Origin: Winogradskyella flava
GTDB taxonomy: Bacteria; Bacteroidota; Bacteroidia; Flavobacteriales; Flavobacteriaceae
NCBI RefSeq assembly: GCF_014243395.1
Contig: NZ_JACLCP010000003.1
Span: 310,001-374,000 of the forward strand
Length of the DNA: 64,000 nt
Direction: 5' to 3'
In this document: positions 1 through 64,000 of the stretch, in pieces
How the letters are laid out: the number at the start of each line of letters is the position of its first letter
Position numbering within the stretch: the first letter of the stretch is position 1
The notes under the pieces: model-generated
What the model was told of the DNA's origin: nothing
What the model saw: the letters and a program-made list of their open reading frames with translations, nothing else
Databases searched by the model: none
Translations under genes and position numbers: made by a program

Positions 1-49
1 TTATTACATTTGTCACTAACTGACTAATAAACTTTTTTGAACACTAACT

Positions 50-850
50 ATGGGATTATTTAAAACCAATCCTTTTGGACATATACTTTGGGTAAAAAAA
101 TGGCTCATAAGAATTTTAGGGCTTTTAACGCATAGACGTTTTAGAGGTTTCAATGATTTGCAAATTGAAGGTTCTGAAATTATTAAGAACCTACCCGAAA
201 CCAACGTACTTTTTATTTCTAATCATCAAACCTATTTTGCGGATGTAATTGCCATGTTCCATGTGTTTAATGCTAGTCTGAGCGGTCGATTGGATAACAT
301 TAAAAATGTGGGTTATCTCTGGAATCCAAAACTGAATATGTATTACGTTGCAGCGAAGGAGACTATGAAGTCTGGCTTAATTCCTAAGATATTCGCTTAT
401 ACAGGTTCTATTAGTATCGAACGCACTTGGCGTTCTCAAGGAAAGGATGTGAACCGTCAAGTAAAAATGAGTGACATTACATCAATAAAGAAAGCTCTAG
501 ACGATGGTTGGGTAGTGACATTTCCACAGGGGACAACAACACCTTTTAAGCCTATTAGGAAAGGTACCGCACATATTATTAAACAATATAGACCTTTGGT
601 CGTCCCAATTGTAATTGACGGTTTTAGGCGCTCTTTTGATAAAAAAGGATTACGTATTAAAAAGAAAAATATCTATCAATCTTTTGAAGTTAAGCAGCCT
701 TTGGAAATAGACTACGAAAATGAATCCATTGGGGAGATTGTGGAAAAGATCGAATATGCCATTGAGCAGCATCCCTCTTTCTTAAAAGTAATTCCTCAAG
801 AAGAATTAGAGGAGAAAGAACGTTTAAATAAAGAGTTAAGGGATTGGTAG
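50..850 (+). CDS. plsC: 1-acyl-glycerol-3-phosphate acyltransferase (PlsC-like)
   Basis: Predicted membrane-associated acyltransferase of the PlsC/LPLAT family, which transfers an acyl chain to lysophosphatidate in phospholipid synthesis. The block NHQTYFAD at residues 58-65 corresponds to the catalytic NHX4D motif, but has one extra residue between His59 and Asp65. FPQGTT at about 158-163 matches the FPEGT substrate-binding block with Gln in place of Glu. At 266 residues it is a typical length. An ATG start at 50 leaves the N-terminal basic/hydrophobic stretch typical of the family. It is convergent with the next gene and ends 6 bp from its stop. The acyl acceptor cannot be told from sequence; an ornithine-lipid or other lyso-lipid acyltransferase is possible. 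Confidence 0.88.
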   Translation: MGLFKTNPFGHILWVKKWLIRILGLLTHRRFRGFNDLQIEGSEIIKNLPETNVLFISNHQTYFADVIAMFHVFNASLSGRLDNIKNVGYLWNPKLNMYYVAAKETMKSGLIPKIFAYTGSISIERTWRSQGKDVNRQVKMSDITSIKKALDDGWVVTFPQGTTTPFKPIRKGTAHIIKQYRPLVVPIVIDGFRRSFDKKGLRIKKKNIYQSFEVKQPLEIDYENESIGEIVEKIEYAIEQHPSFLKVIPQEELEEKERLNKELRDW

Positions 851-856
851 TTTACT

Positions 857-1885
857 TTATACGGTTTTAGTTTTATAAATACGTTCAATTCGATTTTTGA
901 ATTCCTGTTTGTTATCTACATGAAAAGCTATTAATGTAAATGGCTTTTTGACGCCATATAAACCTGTAAGTGTATGTTCTTTTTTCAATTTGATAATAAT
1001 GTTGTGACCTTCTAAATTTCCTAAGAACGATAATTTTCTTGTTGTTTTATTTATTTCAATGTCTTTTATGGACAATTCAATCGACTCAATATTATCAAAA
1101 CTTATGGCAGTTTCGTTCATAATGCCATAGCGCAGATAGAGCTTATCATTTTCAACTACAATTGGTCTTTTGGTCATTGATTTTAGAAAACCTAAAATTT
1201 GAATACCAGAATAAATACTTAATCCAGTTAAAATCCATGCAGCTACTGTACTCCACTTAATTAGTAGTAAGTGTATCGCGGCAGTTTCAATAGCGACTAA
1301 AAATATTAAAGCAGCCAGCAAACCAATGGTACCACTATTTTTATGATAAGAGAATTCATTAGGCTTTAATTCTCGTTTTTTCCAGTGAATAAACCCATAG
1401 TAAAACACTGCTATTTCGTTAACAACGGGAATGACAGCAGGTCTTGGTAGAATCTCAGCACATGTTGATTTTAAGGTCGAATAAAAATCTAAATTACTCT
1501 GCGATTTATTGGTTTTGTAAAGCTTTATCGTTTTTACTAAGTTGTAAATAACATATGATAAGACGGATAATTCAATAACTGGTAGTGCCCAAGTTTTAAA
1601 AAGATCCAAGTAATATTGATGCTCAACAGGAATAACGAAAGAGCCTAGAACTATGCCTAGAATAATAAACGGAACTACCGTTGTTTTGGGTATCGATGTT
1701 TTACGAATAAGCAAAAAATATATAAAAGGAACTGTAAGTAATAAATCTAGTATAACTGCAGTACTTAGAAAACTAGAATGTGTTTTAAAATATGAGGAAA
1801 ATGTCAGGGAAACCATGGCTAAGATAAGAAGCAATGGTACTCCAAATATGATTAGGCTTTTAGGGATATTTAGAAATCTATTCAT
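857..1885 (-). CDS. Multi-pass membrane protein of unknown function, sigma-factor operon
   Basis: I do not recognise a named family. The 342-residue product has about four hydrophobic helices in the first 120 residues (roughly 12-30, 40-60, 68-86, 95-115). Two more lie near 185-230, followed by a soluble beta-rich C-terminal part of about 110 residues that could be a PH-like domain. It is the last of three co-directional genes headed by an ECF sigma factor, 20 bp after the preceding gene, so it is probably co-transcribed with them. A role in sensing or anti-sigma function is inferred only from position. Confidence 0.72.
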   Translation of the reverse strand: MNRFLNIPKSLIIFGVPLLLILAMVSLTFSSYFKTHSSFLSTAVILDLLLTVPFIYFLLIRKTSIPKTTVVPFIILGIVLGSFVIPVEHQYYLDLFKTWALPVIELSVLSYVIYNLVKTIKLYKTNKSQSNLDFYSTLKSTCAEILPRPAVIPVVNEIAVFYYGFIHWKKRELKPNEFSYHKNSGTIGLLAALIFLVAIETAAIHLLLIKWSTVAAWILTGLSIYSGIQILGFLKSMTKRPIVVENDKLYLRYGIMNETAISFDNIESIELSIKDIEINKTTRKLSFLGNLEGHNIIIKLKKEHTLTGLYGVKKPFTLIAFHVDNKQEFKNRIERIYKTKTV

Positions 1886-1905
1886 GCTTAACTATGATTT
1901 ACTTC

Positions 1906-2520
1906 TTATACTTCAAGCTTTTTTAATTCATCATAGTTTCGGTTGAGACGCTTTAATAATATACCATACAGCAAATAGTAAAGACCATATGCAATAGCAA
2001 TAAATAACGCGGAAAACAGAACAATGACAAGAACGAGTATTGCATATTCTTTAAAATGAGCGGTTTCATTGAATTTTTCATATCCACCAGAAGCTTGGAT
2101 ATAAGCAATAAAAACAGCAATAGCTGAAAATATACCCGTAAATATTAGATTAAAAAGCACATAATACTTTACTGTTTTTCTTGTCTTTAAAATATTCTTG
2201 ATGAGTTTTCTCACATTATCCGTAGCAGATATGGACTTATAGTTTTTATAGAACATAACAATAAAATATATAAGCACAGGAATGGTGAAATAGCCAATTG
2301 CCTCTAACCATGTTGGATAAATAATTTCATTATCAATTCGAGGATTTACTAGCGCCAAAATTAGCCCTAAGCCTAATTCTATTAAACTGATATAAAAAAT
2401 CCATTTTACAATGCTCGAAGATTTAGAATGTGTCATTTTATAAATTTCATCATGACTCAAACTCGGATAATGCTTTTCGGCATTCTTCCAATCTTTCTTT
2501 AATAATTCTAATTCATCCAT
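1906..2520 (-). CDS. Four-TM membrane protein, putative partner of ECF sigma factor
   Basis: The 204-residue protein has a charged cytosolic N-terminus of about 35 residues (motif LLKKDWKNAEKHYPSLS) and then about four transmembrane helices (near 38-58, 74-96, 120-145, 160-188). It starts 4 bp downstream of the sigma factor stop, so the two are almost certainly translated from one mRNA. Proteins with this N-terminal block followed by four helices commonly sit behind ECF sigma factors in Flavobacteriaceae. That makes an anti-sigma-like role plausible, but no zinc-binding anti-sigma motif (HxxxCxxC) is visible. The biochemical function is unknown. Confidence 0.78.
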   Translation of the reverse strand: MDELELLKKDWKNAEKHYPSLSHDEIYKMTHSKSSSIVKWIFYISLIELGLGLILALVNPRIDNEIIYPTWLEAIGYFTIPVLIYFIVMFYKNYKSISATDNVRKLIKNILKTRKTVKYYVLFNLIFTGIFSAIAVFIAYIQASGGYEKFNETAHFKEYAILVLVIVLFSALFIAIAYGLYYLLYGILLKRLNRNYDELKKLEV

Positions 2521-2524
2521 ACGC

Positions 2525-3019
2525 TTACGGATTTAATATTGTTTTTAATTTCTTTTTTACACGATTCATTTTTACACGTGCATTGACTTCGGTTATACCT
2601 AATGTCTGACTTATTTCTCTGTAATCCTTGTCTTCCAAATACAAGAAGACCAGAGCTTTTTCAATATCGTTTAATTGATGTACTGCCTTGTATAACAATT
2701 TTAATTGTTGTTCTTCAGTATCATCATACTCTTCGGCTTTTATTTTAAATTCAACAGTGTTAAACTCTTGAGTATTGATTCTACGTTTCGATTTTCGATA
2801 CAACGTAATGGCTGTATTTAAACCAACACGATACATCCATGTACTAAATTTGGAGTCACCTCTAAATTTAGGGTAAGCACGCCATAACTGTATTGTTATT
2901 TCTTGAAACAAATCGTTATGCGCATCAGCATTGTTGGTATATAATCGACATACCTTATGTACAATGTTTTGATGCTTTTGCAACTGTTCAACAAAACGAT
3001 GTTCGAGTTCTTTGTTCAA
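2525..3019 (-). CDS. ECF-family RNA polymerase sigma factor
   Basis: This 164-residue protein has sigma-70 region 2 at about residues 12-80, with the -10-recognition block KFSTWMYRVGLNTA, and region 4 at about 105-160, with a helix-turn-helix around DYREISQTLGITEVNARVKM. There is no region 1 or 3, as expected for an extracytoplasmic-function sigma factor. It heads a three-gene minus-strand operon with two membrane proteins and is divergent from a TonB receptor, about 200 bp away. No FecR-like anti-sigma gene is adjacent, so this is not a classical FecI/FecR/FecA unit. Its target promoters are unknown. Confidence 0.93.
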   Translation of the reverse strand: MNKELEHRFVEQLQKHQNIVHKVCRLYTNNADAHNDLFQEITIQLWRAYPKFRGDSKFSTWMYRVGLNTAITLYRKSKRRINTQEFNTVEFKIKAEEYDDTEEQQLKLLYKAVHQLNDIEKALVFLYLEDKDYREISQTLGITEVNARVKMNRVKKKLKTILNP

Positions 3020-3221
3020 TTGATGAAATTGGTTAGTTACTTATTTGTAGCTACAAATTAAGTATTGTTACAATTTTACGTAATAAAAATGCACTCAATT
3101 CAAATATATTCAATTCGTCATTAAAATATTACAGTTCGGTAAAATAGAATTCTAAGAATTATAAAAATAGTTGAAGTTTGTACAGTAATTAAAAAACGAA
3201 CTTTTAATCATCAGCTAAAAA

Positions 3222-5390
3222 ATGAAACATTTAACCCTAATTTTAAGCTTAATCTTCATCAATTTAAGCTATTCGCAAACGACTATTTCAGGTAAAGTCT
3301 TTGATAATAAAAATCAACCAATCGTTGGTGCCAATGTCTATCTCGATGGCACTTACGATGGTGCAACAACAAATGAAGCGGGTGAATTTCTATTCACAAC
3401 TGAAGAAGAAGGTACGCAAACTCTAATCATTTCGTTTCTTTCTTATGAGACTAAGACGATTGTTGAGGATGTTTCAAAATTGGCTAATCTACTAGTGAAG
3501 CTAAGAGAAGATGTAGAATCCTTAGATGCTGTTGTTCTCAGTGCTGGTACGTTTGAAGCTAATAGTAATAGTAAAGTATCAGTTTTAAAACCTTTAGATG
3601 TTGTTACGACAGCGAGTGCATTAGGTGATTTTGTTGGAGCCTTACAAACATTACCAGGCACATCTAATAATGTTGAGGACGGACGTCTTTTTATTCGTGG
3701 TGGTGGTGCTGAAGAAACGCAAATCTTTATCGATGGTATAAGAGTTTTTACACCTTATTCTCCAACACCAAATAATGTCCCAACTAGAGGGCGATATTCA
3801 CCATTTCTTTTTGATGGTATAACGTTGTCAACAGGTGGTTATTCCGCAGAATATGGCCAAGCACTTTCAGGTGTTGTTTTGCTTAATTCAATTGATGAAC
3901 CAGATCAGGAAAAAACAGATATTGGTTTGATGACAGTTGGTGCGTCTTTGGGTAACACTCAAAAATGGGAAAAATCTTCGCTTAGCTTTAGTACCTCGTA
4001 TATTAATCTTGGGCCTTATTTCGAAATTTTTAATAATCGTAACGAATGGGAAAAGCCGTTTCAAGCAGCACAAGGTGAAACAGTGTTTAGACAACGTTTA
4101 AATAATGGCATGCTAAAGTTCTATGCTGCTTTTGATGTTACTGCACTCGATGTTACACAAGACGATATCAATTTTGAAGATGGTGTAGATTTTAAACTGA
4201 ATAATAATAACTTTTATCTTAATGCATCTTACAAAGGTATTTTTGGAAATGGTTGGACTATCAATACAGGATTAAGTTACACGTATGCAAAGAATGAAAT
4301 CGGAATTATTACAAGTGATATAGAAGACAGTGAAAACTCCGCACATATAAAGCTAAAACTAAAAAAACGTTTTAACAGTCGCTTTAAGTTGAGTTTTGGT
4401 GTAGAGCAATTTTTAACCGATTTTGATGAGAATTTTAAGGATAACGGAATAGATATTACATATGGTTTTAAAAATAATATTACAGCCGGTTTTGCTGAGG
4501 CCGATTTAATATTTTCAAAGGACTTGGCACTAAAAGTTGGACTACGTGCCGATCATAGCTCTATATTTAATCAGACGGATATTGCACCAAGAGCGGCTTT
4601 GGCCTATAAAACGTCTGAAAATGGACAAGTGTCTTTAGCCTATGGTAACTTTTTTCAGAATCCTAGTAGTGCTATTTTAAAGTTTGAACAGGATTTAAGG
4701 GCAGAACAAACGTCTCAATATATTTTAAACTACCAATATTCAAAGAATGGAAGAATATTAATAGCAGAAGCTTACAGGAAAGATTATGATAACCTAGTAA
4801 AATTTGATAGTAATTTTACTAATTTTAATAATGTTCCTACTTTTAATAATAGCTTTAATAGTAATGGTGATGGTTATGCCCTAGGTGTTGATCTCTTCTG
4901 GAGAGATAATACGAGCTTTAAAAATTTAGACTATTGGGTAAGCTACTCTTATTTGGATACAGAACGGAATTTCAGAAACTTTGAAACGTCTGCACAACCA
5001 AATTTTGCAACCAATCACAACTTTTCTTTAGTTGGTAAGTATTGGGTTGAAAGTTTAAAAAGTCAAATAGGTTTTGATTATACTTTTTCTTCTGGTAGGC
5101 CATACAATAATCCAAATTCAAATGATTTTTTAGCGGAACGCACTAAGCCTTTTAATAGTATAAGTTTAAATTGGGCATACTTGATTGATCAGCAGAAAAT
5201 ACTGTATCTCTCAGTAAATAATGTCTTAGGATTCAATAATATTAACGGGTATCAATATGCTAATACTCCAGATATGAATGGGCAATTTAATAGGCGCGCT
5301 TTACGACCTGCAACAGATCAGTTCTTTTTTGTAGGCTTCTTTTGGACGATTAGTGAAGATGGAAAAGACAATCAGTTAGACAACCTATAA
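3222..5390 (+). CDS. TonB-dependent outer-membrane receptor with carboxypeptidase-like N-terminal domain
   Basis: Outer-membrane beta-barrel receptor of the Bacteroidota type. A signal peptide occupies residues 1-19 (ending NLSYSQ). It is followed by a carboxypeptidase-D regulatory-like domain (about 20-100), a plug domain (about 105-215, with the block RGGGAEETQIFIDG), and a beta-barrel of about 500 residues rich in alternating aromatic strands. The product is short for the class (722 residues) and no SusD partner follows, which argues against a polysaccharide-utilisation locus. The substrate is unknown. The downstream gene is convergent, with a hairpin between the stops. Confidence 0.9.
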   Translation: MKHLTLILSLIFINLSYSQTTISGKVFDNKNQPIVGANVYLDGTYDGATTNEAGEFLFTTEEEGTQTLIISFLSYETKTIVEDVSKLANLLVKLREDVESLDAVVLSAGTFEANSNSKVSVLKPLDVVTTASALGDFVGALQTLPGTSNNVEDGRLFIRGGGAEETQIFIDGIRVFTPYSPTPNNVPTRGRYSPFLFDGITLSTGGYSAEYGQALSGVVLLNSIDEPDQEKTDIGLMTVGASLGNTQKWEKSSLSFSTSYINLGPYFEIFNNRNEWEKPFQAAQGETVFRQRLNNGMLKFYAAFDVTALDVTQDDINFEDGVDFKLNNNNFYLNASYKGIFGNGWTINTGLSYTYAKNEIGIITSDIEDSENSAHIKLKLKKRFNSRFKLSFGVEQFLTDFDENFKDNGIDITYGFKNNITAGFAEADLIFSKDLALKVGLRADHSSIFNQTDIAPRAALAYKTSENGQVSLAYGNFFQNPSSAILKFEQDLRAEQTSQYILNYQYSKNGRILIAEAYRKDYDNLVKFDSNFTNFNNVPTFNNSFNSNGDGYALGVDLFWRDNTSFKNLDYWVSYSYLDTERNFRNFETSAQPNFATNHNFSLVGKYWVESLKSQIGFDYTFSSGRPYNNPNSNDFLAERTKPFNSISLNWAYLIDQQKILYLSVNNVLGFNNINGYQYANTPDMNGQFNRRALRPATDQFFFVGFFWTISEDGKDNQLDNL

Positions 5391-5405
5391 GTTGTTTGAC
5401 TGATT
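5370..5405. terminator. Bidirectional hairpin between convergent genes
   Basis: Arms 5370-5384 and 5391-5405 form a 15-bp stem with two G-U pairs around a 6-nt loop. The stem overlaps the last codons of the TonB receptor and ends next to the stop of the convergent lipoprotein gene. The T tract after it is weak, so termination is inferred mainly from the stem and position. Confidence 0.6.
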
Positions 5406-5409
5406 TGTT

Positions 5410-5961
5410 TCAACAAGCACAACTGTTTGGAATTATTGGTAAATCTATCGTTGAAACGGTTATAGTTATTGGTGCCAAATTAGCATTTGATGATTCTAAA
5501 ACTGCAGTAAAGTTTATATTAAAAATCTGACCATGATAATCACTACAATTACTCTCTTGATATGGTTCACTGGAAATATCAAATGTTAGTGACGTTGCGA
5601 TATAGGTTTCCGAATTGATTACAGCCCATGCAGCTATTAAATTTGCATTTGTACCATTATGAAAATAAGTAGCACCTGGATTGTTCTCTTGAAATTGCTG
5701 AATGTTATCAAGTTGAAGTAAAAATGAAGAAATAGTAATTGTTTCACTTTCTAGTTGGTCAATAGTTCCTAATTCTAGTATTTCACACGGCTGACCTAGA
5801 TAAAGTTCAACAGAATTGAAATTAGAAACACCAACATCGTCTCCGCTAAAAGAAATTTGAACTTCGGTGTCTAATTCTTCATTGTTTTTTGAGCTGTCGT
5901 CATTTGATGAGCAGGATATTAATACTATACCCATAATTAAAAATATTTTGTAAAGTTTCAT
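5410..5961 (-). CDS. Hypothetical lipoprotein
   Basis: Secreted lipoprotein of unknown function. I place the start at 5961 (MKLYKIF...) rather than at an upstream in-frame ATG at 5988. The shorter form gives a clean lipoprotein signal with lipobox LISC followed by an Asn/Asp/Ser-rich linker. The mature domain of about 165 residues looks beta-rich and ends in a Cys-x-Cys pair; several cysteines could form disulphides. Convergent with the TonB receptor. No family is recognised. Confidence 0.75.
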   Translation of the reverse strand: MKLYKIFLIMGIVLISCSSNDDSSKNNEELDTEVQISFSGDDVGVSNFNSVELYLGQPCEILELGTIDQLESETITISSFLLQLDNIQQFQENNPGATYFHNGTNANLIAAWAVINSETYIATSLTFDISSEPYQESNCSDYHGQIFNINFTAVLESSNANLAPITITVSTIDLPIIPNSCAC

Positions 5962-6084
5962 AATAGATGATTTACAGAACATCGACAATTAAAATGTTTG
6001 TCATCATTATGTCATATTGATATGTGCTAATTCGATTTATGGTGTGGTTTATTAAAGAGTCAAATTACAGGTTTTGAGTTCAAC

Positions 6085-6128
6085 ATGACAAATGTCATAC
6101 TTTTTACGCTTTATGATAATTAACTTTA
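6085..6128 (+). promoter_or_regulatory. Crp/Fnr-type operator and -7 box upstream of tonB
   Basis: A perfect 14-bp palindrome ATGACAAATGTCAT lies at 6085-6098. After exactly 22 nt comes TAACTTTA at 6121-6128, one base off the Bacteroidota -7 consensus TAnnTTTG. With transcription starting about 5 nt after the box, the operator would be centred near -41.5, the class II activator position. The same layout occurs at three other promoters in this window. Confidence 0.72.
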
Positions 6129-6147
6129 TAATATAAAATTAAACGTC

Positions 6148-6873
6148 ATGGAAGTCAAAAAGAACCCAAAAGCCAATGTAGGTCGAAACAGCAATTTATA
6201 TTTTGCTGTTGGCTTAAACGTAATGTTACTCCTTACATATTTAGGATTAGAACATAAGACTTACGAAACAGAAGCCACTAAGATTGACATCTTAATGTTG
6301 TCAGATCAATTAGAAGAAGACATTCCCATTACAACAATTAATATTCCACCACCACCTCCACCGAAGCAAGTGGTCACAGAAGCTATAACTATTGTAGAAG
6401 ATGTTGAGGAAGTGGAAGAAACTGTAATTGAAAGTACGGAAATAGGACAGGATGATATCATTGAAGAACGCGTGGTAAGTGTGGAGGAAGTAGAAGTGGA
6501 GGAAGTGGAAGAAGATATAGAGGTTCCTTTTGCGGTTATTGAGAAAGTACCACAATTCCCTGGTTGTACTGGTAATAATGATGAACTCAAAGCATGTTTC
6601 CAAAGAAAAATGCAAGAGCACTTACAGAAAAACTTTAGATATCCTGATGCCGCACAAGATCTTAATATTCAGGGAAGAGTATTCGTATTCTTCTTAATAG
6701 ATAAGCACGGTAAGGTATCTAGGATAAAAAGTAGAGGGCCAGATACTCTTTTAGAGACTGAGGCAGAACGTATCATAAGCCTATTGCCAAAAATGGTACC
6801 AGGTAAGCAACGTAACCAACCAGTAGGAGTTCCTTACAGTGTGCCGATCAACTTTAAACTAAGAACACAATAA
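6148..6873 (+). CDS. tonB: TonB-family energy transducer
   Basis: Inner-membrane protein that transmits proton-motive energy to outer-membrane receptors. It has a short cytosolic N-terminus and one transmembrane helix at about 16-34. A proline stretch (IPPPPPPK, about 66-73) precedes a Glu/Val-rich periplasmic spacer. The C-terminal TonB domain runs from about 130 to 241, with the Bacteroidota hallmark EKVPQFPGC and the block YPDAAQDLNIQGRVFVFF. Length is normal. It is monocistronic: a strong terminator follows, and no exbB/exbD is adjacent. An Fnr-type operator upstream suggests it is induced when oxygen falls, which is unusual for tonB. Confidence 0.92.
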   Translation: MEVKKNPKANVGRNSNLYFAVGLNVMLLLTYLGLEHKTYETEATKIDILMLSDQLEEDIPITTINIPPPPPPKQVVTEAITIVEDVEEVEETVIESTEIGQDDIIEERVVSVEEVEVEEVEEDIEVPFAVIEKVPQFPGCTGNNDELKACFQRKMQEHLQKNFRYPDAAQDLNIQGRVFVFFLIDKHGKVSRIKSRGPDTLLETEAERIISLLPKMVPGKQRNQPVGVPYSVPINFKLRTQ

Positions 6874-6917
6874 ACTTAATTTTTTATAAATGGTTTAGAC
6901 TAATTTTTGATTGATGA

Positions 6918-6944
6918 CAAAGCCCCTTTATGAAGGGGTTTTGT
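6918..6944. terminator. Rho-independent terminator, bidirectional
   Basis: A stem CCCCTT/AAGGGG extended by A-rich and T-rich flanks (ACAAAG...TTTTGT) lies between the tonB stop and the stop of the convergent acetyltransferase gene. It probably serves both. Confidence 0.8.
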
Positions 6945-6946
6945 TA

Positions 6947-7474
6947 TTATGCCAATTCGTTTTTTAAAACATACCAATTGCACAAGCTGTTGTCGTAGGT
7001 AAAATTCCCTGAAGGCTGCATCCCTATTTTCTGAAGAATATAATTTGAAGCTAGGTTATTGACATCGGCCGCTGCATAAATCTCTTTCAACTTTAAATCC
7101 TTAAAGCCATAATCTAAGGAGGCTAAGGCCGCTTCAGTAGCATAACCTTTTCTCCAAAAGTCTTCTTTAAGTCTATAGCCTAAATCGTAGTAATTGAATT
7201 CTTGTCGTAATTCACGTTCAAACTTTAAACCAGACCAGCCAATAAATTCCCCAGTATCTTTTTTTATCATAGCTAGTCGACCAATGCCATAGTTTTTATA
7301 TTGTTCTAAAATATCTCGAATCCATGTTTTCGATTGTTCTATGGATGTTACGGGATTGTTACCTAAATATCTGTGAACATTGGGGTTAGAGTCCATTTCA
7401 AAGAAGTCTTGAGCGTCATTTATATTTATAGATCTTAAGATAAGACGTTGAGTTTCTATTGGAGTAAATTTCAT
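6947..7474 (-). CDS. GNAT-family N-acetyltransferase (RimJ/RimL-like)
   Basis: The 175-residue protein has a GNAT fold resembling ribosomal-protein-alanine acetyltransferases. The N-terminal block IETQRLILRSININDAQDFF is typical of the RimJ/RimL (Acetyltransf_3) subgroup. An acetyl-CoA-binding region is visible around YRLKEDFWRKGYATEAA (about residues 105-122), followed by LASLDYGF and the late N-x-A-S-x-x-x-L-x-K-I-G-M motif. It stands alone, convergent with tonB. The substrate is not predictable; small-molecule or protein N-termini are both possible. Confidence 0.87.
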   Translation of the reverse strand: MKFTPIETQRLILRSININDAQDFFEMDSNPNVHRYLGNNPVTSIEQSKTWIRDILEQYKNYGIGRLAMIKKDTGEFIGWSGLKFERELRQEFNYYDLGYRLKEDFWRKGYATEAALASLDYGFKDLKLKEIYAAADVNNLASNYILQKIGMQPSGNFTYDNSLCNWYVLKNELA

Positions 7475-7506
7475 TATAGAATATTATAAGTTTTTTTCTT
7501 ACAATT

Positions 7507-7923
7507 TTATTTGATACGATGGAATGTAATAGAATTTTCAGAACTAAATTCTGTCGGTCTAACTGAATTAAAATCACTAGCAACAATCATCGTATCATTA
7601 CCTTTAAACTCAGCTATCAATAGCATCACTCTTTGTTCATTTGTTGCCAGCTTGGTCATAATTAAATCAATTTCAATTGGCTCGACCTCAAAATTTACTG
7701 AATAACTCATAGAACCCTTTTCTCCATTCATTTCAAATTCTTTGCCACCAAAAGTTTGACCGTCCGTTTCGACTGTAACATAGCTTTCACTATCAAAGAT
7801 TATATAGCCAATTTTATTTTTTTCATCCTCACCCTTCCATTTTCCAACAATACTTTTTTCAATTTGACTTGAATTGAATGAAAACAAAGAAATTAGGGAG
7901 ATTAGAAATAGAATTTTTCTCAT
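7507..7923 (-). CDS. Small secreted protein, lipocalin-like
   Basis: A 138-residue product with a hydrophobic signal sequence (residues 1-19). The mature domain begins with IVGKWKGE, the pattern seen at the start of lipocalin-like domains, and is predicted to be mostly beta strands. No catalytic motif is visible. It lies alone between the acetyltransferase and a thioredoxin-fold gene on the same strand, with gaps of 32 and 69 bp. Function unknown. Confidence 0.72.
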   Translation of the reverse strand: MRKILFLISLISLFSFNSSQIEKSIVGKWKGEDEKNKIGYIIFDSESYVTVETDGQTFGGKEFEMNGEKGSMSYSVNFEVEPIEIDLIMTKLATNEQRVMLLIAEFKGNDTMIVASDFNSVRPTEFSSENSITFHRIK

Positions 7924-7992
7924 TTATATTGAATTTTAATTAATATATAAGGTATCACTTTTTGCAATTTTAGTTATCTAAAAAGGAGTTTG

Positions 7993-8547
7993 TTATTTCC
8001 ACTTAATATTACAACCCATACTCGGTTTTTGATCTAGATTTACTGATTTTCCGGCAATCACAGCATCCATTGCAGCACGTAAATCCTTACCGGTTACAGG
8101 AATACCATTTCCAGGTCTAGAGTCATCTAACTGACCTGCATAAACTAATATTAATTCGCTATCAAATAAAAAGAAATCTGGTGTGCAAGCTGCATCATAG
8201 GCTTTGGCAACCTCCTGGGTCTGATCATATAAATATGGAAAGATATAATGGTGATCAACGGCATTTTGCTTCATTAAATGAGGTGCGTCCTGCGGATAGT
8301 TGTCTATATCGTTACTAGAAATAGCAATGCAGTTGATACCTTTTGCTATGTAATCTTTTGCTAATTGCGATAGTTCAGTATTTACATGTATTACAAAAGG
8401 GCAGTGGTTACAGATAAACATGACTAAGGTGCCTGCTGTTCCTTTTAATTCGTCAAGGGATTTTACTTGGTTGTCCTTGGTGTCTACTAAACTAAAGTCT
8501 GGAGCCTTTGTGCCAAGCGGTAGCATATTGGATGGTGTTAATGCCAT
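7993..8547 (-). CDS. Thioredoxin-fold protein of the AhpC/TSA (peroxiredoxin-like) family
   Basis: A 184-residue cytosolic protein with no signal peptide. The redox centre is FICNHCPFVIH (about residues 44-54), a CxxC motif in the CNHC form rather than thioredoxin CGPC. This CNHCPF form, together with a C-terminal MGCNIKWK block, is characteristic of a bacterial and archaeal group annotated as thioredoxin-family or peroxiredoxin-like. It probably reduces disulphides or peroxides, but the substrate is not established. Monocistronic; the next gene is divergent. Confidence 0.86.
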   Translation of the reverse strand: MALTPSNMLPLGTKAPDFSLVDTKDNQVKSLDELKGTAGTLVMFICNHCPFVIHVNTELSQLAKDYIAKGINCIAISSNDIDNYPQDAPHLMKQNAVDHHYIFPYLYDQTQEVAKAYDAACTPDFFLFDSELILVYAGQLDDSRPGNGIPVTGKDLRAAMDAVIAGKSVNLDQKPSMGCNIKWK

Positions 8548-8572
8548 TATATATCATATTATTAGGTCAATT

Positions 8573-8645
8573 AGGTAGGACGAAGAATCTAATTAAATTT
8601 AAAGTATTTTTGAAGGAGATTTATCGTTGCACTCGAAATGACAGT
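8573..8645. repeat. Degenerate dispersed intergenic repeat
   Basis: Two outward-related arms, GGACGAAGAATCT (from about 8578) and GGAGATTTATCGTTGC (from about 8615), precede CACTCGAAATGACA. This resembles the GAGATT-cTTCG...GAATGACA family of short repeats scattered between genes of Flavobacteriaceae. It lies between divergent genes, immediately upstream of csaA. Assignment to that family is from memory of its pattern, not a search. Confidence 0.45.
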
Positions 8646-8663
8646 TAAGTTGAATTTTTAAAT

Positions 8664-8999
8664 ATGGAAAAGATAATAACATTTGAAGACTTTACAAAGG
8701 TAGATTTACGCGTTGGGACCATTATTGAGGTCAATGATTTTCCGAATGCTAAAAAACCAGCATATCAGCTTGCCATTGATTTTGGTGACTTGGGTATTAA
8801 AAAATCTTCAGCACAAATCACAACACTTTATAAAAAGAAAGATCTATTAAATCGACAGATTATTGCAGTAGTCAACTTTCCTAAAAAGCAAATAGCCAAT
8901 TTCATGAGCGAATGTTTGGTTATGGGTGCCGTAAAAGAAGACGATGTTTTTCTATTACACCCAGAAGCCAAGGTCAAGAATGGTACTCAAGTTTCATAA
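8664..8999 (+). CDS. csaA: tRNA-binding protein CsaA
   Basis: A compact 111-residue protein consisting of a single tRNA-binding (EMAP-like OB-fold) domain. The diagnostic blocks are DLRVGTIIEV near residue 14, SSAQIT near 48 and the C-terminal GAVKEDDVFLLHPE. This matches CsaA, a homodimeric tRNA-binding, chaperone-like protein. Full length for the family. Transcribed alone, and convergent with the M14 peptidase that follows. Confidence 0.92.
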   Translation: MEKIITFEDFTKVDLRVGTIIEVNDFPNAKKPAYQLAIDFGDLGIKKSSAQITTLYKKKDLLNRQIIAVVNFPKKQIANFMSECLVMGAVKEDDVFLLHPEAKVKNGTQVS

Positions 9000-9053
9000 T
9001 TGCAATAACTAAGAATTCTCGATACAATTTTATTTCATAAAATCACTAATCAC

Positions 9054-11561
9054 TTACATCTCATCCCGAAAGAAAATCGCATTCATCAATAACCTATTCG
9101 TGCCATACCAAAACGCTCTAAAGTTGGTATTGTCTGTAAATGCAACAATATTGCCACGACCGATACCACCAATTTTTAAAGGAATCGATAGACTTAAACT
9201 ATCTAGGTTTTCTTCAGAAATGTAACCACTTAATAGCGGATTTTTTGTGTATTGAATAGGATTATTGTAGCTATTTTTATCTGGCTTTATAAATAGCGTC
9301 GTATTTCTAAACATGGGTAATTTATCATTCTTATAACCAAAATTTATAGGATGCGAACGGTCTATCTTCGTTTCGAAGATAGCACCTCCAATAACTTGTG
9401 CGCCTCTATAATCTCCTCGCTGCTCATACGTTATGTTCTTTGCCGTAAGATCGTTCTTTTTAAAGTCTATTTTCATTAACTCTTTAGAATTCAACCAACG
9501 CAAAGCATTACGATAAGCTACTAATGTGCCACCATTTTGAATCCAAGATTTTAGCTTCTTGGTATTGTTTTCATTTAATCCAGATGAAGAATTTACCATT
9601 ATTATGGTATTATATCTGCTTAAGTCTGCTCTACTGAATCGTTTCGTATCAAGCTTTGTGGCAATAATATCGTAACGAGTATCCAGTAAGTGCCAAATTT
9701 CACCTGCATCGTAAGATGTCATACCATCACCAACCAACAACGCTATTTTTGGCAATTCCACCGCTCTAAAGTTGCGGCTTCCTAAGTCGATGCCATCATT
9801 TAAGCCTGTCGAAACGGCGTCAATCTTGATATGACTATCTTGGGCTAAATCATTCAAAAAAGTATATATTTCTGAAGTTGAAATCTTTTGATTTTTAGCA
9901 GGAATCAAAATGGTCCCGTAATCATACGATTTGCCATTGGCTTTAAATGTCTTCATACTTACTTTAGCTCGAAGCCCTTTCTTCAAAATCTTATTTAGAA
10001 GTTTTGGAGCATAATATTCGTGCCATTCAAATAGGTAAGCATATTCACTTTTTGAGGCAACGCCTCCATTTTGAGGTTTTAAATCCTTGACTTCATCTCC
10101 TGCATTCGCAGTTGTGGTCTCAGCGTAATCTAAATTAAACGCTAAAGGAAAGGTCCATGCAGAAATATCGTAGAACAAGCTATCTTGAAATGTTGTTCGT
10201 TTTTCGAACATGGCATTAATTAATCGCGTATTCTTTTGGTTTTTTGGAACAATATAGCTGTAGCCCTTTTTGTAGTCTTTCCCATTCACAGAGAAGTCTG
10301 TTTTTATATCGTGAAATTTAATACGATGTCTATTTAATATTTCAGCAAGGTGATAGGTTTTAGCAGCATCTTTTTCATCTCCAAAAACAATGGCTTTGTT
10401 ACCATTTTTAGCAGCTTCGTTTCTGGCGTTTTTAAAGAAATCTTGTTGATATTCCAAGATTGTATTTCGCATTCCATTTGCCGCTTCAAGCGTGGACAAT
10501 ACCGCTGTAAATTGATTTCTAATCGTAAAAGGGAACGTTAAGATACCATTATCGCTTTCTTGAATATGCCCTCGAGAACTGGCTTGTTCAAATAAAATTC
10601 CTATACTTCCATTAATATCTGGAAATGTAGATCCTTTACCATAGTAAAAATCATCAAAGCTTTCTTCGGAATAATACAAAGAGCCAATTTTATCAAATGC
10701 TTTGGCGTGATATTCTGCAATACCTTTAGTTAATTCCTGATTCATTTTAGGTGTTAACGGATGAGTTCGCGATGGAATTCCAGGCTGAAAAAAGAAACTA
10801 GCATTAGTGCCCATTTCATGATGGTCGGTAAGTATGTTTGGCATCCAGTTATGAAAGGTTTCAATTCTTGCCCTAGACTCTGGAAGCTGCACGGGTAGCC
10901 AATCCCTATTCATATCAAACCAGTAGTGGTTAGTACGTCCACCTGGCCATACCTCACTATATTCTCTGTCGTTGGGATCTGCATTAAGATTCATACCTCT
11001 ATTAGTATTCGCCCAATAAGCAAAACGTTGCAATCCATCTGGATTAAAAGACGGATCGAAAAGGATAACAGCATTTTTAAGTAAATCATCTATTTTCGGT
11101 CCTTGTGCAGCAGCTAAATAGTATGCCGCTACTAGAGCAGCATTAGAACCACTTGGCTCGTTACCATGGATGGAAAACCCTTGATAAACGACAATAGGCC
11201 TTTCGCTAATATCACTAGTGTTAGTTTCTGTAGCTTGAACATGTGCAGCTTGAATGGCATCCAAGTTTTTGTGATTTTCAAGTGATGTGATCTTTAGAAG
11301 TAGTAAAGGTCTATCCTCAAAAGTTTTTCCCCTATCTTCAATTGTAATTCTATCAGATGCTTTAGCCAAAGCATACATGTACTGCACGAGCTTGTCATGA
11401 GTAATGTGCCATTCACCAACTTCGTGACCAACAATACTTTTTGGAGTTGGTATGTTGCTGTCGTATGTTACATCTTGCGGTAAATAGTAGGATAAATCCG
11501 TTTTTGATTGCGAGAAATGCGAGGTGGTTACTAAGAGGAGTAATAGAACAATTCTTTGCAT
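9054..11561 (-). CDS. Secreted M14-family zinc carboxypeptidase
   Basis: A large (835-residue) exported metallopeptidase. A signal peptide (1-19) precedes an M14 catalytic domain of about 380 residues. Zinc-ligand block: SIHGNEPSG (HxxE). A second region carries NRGMNLNADPNDREY and FDMNRDW, then TDHHEMG, and the likely catalytic Glu is in GILFEQASSRG. After a linker, residues of about 600-720 resemble a class I glutamine-amidotransferase-like (ThuA-type) fold (ALLVGDGMTSYDAGE...). A final beta domain follows. It probably digests external peptides. Monocistronic. Confidence 0.9.
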   Translation of the reverse strand: MQRIVLLLLLVTTSHFSQSKTDLSYYLPQDVTYDSNIPTPKSIVGHEVGEWHITHDKLVQYMYALAKASDRITIEDRGKTFEDRPLLLLKITSLENHKNLDAIQAAHVQATETNTSDISERPIVVYQGFSIHGNEPSGSNAALVAAYYLAAAQGPKIDDLLKNAVILFDPSFNPDGLQRFAYWANTNRGMNLNADPNDREYSEVWPGGRTNHYWFDMNRDWLPVQLPESRARIETFHNWMPNILTDHHEMGTNASFFFQPGIPSRTHPLTPKMNQELTKGIAEYHAKAFDKIGSLYYSEESFDDFYYGKGSTFPDINGSIGILFEQASSRGHIQESDNGILTFPFTIRNQFTAVLSTLEAANGMRNTILEYQQDFFKNARNEAAKNGNKAIVFGDEKDAAKTYHLAEILNRHRIKFHDIKTDFSVNGKDYKKGYSYIVPKNQKNTRLINAMFEKRTTFQDSLFYDISAWTFPLAFNLDYAETTTANAGDEVKDLKPQNGGVASKSEYAYLFEWHEYYAPKLLNKILKKGLRAKVSMKTFKANGKSYDYGTILIPAKNQKISTSEIYTFLNDLAQDSHIKIDAVSTGLNDGIDLGSRNFRAVELPKIALLVGDGMTSYDAGEIWHLLDTRYDIIATKLDTKRFSRADLSRYNTIIMVNSSSGLNENNTKKLKSWIQNGGTLVAYRNALRWLNSKELMKIDFKKNDLTAKNITYEQRGDYRGAQVIGGAIFETKIDRSHPINFGYKNDKLPMFRNTTLFIKPDKNSYNNPIQYTKNPLLSGYISEENLDSLSLSIPLKIGGIGRGNIVAFTDNTNFRAFWYGTNRLLMNAIFFRDEM

Positions 11562-11672
11562 AAATGCTATAGTTTATTAGTTAGAGATTCTTAAATGTTA
11601 ACTTCTAATTCTTGTTTACTTTTAGCAAAGCACAAGAACTGGTCGTAAAATCTATTATTACATTCTATAAAT

Positions 11673-11700
11673 AAAAACCATCAATATAGATGATGGTTTT
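11673..11700 (-). terminator. Rho-independent terminator of sodC
   Basis: Inverted repeat AAAACCATCA / TGATGGTTTT with a short AT-rich loop. Read on the minus strand it is followed by a T-rich run. It lies 24 bp past the sodC stop. Confidence 0.8.
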
Positions 11701-11723
11701 AGGCGTATGTTATAATCTTGAGG

Positions 11724-12305
11724 TTATTCTATAATACCACCACAGCTTATTCTACTGCCAGCAGCACCAGAGGGTTGTGATGTAAAGTCGTCTGAACCTT
11801 GATGAACAATAATTGCTTTCCCTAAAATATCCTTGGTGTCATCTCCACAACCAATACACCATTCATCAGTGGTTATTGTGACAATACCTTGTCCATCTTC
11901 GCCAACTTTAAAATTACCGATATCGCCTTTGTGATAACCAGTTTCTGCACCCCATTTTCCATGAGGTTGAGCAGTAGGATTCCAATGTCCTCCAGAAGAT
12001 TTTCCATCAGGTGACGTACAATCTGCTTTTTCATGTATGTGTATAGCATGTTCGCCCTCGCTCAAAGCAGTTATGTTTGCTGTCATGCTAACAATACCAT
12101 CTTTTTCTTTAAAAGTTACAGCACCTTCAGCATTACTATCGCTTTTAGGAGATAAAGTAATCATCAACTTTTTTTCAGTTGATACTTCTTTTACAACTTC
12201 TTCAACTTCGGTTTCCTTAGTTTCGGTGTTTTCTTTTTTATCGTTTTTACAAGACGTTCCAAGTACTAAAACAAATACTATGGCCACAAGTTTCAAGTTT
12301 TTCAT
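11724..12305 (-). CDS. sodC: Cu/Zn superoxide dismutase, lipoprotein
   Basis: Converts superoxide to peroxide and oxygen in the periplasm or at the cell surface. The N-terminus is a lipoprotein signal (lipobox GTSC), followed by a Lys/Glu-rich linker up to about residue 42. The SodC domain shows the metal-binding pattern HAIHIHE, GGHWNP, GYHKGD and the late IVHQGSDDF, plus C-x-G-C and a final SCGG cysteine for the structural disulphide. It is 193 residues long, as expected for a tethered SodC. It is downstream of a YdeI-like gene on the same strand, with a probable promoter of its own in the 60-bp gap. Confidence 0.95.
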   Translation of the reverse strand: MKNLKLVAIVFVLVLGTSCKNDKKENTETKETEVEEVVKEVSTEKKLMITLSPKSDSNAEGAVTFKEKDGIVSMTANITALSEGEHAIHIHEKADCTSPDGKSSGGHWNPTAQPHGKWGAETGYHKGDIGNFKVGEDGQGIVTITTDEWCIGCGDDTKDILGKAIIVHQGSDDFTSQPSGAAGSRISCGGIIE

Positions 12306-12327
12306 GATCGGTAATTTTAGTTTTTAG

Positions 12328-12358
12328 TAAAGTTAAGGATATCACAGCGCTTCTGCAA
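12328..12358 (-). promoter_or_regulatory. Putative sodC promoter (-33 TTG, -7 TAACTTTA)
   Basis: On the minus strand a TTG (12356-12358) is followed after 20 nt by TAACTTTA (12328-12335), close to the Bacteroidota TAnnTTTG -7 box with correct spacing. It lies 22 nt upstream of the sodC start codon. Confidence 0.45.
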
Positions 12359-12365
12359 GCAGTGT

Positions 12366-12854
12366 TTAATGCTTTTTCAACCAAAGCTTCTGATCAGTAA
12401 TACCACGTTTCAAATTTTCAATAAGCAACAAAGCCTTATCAACACGCATTTGTGGTGATTTGTAGCGAGAGATGGTGTAAATAATACTTCGTTGTCGCCC
12501 AGGCGTCAAACTCTCGAATATAGTATAAGCTTCATAATCACTTAGTAAAACAGCTTCAAGCTCTTCGGACATGTCGACACCATATTTTGAGGTATCTTCA
12601 AACACCTGAAGTTCAAAATAATCATTCATAAATACACCGAGTTCTTTTTGTTTTGCCTTACTAAAGTAGATGCGGAATAGTCCAGTCTTCTCTTTCTTTA
12701 ACGCGGCATAAAAGTCAATCGATTTCCTTTCAAATGTCGCTTTTACGTTTATCCGCTTATGATTATTTGTAATAAATTCTTTGATTGGAGCCTCTGGCAG
12801 CACAATACTTTGTTTGTCTGCTAGTGAAACTTCAAAGGGCTCGCTTTTCAGCAT
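12366..12854 (-). CDS. YdeI/OmpD-associated-family protein (DUF1905-like N-terminus)
   Basis: A 162-residue cytosolic protein. The N-terminal half (about 10-90) is a small beta-barrel of the DUF1905 type. The C-terminal half has the YdeI hallmark LTPGRQRSIIYTISRYKSPQ, with an R/K-rich helix after it. Proteins of this group are named for an E. coli protein linked to polymyxin and bacteriocin tolerance; the molecular activity is unknown. Its start codon lies just outside the hemN operator, so it is divergent from hemN across about 80 bp. A second YdeI-like gene without the DUF1905 half lies at 39369-39941. Confidence 0.82.
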   Translation of the reverse strand: MLKSEPFEVSLADKQSIVLPEAPIKEFITNNHKRINVKATFERKSIDFYAALKKEKTGLFRIYFSKAKQKELGVFMNDYFELQVFEDTSKYGVDMSEELEAVLLSDYEAYTIFESLTPGRQRSIIYTISRYKSPQMRVDKALLLIENLKRGITDQKLWLKKH

Positions 12855-12877
12855 TTATATGTGGTTTAGGTATTTGT

Positions 12878-12921
12878 ATGACAAATATCATATTTTTTGC
12901 CGAGGCTTACCATTAATTTTG
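12878..12921 (+). promoter_or_regulatory. Crp/Fnr-type operator and -7 box upstream of hemN
   Basis: The palindrome ATGACAAATATCAT (12878-12891) is followed after exactly 22 nt by TAATTTTG (12914-12921), a perfect TAnnTTTG box. The start of hemN is only 11 nt after the box, so the mRNA leader would be very short (about 7 nt to the first ATG, 13 to the second). Confidence 0.78.
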
Positions 12922-12932
12922 AGTTATAATAA

Positions 12933-14303
12933 ATGCAGATGTGCCAATCTTTAATACATAAATACAACGTGGCTGGCCCACGTTATACTAGTTATCCTAC
13001 GGTTCCATATTGGGATATGAACTCGTTTTCCCTGCAACGGTGGAAAGATTCGTTGAAACGGGCTTTTAATGAATCCAATGACCTTGAAGGATTGAGTCTC
13101 TACTTGCACTTGCCGTATTGTGAAAGTCTCTGTACGTTCTGTGGATGCCACAAGCGCATTACCAAACGTCATGAGGTTGAGTTGCCCTATATAAAGGCAC
13201 TTTTAAAGGAATGGAGTTTATACCGTAAATTATTAGGTGCAAAACCTAAAATAAAGGAATTACATATTGGAGGAGGGACACCTACCTTTTTCTCACCAGA
13301 GAACTTAAGATTTCTAATCACTGAACTGTTGAGGGCGTCTGATATTGTTGAAAGTTATGAGTTTAGTTTTGAAGGTCATCCTAATAATACGACTAAGGCA
13401 CATTTACAAACCTTTTTCGATTTTGGATTTAGACGTGTAAGTTTTGGAGTTCAGGATTACAATATTAAGGTGCAACGTGCTATAAATCGTATTCAACCTT
13501 TCGAAAATGTTAAGAAAGTTACGGAATGGGCGCGTGGTATCGGTTACACTTCAGTGGGTCATGATATTATTTTCGGGCTACCATTTCAAACTGAGACGGA
13601 TGTCATTGAAACCATTGAAAAGACAAAGGAATTAATGCCAGATCGCATAGCCTTTTATAGTTATGCGCATGTGCCTTGGATAAAAGGAAATGGGCAACGC
13701 GGATTTAAGGATGATGATTTGCCATCTGCTGAATCTAAGCGTCGGCAATACGAAACTGGTAAAAGACAGCTTGAAAGTGCAGGTTATGTGGAGATTGGTA
13801 TGGACCATTTTGCACTTAAAAATGATTCATTGTACAAAGCGATGAAAGCAGAAACTTTACATCGTAACTTTATGGGTTATACAGCATCCAAGACTCAAGC
13901 CATGATTGGTTTGGGAGCATCATCTATTAGCGATAGTTGGTATGGTTTTGCCCAGAATGTAAAATCTATTGAGGATTATTATCATCTCGTGGAACAAGGT
14001 ATGATACCAGTGTATCGAGGACATATTCTAAATAAGGAAGACCTCAAGATTAGAAAGCATATCCTTAATCTTATGTGCCATTTCAAAACCAGCTGGTCTG
14101 ATATTGAAATGACTTTTGATGAATTACCTGAAGTCCTCATACAACTAAAAGAATTTGAACAAGACGGTTTAATTAAGTTTGAAACTAAACTATTGACCGT
14201 AACTGAAAAAGGGAAACCTTTTATAAGGAATATATGCATGGCTTTTGATTTGTTATTGCAGCGCAAAAAGCCAGATACGCAATTATTTTCAATGACCATT
14301 TAA
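12933..14303 (+). CDS. hemN: Oxygen-independent coproporphyrinogen III oxidase
   Basis: A radical-SAM enzyme that decarboxylates coproporphyrinogen III to protoporphyrinogen IX without oxygen, a late step of haem synthesis. The N-terminus has the HemN signature GPRYTSYPT. The cluster motif is YCESLCTFCGC (CxxxCxxC plus the extra Cys typical of HemN), followed by HIGGGTPTF and RVSFGVQD. The C-terminal HemN domain is complete, and 456 residues is normal. The ATG at 12933 or the one at 12939 could be used. An Fnr-type operator precedes it, fitting induction at low oxygen when cbb3 oxidase needs haem. uspA-like gene follows after 10 bp. Confidence 0.95.
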   Translation: MQMCQSLIHKYNVAGPRYTSYPTVPYWDMNSFSLQRWKDSLKRAFNESNDLEGLSLYLHLPYCESLCTFCGCHKRITKRHEVELPYIKALLKEWSLYRKLLGAKPKIKELHIGGGTPTFFSPENLRFLITELLRASDIVESYEFSFEGHPNNTTKAHLQTFFDFGFRRVSFGVQDYNIKVQRAINRIQPFENVKKVTEWARGIGYTSVGHDIIFGLPFQTETDVIETIEKTKELMPDRIAFYSYAHVPWIKGNGQRGFKDDDLPSAESKRRQYETGKRQLESAGYVEIGMDHFALKNDSLYKAMKAETLHRNFMGYTASKTQAMIGLGASSISDSWYGFAQNVKSIEDYYHLVEQGMIPVYRGHILNKEDLKIRKHILNLMCHFKTSWSDIEMTFDELPEVLIQLKEFEQDGLIKFETKLLTVTEKGKPFIRNICMAFDLLLQRKKPDTQLFSMTI

Positions 14304-14313
14304 AACAATTAAA

Positions 14314-15147
14314 ATGAAAAAAATTATAGTACCTGTAGACTTTTCTGAACATTCAGAATATGCTTTAGAAGCTGCAGCTAGTATTGCCAAGAAGTATGAC
14401 TCTGAGCTTATTGTCTTGCACATGCTGGAACTATCGAATGCTATCATAACCGCAGATAATGAATCCCTTAATGAAGAAGCTGTTTTTTACTTAAAACTTG
14501 CCGAGCAAAAGTTTGAGAAGTTTTTAGAGAAACCATTTTTAGAAGGAATTAAAATCACACCTATAGTAAAACATTTTAAGGTGTGGAGTGAAGTGAATGA
14601 TATCGCTAACCAGCATCATGCAAATCTTATAGTTATGGGTTCACATGGTGTAAGTGGTGTTAAGGAAGTTTTGGTAGGATCTAATACTGAGAAAGTGGTC
14701 CGTCATGCAGACATACCTGTTTTGGTTATAAAACATAACCCAATTCTTTTGGATTTTGAAAACGGCGTCTTTGCAAGTGATTTTTCTGAAGAGGCCATTA
14801 CACCTTACCTTAATGCAAGAGCAACTTTTAAAAAGATAGGTGCTAAGATGCATTTGGTTTATGTTAACTCACCAGACGGTAACTTTAGAAGTTCTTTGGA
14901 AATTGACAAACGTGTATCCCTATTTCTTAAGAAAGCTGACGGCAACCTAAATAACCTAGGGAACGTACACGTCGTGTCTGATTATTCTATTGAAAAGGGT
15001 ATTTTGAATTTTGCCAATGTTATTGGTGCAGATTTGATCGCAGTTGCTACACATGGCAGAAAGGGTCTAGCACATTTCTTTGAAGGTAGTATTTCTGAAG
15101 ACATTGCTAATCATTCAACATTACCTGTAATGACTTTTAAAATATAG
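14314..15147 (+). CDS. Tandem universal stress protein (UspA family)
   Basis: A 277-residue cytosolic protein with two Usp domains (about 1-140 and 150-277). The first carries an ATP-binding motif of the G-2x-G-9x-G(S/T) type (GSHGVSGVKEVLVGS...). The second has the related THGRKGLAHFFEGS. It starts 10 bp after hemN and very likely shares its Fnr-controlled transcript. A link between universal stress proteins and oxygen limitation is known in other bacteria. The exact target is unknown. Confidence 0.92.
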   Translation: MKKIIVPVDFSEHSEYALEAAASIAKKYDSELIVLHMLELSNAIITADNESLNEEAVFYLKLAEQKFEKFLEKPFLEGIKITPIVKHFKVWSEVNDIANQHHANLIVMGSHGVSGVKEVLVGSNTEKVVRHADIPVLVIKHNPILLDFENGVFASDFSEEAITPYLNARATFKKIGAKMHLVYVNSPDGNFRSSLEIDKRVSLFLKKADGNLNNLGNVHVVSDYSIEKGILNFANVIGADLIAVATHGRKGLAHFFEGSISEDIANHSTLPVMTFKI

Positions 15148-15187
15148 TTCTTGACGTTTGTTAGTTAGTGTTGTTTAATGTCAAGAT

Positions 15188-15222
15188 AAAACGCCATAGA
15201 TTGATGTCTTTGGCGTTTTTTT
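15188..15222. terminator. Rho-independent terminator after hemN-usp
   Basis: Inverted repeat AAAACGCCA / TGGCGTTTT with a 14-nt loop and seven T residues on the plus strand. It touches the stop codon of the convergent membrane-protein gene and may work both ways. Confidence 0.85.
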
Positions 15223-15712
15223 ATGTCATAGCTTTCCTAAATTCTCGTTCCTCTTCAGTTTTGAGATTTAAGTCTTCTATAATAGTAGATGTGGTCGGTC
15301 TCAATAAAAATAAATACACTAGTAACACGGCAGAAATAATTAGAAATAGTTGATTACCGGTAATCATAAAAGCTACTATTCCTAAAAATCCAGGACCTTC
15401 AATCATTGCTGTTCTGATCAATATGGCCGATTGGTACGATCCTAGTTTCTCTTTTAATGTTGGTTTTTCATGAATATTTTTAAGATTATTCTGAAATAAA
15501 AATCGACCTACTACTGCACCCATAATTGCTAAAAACGGCACTAAATAAAAAAATAAATCTTCAGTATCTGCAAAATTGATACTTACACGTTCTACTGAGT
15601 AGAATATTATTAGTCCAAAAATTAAAATTGAAGCACAAAAGGCGTAGTGAATAACAGTCATTGTCCTAATGATACCTTTAATATCATTGCTAGGCTGATT
15701 GATGTTAGACAT
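15221..15712 (-). CDS. Hypothetical four-TM membrane protein at the end of the cbb3 locus
   Basis: A 163-residue integral membrane protein with about four helices (near 20-40, 52-68, 90-115, 118-138). It ends in a charged C-terminal tail (EEEREF). No metal-binding or catalytic motif is visible and no family is recognised. It follows the TauE/SafE-like gene on the same strand with a gap of 31 bp, so it may belong to the oxidase assembly transcript, but that is inference from position. Confidence 0.75.
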   Translation of the reverse strand: MSNINQPSNDIKGIIRTMTVIHYAFCASILIFGLIIFYSVERVSINFADTEDLFFYLVPFLAIMGAVVGRFLFQNNLKNIHEKPTLKEKLGSYQSAILIRTAMIEGPGFLGIVAFMITGNQLFLIISAVLLVYLFLLRPTTSTIIEDLNLKTEEEREFRKAMT

Positions 15713-15743
15713 GTTACAAATTTAAATCTAAATATAATTAACA

Positions 15744-16445
15744 TTAATGACACTCAATAGCACTAGAAGCCATTTCAACTATTGGAGCAGGTGAGAGGTA
15801 AGGAATACCCAACCCCAAACCACGAAGAATGAACAACACTCCAATAATGATTACGAATACAGGAATGGCTTTTTGGATACGTTGTTTAATGGCTTGATTT
15901 AAAAATTTACCTAAGTATATAGCTGAGGTCATTAATGGTATGGTACCTATACCAAACAGTATCATATAAAAACTACCTTGAACTAAACTTCCAGTAGCCA
16001 CGGCACCGAAAACAGCCATATAGACTAAGCCACAAGGTAAAAATCCATTTAAGAACCCAATGGTTAAAAAGGTGTCAGCGGTCTTTTTCTTTAGCGCTTG
16101 CCCAAGATTGGACTTTACTTTGGAGATGATCTTATTTAGTGGTTTGGATAAATTATACTTTCCTAAGGTTTTGTATGGAATGAGCACCAAAAGAATCATG
16201 AGTATACCTATGGCAATAGATAATTGTTGTTGAATGCCAAAGATGTAAAGACTCCTGCCAACCAATCCAAATACCAATCCGATGATGCTATAAGCCAATA
16301 ATCTGCCAAAGTGATAGATACTGATTTGACTTACTTTTTTAAAGCTATTTGAACGATCGACTGGTAACATAAAGGCGATTGGTCCGCACATACCAACACA
16401 ATGCAAACTTCCTAATAGACCTAATATGAAAGCAGAGATTAACAT
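15744..16445 (-). CDS. TauE/SafE-family (UreH-like) membrane protein of the cbb3 assembly locus
   Basis: A 233-residue polytopic membrane protein with about six helices. The first helix contains GSLHCVGMCGP, a conserved Cys-x-x-x-Cys patch; a second conserved patch is FLPCGLVYMA. This is the signature of the SafE/UreH-like group that sits at the end of cco clusters, where it is generally thought to move copper or another metal, or to help haem-copper oxidase assembly. The start lies 1 bp from the ccoH stop, so it is tightly co-translated. Substrate unproven. Confidence 0.88.
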   Translation of the reverse strand: MLISAFILGLLGSLHCVGMCGPIAFMLPVDRSNSFKKVSQISIYHFGRLLAYSIIGLVFGLVGRSLYIFGIQQQLSIAIGILMILLVLIPYKTLGKYNLSKPLNKIISKVKSNLGQALKKKTADTFLTIGFLNGFLPCGLVYMAVFGAVATGSLVQGSFYMILFGIGTIPLMTSAIYLGKFLNQAIKQRIQKAIPVFVIIIGVLFILRGLGLGIPYLSPAPIVEMASSAIECH

Positions 16446-16446
16446 A

Positions 16447-16893
16447 TTAATACATTATTTCCTTTTTGTAGAGATAGGAATTTCCTTTGTATGTCCAGTC
16501 TATTTTAATGTTCCATCGACCATCTAACAAACGCTTGTCAGGTATGAGCAAATTGCGACTAGACAACGAAATTGGCATTTCGAGATCTAGGTGTTTATTA
16601 GATGGTCTGTATAGGAACACTTTGCCTTCAATAGCTTTGATGTCTAAATCTTTTGGGAATTCAATGACAATACCATCCTTAGTTTTTTTCCATGATAAAT
16701 TAGCCTCTAATGATTTGGAGTTGGTTTCCTTGTCAATATCTTTTTGAAACTTCAACTCTTGTTGATAGTAATCTTCAACCACTAGATCATGATTGTACTT
16801 GTCATCCGTAGCCATGCTAATAACAAAGTACAAGATAAAGCCAATAAAGCCTACAAATGCTATGATGATTGCTGTTCCCCAATTAATTTTCAT
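16447..16893 (-). CDS. ccoH: CcoH/FixH-like cbb3 oxidase assembly protein
   Basis: A single-pass membrane protein with a periplasmic FixH domain, required for stable cbb3 oxidase in other bacteria. I start it at 16893 (MKINWGTAI...), which puts the membrane helix at about residues 5-27. An in-frame ATG at 16926 would add 11 residues and run into a dispersed repeat. The helix is followed by DDKYNHDLVVEDYYQQE, a block typical of FixH, and a beta-sandwich of about 90 residues. Located between ccoG and the TauE/SafE-like gene. Confidence 0.88.
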   Translation of the reverse strand: MKINWGTAIIIAFVGFIGFILYFVISMATDDKYNHDLVVEDYYQQELKFQKDIDKETNSKSLEANLSWKKTKDGIVIEFPKDLDIKAIEGKVFLYRPSNKHLDLEMPISLSSRNLLIPDKRLLDGRWNIKIDWTYKGNSYLYKKEIMY

Positions 16894-16904
16894 ATCAAAA
16901 TATT

Positions 16905-16956
16905 TTGTCATCCTGAACTGTTGCACTGAGCGTGTCGAAGTGTTGTTTCAGGATCT
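16905..16956. repeat. Dispersed inverted repeat between ccoG and ccoH
   Basis: Arms ATCCTGAAC (16910-16918) and GTTTCAGGAT (16944-16953) surround a region with an inner CACT/AGTG pairing. The outer sequence, GTCATCCTGAAC...GTTTCAGGATCT, is the pattern of a short repeat found between many flavobacterial genes. Inside the cco transcript it would form an RNA hairpin and could affect mRNA processing. Family assignment is by recollection of its pattern. Confidence 0.6.
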
Positions 16957-16972
16957 TATTATTGATTCTTTA

Positions 16973-18397
16973 TTAGTTATAGTTCCTTGGCCCTAAAAAG
17001 CCAACGGTAGTCGTTTCAATTAGCTCATCATGACTATAAACATCTATTCTTAGTTTATTTTTATCGGCAGATAAATTGCTTTGCTTCATTTCTATGAACA
17101 ATGTACCTTCTGCTATGCCTTGAGCTTCAATTTTAAATTCGTCTGTTACTGAGACTAGTTTTATTTCACCCTCAGCACCTCTTATTTTAAAACTCACATT
17201 TTCAATACTGTTGGCGGTCTTATTTACGAGTTTATAGGTATATACATTACTAATTATATTGTTCTCTTTTTGCTCATAGGATTGACCAGGTAATCTTAAA
17301 ATGCGTGCTTCGACATCATTTCTTAGTGCAAGCATTCCGGCCAAGACCCCAATTAAAATAACCAATACGGCAATATAACCTTTCATTCTAGCGGTAAGTT
17401 TGAAAGGTGTTTTCTTTTTTATATTTTCTTCACTAGCATATCGGATTAATCCTTTAGGAAGATTGATCTTTTCCATAATAGTGTCACACTCATCAATACA
17501 AGCTGTGCAATTTACGCACTCTAGTTGAGTACCGTTTCTTATATCGATGCCTGTTGGACATACATGTACGCACTGAAAGCAATCTATACAATCACCATGG
17601 CCAAGAGCAGCTCTATCTTCGTTTTTTCTAAACTTTTTTCTTCCACTTTCCCCTTCTCCTCGTTTATGGTCATAGGCAACAACAATGGACTTCGTATCTA
17701 AGAGTACACCTTGCAAACGTCCATAAGGACAGGCTATGATGCATACTTGTTCCCTAAACCAAGCAAAAACAAAGTAGAAGACTCCTGTAAAAATGAGTAA
17801 AGGGATTAAAGTACCCATATGCTCAAATGGTCCATCCGTTATATAGTTCAATAGTTCGTCACCACCTATTAAATACGCTAAGAAGACATTGGCAATTAAA
17901 AATGATACTACTAAAAAGATAAACCATTTTAAAAGACGCTTTCTTATTTTTTCGGCATCCCATTTTTGTCGTTTTAGGCGCATTTGCTTATTTCTGTCAC
18001 CATCAATCCAATATTCAATGCGTCTAAATACCATTTCCATAAAGATGGTCTGTGGACAAATCCAGCCACAGAATATCCGACCGAATCCTACTGTGAATAG
18101 TGTGATGAATACAACACCAATTATCATGGAAATCACAAACAAATGGAAGTCTTGCGGCCAGAAAGGAAAACTGAATATATTGAATCGTCGTTCTAAAACA
18201 TTAAATAATAGGAACTGGTTGCCATTAATCTTCACGAAAGGCGCAGCAAATAGAAAGGCTAATAATATATAGCTTACTAGTTTTCGCTTTTCGTAAAAAT
18301 AACCTGCAGGTTTTTTAGGAAATATCCAATTGCGTTTACCTTCTTCATCGATGGTGCCAATGGAATCTCTAAAAACTTCGTTTGATGGCGTTTCCAT
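16973..18397 (-). CDS. ccoG: Cytochrome c oxidase accessory protein CcoG (FixG-like)
   Basis: A 474-residue membrane protein with several helices and polyferredoxin-type cysteine motifs, reported to act as a cupric reductase during cbb3 assembly. Visible blocks: CGWICPQTIFME, CIIACPYGRLQG, and two ferredoxin-like clusters CIDCFQCVHVCP and CVNCTACIDEC. A further helix near 340-360 precedes an Ig-like C-terminal domain. Length and motif order match CcoG. It lies 34 bp downstream of ccoP and is part of the ccoS-NOQPGH transcript. Confidence 0.96.
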   Translation of the reverse strand: METPSNEVFRDSIGTIDEEGKRNWIFPKKPAGYFYEKRKLVSYILLAFLFAAPFVKINGNQFLLFNVLERRFNIFSFPFWPQDFHLFVISMIIGVVFITLFTVGFGRIFCGWICPQTIFMEMVFRRIEYWIDGDRNKQMRLKRQKWDAEKIRKRLLKWFIFLVVSFLIANVFLAYLIGGDELLNYITDGPFEHMGTLIPLLIFTGVFYFVFAWFREQVCIIACPYGRLQGVLLDTKSIVVAYDHKRGEGESGRKKFRKNEDRAALGHGDCIDCFQCVHVCPTGIDIRNGTQLECVNCTACIDECDTIMEKINLPKGLIRYASEENIKKKTPFKLTARMKGYIAVLVILIGVLAGMLALRNDVEARILRLPGQSYEQKENNIISNVYTYKLVNKTANSIENVSFKIRGAEGEIKLVSVTDEFKIEAQGIAEGTLFIEMKQSNLSADKNKLRIDVYSHDELIETTTVGFLGPRNYN

Positions 18398-18431
18398 TTT
18401 GGAACAGTTTACTATTTACTTGTTGGTGCGT

Positions 18432-19421
18432 TTAGTCATTTGAGACTACAGAAGTAGCTTCCTCGGTCTTAACAGTATCTTCCATTGATTCTTCTTCTGT
18501 GTTTTCGTCAATAGCATCAGACTCAGTTTCAGTAGCAGATTCGTCTACCCAAATTTCACCTTCAGCTTTTTTAGCACCATCACCTGGTACCGTGCCTTGA
18601 AATTCTAAAACATAACTGGCAACTTGTGCCATTTCCAGTGGTGTTAGCCCTTCTTTTTTCCATGACACCATACCTTTACCATCACGACCACCTTCAGAGA
18701 TTGTTCTAAAGACATTTTTAATACCACCACCTAAAATCCAATATTCGTCCGTTAGGTTTGGTCCAATTCCACCGCCACCATCATTTCTATGGCAAACAAC
18801 ACATTTACCTTCATAAATAGCTTTTCCCGCATTTAAGTCAGATGCTTCAGTCAGAATTTCAACAGTATTTGCATCCACAAGATTTTTTGCATTTTTCTTG
18901 TATTCTTCAATGGCTTTATTGGCTTCGGCATATTCTATTTCGTATTCTGTAAATTGGCCATCGGCATTCAAAACATGGTAACGGATCATATACACAACAC
19001 CAAATATTATGGTTAAATAGAAACTATATACCCACCATGGTGGCAAATTGTTGTCTAATTCTTTAATGCCGTCATAATTATGGTCTAAAATAATTTCACC
19101 CTCGTCCTCAATAGGTTTACTACCAACCAGTTTTTTGTAGGTGTTACTAATCCATTCGGCTAATTTAGATGGTGCTGCTTTTTTTGCATCATATCTTGCC
19201 TTGGCTTCTTCGTCTAAACTTTGATATAAGATATTATCCATTGAGCCCACGATGCCCTCAATAGCTAGAAGTACAAGCAGCACTAATAGCAAGAACAAAA
19301 GGACGACTGGCTGCTCCATAAATGCAGGCTGATCACCAGATTCGATAAAGTATTCTACGAGACCTACTATGGCTAAAAACACGACAGGCACTCTTATGTA
19401 TGATGGAATTAAATGTCTCAT
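18432..19421 (-). CDS. ccoP: cbb3 oxidase subunit CcoP with a single haem-c site
   Basis: Membrane-anchored cytochrome c subunit that feeds electrons to CcoO/CcoN. Two N-terminal helices (about 8-26 and 38-58), a cytosolic loop and a third helix (about 130-148) come before the periplasmic cytochrome domain. Only one haem motif is present, CVVCH at residues 207-211, with a probable axial Met in GKGMVSWKK. Proteobacterial CcoP has two haems. The tail after about residue 290 is acidic. The extended N-terminus looks like an extra membrane module fused in front of the usual CcoP helix. Confidence 0.93.
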   Translation of the reverse strand: MRHLIPSYIRVPVVFLAIVGLVEYFIESGDQPAFMEQPVVLLFLLLVLLVLLAIEGIVGSMDNILYQSLDEEAKARYDAKKAAPSKLAEWISNTYKKLVGSKPIEDEGEIILDHNYDGIKELDNNLPPWWVYSFYLTIIFGVVYMIRYHVLNADGQFTEYEIEYAEANKAIEEYKKNAKNLVDANTVEILTEASDLNAGKAIYEGKCVVCHRNDGGGGIGPNLTDEYWILGGGIKNVFRTISEGGRDGKGMVSWKKEGLTPLEMAQVASYVLEFQGTVPGDGAKKAEGEIWVDESATETESDAIDENTEEESMEDTVKTEEATSVVSND

Positions 19422-19506
19422 TTGATAGATGTTTTAATTTTTTTAAGCGGACAAATGTAACCTGCACGCCCATTAATAATAAAGACTGAAAATATTGATG
19501 CAGGTT

Positions 19507-19692
19507 TCATGATAATGTATCGTTTTGATTATCTAATGGTAAATTACTAACAGTAGTGATGTATTCTTTTTTCGCTGTTATGACCCAATAAAATAAGGCT
19601 ATAAAAAAGACAAAGAATATAAGTAGCGATATCAAAGGATAGATTTCTATACCAGTGATACTTTCCATGTGATTTTTTACAAATTTTAGCAT
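19507..19692 (-). CDS. ccoQ: CcoQ-like small subunit of cbb3 oxidase
   Basis: A 61-residue protein with one membrane helix (about 18-42) bearing YPLISLLIFFVFFIALFYWV and a short polar tail. Size, helix placement and position between ccoNO and ccoP identify it as CcoQ, which stabilises the oxidase. It starts 4 bp after the ccoNO stop. Confidence 0.87.
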   Translation of the reverse strand: MLKFVKNHMESITGIEIYPLISLLIFFVFFIALFYWVITAKKEYITTVSNLPLDNQNDTLS

Positions 19693-19696
19693 AATA

Positions 19697-21901
19697 TTAT
19701 TGGTTTTGAGCGGTTTCTTTAGCTATATCTTTCACCTTTATATCTGTTCCTAATCGTTGCAAATATGCAATTAGAGCAATGATTTCTCTGTCTTTCATTT
19801 CAACATAATCTTCACCAGCAGCTAAAGCTTCTTGTTTATTTCTTTCGAAAGATTCTGCTAAATCAGGATCCTCTACAAGACTTTTTACAATGGCTTCTGA
19901 TTGTACATTCATTAAATCCTGAGCGTTTGCTATCTCCTCTTCGGTATAAGGAACACCTAGTGATACCATAACTTCCATCTTCTTTTCTGTCATTGATTTA
20001 TCTAGTTCATCTCTGATTAGCCACTGATATGCAGGCATTATAGAACCTGTAGACATCTGTTGTGGATCATACATATGTTTAAAGTGCCATGAATCTAAAT
20101 ACTTACCACCAACACGATGTAAATCTGGACCAGTTCTTTTACTTCCCCAAAGGAAAGGATGGTCATAAACAAATTCACCTGCCTTGGAATATTCGCCATA
20201 ACGTTCTACCTCACTTCTAAATGGACGAACCATTTGTGAATGACAGCCAACACAACCCTCTCTAATGTACAGGTCACGTCCCTCTAATTCTAATGGTGTA
20301 TAAGGTTGTACACTACTTATGGTTGGAATATTGGATTTAACAACTATCGTTGGGATAATCTGAACGATACCTCCAATTAAGATGGCTACAGTTGCATATA
20401 TCGTTAATAATACAGGCTTACGTTCTAACCAAGTGTGCCATCCCTCTCCGGCAACTCTACGTTTAGATACTCTCTGTAACGCTGGTGCTTCTGCCAGTTC
20501 ATCCGTGACTTTAGAATTAGATCTTACTACGGTCATGATAACATTATAAACCAGAATTAGCATACCAGTAATGTAGAGTGTACCTCCAATGGCTCTCATC
20601 CAGTACATTGGCATTATTTCGGTTACGGTCTCTAAAAAGTTACCGTAAAATAAGTTACCGTCTGGTCTAAATTGTTTCCACATACTGGCTTGAGTGAAAC
20701 CAGCGACGTACATTGGCAATGCATATAAGATAATACCCAAAGTGCCTATCCAAAAATGGACGTTAGCCAAGCCAACAGAGTGTAATTTAGTTTTGAATAA
20801 CCTTGGTATTAACCAGTAAATCATACCAAACGCCAAGAATCCATTCCATGCCAGTGCGCCAACATGTACGTGCGCAATAATCCAATCGGTAAAGTGCGCA
20901 ATGGCGTTGACATTTTTAAGGGATAGCATAGGTCCTTCAAATGTTGCCATACCATAACCTGTTATGGCTACAACCATGAATTTTAAAACAGGATCTGTAC
21001 GTACTTTGTCCCAAGCACCACGTAAGGTTAATAGACCATTTATCATACCTCCCCAAGAAGGCGCAATTAACATTACAGAGAAAGCAACACCTAAATGCTG
21101 TGCCCATTCTGGCAATGCCGTATATAATAAATGGTGAGGTCCCGCCCAGATGTATATAAAGATTAATGACCAGAAATGTACTATAGATAGCCTGTAGGAA
21201 TAAACAGGTCTATTAGCTGCTTTTGGTACGAAATAGTACATTAAGCCAAGGAAAGGTGTTGTTAAGAAAAATGCAACGGCATTGTGTCCATACCACCATT
21301 GCACTAAGGCATCTTGTACACCTGCATAAACCGAGTAGCTTTTTAAACTACTTACAGGTAATTCTAAACTATTAAAAATATGAAGCACTGCAACCGTAAC
21401 AAAAGTTGCGAGATAGAACCAAATAGCGACATACAAGTGACGTTGACGACGTTTTAAAATCGTTCCAATCATATTAATACCAAAAGCTACCCATATAAGT
21501 GCAATGGCAATATCAAAAGGCCATTCTAGCTCCGCATATTCTTTTGAGGTAGTATAACCTAACGGTAAAGTAATTGCAGCGCCGACAATAAGCAATTGCC
21601 AAGCCCAGAAATTAAAATTACTCAAAAGGTCACTGAACATTCTAGCTTTTAGCAGACGTTGTAATGAGTAATAAACTCCGGCAAAAATGGCATTACCAAC
21701 AAAAGCAAAGATTACTGCGTTAGTGTGTAGCGGTCTTAATCGTCCAAAACTTAACCATGATACACCATCGGTCATATTTGGGAATAAAAACATAAAGGCC
21801 AGAATAAGACCTACAAGCATCCCAACAACTCCCCAAAGTATGGTTGCGTAAAGGAATTTTTTAACGATTTTATTATCGTAATAGAATTGTTGCATTTCCA
21901 T
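19697..21901 (-). CDS. ccoNO: Fused cbb3 oxidase subunits CcoN-CcoO
   Basis: A single 734-residue polypeptide. Residues of about 1-460 form CcoN, the catalytic subunit with 12 helices. His59 (RPLHT) and His346 are candidate low-spin haem ligands; His206 (WYGHNA) with His256/His257 (GPHH) are candidate CuB ligands; His344 is the candidate high-spin haem ligand. After a linker, residues of about 490-734 form CcoO, with one anchor helix near 500-518 and haem site CVGCH at 550-554. Reduces oxygen to water with high affinity while pumping protons. This fusion is known in Bacteroidota. The start may be Met1 or Met3. Confidence 0.96.
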   Translation of the reverse strand: MEMQQFYYDNKIVKKFLYATILWGVVGMLVGLILAFMFLFPNMTDGVSWLSFGRLRPLHTNAVIFAFVGNAIFAGVYYSLQRLLKARMFSDLLSNFNFWAWQLLIVGAAITLPLGYTTSKEYAELEWPFDIAIALIWVAFGINMIGTILKRRQRHLYVAIWFYLATFVTVAVLHIFNSLELPVSSLKSYSVYAGVQDALVQWWYGHNAVAFFLTTPFLGLMYYFVPKAANRPVYSYRLSIVHFWSLIFIYIWAGPHHLLYTALPEWAQHLGVAFSVMLIAPSWGGMINGLLTLRGAWDKVRTDPVLKFMVVAITGYGMATFEGPMLSLKNVNAIAHFTDWIIAHVHVGALAWNGFLAFGMIYWLIPRLFKTKLHSVGLANVHFWIGTLGIILYALPMYVAGFTQASMWKQFRPDGNLFYGNFLETVTEIMPMYWMRAIGGTLYITGMLILVYNVIMTVVRSNSKVTDELAEAPALQRVSKRRVAGEGWHTWLERKPVLLTIYATVAILIGGIVQIIPTIVVKSNIPTISSVQPYTPLELEGRDLYIREGCVGCHSQMVRPFRSEVERYGEYSKAGEFVYDHPFLWGSKRTGPDLHRVGGKYLDSWHFKHMYDPQQMSTGSIMPAYQWLIRDELDKSMTEKKMEVMVSLGVPYTEEEIANAQDLMNVQSEAIVKSLVEDPDLAESFERNKQEALAAGEDYVEMKDREIIALIAYLQRLGTDIKVKDIAKETAQNQ

Positions 21902-21911
21902 ATGAAAAAAA

Positions 21912-22097
21912 TTAGTCAGTTTTAGTATGTGTTGATTGTTCAGTTTCTGATTTCACTAGTTCATCTTCAAAAAGCATGCGCACTGATGGTGTATAGCTAT
22001 CATCGTATTGACCAGACTTTACCGCCGCGATAAATATGAAAAAGAAAGCTACGCCAACAATGACGCTAACCGTTAATAAAATATATATAACACTCAT
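21912..22097 (-). CDS. ccoS: CcoS, cbb3 oxidase maturation protein
   Basis: A 61-residue single-helix membrane protein (helix about 3-26) with the conserved CcoS block SGQYDDSYTPSVRMLFED. CcoS is needed for cofactor insertion into CcoN in other bacteria. It is the first gene of the structural transcript, 10 bp before ccoNO, and is separated from the upstream ccoI by 74 bp holding an Fnr-type promoter. Confidence 0.95.
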   Translation of the reverse strand: MSVIYILLTVSVIVGVAFFFIFIAAVKSGQYDDSYTPSVRMLFEDELVKSETEQSTHTKTD

Positions 22098-22117
22098 ACC
22101 TGTTTGAAGTTATGGTT

Positions 22118-22161
22118 CAAATTTACTGTTGAACCTTTTTTTAAAACATGACATTTATCAT
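22118..22161 (-). promoter_or_regulatory. Crp/Fnr-type operator and -7 box upstream of ccoS-NOQPGH
   Basis: On the minus strand the palindrome ATGATAAATGTCAT (22148-22161) is followed after exactly 22 nt by TAAATTTG (22118-22125), a perfect -7 box, 20 nt before the ccoS start codon. It gives the oxidase operon a promoter separate from ccoI. Confidence 0.8.
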
Positions 22162-22171
22162 GTTGATTTAT

Positions 22172-24547
22172 TTATTTCAATCGTCGACCCAAAATATTAG
22201 TACAAACCGTTGTAAATACTACAATACTTATAGAACTCAATGGCATTAATATAGCTGCAACGACCGGTGCTAAATGACCGGTAACTGCAAAGTATAAACC
22301 AATAATATTATAGATGAATGAAAGCAGGAAGCTCCATTTTATAATCTTTATGGCCGATTTCGAAGCTTTGATATACGGATACAATTCCTTGAATTTAGTG
22401 GCATCCAATATGGCATCGCAAGCTGGTGAAAAAACATTTACGTCTTCTGATATTGCAATACCAACATCGCTTTGTGCTAAAGCGCCAGCATCGTTTAAAC
22501 CATCACCTATCATTAACACTTTGGCACCTTCCGACTGGTGGTATTTGATAAACTCTAACTTATCCTCTGGTTTTTGGTTAAATATTAATTTGGTCTTAGA
22601 TGGCAATAGTTTTTTTAGATTCTCGCGTTCGCCTTCATTGTCACCAGAGAGAATTACTAAGTCAAATTGCTCTTTAAGTTGGTTGAATAATTTTGAAACC
22701 CCTTTTCTATAGCTATTATAAAAAGTGAACTTGCCCTTATATACATTATTACTACTAATATGGACGGTTGTATTTAGGACAGATGTATTTTCTAGATTGC
22801 CAACAAAGCTTGCCGAACCAATCCTTAAGTTCACATCCTCATGTCCCGCTTCAATACCTTTGCCAATATGCTCATCAAACCTATCGAGACTTATAATATT
22901 ATGTTCGTCTAGAATGCTGTAAAGTGTTCTGCTTAAAGGATGGTTGGAACCACGAAGCGAATTCTTGAGCACTAAACTTTCGGAATCCGACAAAGATTCA
23001 CCATCATATTCCGCATTGCAATTTTTATTGGAGGTGATCGTTCCCGTTTTGTCGAAAATAATCGTATTGATTTGGGCTAATTGTTCAATCACACAGGCAT
23101 TCTTAATATAGAATTTAAGCTTTCCAAAAATCCGCAATAAATTGCCAAACGTAAATGGAGCAGATAAGGCAATGGCACAAGGACACGCAATAATTAGTAC
23201 TGCCGTAAACACGTTTAAAGCCTTACTGGCATCTGTGAATAACCAAAATGTTGTTGCTATAGCTGCAATTGTTAAAATCGCAATAGTGAAGTGTTTACTA
23301 ATGTTGTTGGTAATTGTTGTAAAACCATCTTCTTTATTCTTGTTGAAGACATCATTGCTCCAAAGTTGCGTGAGGTAACTTTGTTCAACAGATTTGATCG
23401 CTTCAAGTTCAATAACACCTGCTGTTTGTTTGCCGCCAGCGAATAACTTATCCCCAGAGTGTTTGGATACGGTCTGCGATTCACCTGTAACAAAACTGTA
23501 ATCTATTTTAGCTTTGCCATTAATGAGGATGCCGTCCACAGGAATCAATTCTTCATTTCTGATCAAGAGTCGATCTCCTTTTTTTATATCGTAAACTTGA
23601 ATGGAATTCTCATTACCATTCTTATCAATTTTAGTGATTGCAATCGGAAAGTATGATTTGTAATCACGCTCAAAGGATAAGAAATCATAGGTTTTTTGTT
23701 GAAAGAACTTTCCAACCAATAAGAAGAATACCAACCCAGCCAAACTATCGAAAAAACCAGAACCAAGGTCCAACATAATCTCAATAGTACTTCTAATAAA
23801 CAGCACGGAAACCCCAAGAGCGATAGGTACATCGATATTCAATAACTTCGCTTTTAAGCCTTTATATGCTGAAATAAAATAGTCTTGAGCTGAATAAAAT
23901 ACCACTGGTACAGTAAGCACAAACATTAACCACCTAAATAGCGGTTTATATTGCTCTAACCAAAATTCATTGACCTCAAAATATTCAGGAAAGGATAGAA
24001 ACATAATATTACCAAATCCAAATCCAGCTACTCCGAGTTTATAGATTAAGGTTCTGTTAATGTGTTTTTTTCCTGATTTAAAATCGTCTAAGCTAATATA
24101 TGGCTCATAACCTATAGAGCTTAACAATAAGACAATAGACTTTAAGTCGGTTGCTTCAGGGTTATAAGTTACCCTAACCGTTTTCTTTCCAAAGTTGACC
24201 TGGGAATCTGAAATTTTTGGATTGAGTTTGTTTAGGTTTTCGAGTATCCAAATACAAGAGCTGCAATGGATATGAGGAATATAGAGCGTAGTGATTTCTA
24301 TGCTATCACTTCTAAATTCGGTAAGTTTTTCAATTATATTTTGCTGTGATAGAAAATCGTATTTACCCTCTATTTCTTTTGGAATGGCACCTGGTGAGCT
24401 CTGTAAATCGTAGTAACAAGTTAAATCATTTTCGTTAAAAATTTCGAAAACAGTTTTACAGCCATTACAACAAAAGGACTTCTCTTGATATCTAATAGTG
24501 TGATTGCCACAGCCATCACCACAATGAAAACAAGTGTTGTTTTGCAT
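22172..24547 (-). CDS. ccoI: Copper-translocating P1B-type ATPase CcoI (FixI)
   Basis: Polytopic ATPase of 791 residues that exports copper to the periplasm for cbb3 oxidase assembly. The N-terminus has a Cys-rich FixI-type zinc-ribbon (CFHCGDGC, then CCNGCKTVF). An HMA domain carries CSSCIWIL at about 90-110. The membrane domain has eight helices with the CPC ion-binding motif in IACPCAIALSAP. Catalytic blocks are DKTGT (phosphorylated Asp), HPLS and GDGLNDAGAL. It is divergent from the Fnr-like regulator and shares an operator with it. Confidence 0.96.
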   Translation of the reverse strand: MQNNTCFHCGDGCGNHTIRYQEKSFCCNGCKTVFEIFNENDLTCYYDLQSSPGAIPKEIEGKYDFLSQQNIIEKLTEFRSDSIEITTLYIPHIHCSSCIWILENLNKLNPKISDSQVNFGKKTVRVTYNPEATDLKSIVLLLSSIGYEPYISLDDFKSGKKHINRTLIYKLGVAGFGFGNIMFLSFPEYFEVNEFWLEQYKPLFRWLMFVLTVPVVFYSAQDYFISAYKGLKAKLLNIDVPIALGVSVLFIRSTIEIMLDLGSGFFDSLAGLVFFLLVGKFFQQKTYDFLSFERDYKSYFPIAITKIDKNGNENSIQVYDIKKGDRLLIRNEELIPVDGILINGKAKIDYSFVTGESQTVSKHSGDKLFAGGKQTAGVIELEAIKSVEQSYLTQLWSNDVFNKNKEDGFTTITNNISKHFTIAILTIAAIATTFWLFTDASKALNVFTAVLIIACPCAIALSAPFTFGNLLRIFGKLKFYIKNACVIEQLAQINTIIFDKTGTITSNKNCNAEYDGESLSDSESLVLKNSLRGSNHPLSRTLYSILDEHNIISLDRFDEHIGKGIEAGHEDVNLRIGSASFVGNLENTSVLNTTVHISSNNVYKGKFTFYNSYRKGVSKLFNQLKEQFDLVILSGDNEGERENLKKLLPSKTKLIFNQKPEDKLEFIKYHQSEGAKVLMIGDGLNDAGALAQSDVGIAISEDVNVFSPACDAILDATKFKELYPYIKASKSAIKIIKWSFLLSFIYNIIGLYFAVTGHLAPVVAAILMPLSSISIVVFTTVCTNILGRRLK

Positions 24548-24573
24548 TTTTATTTGCTCATTTATACCTGTAA

Positions 24574-24617
24574 CAAAGGTGACATATAAGCTCGTTTTAA
24601 AATATGATATTTGTCAT
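24574..24617 (-). promoter_or_regulatory. Crp/Fnr-type operator and -7 box upstream of ccoI
   Basis: On the minus strand the palindrome ATGACAAATATCAT (24604-24617) is followed after exactly 22 nt by CACCTTTG (24574-24581), one base off TAnnTTTG. The spacing equals that at tonB, hemN and ccoS. The start codon is 26 nt further on. Confidence 0.68.
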
Positions 24618-24633
24618 GTAATTAGTATCTTTG
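24604..24633 (+). promoter_or_regulatory. fnr-like gene promoter overlapped by the same operator
   Basis: On the plus strand a perfect -7 box TATCTTTG (24626-24633) lies 22 nt before the regulator start codon and only 8 nt after the operator (24604-24617). The operator would be centred near -28, covering the -33 region. This arrangement predicts repression of the regulator gene by its own product. Confidence 0.6.
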
Positions 24634-24655
24634 AGATAATAGCTAAAAAGTAGGT

Positions 24656-25333
24656 ATGAGTAAATGTGAATCGTGCATTATTAAGGAATTTAATTCTTTA
24701 AAATCTTTAACTAGAGAAGAGTTGATGCGTGTTTCTGCATGCAAAACTGGTAAAATCTACAGAAAAGGTCAAGTCATTTTTGAAGAAGGTGAAACTATAA
24801 ATGGTGTGTATTGTGTCAAGGATGGTGTCTGTAAACTTTCTAAGTTAAGTGAAAACGGAAAAGACCAAGTCGTAAAATTAGTAGTTAAAGGTGGCTTATT
24901 AGGTAAACGCTCATTAGTCTCAGAACAGAAAACCAATTTAAGTGCTATAGCGCTTAATGACATGGAAATGTGCTTTATACCTAAGAGCGAGATCATGAAC
25001 GATTTGTCTAAAAACCCAAAGTTTACCATGGATGTTTTAAGGGAAATGGCAAACGATTTAAAAGATTCTGATGAGTCCTTAGTAAATATGGCGCAAAAGT
25101 CTGTGAAGCGCAGAATGGCAGAGATACTCATGTACATTCACGATGATTTTGGTACCGATGAAGATGGCTATTTAAGTATTATATTATCTCGTGAAGATTA
25201 TGCAAGTATCGTGGGTACAGCTACAGAATCAGCTATAAGAATACTCTCGCAATTCAAAAAAGAAGGTTTAATTTCTGCAACTGGAAAACGTATAAAAATT
25301 GAAGATTATAATAGCCTTAAATGGATGGAGTAA
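24656..25333 (+). CDS. Crp/Fnr-family transcriptional regulator (probable oxygen sensor)
   Basis: A 225-residue regulator with a cyclic-nucleotide-binding-like beta-roll (about 25-125), a dimerisation helix (about 125-160) and a C-terminal winged helix (about 150-220). Cysteines at 4, 7, 29, 53, 59 and 106 include an N-terminal CxxC, compatible with an Fnr-type iron-sulfur cluster, but the spacing differs from E. coli FNR. The recognition helix reads TATESAIRILSQF: Glu191 and Arg195 match the base-contacting Glu and Arg of FNR/CRP, while the FNR Ser is replaced by Ile. Divergent from ccoI. Most likely controls the four operators in this window. Other cofactors (haem, none) remain possible. 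Confidence 0.92.
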   Translation: MSKCESCIIKEFNSLKSLTREELMRVSACKTGKIYRKGQVIFEEGETINGVYCVKDGVCKLSKLSENGKDQVVKLVVKGGLLGKRSLVSEQKTNLSAIALNDMEMCFIPKSEIMNDLSKNPKFTMDVLREMANDLKDSDESLVNMAQKSVKRRMAEILMYIHDDFGTDEDGYLSIILSREDYASIVGTATESAIRILSQFKKEGLISATGKRIKIEDYNSLKWME

Positions 25334-25350
25334 AATCAAACTTCATCATT

Positions 25351-25388
25351 AAAAAACCCATAGGATTTATAAATCCTATGGGTTTTTT
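25351..25388. terminator. Perfect 19-bp inverted repeat terminator
   Basis: A fully self-complementary 38-bp stretch (19 + 19, no mismatch) with A6 and T6 ends, between the stops of the convergent regulator and S9 peptidase genes. It should terminate both transcripts. Confidence 0.92.
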
Positions 25389-25404
25389 ATTTTTAATAAT
25401 TTCA

Positions 25405-27351
25405 TTATTTGGTTTCACTTTCAATCTCCTCAGATTTAGTTTCACCATCTAAAGGTTCATTTTCCTTTTTAAGATAGGTGTCCAAGAATTTCACAATCCG
25501 ACTATAAGATTCAATTTGATTCTCTTTTTTAATAAATCCGTGACCTTCATCTTCAAATAAGACATATTCTACAGGAACTCCATTTTTTCTAACACCTGCA
25601 ACAATTTCATCAGATTCTACTTGTAAAACCCTTGGGTCTTTGGCACCTTGCAATACAATCAAAGGTTTAGTGACTTTATCAGTATGAAACAATGGTGAAA
25701 TACGTTTTAAACGCACGGAATCTGCAGAGAATGGATCTCCTAATTCATCATAAAGTGCTTCTCTGAAAGATTCCCAATATGGAGGAATACTTTTTAGTGT
25801 ACGCATCCAGTTGGTAACACCAAATAGATTAACACCTACATCAAATTCTTCTGGAGCATAGGTTAGTGCGGCCATGGTCATATAACCACCATAAGAACCA
25901 CCTATGATTCCTATTTTGCTACCATCAATTTCTGGCTGGGTGGCTAACCAATTTTTACCTTCAACACAATCTTGTAAATCTTTTTCACCATGATTTTTAT
26001 TATCCATTTGATAAAAGGTCTTTCCATAACCACTACTACCTCTATTATTTACTGCCAACACAGCATAGCCTTGATTTACCATGTATTGCATTAAAGAGCT
26101 AAAGTTTTGTCGCGTTTGCCCACCAGGACCACCATGAACCCAAACCATTGCTGGGACTCTGTTGGCTTCGGACGCTTGATGTGGTAGATAATAGATAGCA
26201 GGAATTACTGTGCCATCAAATGATTTGTATCTGACGACCTTGGCTGTTACTAAATCCTTAGGGTTGATCTCATCATTAAGGACGTTGGTGATTCTATTTT
26301 GTTCTTTAGTTTCGAAATTAAAGGTATATAAATCTGAAGGTGAATTAGAACCGCCAACATACATGCGCATCCACTTTTCATCATCGCTAAAACTTACACT
26401 CGTAATGCTTTTTCCATCAAAATCAGGTAAGTCGATTGTTTGCATTGTTTTAGTGTCCATTACCTCAATAGCGTTTTTTCCGTCTTCATTTACATAAACT
26501 ACCATATAGGTGCCTTCTGAGGTAAAACCACTACCCATAATATCCCAAGACTTCTCAATTTCCTTTTTCTTCTCTTTGGTTTCTAGGTTATAAGACATTA
26601 GGTATGAAAACTCAGAACCATCATCGGTAGTGTAATAGAACTTACTATTATCTTTAGAAAAATCCTGAGCAGAATTAGCACTTAAATTGTCATTTACTTT
26701 GATAGTTTCCTTGGTGCTGGCATTGTAAATAAATAAGTCGCTATCATTGGTGTTTACAGTTTTTGAAAGAGCGAAATAGTTTTCATCTTCAGACATGCCA
26801 CTAAAATTCATGCCATCGTTATTTTGATATAGCATTTCCGATGAATAATCGTCTATGGACATTTTATAAACATCAAAAAACTTTGGATCTCTTTTGTTAG
26901 AACCAAAGTATAGGTGCTTATCGTCTTTGGACCAACCATAAAAATTAGCCTTCGCACCATCTACTGGTGTAATATCTTTGATGCTTCCATCCGTTTCCAT
27001 TACAAATAAGTGATCAATTTCATCGCCATTGCCATCTGCACTGATCAGCATTCTATTGTCCTCAGGAAAATAAGCATTAGCAAAATAAGACGTGCTGTCT
27101 GACTGGGTAATTGGTGTCAATTCACCACCTTTAACAGACACTGAATAAACATTGTAAATTCCTGAACGATTGCTAGAAATCAATAATTTACTGTTATCAG
27201 CAGAAAAGCTTCCACCACCAACAGCTTCATTATCCATAAATTGATTGATGGTGTACTGTTGAATTTCTCGCTTAGTTTCAGTTTTGTCTTTATCTTCCTT
27301 ACATGATAGTATAAGAAAGGCAATACATAGGGTAAAAAGTTTTGTTTTCAT
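25405..27351 (-). CDS. S9-family (prolyl oligopeptidase-type) serine peptidase, lipoprotein
   Basis: A 648-residue exported peptidase. A lipoprotein signal ending LILSC is followed by a charged linker, a seven-bladed beta-propeller of TolB/PD40 type (about 40-370) and an alpha/beta-hydrolase domain (about 385-635). Catalytic residues: Ser in GGSYGGYM, Asp in GAKDPRV, His in DEGHGF. It probably releases dipeptides or cleaves oligopeptides at the cell envelope. It is 20 bp downstream of the BNR-repeat gene and probably forms an operon with it. The acidic tail is rich in Glu. Confidence 0.93.
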   Translation of the reverse strand: MKTKLFTLCIAFLILSCKEDKDKTETKREIQQYTINQFMDNEAVGGGSFSADNSKLLISSNRSGIYNVYSVSVKGGELTPITQSDSTSYFANAYFPEDNRMLISADGNGDEIDHLFVMETDGSIKDITPVDGAKANFYGWSKDDKHLYFGSNKRDPKFFDVYKMSIDDYSSEMLYQNNDGMNFSGMSEDENYFALSKTVNTNDSDLFIYNASTKETIKVNDNLSANSAQDFSKDNSKFYYTTDDGSEFSYLMSYNLETKEKKKEIEKSWDIMGSGFTSEGTYMVVYVNEDGKNAIEVMDTKTMQTIDLPDFDGKSITSVSFSDDEKWMRMYVGGSNSPSDLYTFNFETKEQNRITNVLNDEINPKDLVTAKVVRYKSFDGTVIPAIYYLPHQASEANRVPAMVWVHGGPGGQTRQNFSSLMQYMVNQGYAVLAVNNRGSSGYGKTFYQMDNKNHGEKDLQDCVEGKNWLATQPEIDGSKIGIIGGSYGGYMTMAALTYAPEEFDVGVNLFGVTNWMRTLKSIPPYWESFREALYDELGDPFSADSVRLKRISPLFHTDKVTKPLIVLQGAKDPRVLQVESDEIVAGVRKNGVPVEYVLFEDEGHGFIKKENQIESYSRIVKFLDTYLKKENEPLDGETKSEEIESETK

Positions 27352-27371
27352 ATTGAATTGTTTTTTGATTG

Positions 27372-30300
27372 TTAGTCGATTCCAAAAACCTTGATTTCTT
27401 TAAATGGATCTATCTGAATTTGTTTCATTTGGTCCCGGTAATCTTTCCACTCCTTATTGAAAAAGGTATTGGTTTTATTAAATAGCTTATCTAGAGCATC
27501 TTTAGCATGCTTTATTAAAGTTGTTTCCGTTGATGTCAAACCTGTTTGACTATTATAAACATAACCTTGAGCAGTTCTTAAGCGTTGCAACGGATTTACT
27601 TCAGGATTTCTTGTAATCCCTTGACGTTTATCCTCTTTGCCCAAATATTTGTCCATCAAACTATCGATAGCCTTAATTGTGGTTTTGGAGGACTTGATCT
27701 GATCCTCAAATTTTTCTTTATCTAATTTGGCCAATTCTTTTTTATACTTTTCAGCTATGTCTTTACTTTCAATTAATTGCTTTACGGCATCAGATGCAGT
27801 TTTCTGGAGTTGTTCTAATTGTTTCGCAGCAGCATACACTTCATCTATGTTTTTCTGAGACACATCAAGTCTTGGATCTGATTCCACTTTTATAGAGCTT
27901 TCAGAAGTTAAATCGCCATAGTGTAAAACTGCCTTATAAGTGCCTGGCTTTACAGAAACGCCACCTGGTTCTCTAGTTTGCTTTCTATTACGTCTAGATG
28001 GTCTGCTAACACCTGCTTCGTTCATATACCATGTCCATTTGTGTATGCCATTCTCTTCTGGTGTTTTTTGCTTTAGAGTTCGTATCAATCGGTCACCATC
28101 AAATATTTTGAGTGTTAAGGAATCCCATTTTACTTTATTGTCTTTTTTGGAGGCTGAGGCACTCGAAGCCTCATCAACATCTTCTTCATTTGTTTTGGAC
28201 ACTTCTAGAGCCTCAGTGTCCGCTGTTTCGTTTTTGTTAAACAAATAGCTGAAACGTGCACCACCACCACGATTTTCACCGTGATACATAGCGTCTGCTC
28301 CAAAACGACTTCCAGTAGGTTGTTGGTATGCAGCTTGATACGCAGTAGGCGGATCAAATAACTCAATGGTTGAACTCATTATTACCGAGTTCGTGGCCAT
28401 TGCTCTTAGTGGCCTGATATCATCTAAGACCCAAGCTGCTCTTCCAAACGTGCCAATAACTAAATCATGCTCTCTTGGTTGAATAACTAGATCCTTTACG
28501 GATGTTGTGGGGAAACCTTCAGTCCACTTTATCCACTTTTCTCCAGCGTTCAGAGAAATATATAAACCATCGTCTGTGCCTAAAAACATAAGATTTGGTT
28601 CTACTATATCTTCAACAATAGATAAAGTATAACTTTGTACATCGCTTTTATCAACTATTCTGTCCCAAGTTTTTCCGTAGTTTTTAGTTCTGTAGGCGTA
28701 TGGCTCGTAATTGAAACGTCTATAGTCATTGGCAATTAAAAGTGCTTCGCCTTTATTCTTGTTCGATGCTTTGATTTGTGCTATCCAACTACCTTTTGGT
28801 AGATCCTTAATATTTTTAGTAACCTCAGTCCAATTTTTTCCGCCATCGGTTGTATAATGTACCCGACCATCGTCAGTACCAGCCCAGAGCATATCTCTTT
28901 CTAAAGGGGATGGTTCAATAACTAGAATGGTACAATGATTTTCAGCACCAGTGGCGTCCATGGTTAGCCCACCACTTTCGGATTGTTTTTGTTTTTCAGG
29001 ATCGTTAGTGGATAGGTCAGGCGAGATGACCGTCCAAGTTTCGCCTTTGTCAGTAGATTTATGTACAAATTGGCTACCAAAATAAATCGTGCTATTATCA
29101 AAAGGGTCGATGTTAATGGCAGAGTTCCAATTAAAACGAAGTCTCACGTCTGGATCAGGATGTGTTGGTCTTACACCATAGTTATTTCCGGTTTGCCAAT
29201 CATAGCGACTAACAAAACCTTGTTGGCTCATTGACCATCCATATCTCGAATCGTCTCTGTCAGGAACCACATCAAAGCCATCACCAAAACTAATCTCTTG
29301 CCAATAACTGTTTCTTATGCCTTGTGCACGCCATACATAAGCCGGTCCTCTCCAAGACCCATTGTCTTGCATGCCTCCATAAACATTATAAGGAAATTCA
29401 TTATCCACATTGATATGATAGAACTGAGCGATAGGTAAGTTGCCAATAAAACGCCATGTTTTTCCACCATCTTTAGTGATATTCATACCACCATCATTGC
29501 CATCAATCATAAAACTTCCATCCTCAGGATGAATCCACCATGCATGATGATCTGGATGCACACCATTGCTTACCCCATAGGCAGGCATTAACTGTGTAAA
29601 GTTTTTTCCGCCATCTTCAGAAACATTGACATAAGTAAATACTGAATAGACCCTATTCTCGTTTTGAGGGTCTACATAAATCTCGGAATAGTAGAATGGA
29701 CGGTTGCCTATGTCGCTTTTATCATTAATCTTTTTCCAATTAAAACCACCGTCTTCACTTTTGTACAAAGCATTCTTTTTAGCTTCAACCAAAGCATAAA
29801 TAATATTTGGTTTATTAGGTGCTATAGCTACACCAATTCGGCCTAGATCTCCTTTAGGAAAACCATCGTCTTCTGTAATTCTTTTCCAGGTCTTGCCACC
29901 ATCATGTGTAATATGTAAACCAGAGCCCTCTCCACCAGAATTAAAAAACCAAGGGTCACGTTTATGTTCCCACATGGCTGCAATAAGTTTATTTGGATTT
30001 GTTGGGTCCATCACCAAATCAGCAACTCCCGTTTTGTTATTTGCGAATAGGATGTTATTCCAGGTTTTGCCACCATCAGTGGTTTTAAACACACCACGTT
30101 CTGGATGTTCGCCCCAAGGAGAGCCAATAGCACCAACATAAACTACATCTGGATTGGTTGGATCAACAATAATTCTATGAATATGCCTTGTGTTTTCAAG
30201 CCCCATTGCCATCCAATTTTTACCACCATCTAGGGATTTATAAACACCATAACCACCATTTAAGGAATTACGAGGATTACCTTCACCAGTTCCGACCCAA

Positions 30301-30599
30301 ATCACGCTTGGGTTAGATTGCTGAATTTCAACCGCTCCAATGGATGCCGTCAATTCTTTATCAAAAATAGGATCCCATTTAATACCTCCTGAAGTCGATT
30401 TCCAAAGTCCACCTGAAGCAGTGCCTACATACATAACATCTGGATTGCTATGAACTACATCAATAGCAGTGACGCGTCCTGACATGCCACCAGGACCAAT
30501 ATTTCGTGGTGCCAGATTTTTGACCATGTCCATTGAAAATTCTTGTGCAGGAAGTGTTGCTATGCAGATAAGCATTAGCAAGGATAAAAATCGTTTCAT
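27372..30599 (-). CDS. Large exported BNR/Asp-box beta-propeller protein (VPS10/sortilin-like)
   Basis: A 1075-residue exported protein (signal 1-18). It contains many Asp-box repeats of the S-x-D-G-G-x-x-W type (for example TSGGIKWD, SLDGGKNW, TTDGGKTW, SEDGGFNW), spread over about 40-760 and expected to form one or two propellers. Residues of about 780-1075 include a beta domain and a helical, Lys/Glu-rich coiled-coil part. Such proteins are often labelled glycosyl hydrolase or sortilin-like, but no catalytic residues can be assigned here. It lies upstream of and probably co-transcribed with the S9 peptidase. Confidence 0.88.
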   Translation of the reverse strand: MKRFLSLLMLICIATLPAQEFSMDMVKNLAPRNIGPGGMSGRVTAIDVVHSNPDVMYVGTASGGLWKSTSGGIKWDPIFDKELTASIGAVEIQQSNPSVIWVGTGEGNPRNSLNGGYGVYKSLDGGKNWMAMGLENTRHIHRIIVDPTNPDVVYVGAIGSPWGEHPERGVFKTTDGGKTWNNILFANNKTGVADLVMDPTNPNKLIAAMWEHKRDPWFFNSGGEGSGLHITHDGGKTWKRITEDDGFPKGDLGRIGVAIAPNKPNIIYALVEAKKNALYKSEDGGFNWKKINDKSDIGNRPFYYSEIYVDPQNENRVYSVFTYVNVSEDGGKNFTQLMPAYGVSNGVHPDHHAWWIHPEDGSFMIDGNDGGMNITKDGGKTWRFIGNLPIAQFYHINVDNEFPYNVYGGMQDNGSWRGPAYVWRAQGIRNSYWQEISFGDGFDVVPDRDDSRYGWSMSQQGFVSRYDWQTGNNYGVRPTHPDPDVRLRFNWNSAINIDPFDNSTIYFGSQFVHKSTDKGETWTVISPDLSTNDPEKQKQSESGGLTMDATGAENHCTILVIEPSPLERDMLWAGTDDGRVHYTTDGGKNWTEVTKNIKDLPKGSWIAQIKASNKNKGEALLIANDYRRFNYEPYAYRTKNYGKTWDRIVDKSDVQSYTLSIVEDIVEPNLMFLGTDDGLYISLNAGEKWIKWTEGFPTTSVKDLVIQPREHDLVIGTFGRAAWVLDDIRPLRAMATNSVIMSSTIELFDPPTAYQAAYQQPTGSRFGADAMYHGENRGGGARFSYLFNKNETADTEALEVSKTNEEDVDEASSASASKKDNKVKWDSLTLKIFDGDRLIRTLKQKTPEENGIHKWTWYMNEAGVSRPSRRNRKQTREPGGVSVKPGTYKAVLHYGDLTSESSIKVESDPRLDVSQKNIDEVYAAAKQLEQLQKTASDAVKQLIESKDIAEKYKKELAKLDKEKFEDQIKSSKTTIKAIDSLMDKYLGKEDKRQGITRNPEVNPLQRLRTAQGYVYNSQTGLTSTETTLIKHAKDALDKLFNKTNTFFNKEWKDYRDQMKQIQIDPFKEIKVFGID

Positions 30600-30674
30600 T
30601 ATTTTAAGGTTAGTTAAGTAATGCTTAAAATTAATGAAAACTAGACAGAGATTTCTTAATGTGATGTTAAGGAA

Positions 30675-31250
30675 TTAGTCTTTACTTATGCGTCTTGGAA
30701 CATTAGTGTCTCCTAAACTACTAAGTTCCCAGCGAGTACCATAGACATCCTCATATTCAATTGAATAAAACCAACTTTTTGTATTTAGAATTTTCCGAAA
30801 TATGTTAATGCCTTCAGGGTCAGAAATTTTAATAAGCTCAATGGTTTCATTTGCGGGTAGCACATAGCCTTTTTTAAAGGTACTTGTTGTCGAGCCTATA
30901 GAATCTAAACTATGATTGGTTTTAAAGATATGTTTGAATAAATTATCAGTATTATTAAAATGATGAATCGAATCGTAAGTAATATTCACCTCTTTGATAA
31001 ATGCAGGTCCAACACCTTTATTTCCTATAACTACTTTAAATCCTCCGGAAGAACTAAACCATTGGCTTAAATGAGGTAATACACTTGCACTTTGTTGTGT
31101 TTGAATAAGTACATTCTCTTCTCTAGCTAAAGATGATTGATAAATTAGGGCAATAACTGAAATTACACTTACAAAGAGTGCTGAGGTACTCATAATTCTG
31201 TCTGTTGTCCAATTTATCTTTTTCCTAAGCTTTTTGTTTTCTTCTGTCAA
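30675..31250 (-). CDS. Membrane-anchored protein of unknown function (paralogue of 51086-51622)
   Basis: A 191-residue protein with a basic N-terminus, one membrane helix (about 20-42) and an extracytoplasmic domain expected to be beta-rich. The domain contains the pattern F-K-V-V-I-G-N-K-G-V-G-P-A-F-I-K-E-V and an ITYDS block. The same helix placement, a Q-Q-x-A/S motif and a N-x-G-x-GPA-IK-V-x-ITY core occur in the protein at 51086-51622, so the two are diverged paralogues. It stands alone between the BNR gene and the divergent VWA gene. Function unknown. Confidence 0.72.
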   Translation of the reverse strand: MTEENKKLRKKINWTTDRIMSTSALFVSVISVIALIYQSSLAREENVLIQTQQSASVLPHLSQWFSSSGGFKVVIGNKGVGPAFIKEVNITYDSIHHFNNTDNLFKHIFKTNHSLDSIGSTTSTFKKGYVLPANETIELIKISDPEGINIFRKILNTKSWFYSIEYEDVYGTRWELSSLGDTNVPRRISKD

Positions 31251-31342
31251 CTTATCAATGATTTTTAGTAAAGTTAATAAAATGTTAGAATATAAAATGA
31301 AGGGTTTATTACATTTAGAAAAAGCCTTATTTTTACATAGCT

Positions 31343-32488
31343 ATGATGGAAAAAAGAAAAAAGTCAGGTTTTGTATTTAAAACCTATAAAGCACCTAATC
31401 AGTCTCCTTTTGATAAGCTATTTGAAATCTTTAAGGAATTAATTACGTATACGTCTGGGGATTTTGATGAAGCTATAGATTGGTTGCGCCAACTGGACAA
31501 AGAATATGAGCTGACCACCCCAGACTACACCATTGATGATTTTATTGAAGACCTTAAAAACAAAGGATATATAAGAGAAGAAATAGATCCAACGGGTGGT
31601 GACGGTGAGAGAAATGGAAAAGGCAGGCTTACTATTACTGCCAAAACAGAACGTGCCATTCGCCAGCAAGCTTTAGATCACATTTTTGGAAAAATAAAAC
31701 GGAGTGGTGCTGGAAACCATAAAAGTAAAGGTGTCGGTATTGGTGATGAGCATACAGGTGATTTTAGAGCTTACCAATTTGGTGATGCTCTAGATAAAGT
31801 CTCAATGACCGAAAGTTTGCGCAATGCTCAAATTAATAATGGTATTGGAGATTTTAATCTTACCGAAGATGATTTGGTTGTAGAGGAGACACTTCATAAA
31901 AGTCAGATGAGTACTGTACTGATGATCGATATTAGTCACAGCATGATTTTATATGGAGAGGACAGAATCACACCAGCTAAGAAAGTAGCCATGGCTCTTT
32001 CTGAACTCATAACTACACGATATCCTAAGGATACTTTAGAGATTTTGGTATTTGGGAATGATGCTTGGCCTATTAAGATTAAAGATTTGCCTTATTTAAA
32101 GGTAGGCCCTTATCATACAAATACTGTGGCTGGATTACAGTTAGCTATGGACATGTTACGAAGAAAGCGTAATACCAATAAGCAGATATTTATGATTACC
32201 GATGGTAAGCCAAGTTGCTTACGCTTACCAGATGGTCAGTATTATAAAAATAGTAATGGCTTAGACCCTTACATCACCAATAAGTGTTATGCTATGGCTC
32301 AGCAAGCAAGGCGATTGCATATTCCCATAACCACATTTATGATTGCTGAAGATCCATATTTAATGCAATTCGTTAGAGAATTTACTCAAGCTAATAGAGG
32401 TAAAGCATTTTACACTGGATTGAAAGGTTTAGGTGAAATGATTTTCGAAGATTACGAGAATAATAGAAAAAGAAGAATTAAAGGATAG
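31343..32488 (+). CDS. VWA-domain protein, partner of AAA+ ATPase
   Basis: A 381-residue cytosolic protein. A helical N-terminal half (about 1-180) is followed by a von Willebrand A domain (about 185-360) with an intact MIDAS: DISHSM, a Thr in the next loop and MITDGKP. It ends 2 bp before a MoxR/Mg-chelatase-like ATPase gene. AAA+ plus VWA pairs act as ATP-driven remodelling or metal-insertion machines. Which client is handled here is not known. Its N-terminal half also resembles the VWA subunit often paired with BchI-like ATPases outside photosynthesis. Confidence 0.9.
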   Translation: MMEKRKKSGFVFKTYKAPNQSPFDKLFEIFKELITYTSGDFDEAIDWLRQLDKEYELTTPDYTIDDFIEDLKNKGYIREEIDPTGGDGERNGKGRLTITAKTERAIRQQALDHIFGKIKRSGAGNHKSKGVGIGDEHTGDFRAYQFGDALDKVSMTESLRNAQINNGIGDFNLTEDDLVVEETLHKSQMSTVLMIDISHSMILYGEDRITPAKKVAMALSELITTRYPKDTLEILVFGNDAWPIKIKDLPYLKVGPYHTNTVAGLQLAMDMLRRKRNTNKQIFMITDGKPSCLRLPDGQYYKNSNGLDPYITNKCYAMAQQARRLHIPITTFMIAEDPYLMQFVREFTQANRGKAFYTGLKGLGEMIFEDYENNRKRRIKG

Positions 32489-32490
32489 AA

Positions 32491-33954
32491 ATGAAAATAG
32501 AAACAATAAAAACACTAGGAGCACTCAAAACATCAGGATATCAATCAAAATCTATCAAGGATGAATTACGCGATAATTTGATTAAAAACATAAAGAATAA
32601 AGTAACAACGTTTACAGGTATTCACGGTTATGAAAATACTGTGATTCCAGAATTGGAACGCGCTATACTTTCACGACATAATATTAATTTATTAGGTCTT
32701 CGAGGTCAGGCAAAAACACGTTTGGCTCGTATGATGGTGAATTTGTTGGATGAATACATTCCAGTAGTAAAAGGCTCAGAAATTAATGATGATCCTTTGC
32801 AACCCATTTCCAGATATGCATTGGAATTAATCGCAGAAAAAGGTGATGATACACCAATAACTTGGTTGCATCGTGAGGATCGTTTTGCGGAAAAATTAGC
32901 AACACCAGATGTTACGGTGGCTGATATTATAGGCGATGTAGATCCCATAAAAGCGGCCAATTTAAAGTTGAGCTATGCCGATGATCGCGTTATTCATTAT
33001 GGCATGATTCCATGTGCTAACCGTTGCATATTTGTGATTAATGAGTTACCAGATTTACAGGCTAGAATTCAGGTGGCATTGTTTAATATTTTGCAGGAAG
33101 GTGACATTCAAATTAGAGGCTTTAAACTGCGATTGCCATTGGATATGCAATTTGTATTTACAGCGAATCCAGAAGATTATACCAATCGTGGAAGCATTGT
33201 AACACCTTTAAAAGATAGAATTGGCTCTCAGATCTTAACCCATTATCCTCATACGATTGATACAGCAAGAAGCATAACATCTCAAGAGGCTAAGCTTGAT
33301 TCGCGACAAACGGAATCCGTTTATGTGCCAGACTTGGCAAAAGACTTATTAGAGCAAATTAGTTTTGAAGCTCGAGAGAGTGAGTATGTGGATGTAAAGA
33401 GTGGTGTGAGTGCACGTTTGAGTATTACTGCGTTTGAGAACTTATTGAGTACTGCAGAACGACGTGCTTTGCTTTCAGGTGATGATAAAACAACAGTACG
33501 CTTATCTGATTTTATAGGTGTAATACCTGCAATAACAGGTAAAGTCGAACTCGTTTATGAAGGAGAACAAGAAGGTGCAGATTTTGTGGCGAATGCGTTA
33601 ATGGATGAGGCTATTAAAACCTTATTTCCCAAATACTTTCCAAAAATAGAAAAGCTAGAAAAACAAGGTGAAGAAACACCATATGATGATTTAATTTCAT
33701 GGTTCTTTAATGGAGACGGTTTCGAGTTATTGGATGATTTTGATGATACTACTTATAAATCGAAATTGGATGAGGTCAAACCCTTAGATGCACTTTTAGC
33801 AGATTACCAACCAGATATTGATAAACGTGATGTCTATTTTGAAAAAGAATTTATTCTCTGGGGATTGGTGCAGTTTAAAAAATTAAGTAAGTACCGTTAT
33901 TCAGAAGGTTTACAAATCAAAGACCCTTATGGTAGTTATATCAGTGGATTATAA
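32491..33954 (+). CDS. MoxR/magnesium-chelatase-I-like AAA+ ATPase
   Basis: A 487-residue ATPase. Walker A is GLRGQAKTR (about 69-77), in the MoxR-style GxxGxAKT form. The Walker B region reads CIFVINELPDLQ, with Asn-Glu in place of Asp-Glu. TANPEDYTNRG is sensor 1 with the arginine region, followed by ITPLKDRIGSQI. A C-terminal part of about 200 residues is helical with acidic stretches. It starts 2 bp after the VWA gene and is surely co-expressed with it; a terminator follows immediately. The Asn-Glu variant seems usual in this subgroup, so loss of activity should not be assumed. Confidence 0.9.
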   Translation: MKIETIKTLGALKTSGYQSKSIKDELRDNLIKNIKNKVTTFTGIHGYENTVIPELERAILSRHNINLLGLRGQAKTRLARMMVNLLDEYIPVVKGSEINDDPLQPISRYALELIAEKGDDTPITWLHREDRFAEKLATPDVTVADIIGDVDPIKAANLKLSYADDRVIHYGMIPCANRCIFVINELPDLQARIQVALFNILQEGDIQIRGFKLRLPLDMQFVFTANPEDYTNRGSIVTPLKDRIGSQILTHYPHTIDTARSITSQEAKLDSRQTESVYVPDLAKDLLEQISFEARESEYVDVKSGVSARLSITAFENLLSTAERRALLSGDDKTTVRLSDFIGVIPAITGKVELVYEGEQEGADFVANALMDEAIKTLFPKYFPKIEKLEKQGEETPYDDLISWFFNGDGFELLDDFDDTTYKSKLDEVKPLDALLADYQPDIDKRDVYFEKEFILWGLVQFKKLSKYRYSEGLQIKDPYGSYISGL

Positions 33955-33956
33955 AT

Positions 33957-33988
33957 AAAAAAGGGAAGCAAATCTGCTTCCCTTTTTT
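33957..33988. terminator. Rho-independent terminator after VWA/AAA+ pair
   Basis: A perfect 14-bp inverted repeat (A6-GGGAAGCA / TGCTTCCC-T6) around a 4-nt AATC loop sits between convergent stops and ends directly at the stop codon of the next gene. Confidence 0.92.
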
Positions 33989-34597
33989 CTAATCTTCTAC
34001 AGATTCAAAAACCCACCAAACAACTCCCGTACTGGCATTAAAACTTAACTTTAAAGTTCCTAACTCCGATTCTATGAGGTATTTGCTTTCTATGTTGAGA
34101 TAGTTTTCTTCTTCATTTAGATATGCGCGGTATTTACCGTCCTCATATTTAAATGTTATACCATTGTTTAGCTTGAATTCTAAATTCTTTTTACCTTCCC
34201 GTTGTCTTGAATCACTAACTGTGTAGATGGCTGAAACGCCGTTACTCTTTACAGAATGATTTTTTAATTCTGTTTTGGAATAATTAGATGTTAGTATTTT
34301 TTCGACTTTACCTTCTGTCAATTTGAAGACATCGGCATCATCTTTCCAAGATGGATATACATACAAGGTGTAGTCTTCTTCAATTTCAATAATACCTGGT
34401 TCATCACTGTTTTTAAAAAGAATGTAACCATGTTTGTTCTTGAGTTCAAATTTTGTTCCGGGCGGATACATTTCGTAGTCATTGGCCTTATCACTTTTAG
34501 TTATTTTTAAATAGGTCTTCTGGGCATAGGATAAAGTGCTCAAGAAGAGGCCTAAAAAAAATACTACATGATTGCGTTTTAATTTTATCGATTTCAT
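33989..34597 (-). CDS. Secreted protein of unknown function, paralogue of its upstream neighbour
   Basis: I start it at 34597 (MKSIKLKRN...), which gives a signal peptide ending LSYAQ. A longer in-frame start at 34663 would overlap the upstream gene and put the signal sequence in the interior. The product has about 202 residues. Its C-terminal 80 residues (KNLEFKLNNGITFKYEDGKY ... SFNASTGVVWWVFE) match the C-terminal part of the neighbour at 34620-34991. The N-terminal part (about 25-120) is specific to this copy. Function unknown. Confidence 0.74.
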   Translation of the reverse strand: MKSIKLKRNHVVFFLGLFLSTLSYAQKTYLKITKSDKANDYEMYPPGTKFELKNKHGYILFKNSDEPGIIEIEEDYTLYVYPSWKDDADVFKLTEGKVEKILTSNYSKTELKNHSVKSNGVSAIYTVSDSRQREGKKNLEFKLNNGITFKYEDGKYRAYLNEEENYLNIESKYLIESELGTLKLSFNASTGVVWWVFESVED

Positions 34598-34619
34598 ATT
34601 GTTATGTGATTTAAAGTTT

Positions 34620-34991
34620 TTATTTTTTCCTAAATACCCACCAAATTGAGCCATCGTCTGCATTGAATGCGATTGATAAAGTTCCTACTTCGCTAGTTAT
34701 AGAGTATTTTCCTTTTACATCTAAGGACCTATTGTTGTAACCAGCCTTATAGTTGCCGTCTTCGTATGTAAATGACATACCATTACTTAATTTAAATTCT
34801 AGGTTTTTGTAGCCTTTGATAGTTTCAGAATCAGTGATAACAATTTCTGCTTTTACTTCATTGCTCTCATTGCTTTCTAACACCGTTCTGTTGTTCGTAA
34901 TACCATTTCTTGAATATTCGGATTGAGCATAAGTCATTACCGATATGATCATACAGATCAATAATACGGTTAGTTTAAATGTTGTTTTCAT
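34620..34991 (-). CDS. Small secreted protein of unknown function (tandem paralogue)
   Basis: A 123-residue protein with a signal peptide (about 1-22, ending MTYAQ). The mature domain of about 75 residues has the shared pattern KNLEFKLSNGMSFTYEDGNY ... AFNADDGSIWWVFRKK. It is a shorter relative of the next gene, which suggests a tandem duplication followed by N-terminal change. It follows the TonB-receptor-like gene with an 18-bp gap, so it may be co-transcribed with it. Confidence 0.75.
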   Translation of the reverse strand: MKTTFKLTVLLICMIISVMTYAQSEYSRNGITNNRTVLESNESNEVKAEIVITDSETIKGYKNLEFKLSNGMSFTYEDGNYKAGYNNRSLDVKGKYSITSEVGTLSIAFNADDGSIWWVFRKK

Positions 34992-35009
34992 AGTTTATCA
35001 TTTTAATTA

Positions 35010-37409
35010 TTAGTCTATTCTATTTTTTTCTTCTTCAATTCCAGTATTACGTTTACGTGCTTTTTTGATTTCATCTCTACCGAAATTATAGGTTAAATTG
35101 AAACGTATTTGTCGACTATCGTTGCCGCCATTACCATCAATAAATAAGTCTCCAAACCTTGTGGTACCTTGCCATGGAGATGTAAAGAGGATGTCATTAA
35201 AACCTAATCTTGCAGTTAACTTATCATCTAAAAAACGTTTTTGAAAGGCTAGATTTAAGGATCCTAGGCTTCTGGTTTCATAAGTACCTCCCCAAACTGA
35301 TGGAGAGCTGTACCAACCAGAAACTTCAAAAGTGATGTTTTTTGGAAGTTTAAAAGTGTTTTGGGCATATAAGCTTAATGTGTTTTGCTGTGTCGAAACA
35401 AAATCAGGATTTGTAGCTTCATAGATACTTCTGTAAGCATTAACACTTAGGTAAATTCTCCACCAGTCATTAAACTTTGTTGGGTAAGAGACGCCTAAAT
35501 TGAGGATTTTTTGATTGGCCACATTTCGTTGTATAATAAAGTTTTGATCATCACCGACGGCTTCGGTCACCTGAGCAAAAAAGTCTGATATAAAGCTATA
35601 GCTCAACGATGTGGTTAGCCTATAATTATAAGTATGTGACAGTTTGATATTGTCTGTATACTGCGGTTGCAAAAATGGATTACCTTGTCTAAACGATAAC
35701 TCGTCGATTCGATATTGAAACGGGTTTAAACTCTGGTAATTTGGTCGTTGAATTCGCTTACTGTAAATCAGTGCCAAACTATTTTTTTGATTAACTTGAT
35801 ACGTCAGGCCTCCACTAGGAAACCAATTGGTGTAATTGCGCTTTACGCGATTATCCTGATCACCTAGTAGACTTGTTAAAATGCCATCAGAAACTGTATT
35901 TTCCATACGTAACCCAAACTGTAGATTAAACTTGTTGAATTTTCTGCTATAGTTAAAATAAGCGGCACTTATTTGTTCATCATAAGCAAAATCATTGGAT
36001 TGTGATTCATCTAAATTATTAGTGCCATTGGTTTTATCGTAAGCATCAAAACTATTTTGAGTTTTTACTTTGGCATATTTTGCACCAAGACTTAATGTAC
36101 CTTTAAGGAAGTTTTGTTCATAATCAATTTGTCCGGAGATAATCGAGATGTCTATTGGAGTATCAAAGAAGACAATGTTTTCACTTAGCACTTGTGTTTC
36201 ATCGCCATTGAAGTAGCGGTTTGGCTGCAGGTTTTCACGCTCACTATCATATTTTCCGTAGTCTAAATCGATATTTAGGGAATGGCCTAAAGTATCCTTA
36301 AATCTATAGTTGATGTTAGTAAAAAGGTTAGAGGTTCTGTTTCTGGAATCACTACTGGCGACGAGTACTTCAGATGGACTATTCATGTCACTTAAAGTAA
36401 TGGGAGTTCGTGAATCACTTTCAGAGTTTGAATTGTTGAAATTGCCATTCACAATTATTCCAAATGTCGATTTCTTATTAGCATAATAGTCAAAACCTAA
36501 GCGTATATTGTTTCTGTTCGCATCAAAAACACTTTCGGTCTTGGCATTAAAATTGTTTCCATTTTGGGTTCGATTAAGGTTGATAAAACTGGTACTTTTC
36601 CCAAAGAAATTGCTGTAAGTACCGTAGATACTAGTCTTCTTATTTCTGTTATTAAATGATAACGAATTACTTGTTCTTGCAAAGTCACCAAAGGTTAACG
36701 ATGACGCTACTGTACCATTTGTGCCTAGGGATTTGTCTCTTTTAAGCTTTATATTGATGATACCGGCATTACCTTCGGCATCAAAGCGAGAAGAAGGCTG
36801 TGTTATAATTTCTATGGCTTCAATATCTGCAGCTTGTAAGGTTTTAAGAAAATTCACTAAATCCTGACCTCGCAAAACGGACGGTCTATCGTCAATATAA
36901 AATAGAACCCCTGCTTTACCTTCTACTATGATAGTGTCTGAATTATCAATGATGATACCTGGTGCTTTTCGCAATAATTCAAAACCAGAATCGCCAATGG
37001 CATTAACCGTGTTAGCTACATTAAACACGGTTTTGTCAGCTCTAACTTCTATTATTGGTTTTTCTGCAACTACGGTAACTTCATCAAGTTCATCTGAATC
37101 ATCTACCATAACAATTGTAACAAAAGTCTTCTTGCTATTGTTTAAAGTGAAAGCTTCCGATGTAAAGTCTTTTAAACCTAAACTAGTAATTAGAATCACA
37201 TATGAGCCATCATCAATATTTTTAAATCTAAAATCACCAGCATCATTAGAAAGTTCACCTTTAACGAAAGTATTTGTTTCAGCATCTAATAAGGATATAA
37301 TAGCTGCTGGAATAGGCTGTTGGTTTTCGGTGACAATTTTACCTGTAATAGTATTTTGTGCTAAGGCTGACCCAAATGTGAATAATAATAGTAATGCAAT
37401 TGCTTTCAT
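35010..37409 (-). CDS. TonB-receptor-like outer-membrane beta-barrel protein
   Basis: Start set at 37409 (MKAIALLLLF...), giving a signal peptide ending ALAQ; an upstream in-frame ATG at 37436 precedes it by 9 codons. The protein of about 799 residues has a carboxypeptidase-D regulatory-like domain (about 20-100), a plug-like domain (about 110-220, with GKAGVLFYIDDRPSVLRG) and a C-terminal barrel of the OMP_b-brl_3 type. Substrate unknown; members of this group are not always true transporters. It is divergent from a LytS/LytTR pair across 144 bp, which may regulate it. Confidence 0.9.
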   Translation of the reverse strand: MKAIALLLLFTFGSALAQNTITGKIVTENQQPIPAAIISLLDAETNTFVKGELSNDAGDFRFKNIDDGSYVILITSLGLKDFTSEAFTLNNSKKTFVTIVMVDDSDELDEVTVVAEKPIIEVRADKTVFNVANTVNAIGDSGFELLRKAPGIIIDNSDTIIVEGKAGVLFYIDDRPSVLRGQDLVNFLKTLQAADIEAIEIITQPSSRFDAEGNAGIINIKLKRDKSLGTNGTVASSLTFGDFARTSNSLSFNNRNKKTSIYGTYSNFFGKSTSFINLNRTQNGNNFNAKTESVFDANRNNIRLGFDYYANKKSTFGIIVNGNFNNSNSESDSRTPITLSDMNSPSEVLVASSDSRNRTSNLFTNINYRFKDTLGHSLNIDLDYGKYDSERENLQPNRYFNGDETQVLSENIVFFDTPIDISIISGQIDYEQNFLKGTLSLGAKYAKVKTQNSFDAYDKTNGTNNLDESQSNDFAYDEQISAAYFNYSRKFNKFNLQFGLRMENTVSDGILTSLLGDQDNRVKRNYTNWFPSGGLTYQVNQKNSLALIYSKRIQRPNYQSLNPFQYRIDELSFRQGNPFLQPQYTDNIKLSHTYNYRLTTSLSYSFISDFFAQVTEAVGDDQNFIIQRNVANQKILNLGVSYPTKFNDWWRIYLSVNAYRSIYEATNPDFVSTQQNTLSLYAQNTFKLPKNITFEVSGWYSSPSVWGGTYETRSLGSLNLAFQKRFLDDKLTARLGFNDILFTSPWQGTTRFGDLFIDGNGGNDSRQIRFNLTYNFGRDEIKKARKRNTGIEEEKNRID

Positions 37410-37553
37410 AGTATATCGTTTTGTATTCTGACACAAATTTGTAACACTGACTCATTTTATGCACGTCAAAACCGTTAAGTGGGTATATAGGGAGATGAGT
37501 GTACTTACCAATTCAACGGTCTATAGGACAACTCGTCTTTTTTCAGTTTCAGA

Positions 37554-38642
37554 ATGAAAAATGATATACTATCTTTAAACTTTAATCTTTTAGTTATGAA
37601 GACTTCTACTAGATCTAGCGTATTAATCATTTCTATTTTTTATGCCTTTTTTTCAATTTTATACCATGTTGTATTATGGTACAATAGAAATGGTTATGAA
37701 GAAGAAGGTTTTTTTGGTTGGATTAATTTACGAGAATATTGGTATGTAGCAGGAATGCCATATTTATTCTACTTTTTGGCTTCTATTTTAGTTTGGTTTT
37801 TAGGTGTTAGGCTTTTAAAAAATAAGCGAACACTAATACAGATAATTGTAGTAGCTATTCTTATTCCTGTTATAGTGTATTTTGTTAGAGAAGGTCGCTA
37901 TATATTATTAGACTATATGGAACTAGGTCGCTTGCGAGGTACAGGAGAAGTTTGGGATTGGTACATACCTACCTTATTCTTAATGTTTCAATTTGGCTGT
38001 TATTTTGCCTACCGTTATTTCTTAGAAAATCAGAGAAAATTAAGAGTTGAGGGAGAATTACGTCATGCAGCACTTAAGAGTGAGTTATCTGCATTAAAAG
38101 CGCAACTCAATCCACACTTTTTATATAATATTTTTAATACTATTAGTGCTTCAGTTCCAGCAAAAAACGAAAAAACAAGGCATTTGATTGCTGAGCTTTC
38201 TGATTTGTTTCGTTATCAATTAAAGGCTTCACAAGTTGAAAAAGTACCATTAAGAGAAGAATTAGAATTTGTTAATAAATATTTAGATTTAGAAAAAGAG
38301 CGCTTTCAGGAACGTTTAGAAGTAGAAATCTATGTAGATGACAATTTAAAAGATGAAATGATTCCTCCAATGCTATTACAACCTTTAGTAGAAAACTCCA
38401 TTAAACATGGTTTGTCCTCTTTAATAGAGGGCGGGAAAATTGCCATTCGTATTTTTAAGAAAAACGAGAAGTTGCACTTTGAGATTAGTGATACTGGAGT
38501 AGGGATTAAAGATAAAACTTCGGTCTTTAATAAAGGTATTGGTCTTACCAATACTAAACTTCGTTTGGAGAAAATGTATCAAAGCACTTTAAATTTATCT
38601 GATAATACGCCAAAGGGTTTGAAAATATCATTTGCTATATGA
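37554..38642 (+). CDS. LytS-type sensor histidine kinase
   Basis: A 362-residue membrane kinase. Four helices span about 20-160, followed by a coiled-coil linker and a His_kinase domain with QLNPHFLYNIFNT; the His there is the phosphorylation site. It ends in an ATPase part with PLVENSIKHG (N box) and ISDTGVGIKD (G1 box). The start may instead be Met15 (37596), which would trim a polar tail. Its stop overlaps the response-regulator start by 4 bp, so the pair is translationally coupled. The signal is unknown. Confidence 0.93.
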   Translation: MKNDILSLNFNLLVMKTSTRSSVLIISIFYAFFSILYHVVLWYNRNGYEEEGFFGWINLREYWYVAGMPYLFYFLASILVWFLGVRLLKNKRTLIQIIVVAILIPVIVYFVREGRYILLDYMELGRLRGTGEVWDWYIPTLFLMFQFGCYFAYRYFLENQRKLRVEGELRHAALKSELSALKAQLNPHFLYNIFNTISASVPAKNEKTRHLIAELSDLFRYQLKASQVEKVPLREELEFVNKYLDLEKERFQERLEVEIYVDDNLKDEMIPPMLLQPLVENSIKHGLSSLIEGGKIAIRIFKKNEKLHFEISDTGVGIKDKTSVFNKGIGLTNTKLRLEKMYQSTLNLSDNTPKGLKISFAI

Positions 38643-39367
38643 GAAAAGTAATAATAGTAGATGATGAATCTGCAGGTCGTCAGTTGATTAAAGAATATTT
38701 AGAAGACTATCCTGAACTCATTTTATTGGGAGAAGCTAATAATGGTGTTGATGCTGTGAAGATGATTAACGAGTTTAAACCAGATTTAGTCTTTTTGGAT
38801 ATACAAATGCCTGGGATGACAGGTTTTGACGTGTTAACTCATCTGGAGGAACTACCGCAAATCATTTTTTCTACAGCTTATGATCAGTACGCATTAAAAG
38901 CGTTTGAAGTTCACGCGGTAGATTATCTATTAAAGCCCTATACCAAAGAACGTTTTAAGGTTGCTGTAGACCGATTAACACAGAACACAAATGAAAACAA
39001 GGCTAGACCTTTAGCAGAAAGTCTCTTGATGGAAGCTTCAAAGTCTCCAGAACGTATTTTAGTACAAACCCAAAATAAATTGGTGACTATAGCTTTAGAG
39101 AATGTTTTAAGGATTGAAGCTTATGGTGACTATTCTAAATTGGTCACTAATGATAAAACTTATGTGAGTAATTATGGTATTTCTACCTTAGAGGAAAAAT
39201 TAAATTCAGCAATTTTTATTAGAGTACATCGATCTTCCATTATTAATTTGAATGCTGTTAAAGAACTACATAAATATTCTAAAAGCTATGATGTGACTAT
39301 GAAAAATGGTGATGTGGTGCGTGTAAGTCGAGGGTATATGGAAAATATCAAGAAGTTGATGTTTTGA
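38639..39367 (+). CDS. LytTR-family response regulator
   Basis: A 242-residue regulator with a receiver domain (about 1-120; acidic pocket DDES, phospho-acceptor Asp in VFLDIQMPG, conserved Lys in LLKPYTKE). A LytTR DNA-binding domain follows (about 140-242), with VLRIEAYGDYSKL and FIRVHRSSIINL. It partners the overlapping LytS-like kinase. The divergent beta-barrel gene is the most obvious candidate target; no direct-repeat LytTR site was verified. Confidence 0.94.
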   Translation: MRKVIIVDDESAGRQLIKEYLEDYPELILLGEANNGVDAVKMINEFKPDLVFLDIQMPGMTGFDVLTHLEELPQIIFSTAYDQYALKAFEVHAVDYLLKPYTKERFKVAVDRLTQNTNENKARPLAESLLMEASKSPERILVQTQNKLVTIALENVLRIEAYGDYSKLVTNDKTYVSNYGISTLEEKLNSAIFIRVHRSSIINLNAVKELHKYSKSYDVTMKNGDVVRVSRGYMENIKKLMF

Positions 39368-39368
39368 C

Positions 39369-39941
39369 TTACCAAGTGTCACGACTTTTCATATTGGCTT
39401 CACAGAGTTTAATAATCTCAATAATTCGTTTTTGCCTTGTGGCTTCGCGCTTAGCGCTATTTAACCAAGATAAATAGCTTTTTCGATAGCCTTTCGAGAA
39501 ATTTTGATATTTTTCAAAGGCTAGTTCATTATTATCGAAAGCGAATTGCAAATCTTCTGGAATTATGCCATTTTCTACATCGTCCATGGCTGTCCAAGTT
39601 CCGGTTTGCTTTGCTAGTTCAATCATTCTCCAGCCGGATTCTTGGATTAAACCTTGTGCTTCAAGTTCTGTAATGTACTTCTTGTTGAGCGCACTCCAAG
39701 TACTTTTATGGTTTCTTGGAGAAAAATATTGTCTTCGCTTTCCATTACCTAAGCTTTTTACAGTAGAGTCTATCCAACCAAAACATAAAGCTACTTTCAC
39801 GGCCTCTTCCCAGCGCATGGTTGGCATACCAGTCTCGAGTTTGTAAAATATAAGGTAAACCTTTTTGTATTTGATATGATTTTGTAGTAACCAATCGTAC
39901 CAGTCAGTATCGCGTTCAAAATAGAGTTCTGGGATTTCCAT
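39369..39941 (-). CDS. YdeI-family protein (bacteriocin-protection type)
   Basis: A 190-residue cytosolic protein of the YdeI/OmpD-associated family in its stand-alone form. Visible blocks are DWYDWLLQNH, the conserved EEAVKVALCFGWIDS, and the C-terminal FSKGYRKSYLSWLNSAKREA with an R/K-rich helix. The biochemical role is undefined; an E. coli homologue affects tolerance to cationic peptides. Its stop is 1 bp from that of the convergent response regulator. It starts 2 bp before the M1 peptidase stop on the same strand, so it probably rides on that transcript. Confidence 0.87.
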   Translation of the reverse strand: MEIPELYFERDTDWYDWLLQNHIKYKKVYLIFYKLETGMPTMRWEEAVKVALCFGWIDSTVKSLGNGKRRQYFSPRNHKSTWSALNKKYITELEAQGLIQESGWRMIELAKQTGTWTAMDDVENGIIPEDLQFAFDNNELAFEKYQNFSKGYRKSYLSWLNSAKREATRQKRIIEIIKLCEANMKSRDTW

Positions 39942-39943
39942 CT

Positions 39944-41584
39944 TTAGTATTCTTTGGATCTCACATAGAAATTACGGTCAATAGTAATTGGTTTTTTACT
40001 TGAAGATGTTTCTATGGTTTGCCATTCAGACTTTGGAAAGATCCATTTTTCATCATCACCAATTTTTATTTTGATTGGCATATCAAAATTTTTAACAATA
40101 TTTATCCATCTGTATTTTAAAGTTCTTTTTTGATGTGAATATTCTAAAGTAGGAATCCTTGTATCACGTAAATACTGATTGAAAAAAGCCGATAAATCTT
40201 TTTTAGTGATAGTACTGATGTAGTCTTCAATCTGCTTCGTAGTCACAGTTTGATGATAGAATTCTGAATTCAGACCACGAAGTATTTGTTTCCATAAGTC
40301 GTCATTTTCGACCAATTGTCTCAGTGTATGCAGCATATTAGCGCCTTTATAGTACATATCGCCAGAGCCTTCATTATTGACATCGTATTGTCCAATAATA
40401 GGTTTATCGTTTTGAATATTAGCTCTAGTCCCAATAACATAATCTGAAGCGGCTTCTTTCCCATAATAATAATCTAAAAATAGATTTTCAGAATATGCTG
40501 TAAATCCCTCGTGTATCCACATATCTGCTGCATCTTTATAGGTAATGTTATTCGCGAACCATTCATGACCAGCTTCGTGAATAATTATGAAATCAAACTT
40601 TAAACCCCAACCAGTTCTTGATAGGTCACTCCCTAAATAACCTTTTTTATATTGATTACCATAAGTCACCGAACTTTGATGTTCCATACCTAAATAAGGC
40701 ACTTCAACTAGCTTGAAACTATCTTCATAAAACGGATAAGGTCCAAACCAATGCTCAAAGGCTTTCATCATTTTCGGAGCATCTTTAAAATGTTTTTTTG
40801 CTTTATCAAGATTATCTTTCAACACCCAATAATCCATATCGAGTTGTCCTTTTTCACCCTCATAGACTTCAGAAAAATTAACGTAATCGCCAATATTCAC
40901 GTTAACACCATAATTATTAATTGGATTATCTACATACCACTCATACAATCTGTAGTCACCATATTCATAATCATAAGTGTCACGAAGGCGACCATTGGCA
41001 ACAGCAATTAAATCTTTTGGAACATCTATAGCAATGCGCATGCTGTCCACTTCGTCATACATATGATCTTTATTTGGCCACCAGACACTGGCACCTAGAC
41101 CTTGGCAAGACGTTGCTATAAAGTGTTTTCCATTTTTGTCTTTCTTCCAAGAAAATCCACCATCCCAAGGTGCTCTTACGGCTTCTTTTGGGCTACCTGA
41201 ATATTGGACATACAATTCATTGTATGCTCCAGGTACTTGCTTTTTTTTGAGAATAACGAAATAGACTGGACCAATTTTAGTGTAATCCAACTGTTCATTA
41301 TCTTGAGTAAAAGCAGCTATTTCGAGTGGTTCTTGTAAATCAATTTGAATAACATTATGTGATTTTAAAACCTTATAGCGAATGATGTTATAGCCAGAGA
41401 TATATTTTTTATCAGGTTGAACCTTAATATTGAGATTGTAGTAGCTTAAATCCCACCATTCGCGCTCTGGTGTAATACTACCTCTTAAAGTATCTTGTTT
41501 TGTAAATGTGGTTTTATTTTGAAGTAATTGAGCTTCAGAAATTGAGACAAGAAGAAGAAAAATTATAAATAGAATACGTTTCAC
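39944..41584 (-). CDS. Secreted M1-family metallopeptidase
   Basis: A 546-residue exported aminopeptidase-like enzyme (signal 1-18). An N-terminal beta domain is followed by the gluzincin catalytic domain with GMEHQSS in place of GxMEN, the zinc motif HEAGHEWFANN, and the downstream Glu in WIHEGFTAYSE. A late Tyr for transition-state binding is likely in the GDMYYKGANML block. It lacks the large helical C-terminal domain of PepN, as usual for this subgroup. It may generate free amino acids from external peptides. First of two closely spaced genes. Confidence 0.93.
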   Translation of the reverse strand: MKRILFIIFLLLVSISEAQLLQNKTTFTKQDTLRGSITPEREWWDLSYYNLNIKVQPDKKYISGYNIIRYKVLKSHNVIQIDLQEPLEIAAFTQDNEQLDYTKIGPVYFVILKKKQVPGAYNELYVQYSGSPKEAVRAPWDGGFSWKKDKNGKHFIATSCQGLGASVWWPNKDHMYDEVDSMRIAIDVPKDLIAVANGRLRDTYDYEYGDYRLYEWYVDNPINNYGVNVNIGDYVNFSEVYEGEKGQLDMDYWVLKDNLDKAKKHFKDAPKMMKAFEHWFGPYPFYEDSFKLVEVPYLGMEHQSSVTYGNQYKKGYLGSDLSRTGWGLKFDFIIIHEAGHEWFANNITYKDAADMWIHEGFTAYSENLFLDYYYGKEAASDYVIGTRANIQNDKPIIGQYDVNNEGSGDMYYKGANMLHTLRQLVENDDLWKQILRGLNSEFYHQTVTTKQIEDYISTITKKDLSAFFNQYLRDTRIPTLEYSHQKRTLKYRWINIVKNFDMPIKIKIGDDEKWIFPKSEWQTIETSSSKKPITIDRNFYVRSKEY

Positions 41585-41612
41585 AGTTTATTTGATTTTA
41601 ATTTTTAAAATT

Positions 41613-42926
41613 TTAATTCAGGAGATAGGCGTAGTCACTATATTTATAAATTTCAGTGTAGTCATCTGTGTTCAATAATTCGTAGATAGCTTTTTCCTTA
41701 TCATTATGTTTTTCATAATAGGATTTTGATACTAAATATCCGAATGTATAACCTAAATCAAAAGGTCTATCTTCAATTTCACCATTATATAACCATCTCG
41801 AGAAATCAGTTGTAAATTTATCTTTTGCAAAGTCAGCACATACCATTTCTAAATTCTTGGGATCTTTTAAAAAGTCTGTATTTTTATTCTTTAGTACAAT
41901 ACCAGTACACAACTCGACCATAAAATCACATACACCTTCCATAAAAACACTTCCTAAAACATTATTTGTATTTTTTGTATCTCCATAGTTTTGCTGAAAG
42001 TGCATTAATTCGTGTATTATAAGGCTTGGCATTTCTTCAGTCTTTGCAATAACCTCTTTTTCCCACTCAGTCATTCCTTCAATAGGCATATTAGCACTTT
42101 TACCAAACATATCACCACCAACAAACATGCCTAATTCTGAAGCAGTCCCAGCAGAACTCAATAACCCAGGGACAATATACACTTTAGGAAATACGGCATC
42201 AGGGTATATTCTTTTAAAATTTTTCATCCAACCTGTAATGCGTTTTTTTAGGGCAAGCACACTATCTTGACTGAACTGTGTTTCTAAATAACTGTAATAC
42301 TCTGGTGTCTCTTCTATGATTTGATCTTTCATTGACTCCAGATTCATATATCTGATGACATAATAGTCTCTAAGTTCTTTTGGACCGTTAAAAATAAACT
42401 CTTTAAAATAGACTTCTGCATTAGACGTATCACTTTTGGCTTTCTTAAAATAAGACCAGAATGTATCCATGGCTTCTAATTGAATGCCAAAATTATCTGT
42501 GTTTTTAAGTTCTTTTTGAATTGAGTCTAAGCGCATATTTAATTTATCTGAGTTTTCAGAAGACCCTATTATGCCTTCTAACTCAAACTTGGAAAGTACT
42601 TTAGGGTTAGACATTCCATTATCAATGGCTCTATGCAACATTAGTGCTGCAGAATCTGCGATTGCTGCTTTTCCGTACATCCATGCGGCATATACGTACA
42701 TTTCAGAAGAATTTAAGTCTCTATTATTTGTAAATAGCTTGTTGGCCAAACCTTGGTAATTTTCGGTGCTATCTAAAGTGTTAAAATCTTCAAATAAAAC
42801 ATTTAAATTTGGAAGATGTAGGTCTTTAATTGGTTGGCTTACCACTTCTGCGTCTTTTTTACAACTTACAATAAGGCCCATAAATAATATAGGAACTAGA
42901 AGTTGAATGTGTTTAATTGATTTCAT
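41613..42926 (-). CDS. Lipoprotein with HExxH zinc-peptidase-like domain (GldB/DUF2268-like)
   Basis: A 437-residue lipoprotein (lipobox IVSC). The N-terminal half (about 30-210) is helical. The C-terminal half holds IIHELMHFQQNYG, a HExxH motif, and 25-30 residues later FMEGVCDFMVEL, whose Glu could be the third zinc ligand as in gluzincins. The layout resembles the DUF2268/GldB-like group of Bacteroidota, some of which are degenerate; here both His and the Glu are intact, so activity is plausible. It is co-directional with the M1 and M28 peptidase genes. Confidence 0.78.
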   Translation of the reverse strand: MKSIKHIQLLVPILFMGLIVSCKKDAEVVSQPIKDLHLPNLNVLFEDFNTLDSTENYQGLANKLFTNNRDLNSSEMYVYAAWMYGKAAIADSAALMLHRAIDNGMSNPKVLSKFELEGIIGSSENSDKLNMRLDSIQKELKNTDNFGIQLEAMDTFWSYFKKAKSDTSNAEVYFKEFIFNGPKELRDYYVIRYMNLESMKDQIIEETPEYYSYLETQFSQDSVLALKKRITGWMKNFKRIYPDAVFPKVYIVPGLLSSAGTASELGMFVGGDMFGKSANMPIEGMTEWEKEVIAKTEEMPSLIIHELMHFQQNYGDTKNTNNVLGSVFMEGVCDFMVELCTGIVLKNKNTDFLKDPKNLEMVCADFAKDKFTTDFSRWLYNGEIEDRPFDLGYTFGYLVSKSYYEKHNDKEKAIYELLNTDDYTEIYKYSDYAYLLN

Positions 42927-42958
42927 TTTTGATTGATTTTGATTGATTTAGTATGTTG

Positions 42959-44305
42959 TCATCTCATAATTTTATTTGGAAAAACCACTGCACTTTCATG
43001 ACCATTTGCGCCAACAGCTGCGACTCCAAACAAAGAGTTGTCTATAACGATGCCATCTAAGGTAAACTCGTTAACATCACCTATGTAGCGACTATTGTCC
43101 CAAGTCGGAGATGTGGTATCTCTCCAGTAGATTTTATAACCTTTAGCACCATCGGCTTTAGTCCATTGCAGTTTAGCAGATGCCTCTACAATACCTCCAA
43201 TACCGACTTCTTTTGGCGCAGGTGGAGCAGAGGCTAGACTTGCCATGGTAATGGCATTCACAGCCGTAAGTTTTTTACAATATGGAAAATCGACGTGCTC
43301 AAAGGTATCACCATAATCAATACCATTCTCAGTTCTAATGTCTTGATGCTGCTGCGTGTAATTTTCGTGTGCCTCCATTATTCTAATGCCTGCAAACCCT
43401 AGGTCATTAAAAGGTCTATGATGCCCTCCACGTCCAAAGCGATCTAGACGATAAACCATCATGGGATTCATTTCTGGCATATAGGTTTTGGTCGTTTTAT
43501 GCACATAACGCGCCAATTGACGAGAAATACCATCAACTTCACCACCGTAAAAGCGACGTGCTCTGGCTAGCCTTTTTAATTTTTCAGCATCTGTTTCACC
43601 AGTAGTAGTAGGTTCGGAAAAAATTCTAAATGTTCTATTATCAACCACGCCATCTACTCCAGAAATATTACCAATCATATCGTTATTTAAAACTCCTATG
43701 ATGTCCCAGTTATTGTTTTGAGCATATTTTGCCATACCTTGCCCGCCAAATAAGCCTTGTTCTTCACCAGATAAACCCAAGTATACAATACTGCTTTCAA
43801 ATTTATATTTTGAGAGAACACGAGCTGCTTCAATGGCACCTGCCATACCTGTGGCATTGTCATTAGCACCAGGAGAATCAGAGGTGAAATCTGTAGGGTC
43901 TGATACTCTTGAATCGATGTCACCACTCATAATAATATAGCGATTAGGATATTTGGTACCTCTTTGAATAGCAACGACATTAACCACCATGATATCTTTG
44001 ACAATACGCTGATTTGTTCCTTTCTCTACTAAATCCTTTTGATAAAATACCTCTAGACAATCATTACAGTCATTCGATATATTATCGAATTGTTTTTTAA
44101 TCCAACGACGTGCAGCACCAATTCCACGTGTATCAGAAAGCGTATCACTTAAGGTGTGTCTCGTGCCGAAATTGGCAAGGGTCTTTACATCATTTCTGAG
44201 TCTCTCTTCTGAAACTGCATCTATAATATCATAAATTTTTTGGTCAGTTTGTGCTTGGAACGTAATGGAAAAAAGGAATACTAGAATTACTATTGCGTTT
44301 TTCAT
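42959..44305 (-). CDS. Secreted M28-family peptidase with C-terminal fibronectin III-like domain
   Basis: A 448-residue exported enzyme (signal 1-18). The M28 domain (about 25-345) has the bridging Asp in SPGANDNATGM, catalytic and ligand Glu in GLSGEEQGLFGG, and a later ligand region NNDMIGN. A His-rich GRGGHHRPF lies near the end. The first ligand, normally His in a GHxDS motif, appears as Asp in SGDIDSRV, a variant that may characterise a subgroup. The last about 95 residues look like a fibronectin III module (AKLQWTKADGAKGYKIYWRD). Confidence 0.9.
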   Translation of the reverse strand: MKNAIVILVFLFSITFQAQTDQKIYDIIDAVSEERLRNDVKTLANFGTRHTLSDTLSDTRGIGAARRWIKKQFDNISNDCNDCLEVFYQKDLVEKGTNQRIVKDIMVVNVVAIQRGTKYPNRYIIMSGDIDSRVSDPTDFTSDSPGANDNATGMAGAIEAARVLSKYKFESSIVYLGLSGEEQGLFGGQGMAKYAQNNNWDIIGVLNNDMIGNISGVDGVVDNRTFRIFSEPTTTGETDAEKLKRLARARRFYGGEVDGISRQLARYVHKTTKTYMPEMNPMMVYRLDRFGRGGHHRPFNDLGFAGIRIMEAHENYTQQHQDIRTENGIDYGDTFEHVDFPYCKKLTAVNAITMASLASAPPAPKEVGIGGIVEASAKLQWTKADGAKGYKIYWRDTTSPTWDNSRYIGDVNEFTLDGIVIDNSLFGVAAVGANGHESAVVFPNKIMR

Positions 44306-44394
44306 TTTTAGATGGTTTTATTAGGAATCTTAAAAGTAAGAGAATGTTGAATTATTATGTTTTAATTTTTTGTTAATACACAGTCAAGAATTGA

Positions 44395-45546
44395 TTATTT
44401 CTTTAGGACTAAAGTTCCAAAAATATCTGCGTTTAAATAGCCCTGGTTCTTGTCTTTTCCTTCAACTTCTATAGAACCAATAAAATTTTCGCGCATTTTG
44501 CTATTATCATTATCACAATAGGCGATCGCAAAGCCTATGTTTTTATTTTTTTCTAAAGTGACGGTTTTGTTATTTGGACTGTTGTCTATGTACGAATCGT
44601 CAAATAGAGGAATTCTAACTTCCCAAATGGAAGTGTTTCCAGTAGTTACTCTCTTAGATTGAAGATTAGAATTATAGAGTTTCCCTTTGCCTGATGGTGA
44701 CATGTCTACAACATTACCATCTAGTGCAATGTGATAGGCAAATGCATTATGCGAAAATCTGTGCTTTCCGCCGCTGTTATCTTCATCTATAAATATCTCC
44801 AAACAATCGTCATCCCACCAATTTTCTACTGGATTTTTGTAAATATCGCTGAGAATATCATCTTTAATTTCGGCTAAAACGTAAAGTGCATCAGCAGCCC
44901 AAGTTAATTTATAGCGTCCACTAAAGTCTGTTGATGAATACGATTCTCCTAACCATAATTGATCCAAAGGAAGCCATTCTGCAGTTTTCCAAATAGCTTC
45001 ATTGGCAATACCATCAATCACAAGGTTTTCTTGAGCTTTTTTAACTGGTATGAGCTGCTTTATTGGTTTTTTACTTAGAACCTCTTTTTTATAATTGAAT
45101 TTTACGGTATCTACCTTTTCATCGTCTTTAATATCTACATAGACATTCATTTCGTTTGATGATATTTTTTCAAAAGTCATACCCTCAAAGACCACTTTGT
45201 TTTTAGTGATTTCCTTTAGCGGAAAATCAACAGTCTCGTTTTTAGTTTCCCATCCTTTTAAGTCTGGATCAAAATGTTTTAGTTGAAGCATCAACGTATT
45301 TTCAACTTCCCTGATGACTTCGATTTCATAAAACGTAACTTTACCATCATTAATGAGTTTAAAAGTTGCCATCATGGAACCTCCAAAAGGCTCGCTCCAA
45401 ATTTCTTCGGTTTGTCCTCCAAAGGCTTCACCATGCCAGGTGCCAGCAATCCACGCGATGTTTTCTAGTTTAGGTTCTAATACTTTGTTCTGAGAATACC
45501 CAACCATGCTTGTTATAATAATCAGAGTTGTTATAATATACTTCAT
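44395..45546 (-). CDS. Secreted two-domain protein: DUF6265-like plus CBM9-like domain
   Basis: A 383-residue exported protein (signal 1-18). The N-terminal domain (about 25-160) begins LENIAWIAGTWHGEAFGG, the lipocalin-like pattern of the DUF6265 family. The C-terminal domain (about 180-383) has the hallmarks of a family 9 carbohydrate-binding-like module, including IDGIANEAIWKTAEW, WWDDDCLEIFID and late beta strands. Such a pairing suggests a ligand- or sugar-binding role at the cell surface; no enzyme motif is seen. Gap of 89 bp to the M28 gene. Confidence 0.8.
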   Translation of the reverse strand: MKYIITTLIIITSMVGYSQNKVLEPKLENIAWIAGTWHGEAFGGQTEEIWSEPFGGSMMATFKLINDGKVTFYEIEVIREVENTLMLQLKHFDPDLKGWETKNETVDFPLKEITKNKVVFEGMTFEKISSNEMNVYVDIKDDEKVDTVKFNYKKEVLSKKPIKQLIPVKKAQENLVIDGIANEAIWKTAEWLPLDQLWLGESYSSTDFSGRYKLTWAADALYVLAEIKDDILSDIYKNPVENWWDDDCLEIFIDEDNSGGKHRFSHNAFAYHIALDGNVVDMSPSGKGKLYNSNLQSKRVTTGNTSIWEVRIPLFDDSYIDNSPNNKTVTLEKNKNIGFAIAYCDNDNSKMRENFIGSIEVEGKDKNQGYLNADIFGTLVLKK

Positions 45547-45595
45547 ATGATCTTTTATAAATAAGACGTTTGTATCTAGTTAATAGGAGACAGTT

Positions 45596-47215
45596 TTATT
45601 GAATAAAAGTAACTCTAGAAATTAATCCATCATTAACTTCGTAAATAGCAATGGCATAAAAAATTTGACCATTTATAATAACTTTTTCCTTATCAATAAC
45701 TTTATTTCCTAATACAATCCTGTTCATGACTTCGGCGTTGAGGTCTGGGACGCGCTCAAAAAATGTAGCATAGGATTTTTTTAGCGCAGCTTGGCCTGTA
45801 GTAGTTGGGTTCTCCGGAAATGTGTATAACTTGATATCGTTAGAATAGGTTTTTGTAAAACCTTCAATGTCTCTTTCGTTGTAGCGCTCTAATTGGGTGT
45901 TTACTATGGCTTCAGGATTAGAGGTTGTTTCCTTGTTTCTAACAAAAGTCATGGACTTGATGCCTTTATCATCGACTTCGTAGACTGTGGCTTGTCTTAC
46001 GGTTCTGTTGTTGACGGTAACTAATTCTTCATCGATAACCGTATTTTTATGAACCATACGGTTTAATACTTTAACATTAGATTTCTTATTGTTTTTAAAA
46101 AACTGTTTGTAGTTTTCCTTTAGGGTGTTTCTTCCCGAATACATATAGTCTTTCGGAAATCTATTAACCACCACATCATCATCAAAAGCATTTGCAAATT
46201 CATCCAATCTTCTAGTGTTAAAAGGATCAATGTGTTTTTGAACAATCGCTCCAGCTTGGGTCTCGGTCAACGAAACCTCAGTATCTGTAGTTTCTGTTTC
46301 AGAATTATTGCTAGCGTTATCATCAGAATCTTGAGTGTCGTTTGGAGCGCTAGTGCTAATATCACCAGCTATTAAAAGCTTATTTGCTTCAGCATTAACA
46401 GCTAAACGTGTAATCTTAGTGATGCCGTAAGAGGACAAATCAGCAACCGTCTTCCAGCTATTATCTCTCTTGAGTGTTAGCTTATACAATTTGGAGTCAT
46501 TTCCACAGAGAATAGTTTTGTTATCTAACCAACAAATATCTTCTACATTTTTTATGGTATTTGCAATGAGCCTAATCTTCCCAGTCGAAGGGTCGAAAGA
46601 TTTTATTTGCCATTGATTATCGTTTTCCTTTGAAATAAAACTAACTAGATCTGAGTTAGGGATTTTATGAAATGAGCGTCCAACCTTAGTCGCATGTTTT
46701 TTGCTAGCGTCATCCAATAGATTCGTAACATAGAGATTTAGCTGTTCCTCTTCAATTACTGCAGAGACAATGGTATTTTCATTATGCCATGTATAATAAG
46801 CGACTACTAAATCTTGAATAAGCTCAGTAGATTCACCATTACTTAAGTTATAACTGTATAACCTTTGTTTACCGTCTTTATCCAGTCTTACGGCTGATAC
46901 AGCATATTTATTAGGAATTTTTAAAGGTGAATATTCGCCTCCTTGTGTTGAATTGATAAATATTCTCGATTTATAATTGATGTGATATTTAGCAATATCT
47001 GTTTGGTCATTTCTTGATGAAGCAAATAGTACATAATCTTCATTTAAAAATGAAGGTTGGTTATCATAACCTTCATTATTTGAAATGTTTTTTCCGTTTT
47101 TAACCTCTATTTTAGAAGAGGTACTTTCTAGATCAAATAAGAAAACTTCTGTATTAGATTGACAAAAAACATTCGTAAGTAGGAGGGAGCACAAGAATAT
47201 AAAATAGTACTTCAT
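45596..47215 (-). CDS. Secreted mosaic protein: PD40-type propeller plus two SnoaL-like domains
   Basis: A 539-residue exported protein (signal 1-18, ending VFCQ). Residues of about 25-280 carry PD40/TolB-like propeller repeats (for example NQPSFLNEDYVLFASSRND). A low-complexity Asp/Asn/Ser/Thr linker (about 285-315) is followed by two tandem SnoaL/NTF2-like domains of about 105 residues. These are recognisable from parallel blocks IDPFNTRRLDEFANAF and LERYNERDIEGFTKTY, and the paired MNRIVLGNKVIDKE and LNRMVHKNTVIDEE. The two SnoaL copies are similar enough to suggest internal duplication. Function unknown. Confidence 0.82.
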   Translation of the reverse strand: MKYYFIFLCSLLLTNVFCQSNTEVFLFDLESTSSKIEVKNGKNISNNEGYDNQPSFLNEDYVLFASSRNDQTDIAKYHINYKSRIFINSTQGGEYSPLKIPNKYAVSAVRLDKDGKQRLYSYNLSNGESTELIQDLVVAYYTWHNENTIVSAVIEEEQLNLYVTNLLDDASKKHATKVGRSFHKIPNSDLVSFISKENDNQWQIKSFDPSTGKIRLIANTIKNVEDICWLDNKTILCGNDSKLYKLTLKRDNSWKTVADLSSYGITKITRLAVNAEANKLLIAGDISTSAPNDTQDSDDNASNNSETETTDTEVSLTETQAGAIVQKHIDPFNTRRLDEFANAFDDDVVVNRFPKDYMYSGRNTLKENYKQFFKNNKKSNVKVLNRMVHKNTVIDEELVTVNNRTVRQATVYEVDDKGIKSMTFVRNKETTSNPEAIVNTQLERYNERDIEGFTKTYSNDIKLYTFPENPTTTGQAALKKSYATFFERVPDLNAEVMNRIVLGNKVIDKEKVIINGQIFYAIAIYEVNDGLISRVTFIQ

Positions 47216-47389
47216 TAGAATAGCAAGATTAATTTATTAAATATAATGATTATCTGCTTGAAGTGGTGAAATCTTAGTTGGGTAAGTGTAGTTTTGTAGG
47301 AAAAAAGAATATTTTTTAATTAATTTATGCATTTCATCGAATAAATTATGCTTTTTGTCGTTTATTTTGTACTATTGTCTATATGATAT

Positions 47390-47533
47390 GATTAGATCTG
47401 TCTCCACAAAACCCATAAAAAGACAGAGAATTGAATCACAAAAGAAGATTGCATACATGTAATTTTTTTAATCTTCATATTTTTAGTTAGTTAGTGAAAA
47501 GGTCCCAAGACATTCTGTTCTAGGGACCTTTTT
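47390..47533 (+). ncRNA. Candidate structured small RNA
   Basis: The 389-bp gap 47216-47604 holds no credible reading frame but has three consecutive inverted repeats on the plus strand: CTGTCT (47398) / AGACAG (47421); GAAGATT (47444) / AATCTTC (47470); and a terminator stem AAAAGGTCCC / GGGACCTTTTT (47497-47533). Together they look like a short transcript of about 140 nt ending in a terminator, divergent from the gene at 45596-47215 and convergent with the fad operon. No clear promoter box or known RNA family was recognised. Ends are approximate. Confidence 0.35.
47497..47533 (+). terminator. Rho-independent terminator, plus strand
   Basis: Stem AAAAGGTCCC / GGGACCTTTTT with a 16-nt loop and five T residues on the plus strand. 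No coding gene ends here on that strand, which is the main reason to suspect a small RNA. Confidence 0.72.
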
Positions 47534-47550
47534 AGGTATTTAAAATAAAA

Positions 47551-47580
47551 AAGCCAATGTCAAATAAATGAATTGGCCTT
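47551..47580 (-). terminator. Rho-independent terminator of the fad operon
   Basis: Arms AAGCCAAT and ATTGGCCTT, with one bulged base, are followed on the minus strand by a T-rich tail. It starts 25 bp beyond the acyl-CoA dehydrogenase stop. Confidence 0.72.
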
Positions 47581-47604
47581 TTACATTTCTAACTTAAACT
47601 TAAC

Positions 47605-49413
47605 CTAAAAGCAGTACTTATTTTCTGCCTTTACTTTTTCAGCAATCTCGTTTCTTAAGTCAACGATATCTGGATAATTTTGATATTTCGTAAAGCGCTT
47701 TAAGCCCATAAGCATCATACGTTGCTCATCGCCTTCAGCAAAAGAGATAATACTCTCTTTACCTTTATCTTCTACAACATTTACTGCATTGTATAGATAC
47801 AATTTGGACATTGCTATCTGAACTTTCTGTGCATCTTCACCAAAACGTTTTGCATTCTTTTCAGTTCTTAAAATAGTCGATTCAGCCATGTAAATCTCGA
47901 TAAGAATATCTGCAGCAGCAACTAATAATTGTTGGTGCTCTTCCAAATCTTGCCCGAACTTTTGGACAGCAGCTCCTGCAACCATTAAGAATACTTTCTT
48001 AAGTTTTGCAATCATAGCTTTTTCCTCAGAGAACAATTCAGAGTAATCAGGAGTCTCAAAAGATGGAATTCCCATTAATTCTTCTTGAACTTTCATTGCA
48101 GGCGCTAAAAGATCGACATGACCTTTCATTGCTTTTTTAACTAACATGCCAACAGATAACATTCTGTTAATCTCGTTTGTACCCTCGTAGATACGAGCAA
48201 TACGAGCATCTCTCCAAGCCGCTTCCATTGGTGTTTCTTCGGAGAATCCCATACCTCCAAAGATTTGGATACCTTCATCAGCACAATTTTGTACATCTTC
48301 CGAAACCGCTACTTTTAAGATTGAACATTCAATTGCATATTCCTCAACACCTTTAAGTTCTGCTTCTTGATGCGTATTACCCGAAGCTTCTCTTATTGCA
48401 ATACGGTCTTCAATATTTTTAGCAGCACGATATGTTGCTGATTCACCAGCATAAGCATCAGATGCCATTTTGGCTAACTTCATTTTAATGGCGCCAAAAT
48501 CTGCAATAGGAGTTTTGAATTGTTTACGCTCGTTAGCATAATTTACAGCAGTAGTGAGGATTCTTCTTTGAGAATCTAAACAAGCGGCAGCTAATTTAAT
48601 ACGGCCAACATTAAGTGCATTCATAGCGATTTTAAACCCTTCGCCACGACCAGCTAACATATTCTCTACAGGAACAACAGTATCGTTAAAGAATACTTGG
48701 CGCGTAGAACTGGCTCTAATACCTAATTTATGTTCTTCTTCGCCTAGTGTCACGCCATTAGGATTTGCAGGATCATATTCTACAATGAATCCAGTAATAT
48801 TTTTATCATCTTCGATACGTGCAAAAACAATCATCAAACTACAGAATCCGGCGTTTGAAATCCACATTTTTTGCCCATTGATTTTATAAGATTTACCATC
48901 AGCAGAAAGCTCAGCAGTCGTTTTACCAGAATTTGCATCAGATCCTGCTCCGGGCTCAGTTAAACAATAAGCACCAAACCATTCGCCAGTTGCTAATTTT
49001 GGTACATATTTTTGTTTTTGTTCTTCTGTACCATATAGTGTTATAGGCATGGTACCAATACCAGTATGTGCACCAAATGCCGTACTAAAAGACCCAGTTC
49101 CAGATGAAATGTAATCACATGTTAAGCATGTAGACACAAATCCCATTCCTAAGCCTCCATAAGCTTCAGGGACAGCTACACCTAAGAAGCCTAGCTCACC
49201 AGCTTTGCGCATGACTTCTTCAGTTAAAGCATAATCTTTTGCCTCAAATCTGTCTTTATGTGCTATAATTTCACGGTCATTAAATTCCATCACCGCTTCT
49301 TTCATCATTTGCTGCTCCTCTGAAAAATCTTCGGGAGTAAAAACATCTTCACATTTTGTTTCTTTTACAAGGAATTGACCTCCTCTTAAGATGTCCTTTT
49401 CAATTGTTTCCAT
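47605..49413 (-). CDS. Acyl-CoA dehydrogenase
   Basis: FAD-dependent enzyme catalysing the first step of fatty-acid beta-oxidation. The 602-residue protein has N- and middle-domain blocks typical of the family (CLTEPGAGSDANSG; MWISNAGFCSL). The C-terminal helical domain carries the catalytic-region block FGGMGFSEETPMEAAWRD followed by ARIYEGTNEINRM. About 180 extra C-terminal residues, compared with short-chain enzymes, resemble the very-long-chain type. It is last in a minus-strand operon, separated from the thiolase gene by the four-helix-bundle insert. Confidence 0.95.
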   Translation of the reverse strand: METIEKDILRGGQFLVKETKCEDVFTPEDFSEEQQMMKEAVMEFNDREIIAHKDRFEAKDYALTEEVMRKAGELGFLGVAVPEAYGGLGMGFVSTCLTCDYISSGTGSFSTAFGAHTGIGTMPITLYGTEEQKQKYVPKLATGEWFGAYCLTEPGAGSDANSGKTTAELSADGKSYKINGQKMWISNAGFCSLMIVFARIEDDKNITGFIVEYDPANPNGVTLGEEEHKLGIRASSTRQVFFNDTVVPVENMLAGRGEGFKIAMNALNVGRIKLAAACLDSQRRILTTAVNYANERKQFKTPIADFGAIKMKLAKMASDAYAGESATYRAAKNIEDRIAIREASGNTHQEAELKGVEEYAIECSILKVAVSEDVQNCADEGIQIFGGMGFSEETPMEAAWRDARIARIYEGTNEINRMLSVGMLVKKAMKGHVDLLAPAMKVQEELMGIPSFETPDYSELFSEEKAMIAKLKKVFLMVAGAAVQKFGQDLEEHQQLLVAAADILIEIYMAESTILRTEKNAKRFGEDAQKVQIAMSKLYLYNAVNVVEDKGKESIISFAEGDEQRMMLMGLKRFTKYQNYPDIVDLRNEIAEKVKAENKYCF

Positions 49414-49430
49414 TTTCTTTTAAGATTTAT

Positions 49431-49848
49431 AGATTCAAGAATCAGGAATCAAGACGGTTTTAGTCCAGATTTAAAACTTGAAATCATTTTTTGTATTTGT
49501 TTTATTTTTTGTTCTAATTCTTTAAATTTTTCTTCGTTAATATAGTTTTCATTAAAAGCTACATTGAGTTGTGTTTCCCATTCAAAAGCAGAGCCCAAAC
49601 TGTTCTCTAAATACGTTGCAAAGTGTTTGTTTGAACTTTTACTAGAACCTTCAGAAATATTCGAAGGAATAGAAACAGCACATCTATTCATTTGATTCAT
49701 TAATCCATAGGTTTCAAACTTTGGAAAACCTCTAGTGAGTTTATACGATTCTGAAACTAAATTCATACTTTCATTCCAAATTTTTAATTTCTTGAAATTA
49801 TGCATAGCCTTTATAGTCTTGAATCTTCTACTCTTGGTTCTTGATTCT
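49431..49848. mobile_element. IVS-like unit: four-helix-bundle gene flanked by terminal inverted repeats
   Basis: The stretch at 49431-49455 starts AGATTCAAGAATCA and ends GGAATCAAGAC. Its counterpart at 49816-49848, read on the other strand, starts AGAATCAAGAACCA and ends AGATTCAAGAC. These related inverted ends enclose the S23-type gene (49449-49805) and lie between the stop of the thiolase gene and the start of the acyl-CoA dehydrogenase gene. In RNA the ends could pair as a long stem, as described for 23S rRNA intervening sequences. Mobility is inferred, not shown. Confidence 0.5.
49449..49805 (-). CDS. Four-helix-bundle protein (23S rRNA intervening-sequence protein family)
   Basis: A 118-residue all-helical cytosolic protein matching the S23/IVP family. 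Diagnostic blocks are FKKLKIWNESMNLV at the N-terminus, FPKFETYGLMNQMNRCAVSI, then PSNISEGSSKSS and FATYLENSLGSAFEWETQL. Members are encoded inside 23S rRNA intervening sequences in spirochaetes and others, and also as stand-alone genes in Bacteroidota; they form pentamers, but their role is unknown. The stop lies inside the left inverted repeat. No rRNA is nearby. It interrupts an otherwise functional beta-oxidation gene set without disrupting a frame. Confidence 0.9.
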   Translation of the reverse strand: MHNFKKLKIWNESMNLVSESYKLTRGFPKFETYGLMNQMNRCAVSIPSNISEGSSKSSNKHFATYLENSLGSAFEWETQLNVAFNENYINEEKFKELEQKIKQIQKMISSFKSGLKPS

Positions 49849-51037
49849 AATTGAGAAATTCAAATATGCCACACGCACCTTGTCCAGTACCTACGCACAT
49901 GGTTACTGCACCATACTTACCTTTCATTTCACGTTTGCGCATTTCATCAAATAACTGTACAGATAATTTAGCTCCAGTGCAGCCTAAAGGATGACCAAGT
50001 GCAATAGCACCACCATTTACATTGATGATATCAGGGTTTAAGTCCAGTTCACGAATTACTGCTAAAGATTGAGAAGCAAAAGCTTCATTTAATTCTATTA
50101 GACCTAAGTCGTCTTGCTTTAAACCTGCTTGTTTCAATGCTTTTGGAATTGCCTTCACTGGACCAATTCCCATAATACGTGGCTCAACACCAGCCGCAGC
50201 ATAGTTGACTAATCGTGCAATAGGTTCAATATTTAATTCTTTCACCATATCTTCACTCATTACCATAACAAATGCCGCACCATCACTCATTTGAGATGAG
50301 TTACCAGCAGTAACACTTCCGCCAGCAGCAAATACTGCTCTTAATTTTGCTAAAGCCTCTTTACTTGTTCCTGCACGAGGACCTTCATCCTTGGATACGG
50401 TGTATGATTTTGTTGCTTTTTTACCATTTTCATCAATATAGGTTTGATCTACTGTAATTGGTACAATTTGATCTTGAAAACGATTTTCTGCTTGTGCTTT
50501 TAAGGCTTTCATATGTGAGTTGTAAGCGAACTCATCTTGATCTTCTCTAGATACATTAAACTGGTTGGCAACAGCCTCTGCCGTATTTCCCATTCCCCAA
50601 TAATATTCTTCATGTCCAGCTTTTACGGTATCGTAATTTAATTCTGGTTTAAAACCAGTCATCGGCACTGAACTCATACTTTCGGAACCACCAGCAATGA
50701 TGCAATCTGCCATTCCAGCCTGAATTTTCGCTGTAGCGATTCCTATTGTTTCAATTCCAGAAGAACAAAAACGGTTTACGGTTACGCCAGGTACATCAAC
50801 ACTGTTGAGCCCAATTAAAGAAATAAATCTTGCCATGTTTAATCCTTGAGAACCTTCGGGCATGGCATTACCTACTATGACATCATCAATTCTAGAGACA
50901 TCAAGATTTGGTAGCTCTTTCATCATATGCTGAATGGTCTCAGCACCAAGTTCATCAGCTCTTTTAAATCTGAACACGCCTTTTGGTGCCTTACCAACTG
51001 CTGTTCTATATGCTTTTACTATATATGCTTGTTTCAT
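49847..51037 (-). CDS. fadA: Acetyl-CoA C-acyltransferase (3-ketoacyl-CoA thiolase)
   Basis: Cleaves 3-ketoacyl-CoA with CoA in the last step of beta-oxidation. The 396-residue protein has the nucleophile Cys in NRFCSSGIETI (about residue 90), the active-site His in GGAIALGHPLGCTGA and the second catalytic Cys in MCVGTGQGACG. Full length. The stop codon lies inside the right end of the IVS-like inverted repeat, so the insert abuts it. It follows the unknown gene 51086-51622 by 48 bp in the MarR-headed operon. Confidence 0.95.
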   Translation of the reverse strand: MKQAYIVKAYRTAVGKAPKGVFRFKRADELGAETIQHMMKELPNLDVSRIDDVIVGNAMPEGSQGLNMARFISLIGLNSVDVPGVTVNRFCSSGIETIGIATAKIQAGMADCIIAGGSESMSSVPMTGFKPELNYDTVKAGHEEYYWGMGNTAEAVANQFNVSREDQDEFAYNSHMKALKAQAENRFQDQIVPITVDQTYIDENGKKATKSYTVSKDEGPRAGTSKEALAKLRAVFAAGGSVTAGNSSQMSDGAAFVMVMSEDMVKELNIEPIARLVNYAAAGVEPRIMGIGPVKAIPKALKQAGLKQDDLGLIELNEAFASQSLAVIRELDLNPDIINVNGGAIALGHPLGCTGAKLSVQLFDEMRKREMKGKYGAVTMCVGTGQGACGIFEFLN

Positions 51038-51085
51038 AATTTTTAATTACCCAAAACTAGTCATGGGATTTATAGTTAGTGCTAA

Positions 51086-51622
51086 TCAGTTATCGTATTC
51101 TATTTTAGCGTTAAATTTTTTTTGCTCATTTGAATCTGTTTTTGAATCGTATACCCAGTAATCACCAAGAACGGACTCATAAGCGATTTTGATGTCTAAA
51201 TACTTTGCATTTTCTAAGGCTTGCCTTGTCTCATCAGTCCATTCAAAACCAAAGAGTATTTTTTCTTCCCCAGATTTGAATACATATTTATTAATATTAT
51301 TGGACCTGATAACATCATAACCAAAAGTGCGGTCTGGTTTTAAAGAGTCTAGCAGGGAATTTAAATCCTTTAGAGGAATCCCTTTATAGGTTATTTCAAC
51401 GGATTTGATAATAGCTGGTCCAGTACCATTATTGTATACTGAAATATTAAAACCTTGACCATTGTAATTTTGACTAGTATTAATATATGGCCAAACCATA
51501 GCTTTTTGCTGTGATTTCATAATGTTAGCTTCGTAAATAGAGGTAAACATTGCTATAACACTAATTACAATGGCAAAAACTGTCCCTATACTTTGAAGTC
51601 TATCTGTTTTAGATTGGCTCAT
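51086..51622 (-). CDS. Membrane-anchored protein of unknown function within the fad operon
   Basis: A 178-residue protein with one N-terminal helix (about 12-32), the motif QQKAMVWPYI and an extracytoplasmic beta-rich domain containing NISVYNNGTGPAIIKSVEIT. It is the paralogue of 30675-31250 (shared Q-Q-x-A, N-x-G-x-GPA-IK-V-x-IT core and helix position). It lies 12 bp after the HADH gene and 48 bp before the thiolase, a place where beta-oxidation operons of this type normally have nothing. Function unknown; a link to fatty acid use is only positional. Confidence 0.74.
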   Translation of the reverse strand: MSQSKTDRLQSIGTVFAIVISVIAMFTSIYEANIMKSQQKAMVWPYINTSQNYNGQGFNISVYNNGTGPAIIKSVEITYKGIPLKDLNSLLDSLKPDRTFGYDVIRSNNINKYVFKSGEEKILFGFEWTDETRQALENAKYLDIKIAYESVLGDYWVYDSKTDSNEQKKFNAKIEYDN

Positions 51623-51634
51623 ATATTAATGACT

Positions 51635-54043
51635 CTAGTTTCTTAAAGGTTTTCCAGTTTTTAACATGTGCTGAATTCTTTCCAAAGTTTTACGCTCAGT
51701 ACAAAGGGATAGGAATGCTTCACGTTCTAGGTCTAATAAATATTGTTCACTTACCAAAGTTGGTTCTGATAAATCACCACCAGCCATTACATAAGCCAAT
51801 TTATTAGCTATTTTATGATCGTGTTCACTGATATAGTGGCTTGCTTCCATGGCATCCGTTCCTACTAAAAACATACCTAAGGCCTGCTTACCAAGTACTT
51901 TTACATCTTTACGTTTTACAGGTTGAGTATATCCAGCATCAGCCATAAGTTTAGCATGTGCCTTTGCAGTAGCTATCTGTCTATCCTTGTTAACAACAAC
52001 AATATCCTTTCCTTTTTGCAGAATACCTAAATCGTAAGCTTCATAAGCAGAAGTTGCTACTTTGGCCATACCAATAGTTAGGAAATATTCTTGAAGCACA
52101 TTCAATTCAACATCACCTTTTCTAAAGGTGTCCTGTGCTCTTAAAGCCATTTCCTTAGAGCCTCCACCTCCAGGAATCACTCCAACACCAAACTCCACAA
52201 GTCCGATATAAGTTTCTGCGGCTGCAACAACTTTATCTGCATGCATAGATAACTCACAGCCGCCACCAAGTGCCATACCATGAGGAGCAGCAACCGTAGG
52301 AATAGAAGAGTAACGCATACGCATCATACTATCTTGGAAATATTTGATAGCCATATTAAGCTCATCATATTCTTGTTCGGCAGCCATCATGAAAATCATA
52401 CCTATGTTTGCTCCAACTGAGAAGTTTGCAGCTTGATTTCCAACAACTAATCCAGCGAAATCCTTTTCAGCAATATCTATGGCCTTATTTAATCCGGCAA
52501 GAACGTCTCCTCCGATGGTATTCATCTTGGATTGAAATTCTACATTTAGGATACCATCTCCTAAATCTTCAACAACAACGCCTGAATTCTTAAAGACCTC
52601 ATTTGATTTTCTAATATTATCTAGTATAATGAAACTATCTTGTCCAGGAATTTTTGCTTGTGCTTTTTTTGGAATATCATAAGCGTAAGTTGCACCATCA
52701 TTAACTGTGTAGAAAGACGCGCTTCCAGAAGCCAACATTTCATTTACCCAATTATTAGGTTCTAAACCTTCAGCTTTCATTATTTCGATTCCCTTTTCGA
52801 CGCCAATGGCATCCCAAATTTGGAACGGACCATGTTCCCATCCAAAACCAGCTTTCATGGCATCATCAATTTTGTAGAGATCATCTGAAATTTCTGGAAT
52901 ACGATTAGAGACATATGCAAATAATGCAGCAAAACTTTTTCTATAGAATTCACTAGCTTTGTCTTTTCCTTTGACCAATACCTTGAAACGATCTGCTACC
53001 TTATCGATAGTTTTTGTTAGCTCTAAAGTGGCGAACTTGGCACGTTGTTTTTCTCTATAGTCTAATGTATTTAAGTCTAGAGATAAGATTTCTTTTTTAC
53101 CATCTTTGGATAGATGTTTTTTATAGAAACCCTGACCTGTTTTACTACCTAACCATTTATTTTCCATCATGGTATTAATGAAATCTGGTAATTGGAATAA
53201 CTCATGTCGTTCGTCGTTAGGGCAGTTTTCTCTAATTCCATTAGCTACATGAACCAAGGTATCCAATCCAACTACATCAACAGTTCGGAACGTTGCTGAT
53301 TTTGGACGACCTATGACAGGACCAGATAACTTATCCACTTCTTCAATAGTTAATCCTAAATCTTTAACAGCATGAAAAAGACTCATAATACTAAAGATTC
53401 CGATTCTGTTTCCTATAAAGGCAGGCGTGTCTTTGGCAATTACTGAAGTTTTGCCTAGAAATTGTTCACCATAGCCGTTTAGAAATTCTAAAACTGAAGC
53501 ATCTGTTTTAGGACCAGGGATAATTTCAAATAATTTTAGGTAACGTGCAGGATTGAAAAAGTGAGTTCCGCAGAAATGTTTCTGAAAATCATCGCTTCGC
53601 CCTTCGCTCATGAATTTTATAGGAATACCTGAGGTATTTGATGTAATTAAGGTTCCAGGAGTTCTGTGTTTTTCTAATTTCTCAAACACTTGTTGTTTAA
53701 TATCTAGGCGTTCAACAACCACTTCCATGATCCAATCTACATCTTTTACTTTGGCGATATCATCTTCAAGATTTCCCGTAGTTATGCGGTTTTTGAATGA
53801 GGAATGATACAAAGGTGCTGGCTTTGATTTTATAGAAGCAGTTAAAGCGTCGTTGACCAAACGGTTTCTAACTATTTTATCTTCTAAAGTCAAGCCCTTT
53901 GCTTTCTCTTTATCATTAAGGTCTCTAGGAACGATGTCTAACAATAAGACGTCTACACCGATATTTGCAAAATGGCAAGCGATACCGCTACCCATAATAC
54001 CTGAGCCAATAATGGCGATTTTTTTAATTCTGCGTTTACTCAT
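51635..54043 (-). CDS. 3-hydroxyacyl-CoA dehydrogenase / enoyl-CoA hydratase fusion
   Basis: A bifunctional beta-oxidation enzyme of 802 residues. The NAD-binding hydroxyacyl-CoA dehydrogenase part comes first (Rossmann motif GSGIMGSGIACHFA at 13-26; GTHFFNPARYL in the middle). It is followed by a crotonase-fold enoyl-CoA hydratase part at about 480-700 (GMALGGGCELSMHADKV; FGVGVIPGGGG). This order is the reverse of E. coli FadB. Start overlaps the MarR stop by one base (TAATG), giving translational coupling. It forms the core of the fad operon with the thiolase and dehydrogenase. Confidence 0.95.
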   Translation of the reverse strand: MSKRRIKKIAIIGSGIMGSGIACHFANIGVDVLLLDIVPRDLNDKEKAKGLTLEDKIVRNRLVNDALTASIKSKPAPLYHSSFKNRITTGNLEDDIAKVKDVDWIMEVVVERLDIKQQVFEKLEKHRTPGTLITSNTSGIPIKFMSEGRSDDFQKHFCGTHFFNPARYLKLFEIIPGPKTDASVLEFLNGYGEQFLGKTSVIAKDTPAFIGNRIGIFSIMSLFHAVKDLGLTIEEVDKLSGPVIGRPKSATFRTVDVVGLDTLVHVANGIRENCPNDERHELFQLPDFINTMMENKWLGSKTGQGFYKKHLSKDGKKEILSLDLNTLDYREKQRAKFATLELTKTIDKVADRFKVLVKGKDKASEFYRKSFAALFAYVSNRIPEISDDLYKIDDAMKAGFGWEHGPFQIWDAIGVEKGIEIMKAEGLEPNNWVNEMLASGSASFYTVNDGATYAYDIPKKAQAKIPGQDSFIILDNIRKSNEVFKNSGVVVEDLGDGILNVEFQSKMNTIGGDVLAGLNKAIDIAEKDFAGLVVGNQAANFSVGANIGMIFMMAAEQEYDELNMAIKYFQDSMMRMRYSSIPTVAAPHGMALGGGCELSMHADKVVAAAETYIGLVEFGVGVIPGGGGSKEMALRAQDTFRKGDVELNVLQEYFLTIGMAKVATSAYEAYDLGILQKGKDIVVVNKDRQIATAKAHAKLMADAGYTQPVKRKDVKVLGKQALGMFLVGTDAMEASHYISEHDHKIANKLAYVMAGGDLSEPTLVSEQYLLDLEREAFLSLCTERKTLERIQHMLKTGKPLRN

Positions 54044-54498
54044 TATTTTAAAATGTGTTCTTTTTGATTGTAAATCTTTTTATTCGAAATCATATTATTG
54101 ATTACTTCTGCTACTTCGTAGAAATGTTCCAATTTTTCCAAAGGGATTTTTGATTTAATAGCTTCATTAAATATAATGACACGTTCTTTGGAATACGCAC
54201 GTTTTTCCTTTCCAAAATCAGTAAGATGGATTAAGACACCACGACCGTCATCTGGATTGGGTTTGCGCTCAATTAATCCCTTTTCTTCCATCGCTTTTAG
54301 TGTACGAGAAAGACTTGTTGCTTCCATACCCATTTTTGGACCAAGAGAGGTAGATGGTGTCCCATTTTCTGGATCAATACTAAGCAAAGCAAAGCCAGTT
54401 GCCATAGTTGTTCCAAATTTGGCAGCCTCTTCGTTGTACATTTTGTTCACTGCTAACCATGTGGTTCTCAGCACATAATCTATAGTTTTGTCTTTCAT
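54043..54498 (-). CDS. MarR-family transcriptional regulator
   Basis: A 151-residue winged-helix regulator. The helix-turn-helix region is TSLGPKMGMEATSLSRTLKA (about 58-77), followed by the wing with RKPNPDDGRGVLIHLT. It heads the fad operon and overlaps the HADH start by one base, so it most likely represses the operon until an acyl-CoA accumulates. That ligand is inferred from context. A candidate operator lies in its promoter. Confidence 0.92.
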   Translation of the reverse strand: MKDKTIDYVLRTTWLAVNKMYNEEAAKFGTTMATGFALLSIDPENGTPSTSLGPKMGMEATSLSRTLKAMEEKGLIERKPNPDDGRGVLIHLTDFGKEKRAYSKERVIIFNEAIKSKIPLEKLEHFYEVAEVINNMISNKKIYNQKEHILK

Positions 54499-54515
54499 AA
54501 GATTTTGTTGGATTC

Positions 54516-54546
54516 CAAAGATAATAAAAAATACTATGCGTGCATA
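54516..54546 (-). promoter_or_regulatory. Putative marR/fad promoter with inverted repeat
   Basis: On the minus strand a perfect -7 box TATCTTTG (54516-54523) lies 17 nt before the MarR start codon. Just upstream, at 54535-54546, is TATGC-GT-GCATA, a 5-bp inverted repeat near the -33 position where a repressor would block polymerase. It is a candidate MarR operator; only one copy is seen. Confidence 0.45.
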
Positions 54547-54609
54547 ATAAATTTATTTAAAAAAAGCGCTCTAGTGCAGAAACGCTTCTAATAATTAATA
54601 TGTTTAGAA

Positions 54610-55002
54610 TTATTTTACTTTTCCATTTATCAGCCCAACAACGGCACCGACAACTGCAGCCATGACGATTGAAATAACTAGTTCTAATCCAAATCTTTGA
54701 TAGTCCACTTCAGCTTGATTGGCCATTCCAAAGAATATTGTAATCAATCCCATAAATAGACCAATTATTGCACCTGCTTTAGCGCCTGTTGCCAATGTTG
54801 TAATCTGAGCCCATTTGTTAAAGATGTAGGAGATGAAGAAACCAAATGCCAAACAACCGAGTGTTATAAATAGCATTGCATTTGTTCCTTCTTGCGGTTG
54901 AGGAAACGTATCTACGAACAGAATTCCATAAAATAACCATCCTAAAAGCCAATCTACTATGCCTCCAACGAGACCAGCTACGACAAAAGTTTTTGTTTTC
55001 AT
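54610..55002 (-). CDS. Hypothetical four-TM membrane protein
   Basis: A 130-residue protein with about four helices (near 8-30, 42-62, 70-95, 105-128) and small-residue-rich helix packing (GLVGGIVDWLLGWLFYG; GAKAGAIIGLFMG). The N-terminal G-x-x-D-W-L-L-G-W-L-F-Y-G pattern is reminiscent of DUF1761-type membrane proteins, but I am not certain. It sits alone upstream of the fad operon with a gap of more than 100 bp on each side, so it is probably transcribed separately. Function unknown. Confidence 0.72.
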   Translation of the reverse strand: MKTKTFVVAGLVGGIVDWLLGWLFYGILFVDTFPQPQEGTNAMLFITLGCLAFGFFISYIFNKWAQITTLATGAKAGAIIGLFMGLITIFFGMANQAEVDYQRFGLELVISIVMAAVVGAVVGLINGKVK

Positions 55003-55222
55003 AATAATATATTATTAGTTAGTATGTCTAAATATATTATATTTTTCTTAAAGCCTTGAAATTCAATAGGTAAATACCTACAGTCAATTACTTCTAACCT
55101 TTTTCATTGAGGTTGAATTTAGCTGAATATGGATGAGGTTTATCAAGCTATATAGTATAATATAACAAGACTAAATTAGGAAGTAATTACGCTTTAAAAT
55201 ATGTCTTAGAATGAACGGAATT

Positions 55223-56998
55223 TTAGGATCTATAGATTTTCTCATAAAGATCATTATATTTTGCCCTAATGACACTACGTTTCATCTTCATGGTAGGCGT
55301 AAGGTGCCCAGCATCGATTGTCCAGGCTTCTGGAGTAAGTTCAAACTTTTTGATTTGTTCCCATTTGCCGAAGTTTTGATTGTACTTGGTAACTTCTTTT
55401 TGTATACGTTTAATCACAATCTCAGATGAAGAAATTTCTTTTTCGCTCGTACCTATGGAATGCCCTTTGTGTTCTATCCAATCCCTTACAAAATCAAAGT
55501 TAGGTTGAATAATGGCACCTGGCATTTTTTCACCTTCACCAACTACCATAACTTGTTCTATAAATAAGGATTGTTTAAGATCATTTTCAAGTAAGGTTGG
55601 AATAATATATTTTCCGCCCGAAGTTTTAAACATTTCCTTTTTACGCCCTGTGATCTTCAAGAAGCCATCTTCATCAATTACACCTTTGTCACCAGTATGG
55701 AAATAGTCTCCGGTCATTACACTGGCTGTTTTTTCATCATCTTTATAATAGCCCATCATTACATTAGGGCCTTTTATTAGTATTTCCCCATCATCGGCAA
55801 TTTTTACTTCAACATTATCTATAGGTTTTCCTACTGTTCCTATTTTATAATGAGTATCATCATACATGCCTACAGATACTACAGGGGATGTTTCTGTTAG
55901 TCCATAACCTTCCATAACTTTCATCTGAGCGGCACCAAAAATTCTAGCTAATCTTGGTTGTAGGGCAGCACTCCCGGATACCATAGTGCCTAATTTCCCA
56001 CCAAGAGCTTCACGCCATTTACTAAAAATAAGCTTGTTGGCTATCTTCAGTTGAAATTCGTACCAAGAACCGTTTTTGCCATACGGCTCCCAGCGTTCAC
56101 CTAGTCCTACAGCCCAGAAAAATAACGCCTTTTTTATGCCGGTAAGTTCTTCACCTTTAAGCATTATCTTATCAAATACTTTCTCTAAGAGACGTGGAAC
56201 GACACTCATTAGATTAGGATTAATCTCTTTAGCGTTATCGCCAATTTTGTCTAGTGCTTCAGCAAAATAGATCGAGGTTCCTGCATATTGATAAACATAA
56301 ATTAAGACACGCTCAAAAATATGGCAGATTGGTAGAAAACTTAGAATGCGTGTTTCCCCAGATGGAGGTAGTGGTACTCGAGAAGAACTGTCCAGGACAT
56401 TACTAGTAATGTTCCAATGTGAAAGCATAACACCTTTCGGTTTTCCTGTTGTTCCAGAGGTATAAATTATTGTGGCTAAATCGTCTGGTTCAACAGCGTC
56501 TTTTCTAGCCTCAACTTCAGGTTGGTTACTCTCCTCTTTTCCTAATTCAAATAATTCTGAATAGTGTTTGCAACCTTCAATATGATTAAAGGAATAAACA
56601 TCCTTTAGTTTTGTTTTATCTTTAATTTTAAGAAGTTTTTCCAGAACCTCTTCATCAGAAACGAAGCAATAAACAGATTCACTATGATTTAAAACGTATT
56701 CATAGTCATCAGATGAAATTGTTGGATAAATAGGAACATTTTGAGCACCAGTTTGCAATATGCCTATGTCCATAATATTCCACTCCGTCCTGTTTGTAGT
56801 AGAAATTAAGGCAATTTTATCGTTTTTTTGAACACCCAATCGCAATAATGCCCTACTCACGGCATTTGCTTTATCAATATATTCTTTAGTAGACATTGGT
56901 GTCCACTTTCCATCATACTTAGTAACTAAGGCAGAATCATTTGGTTTGTGTTCCAATTGATAATATGGAAAGTCGAAAAGGCGTTTAATGTCATTCAT
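55223..56998 (-). CDS. fadD: Long-chain fatty acid-CoA ligase
   Basis: An AMP-forming acyl-CoA synthetase of 591 residues that activates fatty acids for beta-oxidation. The ATP/AMP signature is IIYTSGTTGKPKGVMLSH (about 170-187), followed by MEGYGLTETSPV and the C-terminal GDKGVIDEDGFLKITGRKKE motif with the catalytic Lys region near the end. Its length and motif set match the eukaryote-like long-chain subgroup. It lies upstream of the fad operon on the same strand, with a 220-bp gap and its own transcription unit. Confidence 0.94.
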   Translation of the reverse strand: MNDIKRLFDFPYYQLEHKPNDSALVTKYDGKWTPMSTKEYIDKANAVSRALLRLGVQKNDKIALISTTNRTEWNIMDIGILQTGAQNVPIYPTISSDDYEYVLNHSESVYCFVSDEEVLEKLLKIKDKTKLKDVYSFNHIEGCKHYSELFELGKEESNQPEVEARKDAVEPDDLATIIYTSGTTGKPKGVMLSHWNITSNVLDSSSRVPLPPSGETRILSFLPICHIFERVLIYVYQYAGTSIYFAEALDKIGDNAKEINPNLMSVVPRLLEKVFDKIMLKGEELTGIKKALFFWAVGLGERWEPYGKNGSWYEFQLKIANKLIFSKWREALGGKLGTMVSGSAALQPRLARIFGAAQMKVMEGYGLTETSPVVSVGMYDDTHYKIGTVGKPIDNVEVKIADDGEILIKGPNVMMGYYKDDEKTASVMTGDYFHTGDKGVIDEDGFLKITGRKKEMFKTSGGKYIIPTLLENDLKQSLFIEQVMVVGEGEKMPGAIIQPNFDFVRDWIEHKGHSIGTSEKEISSSEIVIKRIQKEVTKYNQNFGKWEQIKKFELTPEAWTIDAGHLTPTMKMKRSVIRAKYNDLYEKIYRS

Positions 56999-57099
56999 AA
57001 AAAAGCGGCAAAAGAGTAGTTAGTCAATTTACGAAAATAATAAAATTAACCTTATATATTGTAATAATACTTTTTGCGGAAATGACTCCTATTATTTGA

Positions 57100-60000
57100 T
57101 TATCTATTTTCAATCCATAACCTGGCGTTGACAAAGGCCTCTAACCAAGGAGATGCTTCGTCTTTTCTTCTTTCTGGATAGTTGGCCCAATTCCATTGAA
57201 AGGTAGAACGCTCTATATGCGGCATTGTTACCAAGTGGCGACCAGTTTTGTCACACAATATAGCTGTATTAAAATCTGAGCCGTTAGGATTATGAGGATA
57301 ACTTTCATAACTATATTTTGCGCAGATGTGGTATTTATCTTCGGTATATGGTAAGCTGAATTTCCCCTCACCATGAGAAATCCAAACACCCAAAGTACTG
57401 CCAGCTAAACTCGATAACATTACAGAATTATTTTCTTCAATTTTTACAGAAGTAAAAGCGCTCTCGTGTTTCTGAGAGTCGTTATAAGTCATTCTACCGT
57501 GTTCATCATGATCAGCATTGATAAGGTCTAATTCCATCCATAATTGGCAACCATTACAGATGCCTACAGAAAGTGTATCTTCTCTTTTAAAGAAATCATT
57601 GATCACTTTATTCGCTTTCTCATTATATTTTATAGCACCTGCCCAACCTTTGGCAGAGCCTAAAACATCTGAGTTACTAAAGCCACCAACAGCACCTAAA
57701 AATTGAATATCTTCTAGAGTTTCTCTACCAGAAATTAAGTCGGTCATGTGTACATCCTTAACATCAAAACCAGCTAAATACATAGCATTAGCCATTTCGC
57801 GTTCTGAGTTACTGCCTTTTTCTCTTAGTATAGCTGCTTTAGGTCTAGTAGAATTAACTTTTGGTAATTCACCAGTGAAATGTTTTGGAAATTTGTACTC
57901 TAATGGCTGGTTTTTATAATTTTCAAAACGTGCATCTGCTAAACCGTTTGCGGTTTGCTTTCGGTCGAGTAGAAGAGAGGTCTTGTACCATACATCTCTT
58001 AAGCGTGAAACGGTCATGGTATAAACTTGATTATGATTAATTACGCTCAGCGTATCACTTTCAGTGACTTTACCAAGTTTATGGAATTCAATATTTGAAT
58101 CGCTCAATTTAGCCTCTATGGAGTCATTTTTAGACTGTAAAACAATTCCCGCATTCTCCGCAAATAAAACTTTAAACGAATCCTTTTCATTAATCGATGT
58201 GATATCCAATTCTGCACCTAAATTATTATCAGCAAAACACATTTCGAGTAGCGTAGTAATGAGTCCACCAGAAGCCACATCATGACCAGCAATAATTTGA
58301 TCAGTTTTAATTAAATCTTGAATGGTATCAAATACAGTCTTTATATATTCGGAACTTTTTACTGATGGCGTAGTATTGCCGATTTTATTATTGATTTGAG
58401 CAAATGAACTTCCACCGAGTTCATAAGAATCTTGTGAGAGGTTGATATAGTAAATGGAACCCTTATTTCGCTTAAGAACGGGCTCAATTACCTTTGTAAT
58501 ATCATTACAATTGGCAGCAGCAGAAATAATTACAGTTCCTGGTGAAATCACATCACCATCAGGATACTTCTGTTTCATGGATAATGAATCCTTACCAGTA
58601 GGCACATTGATGCCTAATTCAATAGCGAATTCAGAAATTGCTTCTACCGCTTTATATAATCTGGCGTCTTCACCTTCATTCTTACATGGCCACATCCAAT
58701 TGGCAGAAAGCGAAACGCTTTTTAAACCATTTTTTAGTGGAGCCCAAATGATATTGGTCAAGGCTTCAGTGATTGAATTACGACTTCCAGCAACAGGATT
58801 AATTAATCCTGAGATAGGCGAGTGACCGATAGACGTTGCAATCCCTTGTTTACCTTTAAAGTCCAAAGCCATGACACCAACATTATTTAAAGGTAGTTGT
58901 AAAGGGCCAGCACATTGTTGCTTAGCAACTTTTCCTCCTACACAACGGTCTACTTTATTTGTTAGCCAGTCTTTACAAGCAACAGCTTCTAGCTGTAAAA
59001 CTTGGTCTAAATAAGCGTAAAATTGATCTGTATCATAAGAAATACCAGAATACTGTTTTTCAATCGAAACATCATTCATTATCGTTTTTGGAGAACTTCC
59101 AAACATATCTTCCAAAGCTAAATCCATGGGTTTATCACCTTTAGTTTTAGATTCAAATGTAAAACGATGCTCATCAGTTACGTCGCCAACATCATAGATT
59201 GGTGAGCGTTCTCTCTCTGCTATTTTATGTAAAGTGTCAAGATGATCTTCTGAGATGACTAATCCCATACGTTCTTGGGATTCATTACCTATAATCTCTT
59301 TTGCCGAAAGTGTTGGGTCACCAATTGGCAACTTATCTAAATCGATATGACCACCGGTATCCTCGACCAATTCTGATAAGCAATTTAAGTGTCCACCGGC
59401 ACCATGATCGTGAATGGAAACGATTGGGTTTTCATTGCTTTCTACCATGCCGCGAATAGCATTTGCAGCGCGCTTTTGCATTTCGGGATTAGAACGTTGG
59501 ACCGCATTTAATTCAATGCCGCTTGAGAATTCTCCAGTATCTGCTGAGGAAACTGCTGCTCCTCCCATTCCAATCCGATAGTTATCACCACCTAATATGA
59601 CAATTTTATCTCCTGACTGTGGAATATCTTTGATGGCTTGATCTGCTTTTCCGTAGCCAATACCACCAGCTTGCATGATTACTTTGTCATAACCGATCTT
59701 GTTATTTTTTTCTTGATGTTCAAAAGTTAAAACAGAACCACAGATTAACGGTTGACCAAACTTGTTTCCAAAATCAGAAGCACCATTTGATGCTTTTATT
59801 AAAATGTCCATTGGTGTTTGGTACAACCATTTGCGTTCTGGAAAAGCCTTTTCCCACGGACGTTCTTCTTCCAATCTAGGATAAGAGGTCATATAAACGG
59901 CTGTTCCTGCGAGAGGAATAGAACCTTTACCACCAGCAAGTCTGTCTCTTATTTCTCCACCAGAACCCGTTGCGGCACCATTAAAAGGTTCTACAGTTGT

Positions 60001-60756
60001 TGGGAAATTATGGGTTTCTGCTTTTAAGGAAATGACCGACTCAAAGTCTTTTATTTTGTAATAATCTGGAATGTCTGCACGTTGTGGAGCAAATTGTTCG
60101 ACTACGGGTCCTTTGATAAAAGCGACATTGTCTTTGTAGGCAGAAACGATATCGTTAGGGTTTTGCTTAGAGGTTTCTTTTATAAGTTTGAAAAGTGACG
60201 TCGGCATTTCCTCGCCATCTATAACAAAGGTACCATTGAATATTTTATGACGACAATGCTCTGAATTTACCTGCGAAAAACCAAATACTTCGGAGTCTGT
60301 TAATGGTCTTTCTATTTTTCTGGATACACTCACTAAATAGTCAACTTCCTCATCGCTAAGTGCCAAACCTTCTTGCCGATTATAGGTAGAAATATCCTCT
60401 ATATTTTGAATTGATTCAGGTTCAATATCAATTGTAAATATGTCCTGATCCAGACTTTTAAATTTTTCAGAAATCATAGGATCATAATCCTTAAAATCTT
60501 GAGAACTCGACATAAACTCTTCAATTCTTATAATACCGCTAATTCCCATATTTTGAGTAATCTCAACAGCATTAGTACTCCAAGGCGTAATCATTGCGGC
60601 TCTTGGTCCAACAAAAAAAGCATCGATTGATGCTTGTTCTATTTTAGGTTGGTTGCCAAATAGCCATGTCAATTTAGAAATAGTATCAGTTGATAATTCT
60701 TTTGTTGCTTGAACAGCAAATACTTTGCTGTTTTGGTTTCCAAAGAAATGAATCAT
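57100..60756 (-). CDS. purL: Phosphoribosylformylglycinamidine synthase (single-chain PurL)
   Basis: The fourth step of purine synthesis: converts FGAR to FGAM with ATP and glutamine. The 1218-residue form combines the N-terminal PurS-like region, two AIRS-related ATPase halves (with GQPLICGSVLTFEHQ and SIHDHGAGGHLNCL) and a C-terminal class I glutaminase. The glutaminase nucleophile is the Cys in VGICNGCQLW, and the late His-Glu is in ISHGEGKF. It corresponds to the long fused form of proteobacteria and Bacteroidota. Monocistronic. Confidence 0.96.
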   Translation of the reverse strand: MIHFFGNQNSKVFAVQATKELSTDTISKLTWLFGNQPKIEQASIDAFFVGPRAAMITPWSTNAVEITQNMGISGIIRIEEFMSSSQDFKDYDPMISEKFKSLDQDIFTIDIEPESIQNIEDISTYNRQEGLALSDEEVDYLVSVSRKIERPLTDSEVFGFSQVNSEHCRHKIFNGTFVIDGEEMPTSLFKLIKETSKQNPNDIVSAYKDNVAFIKGPVVEQFAPQRADIPDYYKIKDFESVISLKAETHNFPTTVEPFNGAATGSGGEIRDRLAGGKGSIPLAGTAVYMTSYPRLEEERPWEKAFPERKWLYQTPMDILIKASNGASDFGNKFGQPLICGSVLTFEHQEKNNKIGYDKVIMQAGGIGYGKADQAIKDIPQSGDKIVILGGDNYRIGMGGAAVSSADTGEFSSGIELNAVQRSNPEMQKRAANAIRGMVESNENPIVSIHDHGAGGHLNCLSELVEDTGGHIDLDKLPIGDPTLSAKEIIGNESQERMGLVISEDHLDTLHKIAERERSPIYDVGDVTDEHRFTFESKTKGDKPMDLALEDMFGSSPKTIMNDVSIEKQYSGISYDTDQFYAYLDQVLQLEAVACKDWLTNKVDRCVGGKVAKQQCAGPLQLPLNNVGVMALDFKGKQGIATSIGHSPISGLINPVAGSRNSITEALTNIIWAPLKNGLKSVSLSANWMWPCKNEGEDARLYKAVEAISEFAIELGINVPTGKDSLSMKQKYPDGDVISPGTVIISAAANCNDITKVIEPVLKRNKGSIYYINLSQDSYELGGSSFAQINNKIGNTTPSVKSSEYIKTVFDTIQDLIKTDQIIAGHDVASGGLITTLLEMCFADNNLGAELDITSINEKDSFKVLFAENAGIVLQSKNDSIEAKLSDSNIEFHKLGKVTESDTLSVINHNQVYTMTVSRLRDVWYKTSLLLDRKQTANGLADARFENYKNQPLEYKFPKHFTGELPKVNSTRPKAAILREKGSNSEREMANAMYLAGFDVKDVHMTDLISGRETLEDIQFLGAVGGFSNSDVLGSAKGWAGAIKYNEKANKVINDFFKREDTLSVGICNGCQLWMELDLINADHDEHGRMTYNDSQKHESAFTSVKIEENNSVMLSSLAGSTLGVWISHGEGKFSLPYTEDKYHICAKYSYESYPHNPNGSDFNTAILCDKTGRHLVTMPHIERSTFQWNWANYPERRKDEASPWLEAFVNARLWIENR

Positions 60757-60865
60757 TTAAGTCTTGTGTTTGGTGTGAAAAATAAAAACACAAAGTTAAT
60801 TGATTTTACGATATTCTTATTAAAATTTAAATTGAGAATATTGAAGTCTTCAACAAGTTTTAAAC

Positions 60866-60893
60866 AAAAAAAAGCAGCTTAAATAGCCGCTTT
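60866..60893 (-). terminator. Rho-independent terminator of the endonuclease gene
   Basis: On the minus strand a 9-bp stem AAAGCGGCT / AGCTGCTTT, with one G-U pair, is followed by eight T residues (the A run at 60866-60873 on the plus strand). It lies 6 bp past the endonuclease stop. Confidence 0.85.
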
Positions 60894-60898
60894 CCAAA

Positions 60899-61969
60899 TT
60901 ATGATTTGATGAGTTTCTTAGTCACCGTTCTATCCTCCTGAATAAACTTAACTATATATAAACCACTTTTAAGGCTACTTATGTTTAAGCTCATGGACTC
61001 ATTGATTTTTCTTATAAATACACGCTTGCCCAGAACATCATAGATCTCAATTCGGGTTTCGGTGTTATTAGATAGTTCGATATTCACTATATCTGAAGCA
61101 GGATTCGGAGATAAGCTAAACAAACTGTCTTGTTCTTCATCTTCAACAGATAATATTCCCCAAATATCTTCAGCTTCGGTGCCTCCCCAAATAACTGTGG
61201 CCAAGTAGGGATTATCAACAAAAGGATTACGATTGCCATAAACACCCTCTAAATGATTATTTCGATTATTTTCGACATCAGAGACTGGATCTTCAGCATT
61301 CCATTGCAGGTATATTTGAAGCATATCTGTAAATGGCTCAGTTGGACCAGAACCATTAAGACTCGGTAAACATCTGTCACCGTATCTTACATACATATAC
61401 ATCATTGCACGAGCAACATCACCTTTCCATTCATCACCAGGATACCAATTACCACTTCCTACATCTCCAGAACTTCCCGAGCCATCCGCAAACTTTTTAC
61501 TTCCTCTGTTGCCGTTTCTTTGTACGTCAGTTGGTCTAAGATTATGTGGGTCTGCTACTATACCTGTGAAAGAATTACTTGCTGAGCCCATTCCTGGATT
61601 GGCATTAGATCTAGCAAAAATATGCTCTCTATTGTACTCACAATTTCCACCTCCAAAATCATCTTTGTCTCTAATTCGTCTGTCCGTTTGACCAGAGGTG
61701 CAACTCAAATTATCAACGCTACCATAGAGTAAAAGAACGTTATTGGAATTTGTAGGATCCAAATCCATAATTTTAAAATCGTCCCTTATATCACCGTAAG
61801 TGTAGGTATTGGTGTTAGTGTTATTACTTATCTTAATTTGCAAGGCACTATACATGGCCTCGCCTGATAGTGTGAAATCAACGTTGTTTTGCCCGTTGGT
61901 ATAATAAGCCTGTTGTGCATAGCCTATAACACTTAAGAATAAAAAGGAGAAAATGTAAATGTGTTTCAT
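60899..61969 (-). CDS. Secreted endonuclease I with type IX secretion sorting domain
   Basis: A 356-residue extracellular nuclease (signal 1-18). The catalytic domain (about 25-260) has the EndA/endonuclease I motif EYNREHIFARS, in which the His of the REH block is catalytic, followed by DPHNLRPTDVQRNGNRGSK. The last about 75 residues form a type A T9SS sorting domain (FSLSPNPASDIVNIELSN ... SLKSGLYIVKF). It is exported through the Sec pathway and then the Bacteroidota type IX system, probably to feed on DNA. Short gap to the methyltransferase upstream, so a shared transcript is possible. Confidence 0.94.
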   Translation of the reverse strand: MKHIYIFSFLFLSVIGYAQQAYYTNGQNNVDFTLSGEAMYSALQIKISNNTNTNTYTYGDIRDDFKIMDLDPTNSNNVLLLYGSVDNLSCTSGQTDRRIRDKDDFGGGNCEYNREHIFARSNANPGMGSASNSFTGIVADPHNLRPTDVQRNGNRGSKKFADGSGSSGDVGSGNWYPGDEWKGDVARAMMYMYVRYGDRCLPSLNGSGPTEPFTDMLQIYLQWNAEDPVSDVENNRNNHLEGVYGNRNPFVDNPYLATVIWGGTEAEDIWGILSVEDEEQDSLFSLSPNPASDIVNIELSNNTETRIEIYDVLGKRVFIRKINESMSLNISSLKSGLYIVKFIQEDRTVTKKLIKS

Positions 61970-61994
61970 AATTAGTCAATGTTATCGATTTGGG

Positions 61995-63206
61995 TTATTT
62001 CTTTTCTAGCAATGCCATATAAAATCCATCAAAACCAGATTTATGTGCAAATATGCTTTTGTCTGTTACAAGAGTGAATTCTTTACCACTTTCCGAAGTT
62101 AAAAATTTTTCTACTTGTTTTTCGTTTTCAGATGGTAAAATTGAGCAGGTTGCATAAACCATTTTTCCGCCTGGTTTTACCATTTTTGAATACTGTTGTA
62201 ATACTTCAATTTGTATGTTCTTTATGTTTTCTATAAACTCCGGTTCTAATTTCCATTTGGCATCTGGATTTCGTCTTAAAACGCCTAAACCAGAACATGG
62301 CGCATCGATTAATAAGCGATCTGCCTTGCCATGTAACTTTTTAATAGGTTTAGTCGAATCAATAACTTTCATTTCAATATTATGCACACCATTGCGACGT
62401 GCTCTAATCTTGAGTTTCTTTAATTTACTTTCGTAAATATCCATGGCAATAACTTGACCCTTATTTTGCATTAATGCTGCCAAATGTAGTGTTTTACCAC
62501 CTGCACCTGCACAAACATCTACAACTTTCATGCCTGGTTCTACATCCAAAAAGTCTGCAACCAATTGAGACGAGGCATCTTGGACTTCGAACCATCCATT
62601 CTTAAAAGCTTCAGTTTTAAATACGTTGGCGCGTTCTTTTAATTTTAGAGCATAAGGATGATTGGGTAATATCTCAGTTTCAATTTCCTCGGACTGTAAT
62701 TTAAGTTGAAGATCCTTTTTGTTAGTCTTAAGTGTGTTGACGCGCAAAATTACATCAGCTTGCTCATTTAGTTTGGTGATTTCTTGGGCCCAGAACTCTT
62801 CTCCAAGCTCGGTAGTGCCAAGATTGTCCATCCAATCAGGTATGGATTCGCGATATTTTCTAATCTGGGACAATTCGTCAAAACGTCCTTTTATTTTTCG
62901 AGAAGGTGTATCGGCAAAATACTTCCAATCTGGGAGTTTAATACCTTTCAATGTAGCCCAAACAGCAAATATTCGCCATAAATTATCTCTATCAAAAGGT
63001 GCCTTTACGTTAGCAATTTCTGCATACAAGCGTTTGTATCTTACAATCTCGTAAATAGTTTCAGCAACAAAACCTCTGTCACGACTTCCCCAGCGTTTAT
63101 CCCGTTTTAGTAATTGTTGCACGGCTTTATCTGCATACTCATTTTCGTTGAAGATTTTGTGTAATCCATCGATAACCGCAAAACATAAATTTCTGTGTAG
63201 TCGCAT
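61995..63206 (-). CDS. RsmB/NOP-family RNA (cytosine-5) methyltransferase
   Basis: A 403-residue SAM-dependent enzyme, probably forming m5C in rRNA. An N-terminal NusB-like helical region (about 1-130) precedes a Rossmann domain with SAM motif VDVCAGAGGKTLHL and the two catalytic Cys motifs LIDAPCSGLGVLRR and VYATCSILPSENE. The most probable role is RsmB-type modification of 16S rRNA, but the exact site is not readable from sequence. It is upstream of the endonuclease gene by 25 bp and divergent from a sigma factor. Confidence 0.92.
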   Translation of the reverse strand: MRLHRNLCFAVIDGLHKIFNENEYADKAVQQLLKRDKRWGSRDRGFVAETIYEIVRYKRLYAEIANVKAPFDRDNLWRIFAVWATLKGIKLPDWKYFADTPSRKIKGRFDELSQIRKYRESIPDWMDNLGTTELGEEFWAQEITKLNEQADVILRVNTLKTNKKDLQLKLQSEEIETEILPNHPYALKLKERANVFKTEAFKNGWFEVQDASSQLVADFLDVEPGMKVVDVCAGAGGKTLHLAALMQNKGQVIAMDIYESKLKKLKIRARRNGVHNIEMKVIDSTKPIKKLHGKADRLLIDAPCSGLGVLRRNPDAKWKLEPEFIENIKNIQIEVLQQYSKMVKPGGKMVYATCSILPSENEKQVEKFLTSESGKEFTLVTDKSIFAHKSGFDGFYMALLEKK

Positions 63207-63355
63207 TTTAAAAAATTAAGCATGCAAAGGTAATGGAAAAGTTGGGATGTACGACACTTAGCTATAAAGTCTTATCTTTTGAAGAAAATAGAAATTAAGC
63301 ACAAGTTTTAGTAAAAAAATGAATCTAAAGTTAATAACCATTATAACCTTGATTT

Positions 63356-63934
63356 TTGACAGAGGCTGAATTTATAAAGGAATTACAATCAAAAAGTACA
63401 GTCGCCTATAATAAGCTTGTGGACGACTTTCAGCAGAAAGTCTTTGGTACTTGCATGTCCTTTGTACCGAACATGGAAGATGCCGAAGATATAGCTCAGG
63501 ACGTTTTTATGGAGGTTTTTAACTCGATCTCAAAGTTTAAGGGAGAATCTAAGTTATCTACATGGATTTATAGAATAACAACCAATAAGTGTTTAGAGTT
63601 TATAAGGAAAAAGAATACTAAAAAGCGGTTTGCTTTCATGCAATCTATAACAGGTAATGCCATTCCGTTTGATAAGACCAATTACTTTACAGAAATAAAT
63701 CATCCAGGTGTATTGTTAGAGAACAAAGAGTTAAGTGCTACCTTATTTAAGGCCATTAATAGCTTACCAGAAAGTCAGGCTATGGTCTTTACATTACATA
63801 AAGTCGATGGTAAGACCTATCAAGAAATAGCAGATATTATTGACCGAAGCTTGTCATCTGTAGAATCCGTAATGTTCAGGGCAAAAAAGAATTTAAAAAA
63901 AATATTAGAACACTATTACAGAAACGACTTTTAG
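63356..63934 (+). CDS. Sigma-70-family (ECF) RNA polymerase sigma factor, TTG start
   Basis: A 192-residue ECF sigma factor. Region 2 is at about 20-90 (VPNMEDAEDIAQDVFMEVF, then KLSTWIYRITTNKCLEF) and region 4 at about 130-185 (HKVDGKTYQEIADIIDRSLSS). The start codon is TTG at 63356: an in-frame TGA lies two codons before it (63350-63352) and no in-frame ATG occurs before region 2. A probable partner gene begins about 35 bp later. Non-ATG start suggests low translation. Confidence 0.9.
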   Translation: MTEAEFIKELQSKSTVAYNKLVDDFQQKVFGTCMSFVPNMEDAEDIAQDVFMEVFNSISKFKGESKLSTWIYRITTNKCLEFIRKKNTKKRFAFMQSITGNAIPFDKTNYFTEINHPGVLLENKELSATLFKAINSLPESQAMVFTLHKVDGKTYQEIADIIDRSLSSVESVMFRAKKNLKKILEHYYRNDF

Positions 63935-63968
63935 CACAAGTTTTTTGAAACTTATGCATCTAAATACA

Positions 63969-64000
63969 ATGATTATGGAAACGAATTCTAAAATAGAAAG
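63969..64000 (+). CDS. Start of a probable anti-sigma or membrane partner (truncated by window end)
   Basis: Two in-frame ATGs at 63969 and 63975 begin a frame reading M-I-M-E-T-N-S-K-I-E and continuing out of the window. It starts about 35-40 bp after the sigma-factor stop, where a partner gene is usual. An earlier in-frame ATG at 63954 is less likely because of close spacing. Too little is present to say more. Confidence 0.4.
   Translation, partial: MIMETNSKIE

Follow-up and report, generated by a model that had tools for sequence, protein, structure and literature searches.

A candidate FNR-like operator at a fixed promoter distance before respiration and haem genes in Winogradskyella flava and its relatives

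Class II activators of the CRP/FNR type bind sites centred at about −41.5 from the transcript start. Among the described members of this superfamily, FNR of Escherichia coli has the cluster cysteines C20, C23, C29 and C122, and FixK and FixK2 of alphaproteobacteria govern a regulon made up of the cbb3 oxidase, its assembly genes and hemN. Comparative genomics has also led to HcpR and HcpR2, Crp/Fnr regulators of which HcpR2 is reported from Bacteroides and Porphyromonas gingivalis (PMC1274295). Among the papers listed by searches of an open-licence literature library, none has a title or abstract opening that describes the operator considered here.

The regulator and its closest described counterparts

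The regulator lies in a 64,000-nucleotide stretch of the W. flava genome, hereafter the window. Like FNR of E. coli and Aliivibrio fischeri, it has the Crp/Fnr fold, an N-terminal CxxC and a later cysteine in alignment, a 14-bp dyad with a TGA core as its putative operator, a predicted class II position at −41.5 and probable low-oxygen targets. By sequence, the protein is FNR-like rather than FNR proper, because its operator differs (ATGAY half-sites, as against TTGAT-N4-ATCAA) and FNR's third ligand place holds no cysteine. FixK and FixK2 resemble it in their cbb3 and hemN regulon content, and the auto-repression of the FixK2 gene described in PMC9104804 recalls the layout before the regulator's own gene; the regulator differs from both in its N-terminal cysteines and its Bacteroidota promoter type. 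HcpR and HcpR2 are set apart by the motifs TTGACnnnnGTCAA and GTAACnnnnGTTAC and by hcp targets (PMC1274295). With GTAACnnnnGTTAC unlike the operator here, the regulator does not fall within HcpR2, and hcp was not named in the partial set of genes that we scanned. The P. gingivalis Crp/Fnr-family structure 2gau is the top PDB match by sequence and the second by fold, and its helix SNAIRTLS shares x-I-R with the regulator; identity in the fold alignment is 28%, and the N-terminal cysteines fall outside the sequence match, which begins at residue 36.

Membership of the Crp/Fnr superfamily is indicated by PF00027 (66.3 bits), PF13545 (52.6 bits) and a Foldseek search, which recovered the Crp/Fnr fold and did not separate FNR from CRP; the AlphaFold model has a mean pLDDT of 79 and a pTM of 0.62. 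Scores fall below the cut-offs of the NCBIfam Fnr model (86.6 bits, cut-off 228) and Caulobacter FixK model (59.8 bits, cut-off 300). In the PDB sequence search three cysteines of the regulator, C4, C7 and C106, stand opposite cysteines of FNR, and C4, C7, C53, C106, E191, I194 and R195 are invariant in 124/124 orthologues, bearing out the Glu191 and Arg195 that the first-pass annotation had read in a Crp/Fnr regulator at this place. At position 13, where FNR has its third ligand, 121 of the 124 carry Asn and the remaining 3 Ser, never cysteine; the regulator's C29 is present in 104. Only this protein, among the three readable Crp/Fnr proteins of the genome, has an E-x-x-I-R helix.

E. coli FNR carries Val208 and Ser212 where the regulator has T190 and I194, and we take Thr190 to be the equivalent of CRP 180. 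The earlier linking of ATGAY, in place of TTGAT, to a Ser-to-Ile change is unsupported as stated: the covariation published for this family couples that operator base to the position corresponding to CRP 180 (PMC1274295), which leaves Ile194 as no more than one candidate determinant of the ATGAY preference.

Operators and promoter boxes in the window and the genome

The window contains exactly four copies of the palindrome ATGAYNNNNRTCAT (Table 1), just where the first-pass annotation had placed them. Dinucleotide shuffles of the window contained 0.48 copies on average and reached four in 1 of 100, whereas permitting one mismatch gave 18 copies against a mean of 12.75, near chance. Read directly, all four operators lie 22 nt from a box resembling TAnnTTTG, two boxes being exact and two having one mismatch, so that the invariant spacing also held as first described. 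With the box rate taken from other spacings, the probability that four or more of the 8 flanks carry a box at any single given gap is ~1.4e-6, or ~8e-5 once 60 gaps are allowed for.

Table 1. Features of the putative regulatory system, in window coordinates
Feature	Position	Strand	Basis and remarks
Operator of tonB	6085..6098	.	Palindrome count and direct reading; 23/24 genus orthologues with gap 22, own included
tonB −7 box TAACTTTA	6121..6128	+	Direct reading; predicted start 6133
TonB-family protein	6148..6873	+	TIGR01352, 25.5 bits, slightly below cut-off 27.1
Operator of hemN-usp	12878..12891	.	Palindrome count and direct reading
hemN −7 box TAATTTTG	12914..12921	+	Direct reading and genome scan; predicted start 12926
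hemN and universal stress protein gene	12933..15147	+	NCBIfam profile matches
ccoP, ccoG and FixH (ccoH) gene, downstream of ccoNO	16447..19421	-	Profile matches
ccoNO, fused cbb3 oxidase subunits	19697..21901	-	Profile matches; ccoS directly upstream, ATG at 22097
ccoS −7 box TAAATTTG	22118..22125	-	Direct reading and genome scan; predicted start 22113
Operator of ccoS-NO and subsequent genes	22148..22161	.	Palindrome count and direct reading
ccoI, copper-type P-type ATPase	22172..24547	-	NCBIfam heavy-metal/copper ATPases; specific models below cut-offs
ccoI −7 box CACCTTTG	24574..24581	-	Gap 22; direct reading; predicted start 24569
Putative operator common to ccoI (-) and regulator gene (+)	24604..24617	.	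Palindrome count, direct reading, conserved gaps
Regulator's own −7 box TATCTTTG	24626..24633	+	Gap 8; this would put the operator centre at −27.5
FNR-like Crp/Fnr regulator, 225 aa	24656..25333	+	cNMP_binding and HTH_Crp_2; orthologues in 56 further genomes

In the whole genome the palindrome occurs 41 times and the reversed pattern 18 times. On 9 of the 82 palindrome flanks a box with no more than one mismatch stands at gap 22, compared with a mean of 0.98 and a maximum of 4 at other gaps. With the window left out, gap 22 still shows on 5 of 74 flanks, a modest signal within this genome compared with 0.93 (P 0.0025). The motif is thus commoner than its control under strict matching; when two mismatches are permitted in the full pattern, the excess is less striking (26 and 24 per strand against 15 and 11), and the control amounts to about half of the count. 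Four further promoters of this genome share the layout directly before a gene, with no more than one box mismatch, and together with the gap-22 promoters of relatives they led us to drop the original idea of a private four-gene regulon. Another gap-22 match, C1:573179, lies within a reading frame and was taken as chance.

Looser candidates were also noted in this genome. Two box mismatches are present at C1:72088 (before a cytochrome c gene), C1:380622 and C1:518606; C8:191967 has a gap of 21 before a malate/lactate dehydrogenase family gene; and C1:973434 and C5:17715 combine one palindrome mismatch with an exact box.

Conservation of the layout and its target genes

In a family sample of 100 genomes, an orthologue of the regulator (>200 bits) was found in 57, W. 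flava included. These 57 contain 335 matches of the pattern with gaps of 12 to 32, against 30 for the reversed control, and among the 150 matches listed (31/57 genomes) gap 22 accounts for 119, the mean per other gap being 1.55. The letter after TCA is T in 110, G in 20, C in 12 and A in 8 of 150 matches listed (12/25 genomes). A TTGAY form of the operator was considered and dropped, with 20 matches in 13 of the 57 genomes.

Individual loci were compared in counts that tolerate a relaxed outer half-site base for the ccoI-regulator, ccoS, distant and tonB sets. The first ccoI-regulator set comprises 29 of 30 loci (L074 left out), 26 with an operator. A second set of 80 loci consists of best matches only and includes 26 named Winogradskyella, so its loci are not independent; a distant set comprises 22 of 27 orthologues parsed (L287, L288, L289, L294 and L296 left out). 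Within the stretch searched, no fnr-ccoI operator was found in 3/29, 4/80 and 4/22 loci, respectively. On the ccoI side the gap is 22 in 26/26 operators of one set and 74/78 of another, and 73 of 74 ccoI boxes in relatives begin with a base other than T. Gap 22 recurs at 71 of 77 ccoS loci, the other six having no site in the stretch searched, and before hemN in 7/7 genomes read, the hemN site being seen in seven other genomes. The tonB box ends in A in 24/24 genus orthologues, own included. The sites of all four genes are thereby conserved in relatives, as the first-pass proposal had anticipated, and the layout appears, on these counts, to recur in many relatives of this marine flavobacterium.

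Seven genomes supplied 40 gap-22 promoters, which precede ccoNO in 7/7, hemN in 7/7 and a thioredoxin-like gene in 6/7; further genes at the same promoters encode PFL, Pta, NirK and NosL. A separate set of 67 promoters was chosen for exact half-sites and an exact box. The predicted targets (cbb3 oxidase, hemN, thioredoxin-like protein, cytochromes, NirK, NosL and PFL) fit oxygen limitation, under which the cbb3 and haem genes of Flavobacterium psychrophilum are described as rising (PMC9723704).

Proposed mechanism and alternative readings

The F. psychrophilum promoter box has been mapped at −12 to −5 (PMC9723704); combined with a 22-nt gap, this would put the operator centre at −41.5, the class II position first suggested. 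We consider it probable that the FNR-like regulator binds ATGAY-W4-RTCAT, serves as a class II activator at −41.5 when oxygen is scarce and represses its own promoter. At the −41.5 sites it would activate the main RNA polymerase at low oxygen and raise expression of the cbb3 oxidase through ccoS-NO and the genes after it, of the copper ATPase gene ccoI, of hemN-usp and a TonB, and of several genes at other places. The least certain step of the scheme is that oxygen may be sensed through a Cys-bound Fe-S cluster, whose ligands would be C4, C7, C106 and, at a place unlike those in FNR, a fourth that is perhaps C53.

Overlooked earlier was the TATCTTTG box of the regulator itself, 8 nt from the 24604-24617 operator on its other side; this operator probably controls the regulator gene too. 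Bound there, the regulator would block its own promoter, giving a divergent switch in which ccoI is activated and the regulator limited. The operator adjoins the regulator gene in 76/80 loci, and the regulator-side gap is 8 in 24/26 operators of the first set and 67/78 of the 80-locus set. This conservation, though many of the loci come from close relatives, speaks against the rather unlikely reading that the box has no function, being there by chance or for unrelated reasons, and that the regulator is not autoregulated; that reading draws on the shift of the gap to 22 in six loci, the layout of a distant group, and to 9, 10, 18 or 20 in others. A gap of 8 thus looks like an autorepression layout of near relatives that is not universal. 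That the AT-richness of the genome produced the 22-nt spacing as a whole by chance we find scarcely credible: relaxed matching does bring counts near controls, but the shuffles, the flanks within this genome, the gap-22 peak in 57 genomes and the conserved loci all contradict it.

The operator is not private to the regulator, because sites occur in 30 of the 43 family genomes that have no orthologue (108 matches against 20 in the reversed control), and we rejected the idea that the sites depend solely on this orthologue. At least 20 of these 30 genomes have ~350-aa frames related to the regulator. Orthologue-free genomes often have a receiver-domain Crp/Fnr fusion, with sites before the same kinds of genes, and the 15 fusions read have a recognition helix similar to that of the regulator. 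We observed a coupling between sites and the presence of Crp/Fnr homologues: gap-22 sites number 1 in 14 genomes without any homologue and 72 in 29 with another homologue only (Mann-Whitney P 3.7e-5 per Mb), the homologue-free genomes being mostly small and the five of at least 2.2 Mb totalling one such site. Similar helices and orthologue-free sites would suit some other protein of the same DNA specificity working the operators in W. flava as well, yet we regard this as improbable: the frames that contain its four HTH_Crp_2 places measure 203-228 aa and are too short to encode a fusion, its two other readable Crp/Fnr proteins have different helices, and in most loci the operator stands beside the regulator gene. 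Less remote, although still unlikely, is that the regulator works as described and responds to nitric oxide, thiol oxidation or a metal instead of sensing oxygen via Fe-S. Asn or Ser at FNR's third ligand place in every orthologue and the denitrification genes NirK and NosL among relatives' targets would suit such a signal, whereas the invariant, FNR-matching C4, C7 and C106 and a core of oxidase and haem genes, of the kind whose expression reportedly goes up when F. psychrophilum is short of oxygen (PMC9723704), favour oxygen.

Beyond the oxygen-responsive regulator proposed for W. flava, a wider conjecture seems to us evenly poised: Bacteroidia may share one grammar, ATGAY-W4-RTCAT, 22 nt and TAnnTTTG, read by interchangeable sensors. 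These would be the small Crp/Fnr protein, with its unusual invariant C4, C7, C53 and C106, and, where it is absent, a receiver-domain Crp/Fnr fusion taking over the same kinds of targets, the distance to the own box (8 or 22 nt) setting self-repression versus self-activation.

Little is known of regulatory sites in Bacteroidota, a phylum with promoters unlike the E. coli type. The fixed operator-to-box distance offers a simple and testable rule for naming candidate low-oxygen genes directly from a genome; it also picks out unnamed small membrane proteins as candidates and could serve genomes that have never been tested. Two sensor proteins apparently use one operator. Overall, low-oxygen respiration and haem genes appear to be switched on via one short DNA address at a fixed distance from the promoter.

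Spacing of operators and promoter boxes in W. flava

The four palindromes that the first-pass annotation had placed in the window are there: ATGAYNNNNRTCAT matches at these four places and nowhere else, a number reached in 1 of 100 shuffles (mean 0.48). Allowing one mismatch gave 18 occurrences versus 12.75 by chance, and because this count is near chance, the strict form of the palindrome matters. Reading of the sequence likewise upheld the proposed spacing, with a Bacteroidota -7 box (TAnnTTTG with at most one mismatch) exactly 22 nt gene-ward of the palindrome at tonB, hemN, ccoS and ccoI.

Across the 3.85 Mb assembly (10 contigs), the palindrome occurs 41 times versus 18 for the reversed pattern, or 14 versus 5 with an A/T-only centre. 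A genome-wide motif search, as the first-pass annotation had suggested, revealed an excess at one gap: boxes with at most one mismatch stand 22 nt from 9 of 82 palindrome flanks, compared with a mean of 0.98 and a maximum of 4 at other gaps, and exact boxes number three at gap 22 and at most one at any other. With the window excluded, 5 of 74 flanks carry a gap-22 box versus 0.93 (P 0.0025). The full operator-gap-box pattern with up to two mismatches gave 26 and 24 matches versus 15 and 11 in controls. A regulon of only four members is too narrow, as four more sites of this layout precede genes beyond the window.

Operators, boxes and associated features (C1, C6 and C9 are contigs of the assembly; other positions refer to the window)
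Feature	Position	Box or sequence	Remark
tonB operator	6085-6098	TAACTTTA	box 6121-6128
hemN operator	12878-12891	TAATTTTG	
DsbD_2-family membrane protein gene	15744-16445 (-)		directly after FixH gene in cco cluster
ccoS operator	22148-22161	TAAATTTG	
ccoI leader	24552-24569 (-)	AGGTATAAWTGAGCAAAT	
ccoI and regulator operator	24604-24617	CACCTTTG (ccoI side)	box 24574-24581
Regulator box	24626-24633	TATCTTTG	gap 8
Further gap-22 site	C1:1197926		precedes CBS-domain protein
Further gap-22 site	C6:294988		precedes CitMHS/TrkA_C permease
Further gap-22 site	C9:76809		precedes 116-aa protein
Further gap-22 site	C9:95405		precedes 49-aa protein
49-aa peptide (L341)	C9:95473-95619		
Ninth gap-22 flank	C1:573179		inside reading frame

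A Flavobacterium psychrophilum study puts the TAnnTTTG box at -12 to -5 (PMC9723704). With a gap of 22, the operator would then run from -48 to -35 and have its centre at -41.5. In a composition table of 67 promoters, preselected for exact half-sites and box, the operator centre is A/T (C and G each ≤3%) and a T run spans -33 to -30, a place matching that of TTTG in Bacteroides promoters (PMC7366714). The first T is missing from 73 of 74 ccoI boxes of relatives, and all 24 tonB boxes compared have a final A; such conserved departures could be explained by promoters held weak without activator.

The regulator and its predicted operator specificity

The regulator comprises cNMP_binding and HTH_Crp_2 domains, and its predicted structure folds like a Crp/Fnr protein, the best fold matches including both CRP-like and FNR structures. 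Its closest named records, 26 Winogradskyella loci, share 79-91% identity. C4, C7, C53, C106, E191, I194 and R195 are invariant in 124 of 124 distinct orthologues, bearing out the recognition-helix Glu191 and Arg195 of the first-pass annotation, while C29 and C59 are kept in 104 and 112. C4, C7 and C106 each pair with a cysteine of A. fischeri FNR in the alignment, and position 13, the expected place of the third N-terminal FNR ligand, is Asn in 121 orthologues and Ser in 3. We suggest that cysteines bind a cluster in this protein, one ligand being unusual and perhaps C53.

When the search left the outer operator base open, the 150 matches listed, from 12 of 25 genomes, had T (110), G (20), C (12) or A (8) after TCA, and a TTGAY form has 20 matches in 13 of the 57 orthologue-positive genomes. 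E. coli FNR has other residues at the places of T190 and I194, so that I194 is no more than one of the candidates for setting the ATGAY preference. The Ser-to-Ile change with which the first-pass annotation linked this preference is not supported as stated: published covariation ties the outer base to CRP residue 180 (PMC1274295), and in our alignment that residue is T190. Another dyad, TTGAYWTAGGTCAA, also lies 22 nt ahead of TAnnTTTG in six genomes of the family sample (G013, G014, G028, G033, G049 and G083), and perhaps marks a second regulator with the same geometry.

The operator probably shared by ccoI and the regulator

The ccoI operator also faces the regulator's own box. Among 29 loci read, 26 carry the operator, with gap 22 on the ccoI side in 26 and gap 8 on the regulator side in 24. 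In the best 80 named loci, which include 26 Winogradskyella and are thus not independent, 76 carry 78 operators, with ccoI-side gap 22 in 74 and regulator-side gaps of 8 in 67 and 9 in 8. An operator centred at -27.5 of the regulator promoter would block RNA polymerase, and the regulator would therefore repress itself. Distant orthologues count against autorepression as a universal rule: 18 of 22 parsed loci have the operator; the gap on the far side is 22 in 15 of these, and the regulator-side gap is 8 in 5 and 22 in 5. The regulator-side gap is likewise 22 at L099, one of the 29 loci read. Such a gap would give self-activation.

The ccoI leader is conserved and begins at the predicted transcript start, and GAGCAA recurs in 68 of 73 relatives' leaders. 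Lone palindromes in G017, G037, G034, G082 and G063 are flanked by two boxes, either both 22 nt away or one at 22 and the other at 23, and so look like divergent promoter pairs served by one operator.

Predicted targets and distribution among relatives

Within the family sample of 100 genomes, 57 (including W. flava) carry an orthologue above 200 bits, and all 57 contain the pattern with a gap of 12-32 (335 matches versus 30 for the reversed control). Gap 22 accounts for 119 of the 150 matches listed, from 31 genomes, and each other gap for a mean of 1.55. The pattern is also present in 30 of the 43 orthologue-negative genomes (108 matches versus 20), with gap 22 in 73. A homologue at E 0.001 is lacking in fourteen of these 43, which together have a single gap-22 site, versus 72 in the remaining 29 (sites per Mb, Mann-Whitney P 3.7e-5). 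In the class sample, 96 of 247 genomes (240 outside the family) have the exact gap-22 pattern; the reversed control gave three matches.

Forty gap-22 promoters from seven genomes, named by domain-scanning one member per repeated group and grouping the others by BLAST, precede ccoNO (7/7), hemN (7/7), a Thioredoxin_9 protein (6) and cytochrome c (4). PFL, Pta, NirK, NosL, NadA, Usp, Rrf2, a thioredoxin-reductase-like protein and a cytochrome c appear once or twice, and several promoters precede unnamed proteins. The tonB site is kept in 23 of 24 genus orthologues and occurs in 0 of 6 loci with only a paralogue. The unnamed 49-aa peptide L341, apparently with one membrane segment, is matched in 33 of the 100 genomes of the family sample; 15 of the 30 loci that were read retain its gap-22 operator. 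Oxygen limitation raises cbb3 oxidase and haem genes in F. psychrophilum, according to the main text of that study, which mentions neither Fnr nor Crp (PMC9723704).

Among the 43 genomes without the orthologue, at least 20 encode Crp/Fnr relatives in ~350-aa frames; three, domain-scanned, combine receiver, cNMP_binding and HTH_Crp_2 domains, and the recognition helices of the 15 fusions read fit A(T/S/P)E(S/T)xIR. Six stretches from fusion genomes, with most genes named by likeness to proteins of the seven-genome set, have gap-22 sites ahead of hemN and ccoNO, and also ahead of genes for a cytochrome c-like protein, Usp-like proteins, a small membrane peptide and a protein without a name. Usp-like genes at L257 and L307 follow gap-22 sites, and in three genomes a palindrome lies 22 nt 3' of the receiver-Crp/Fnr stop codon (L308, L309, L310). 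A receiver fusion in W. flava itself was rejected: its four PF13545 places sit in frames spanning 203-228 aa, less than a fusion would need. Overall, comparative sequence evidence argues that this is a real regulon of FNR-like logic in Bacteroidota, larger than first claimed. Its kind is known; as far as we found, the novelty lies in the operator, its spacing from the promoter, the set of cysteines and an apparent exchange of sensors.
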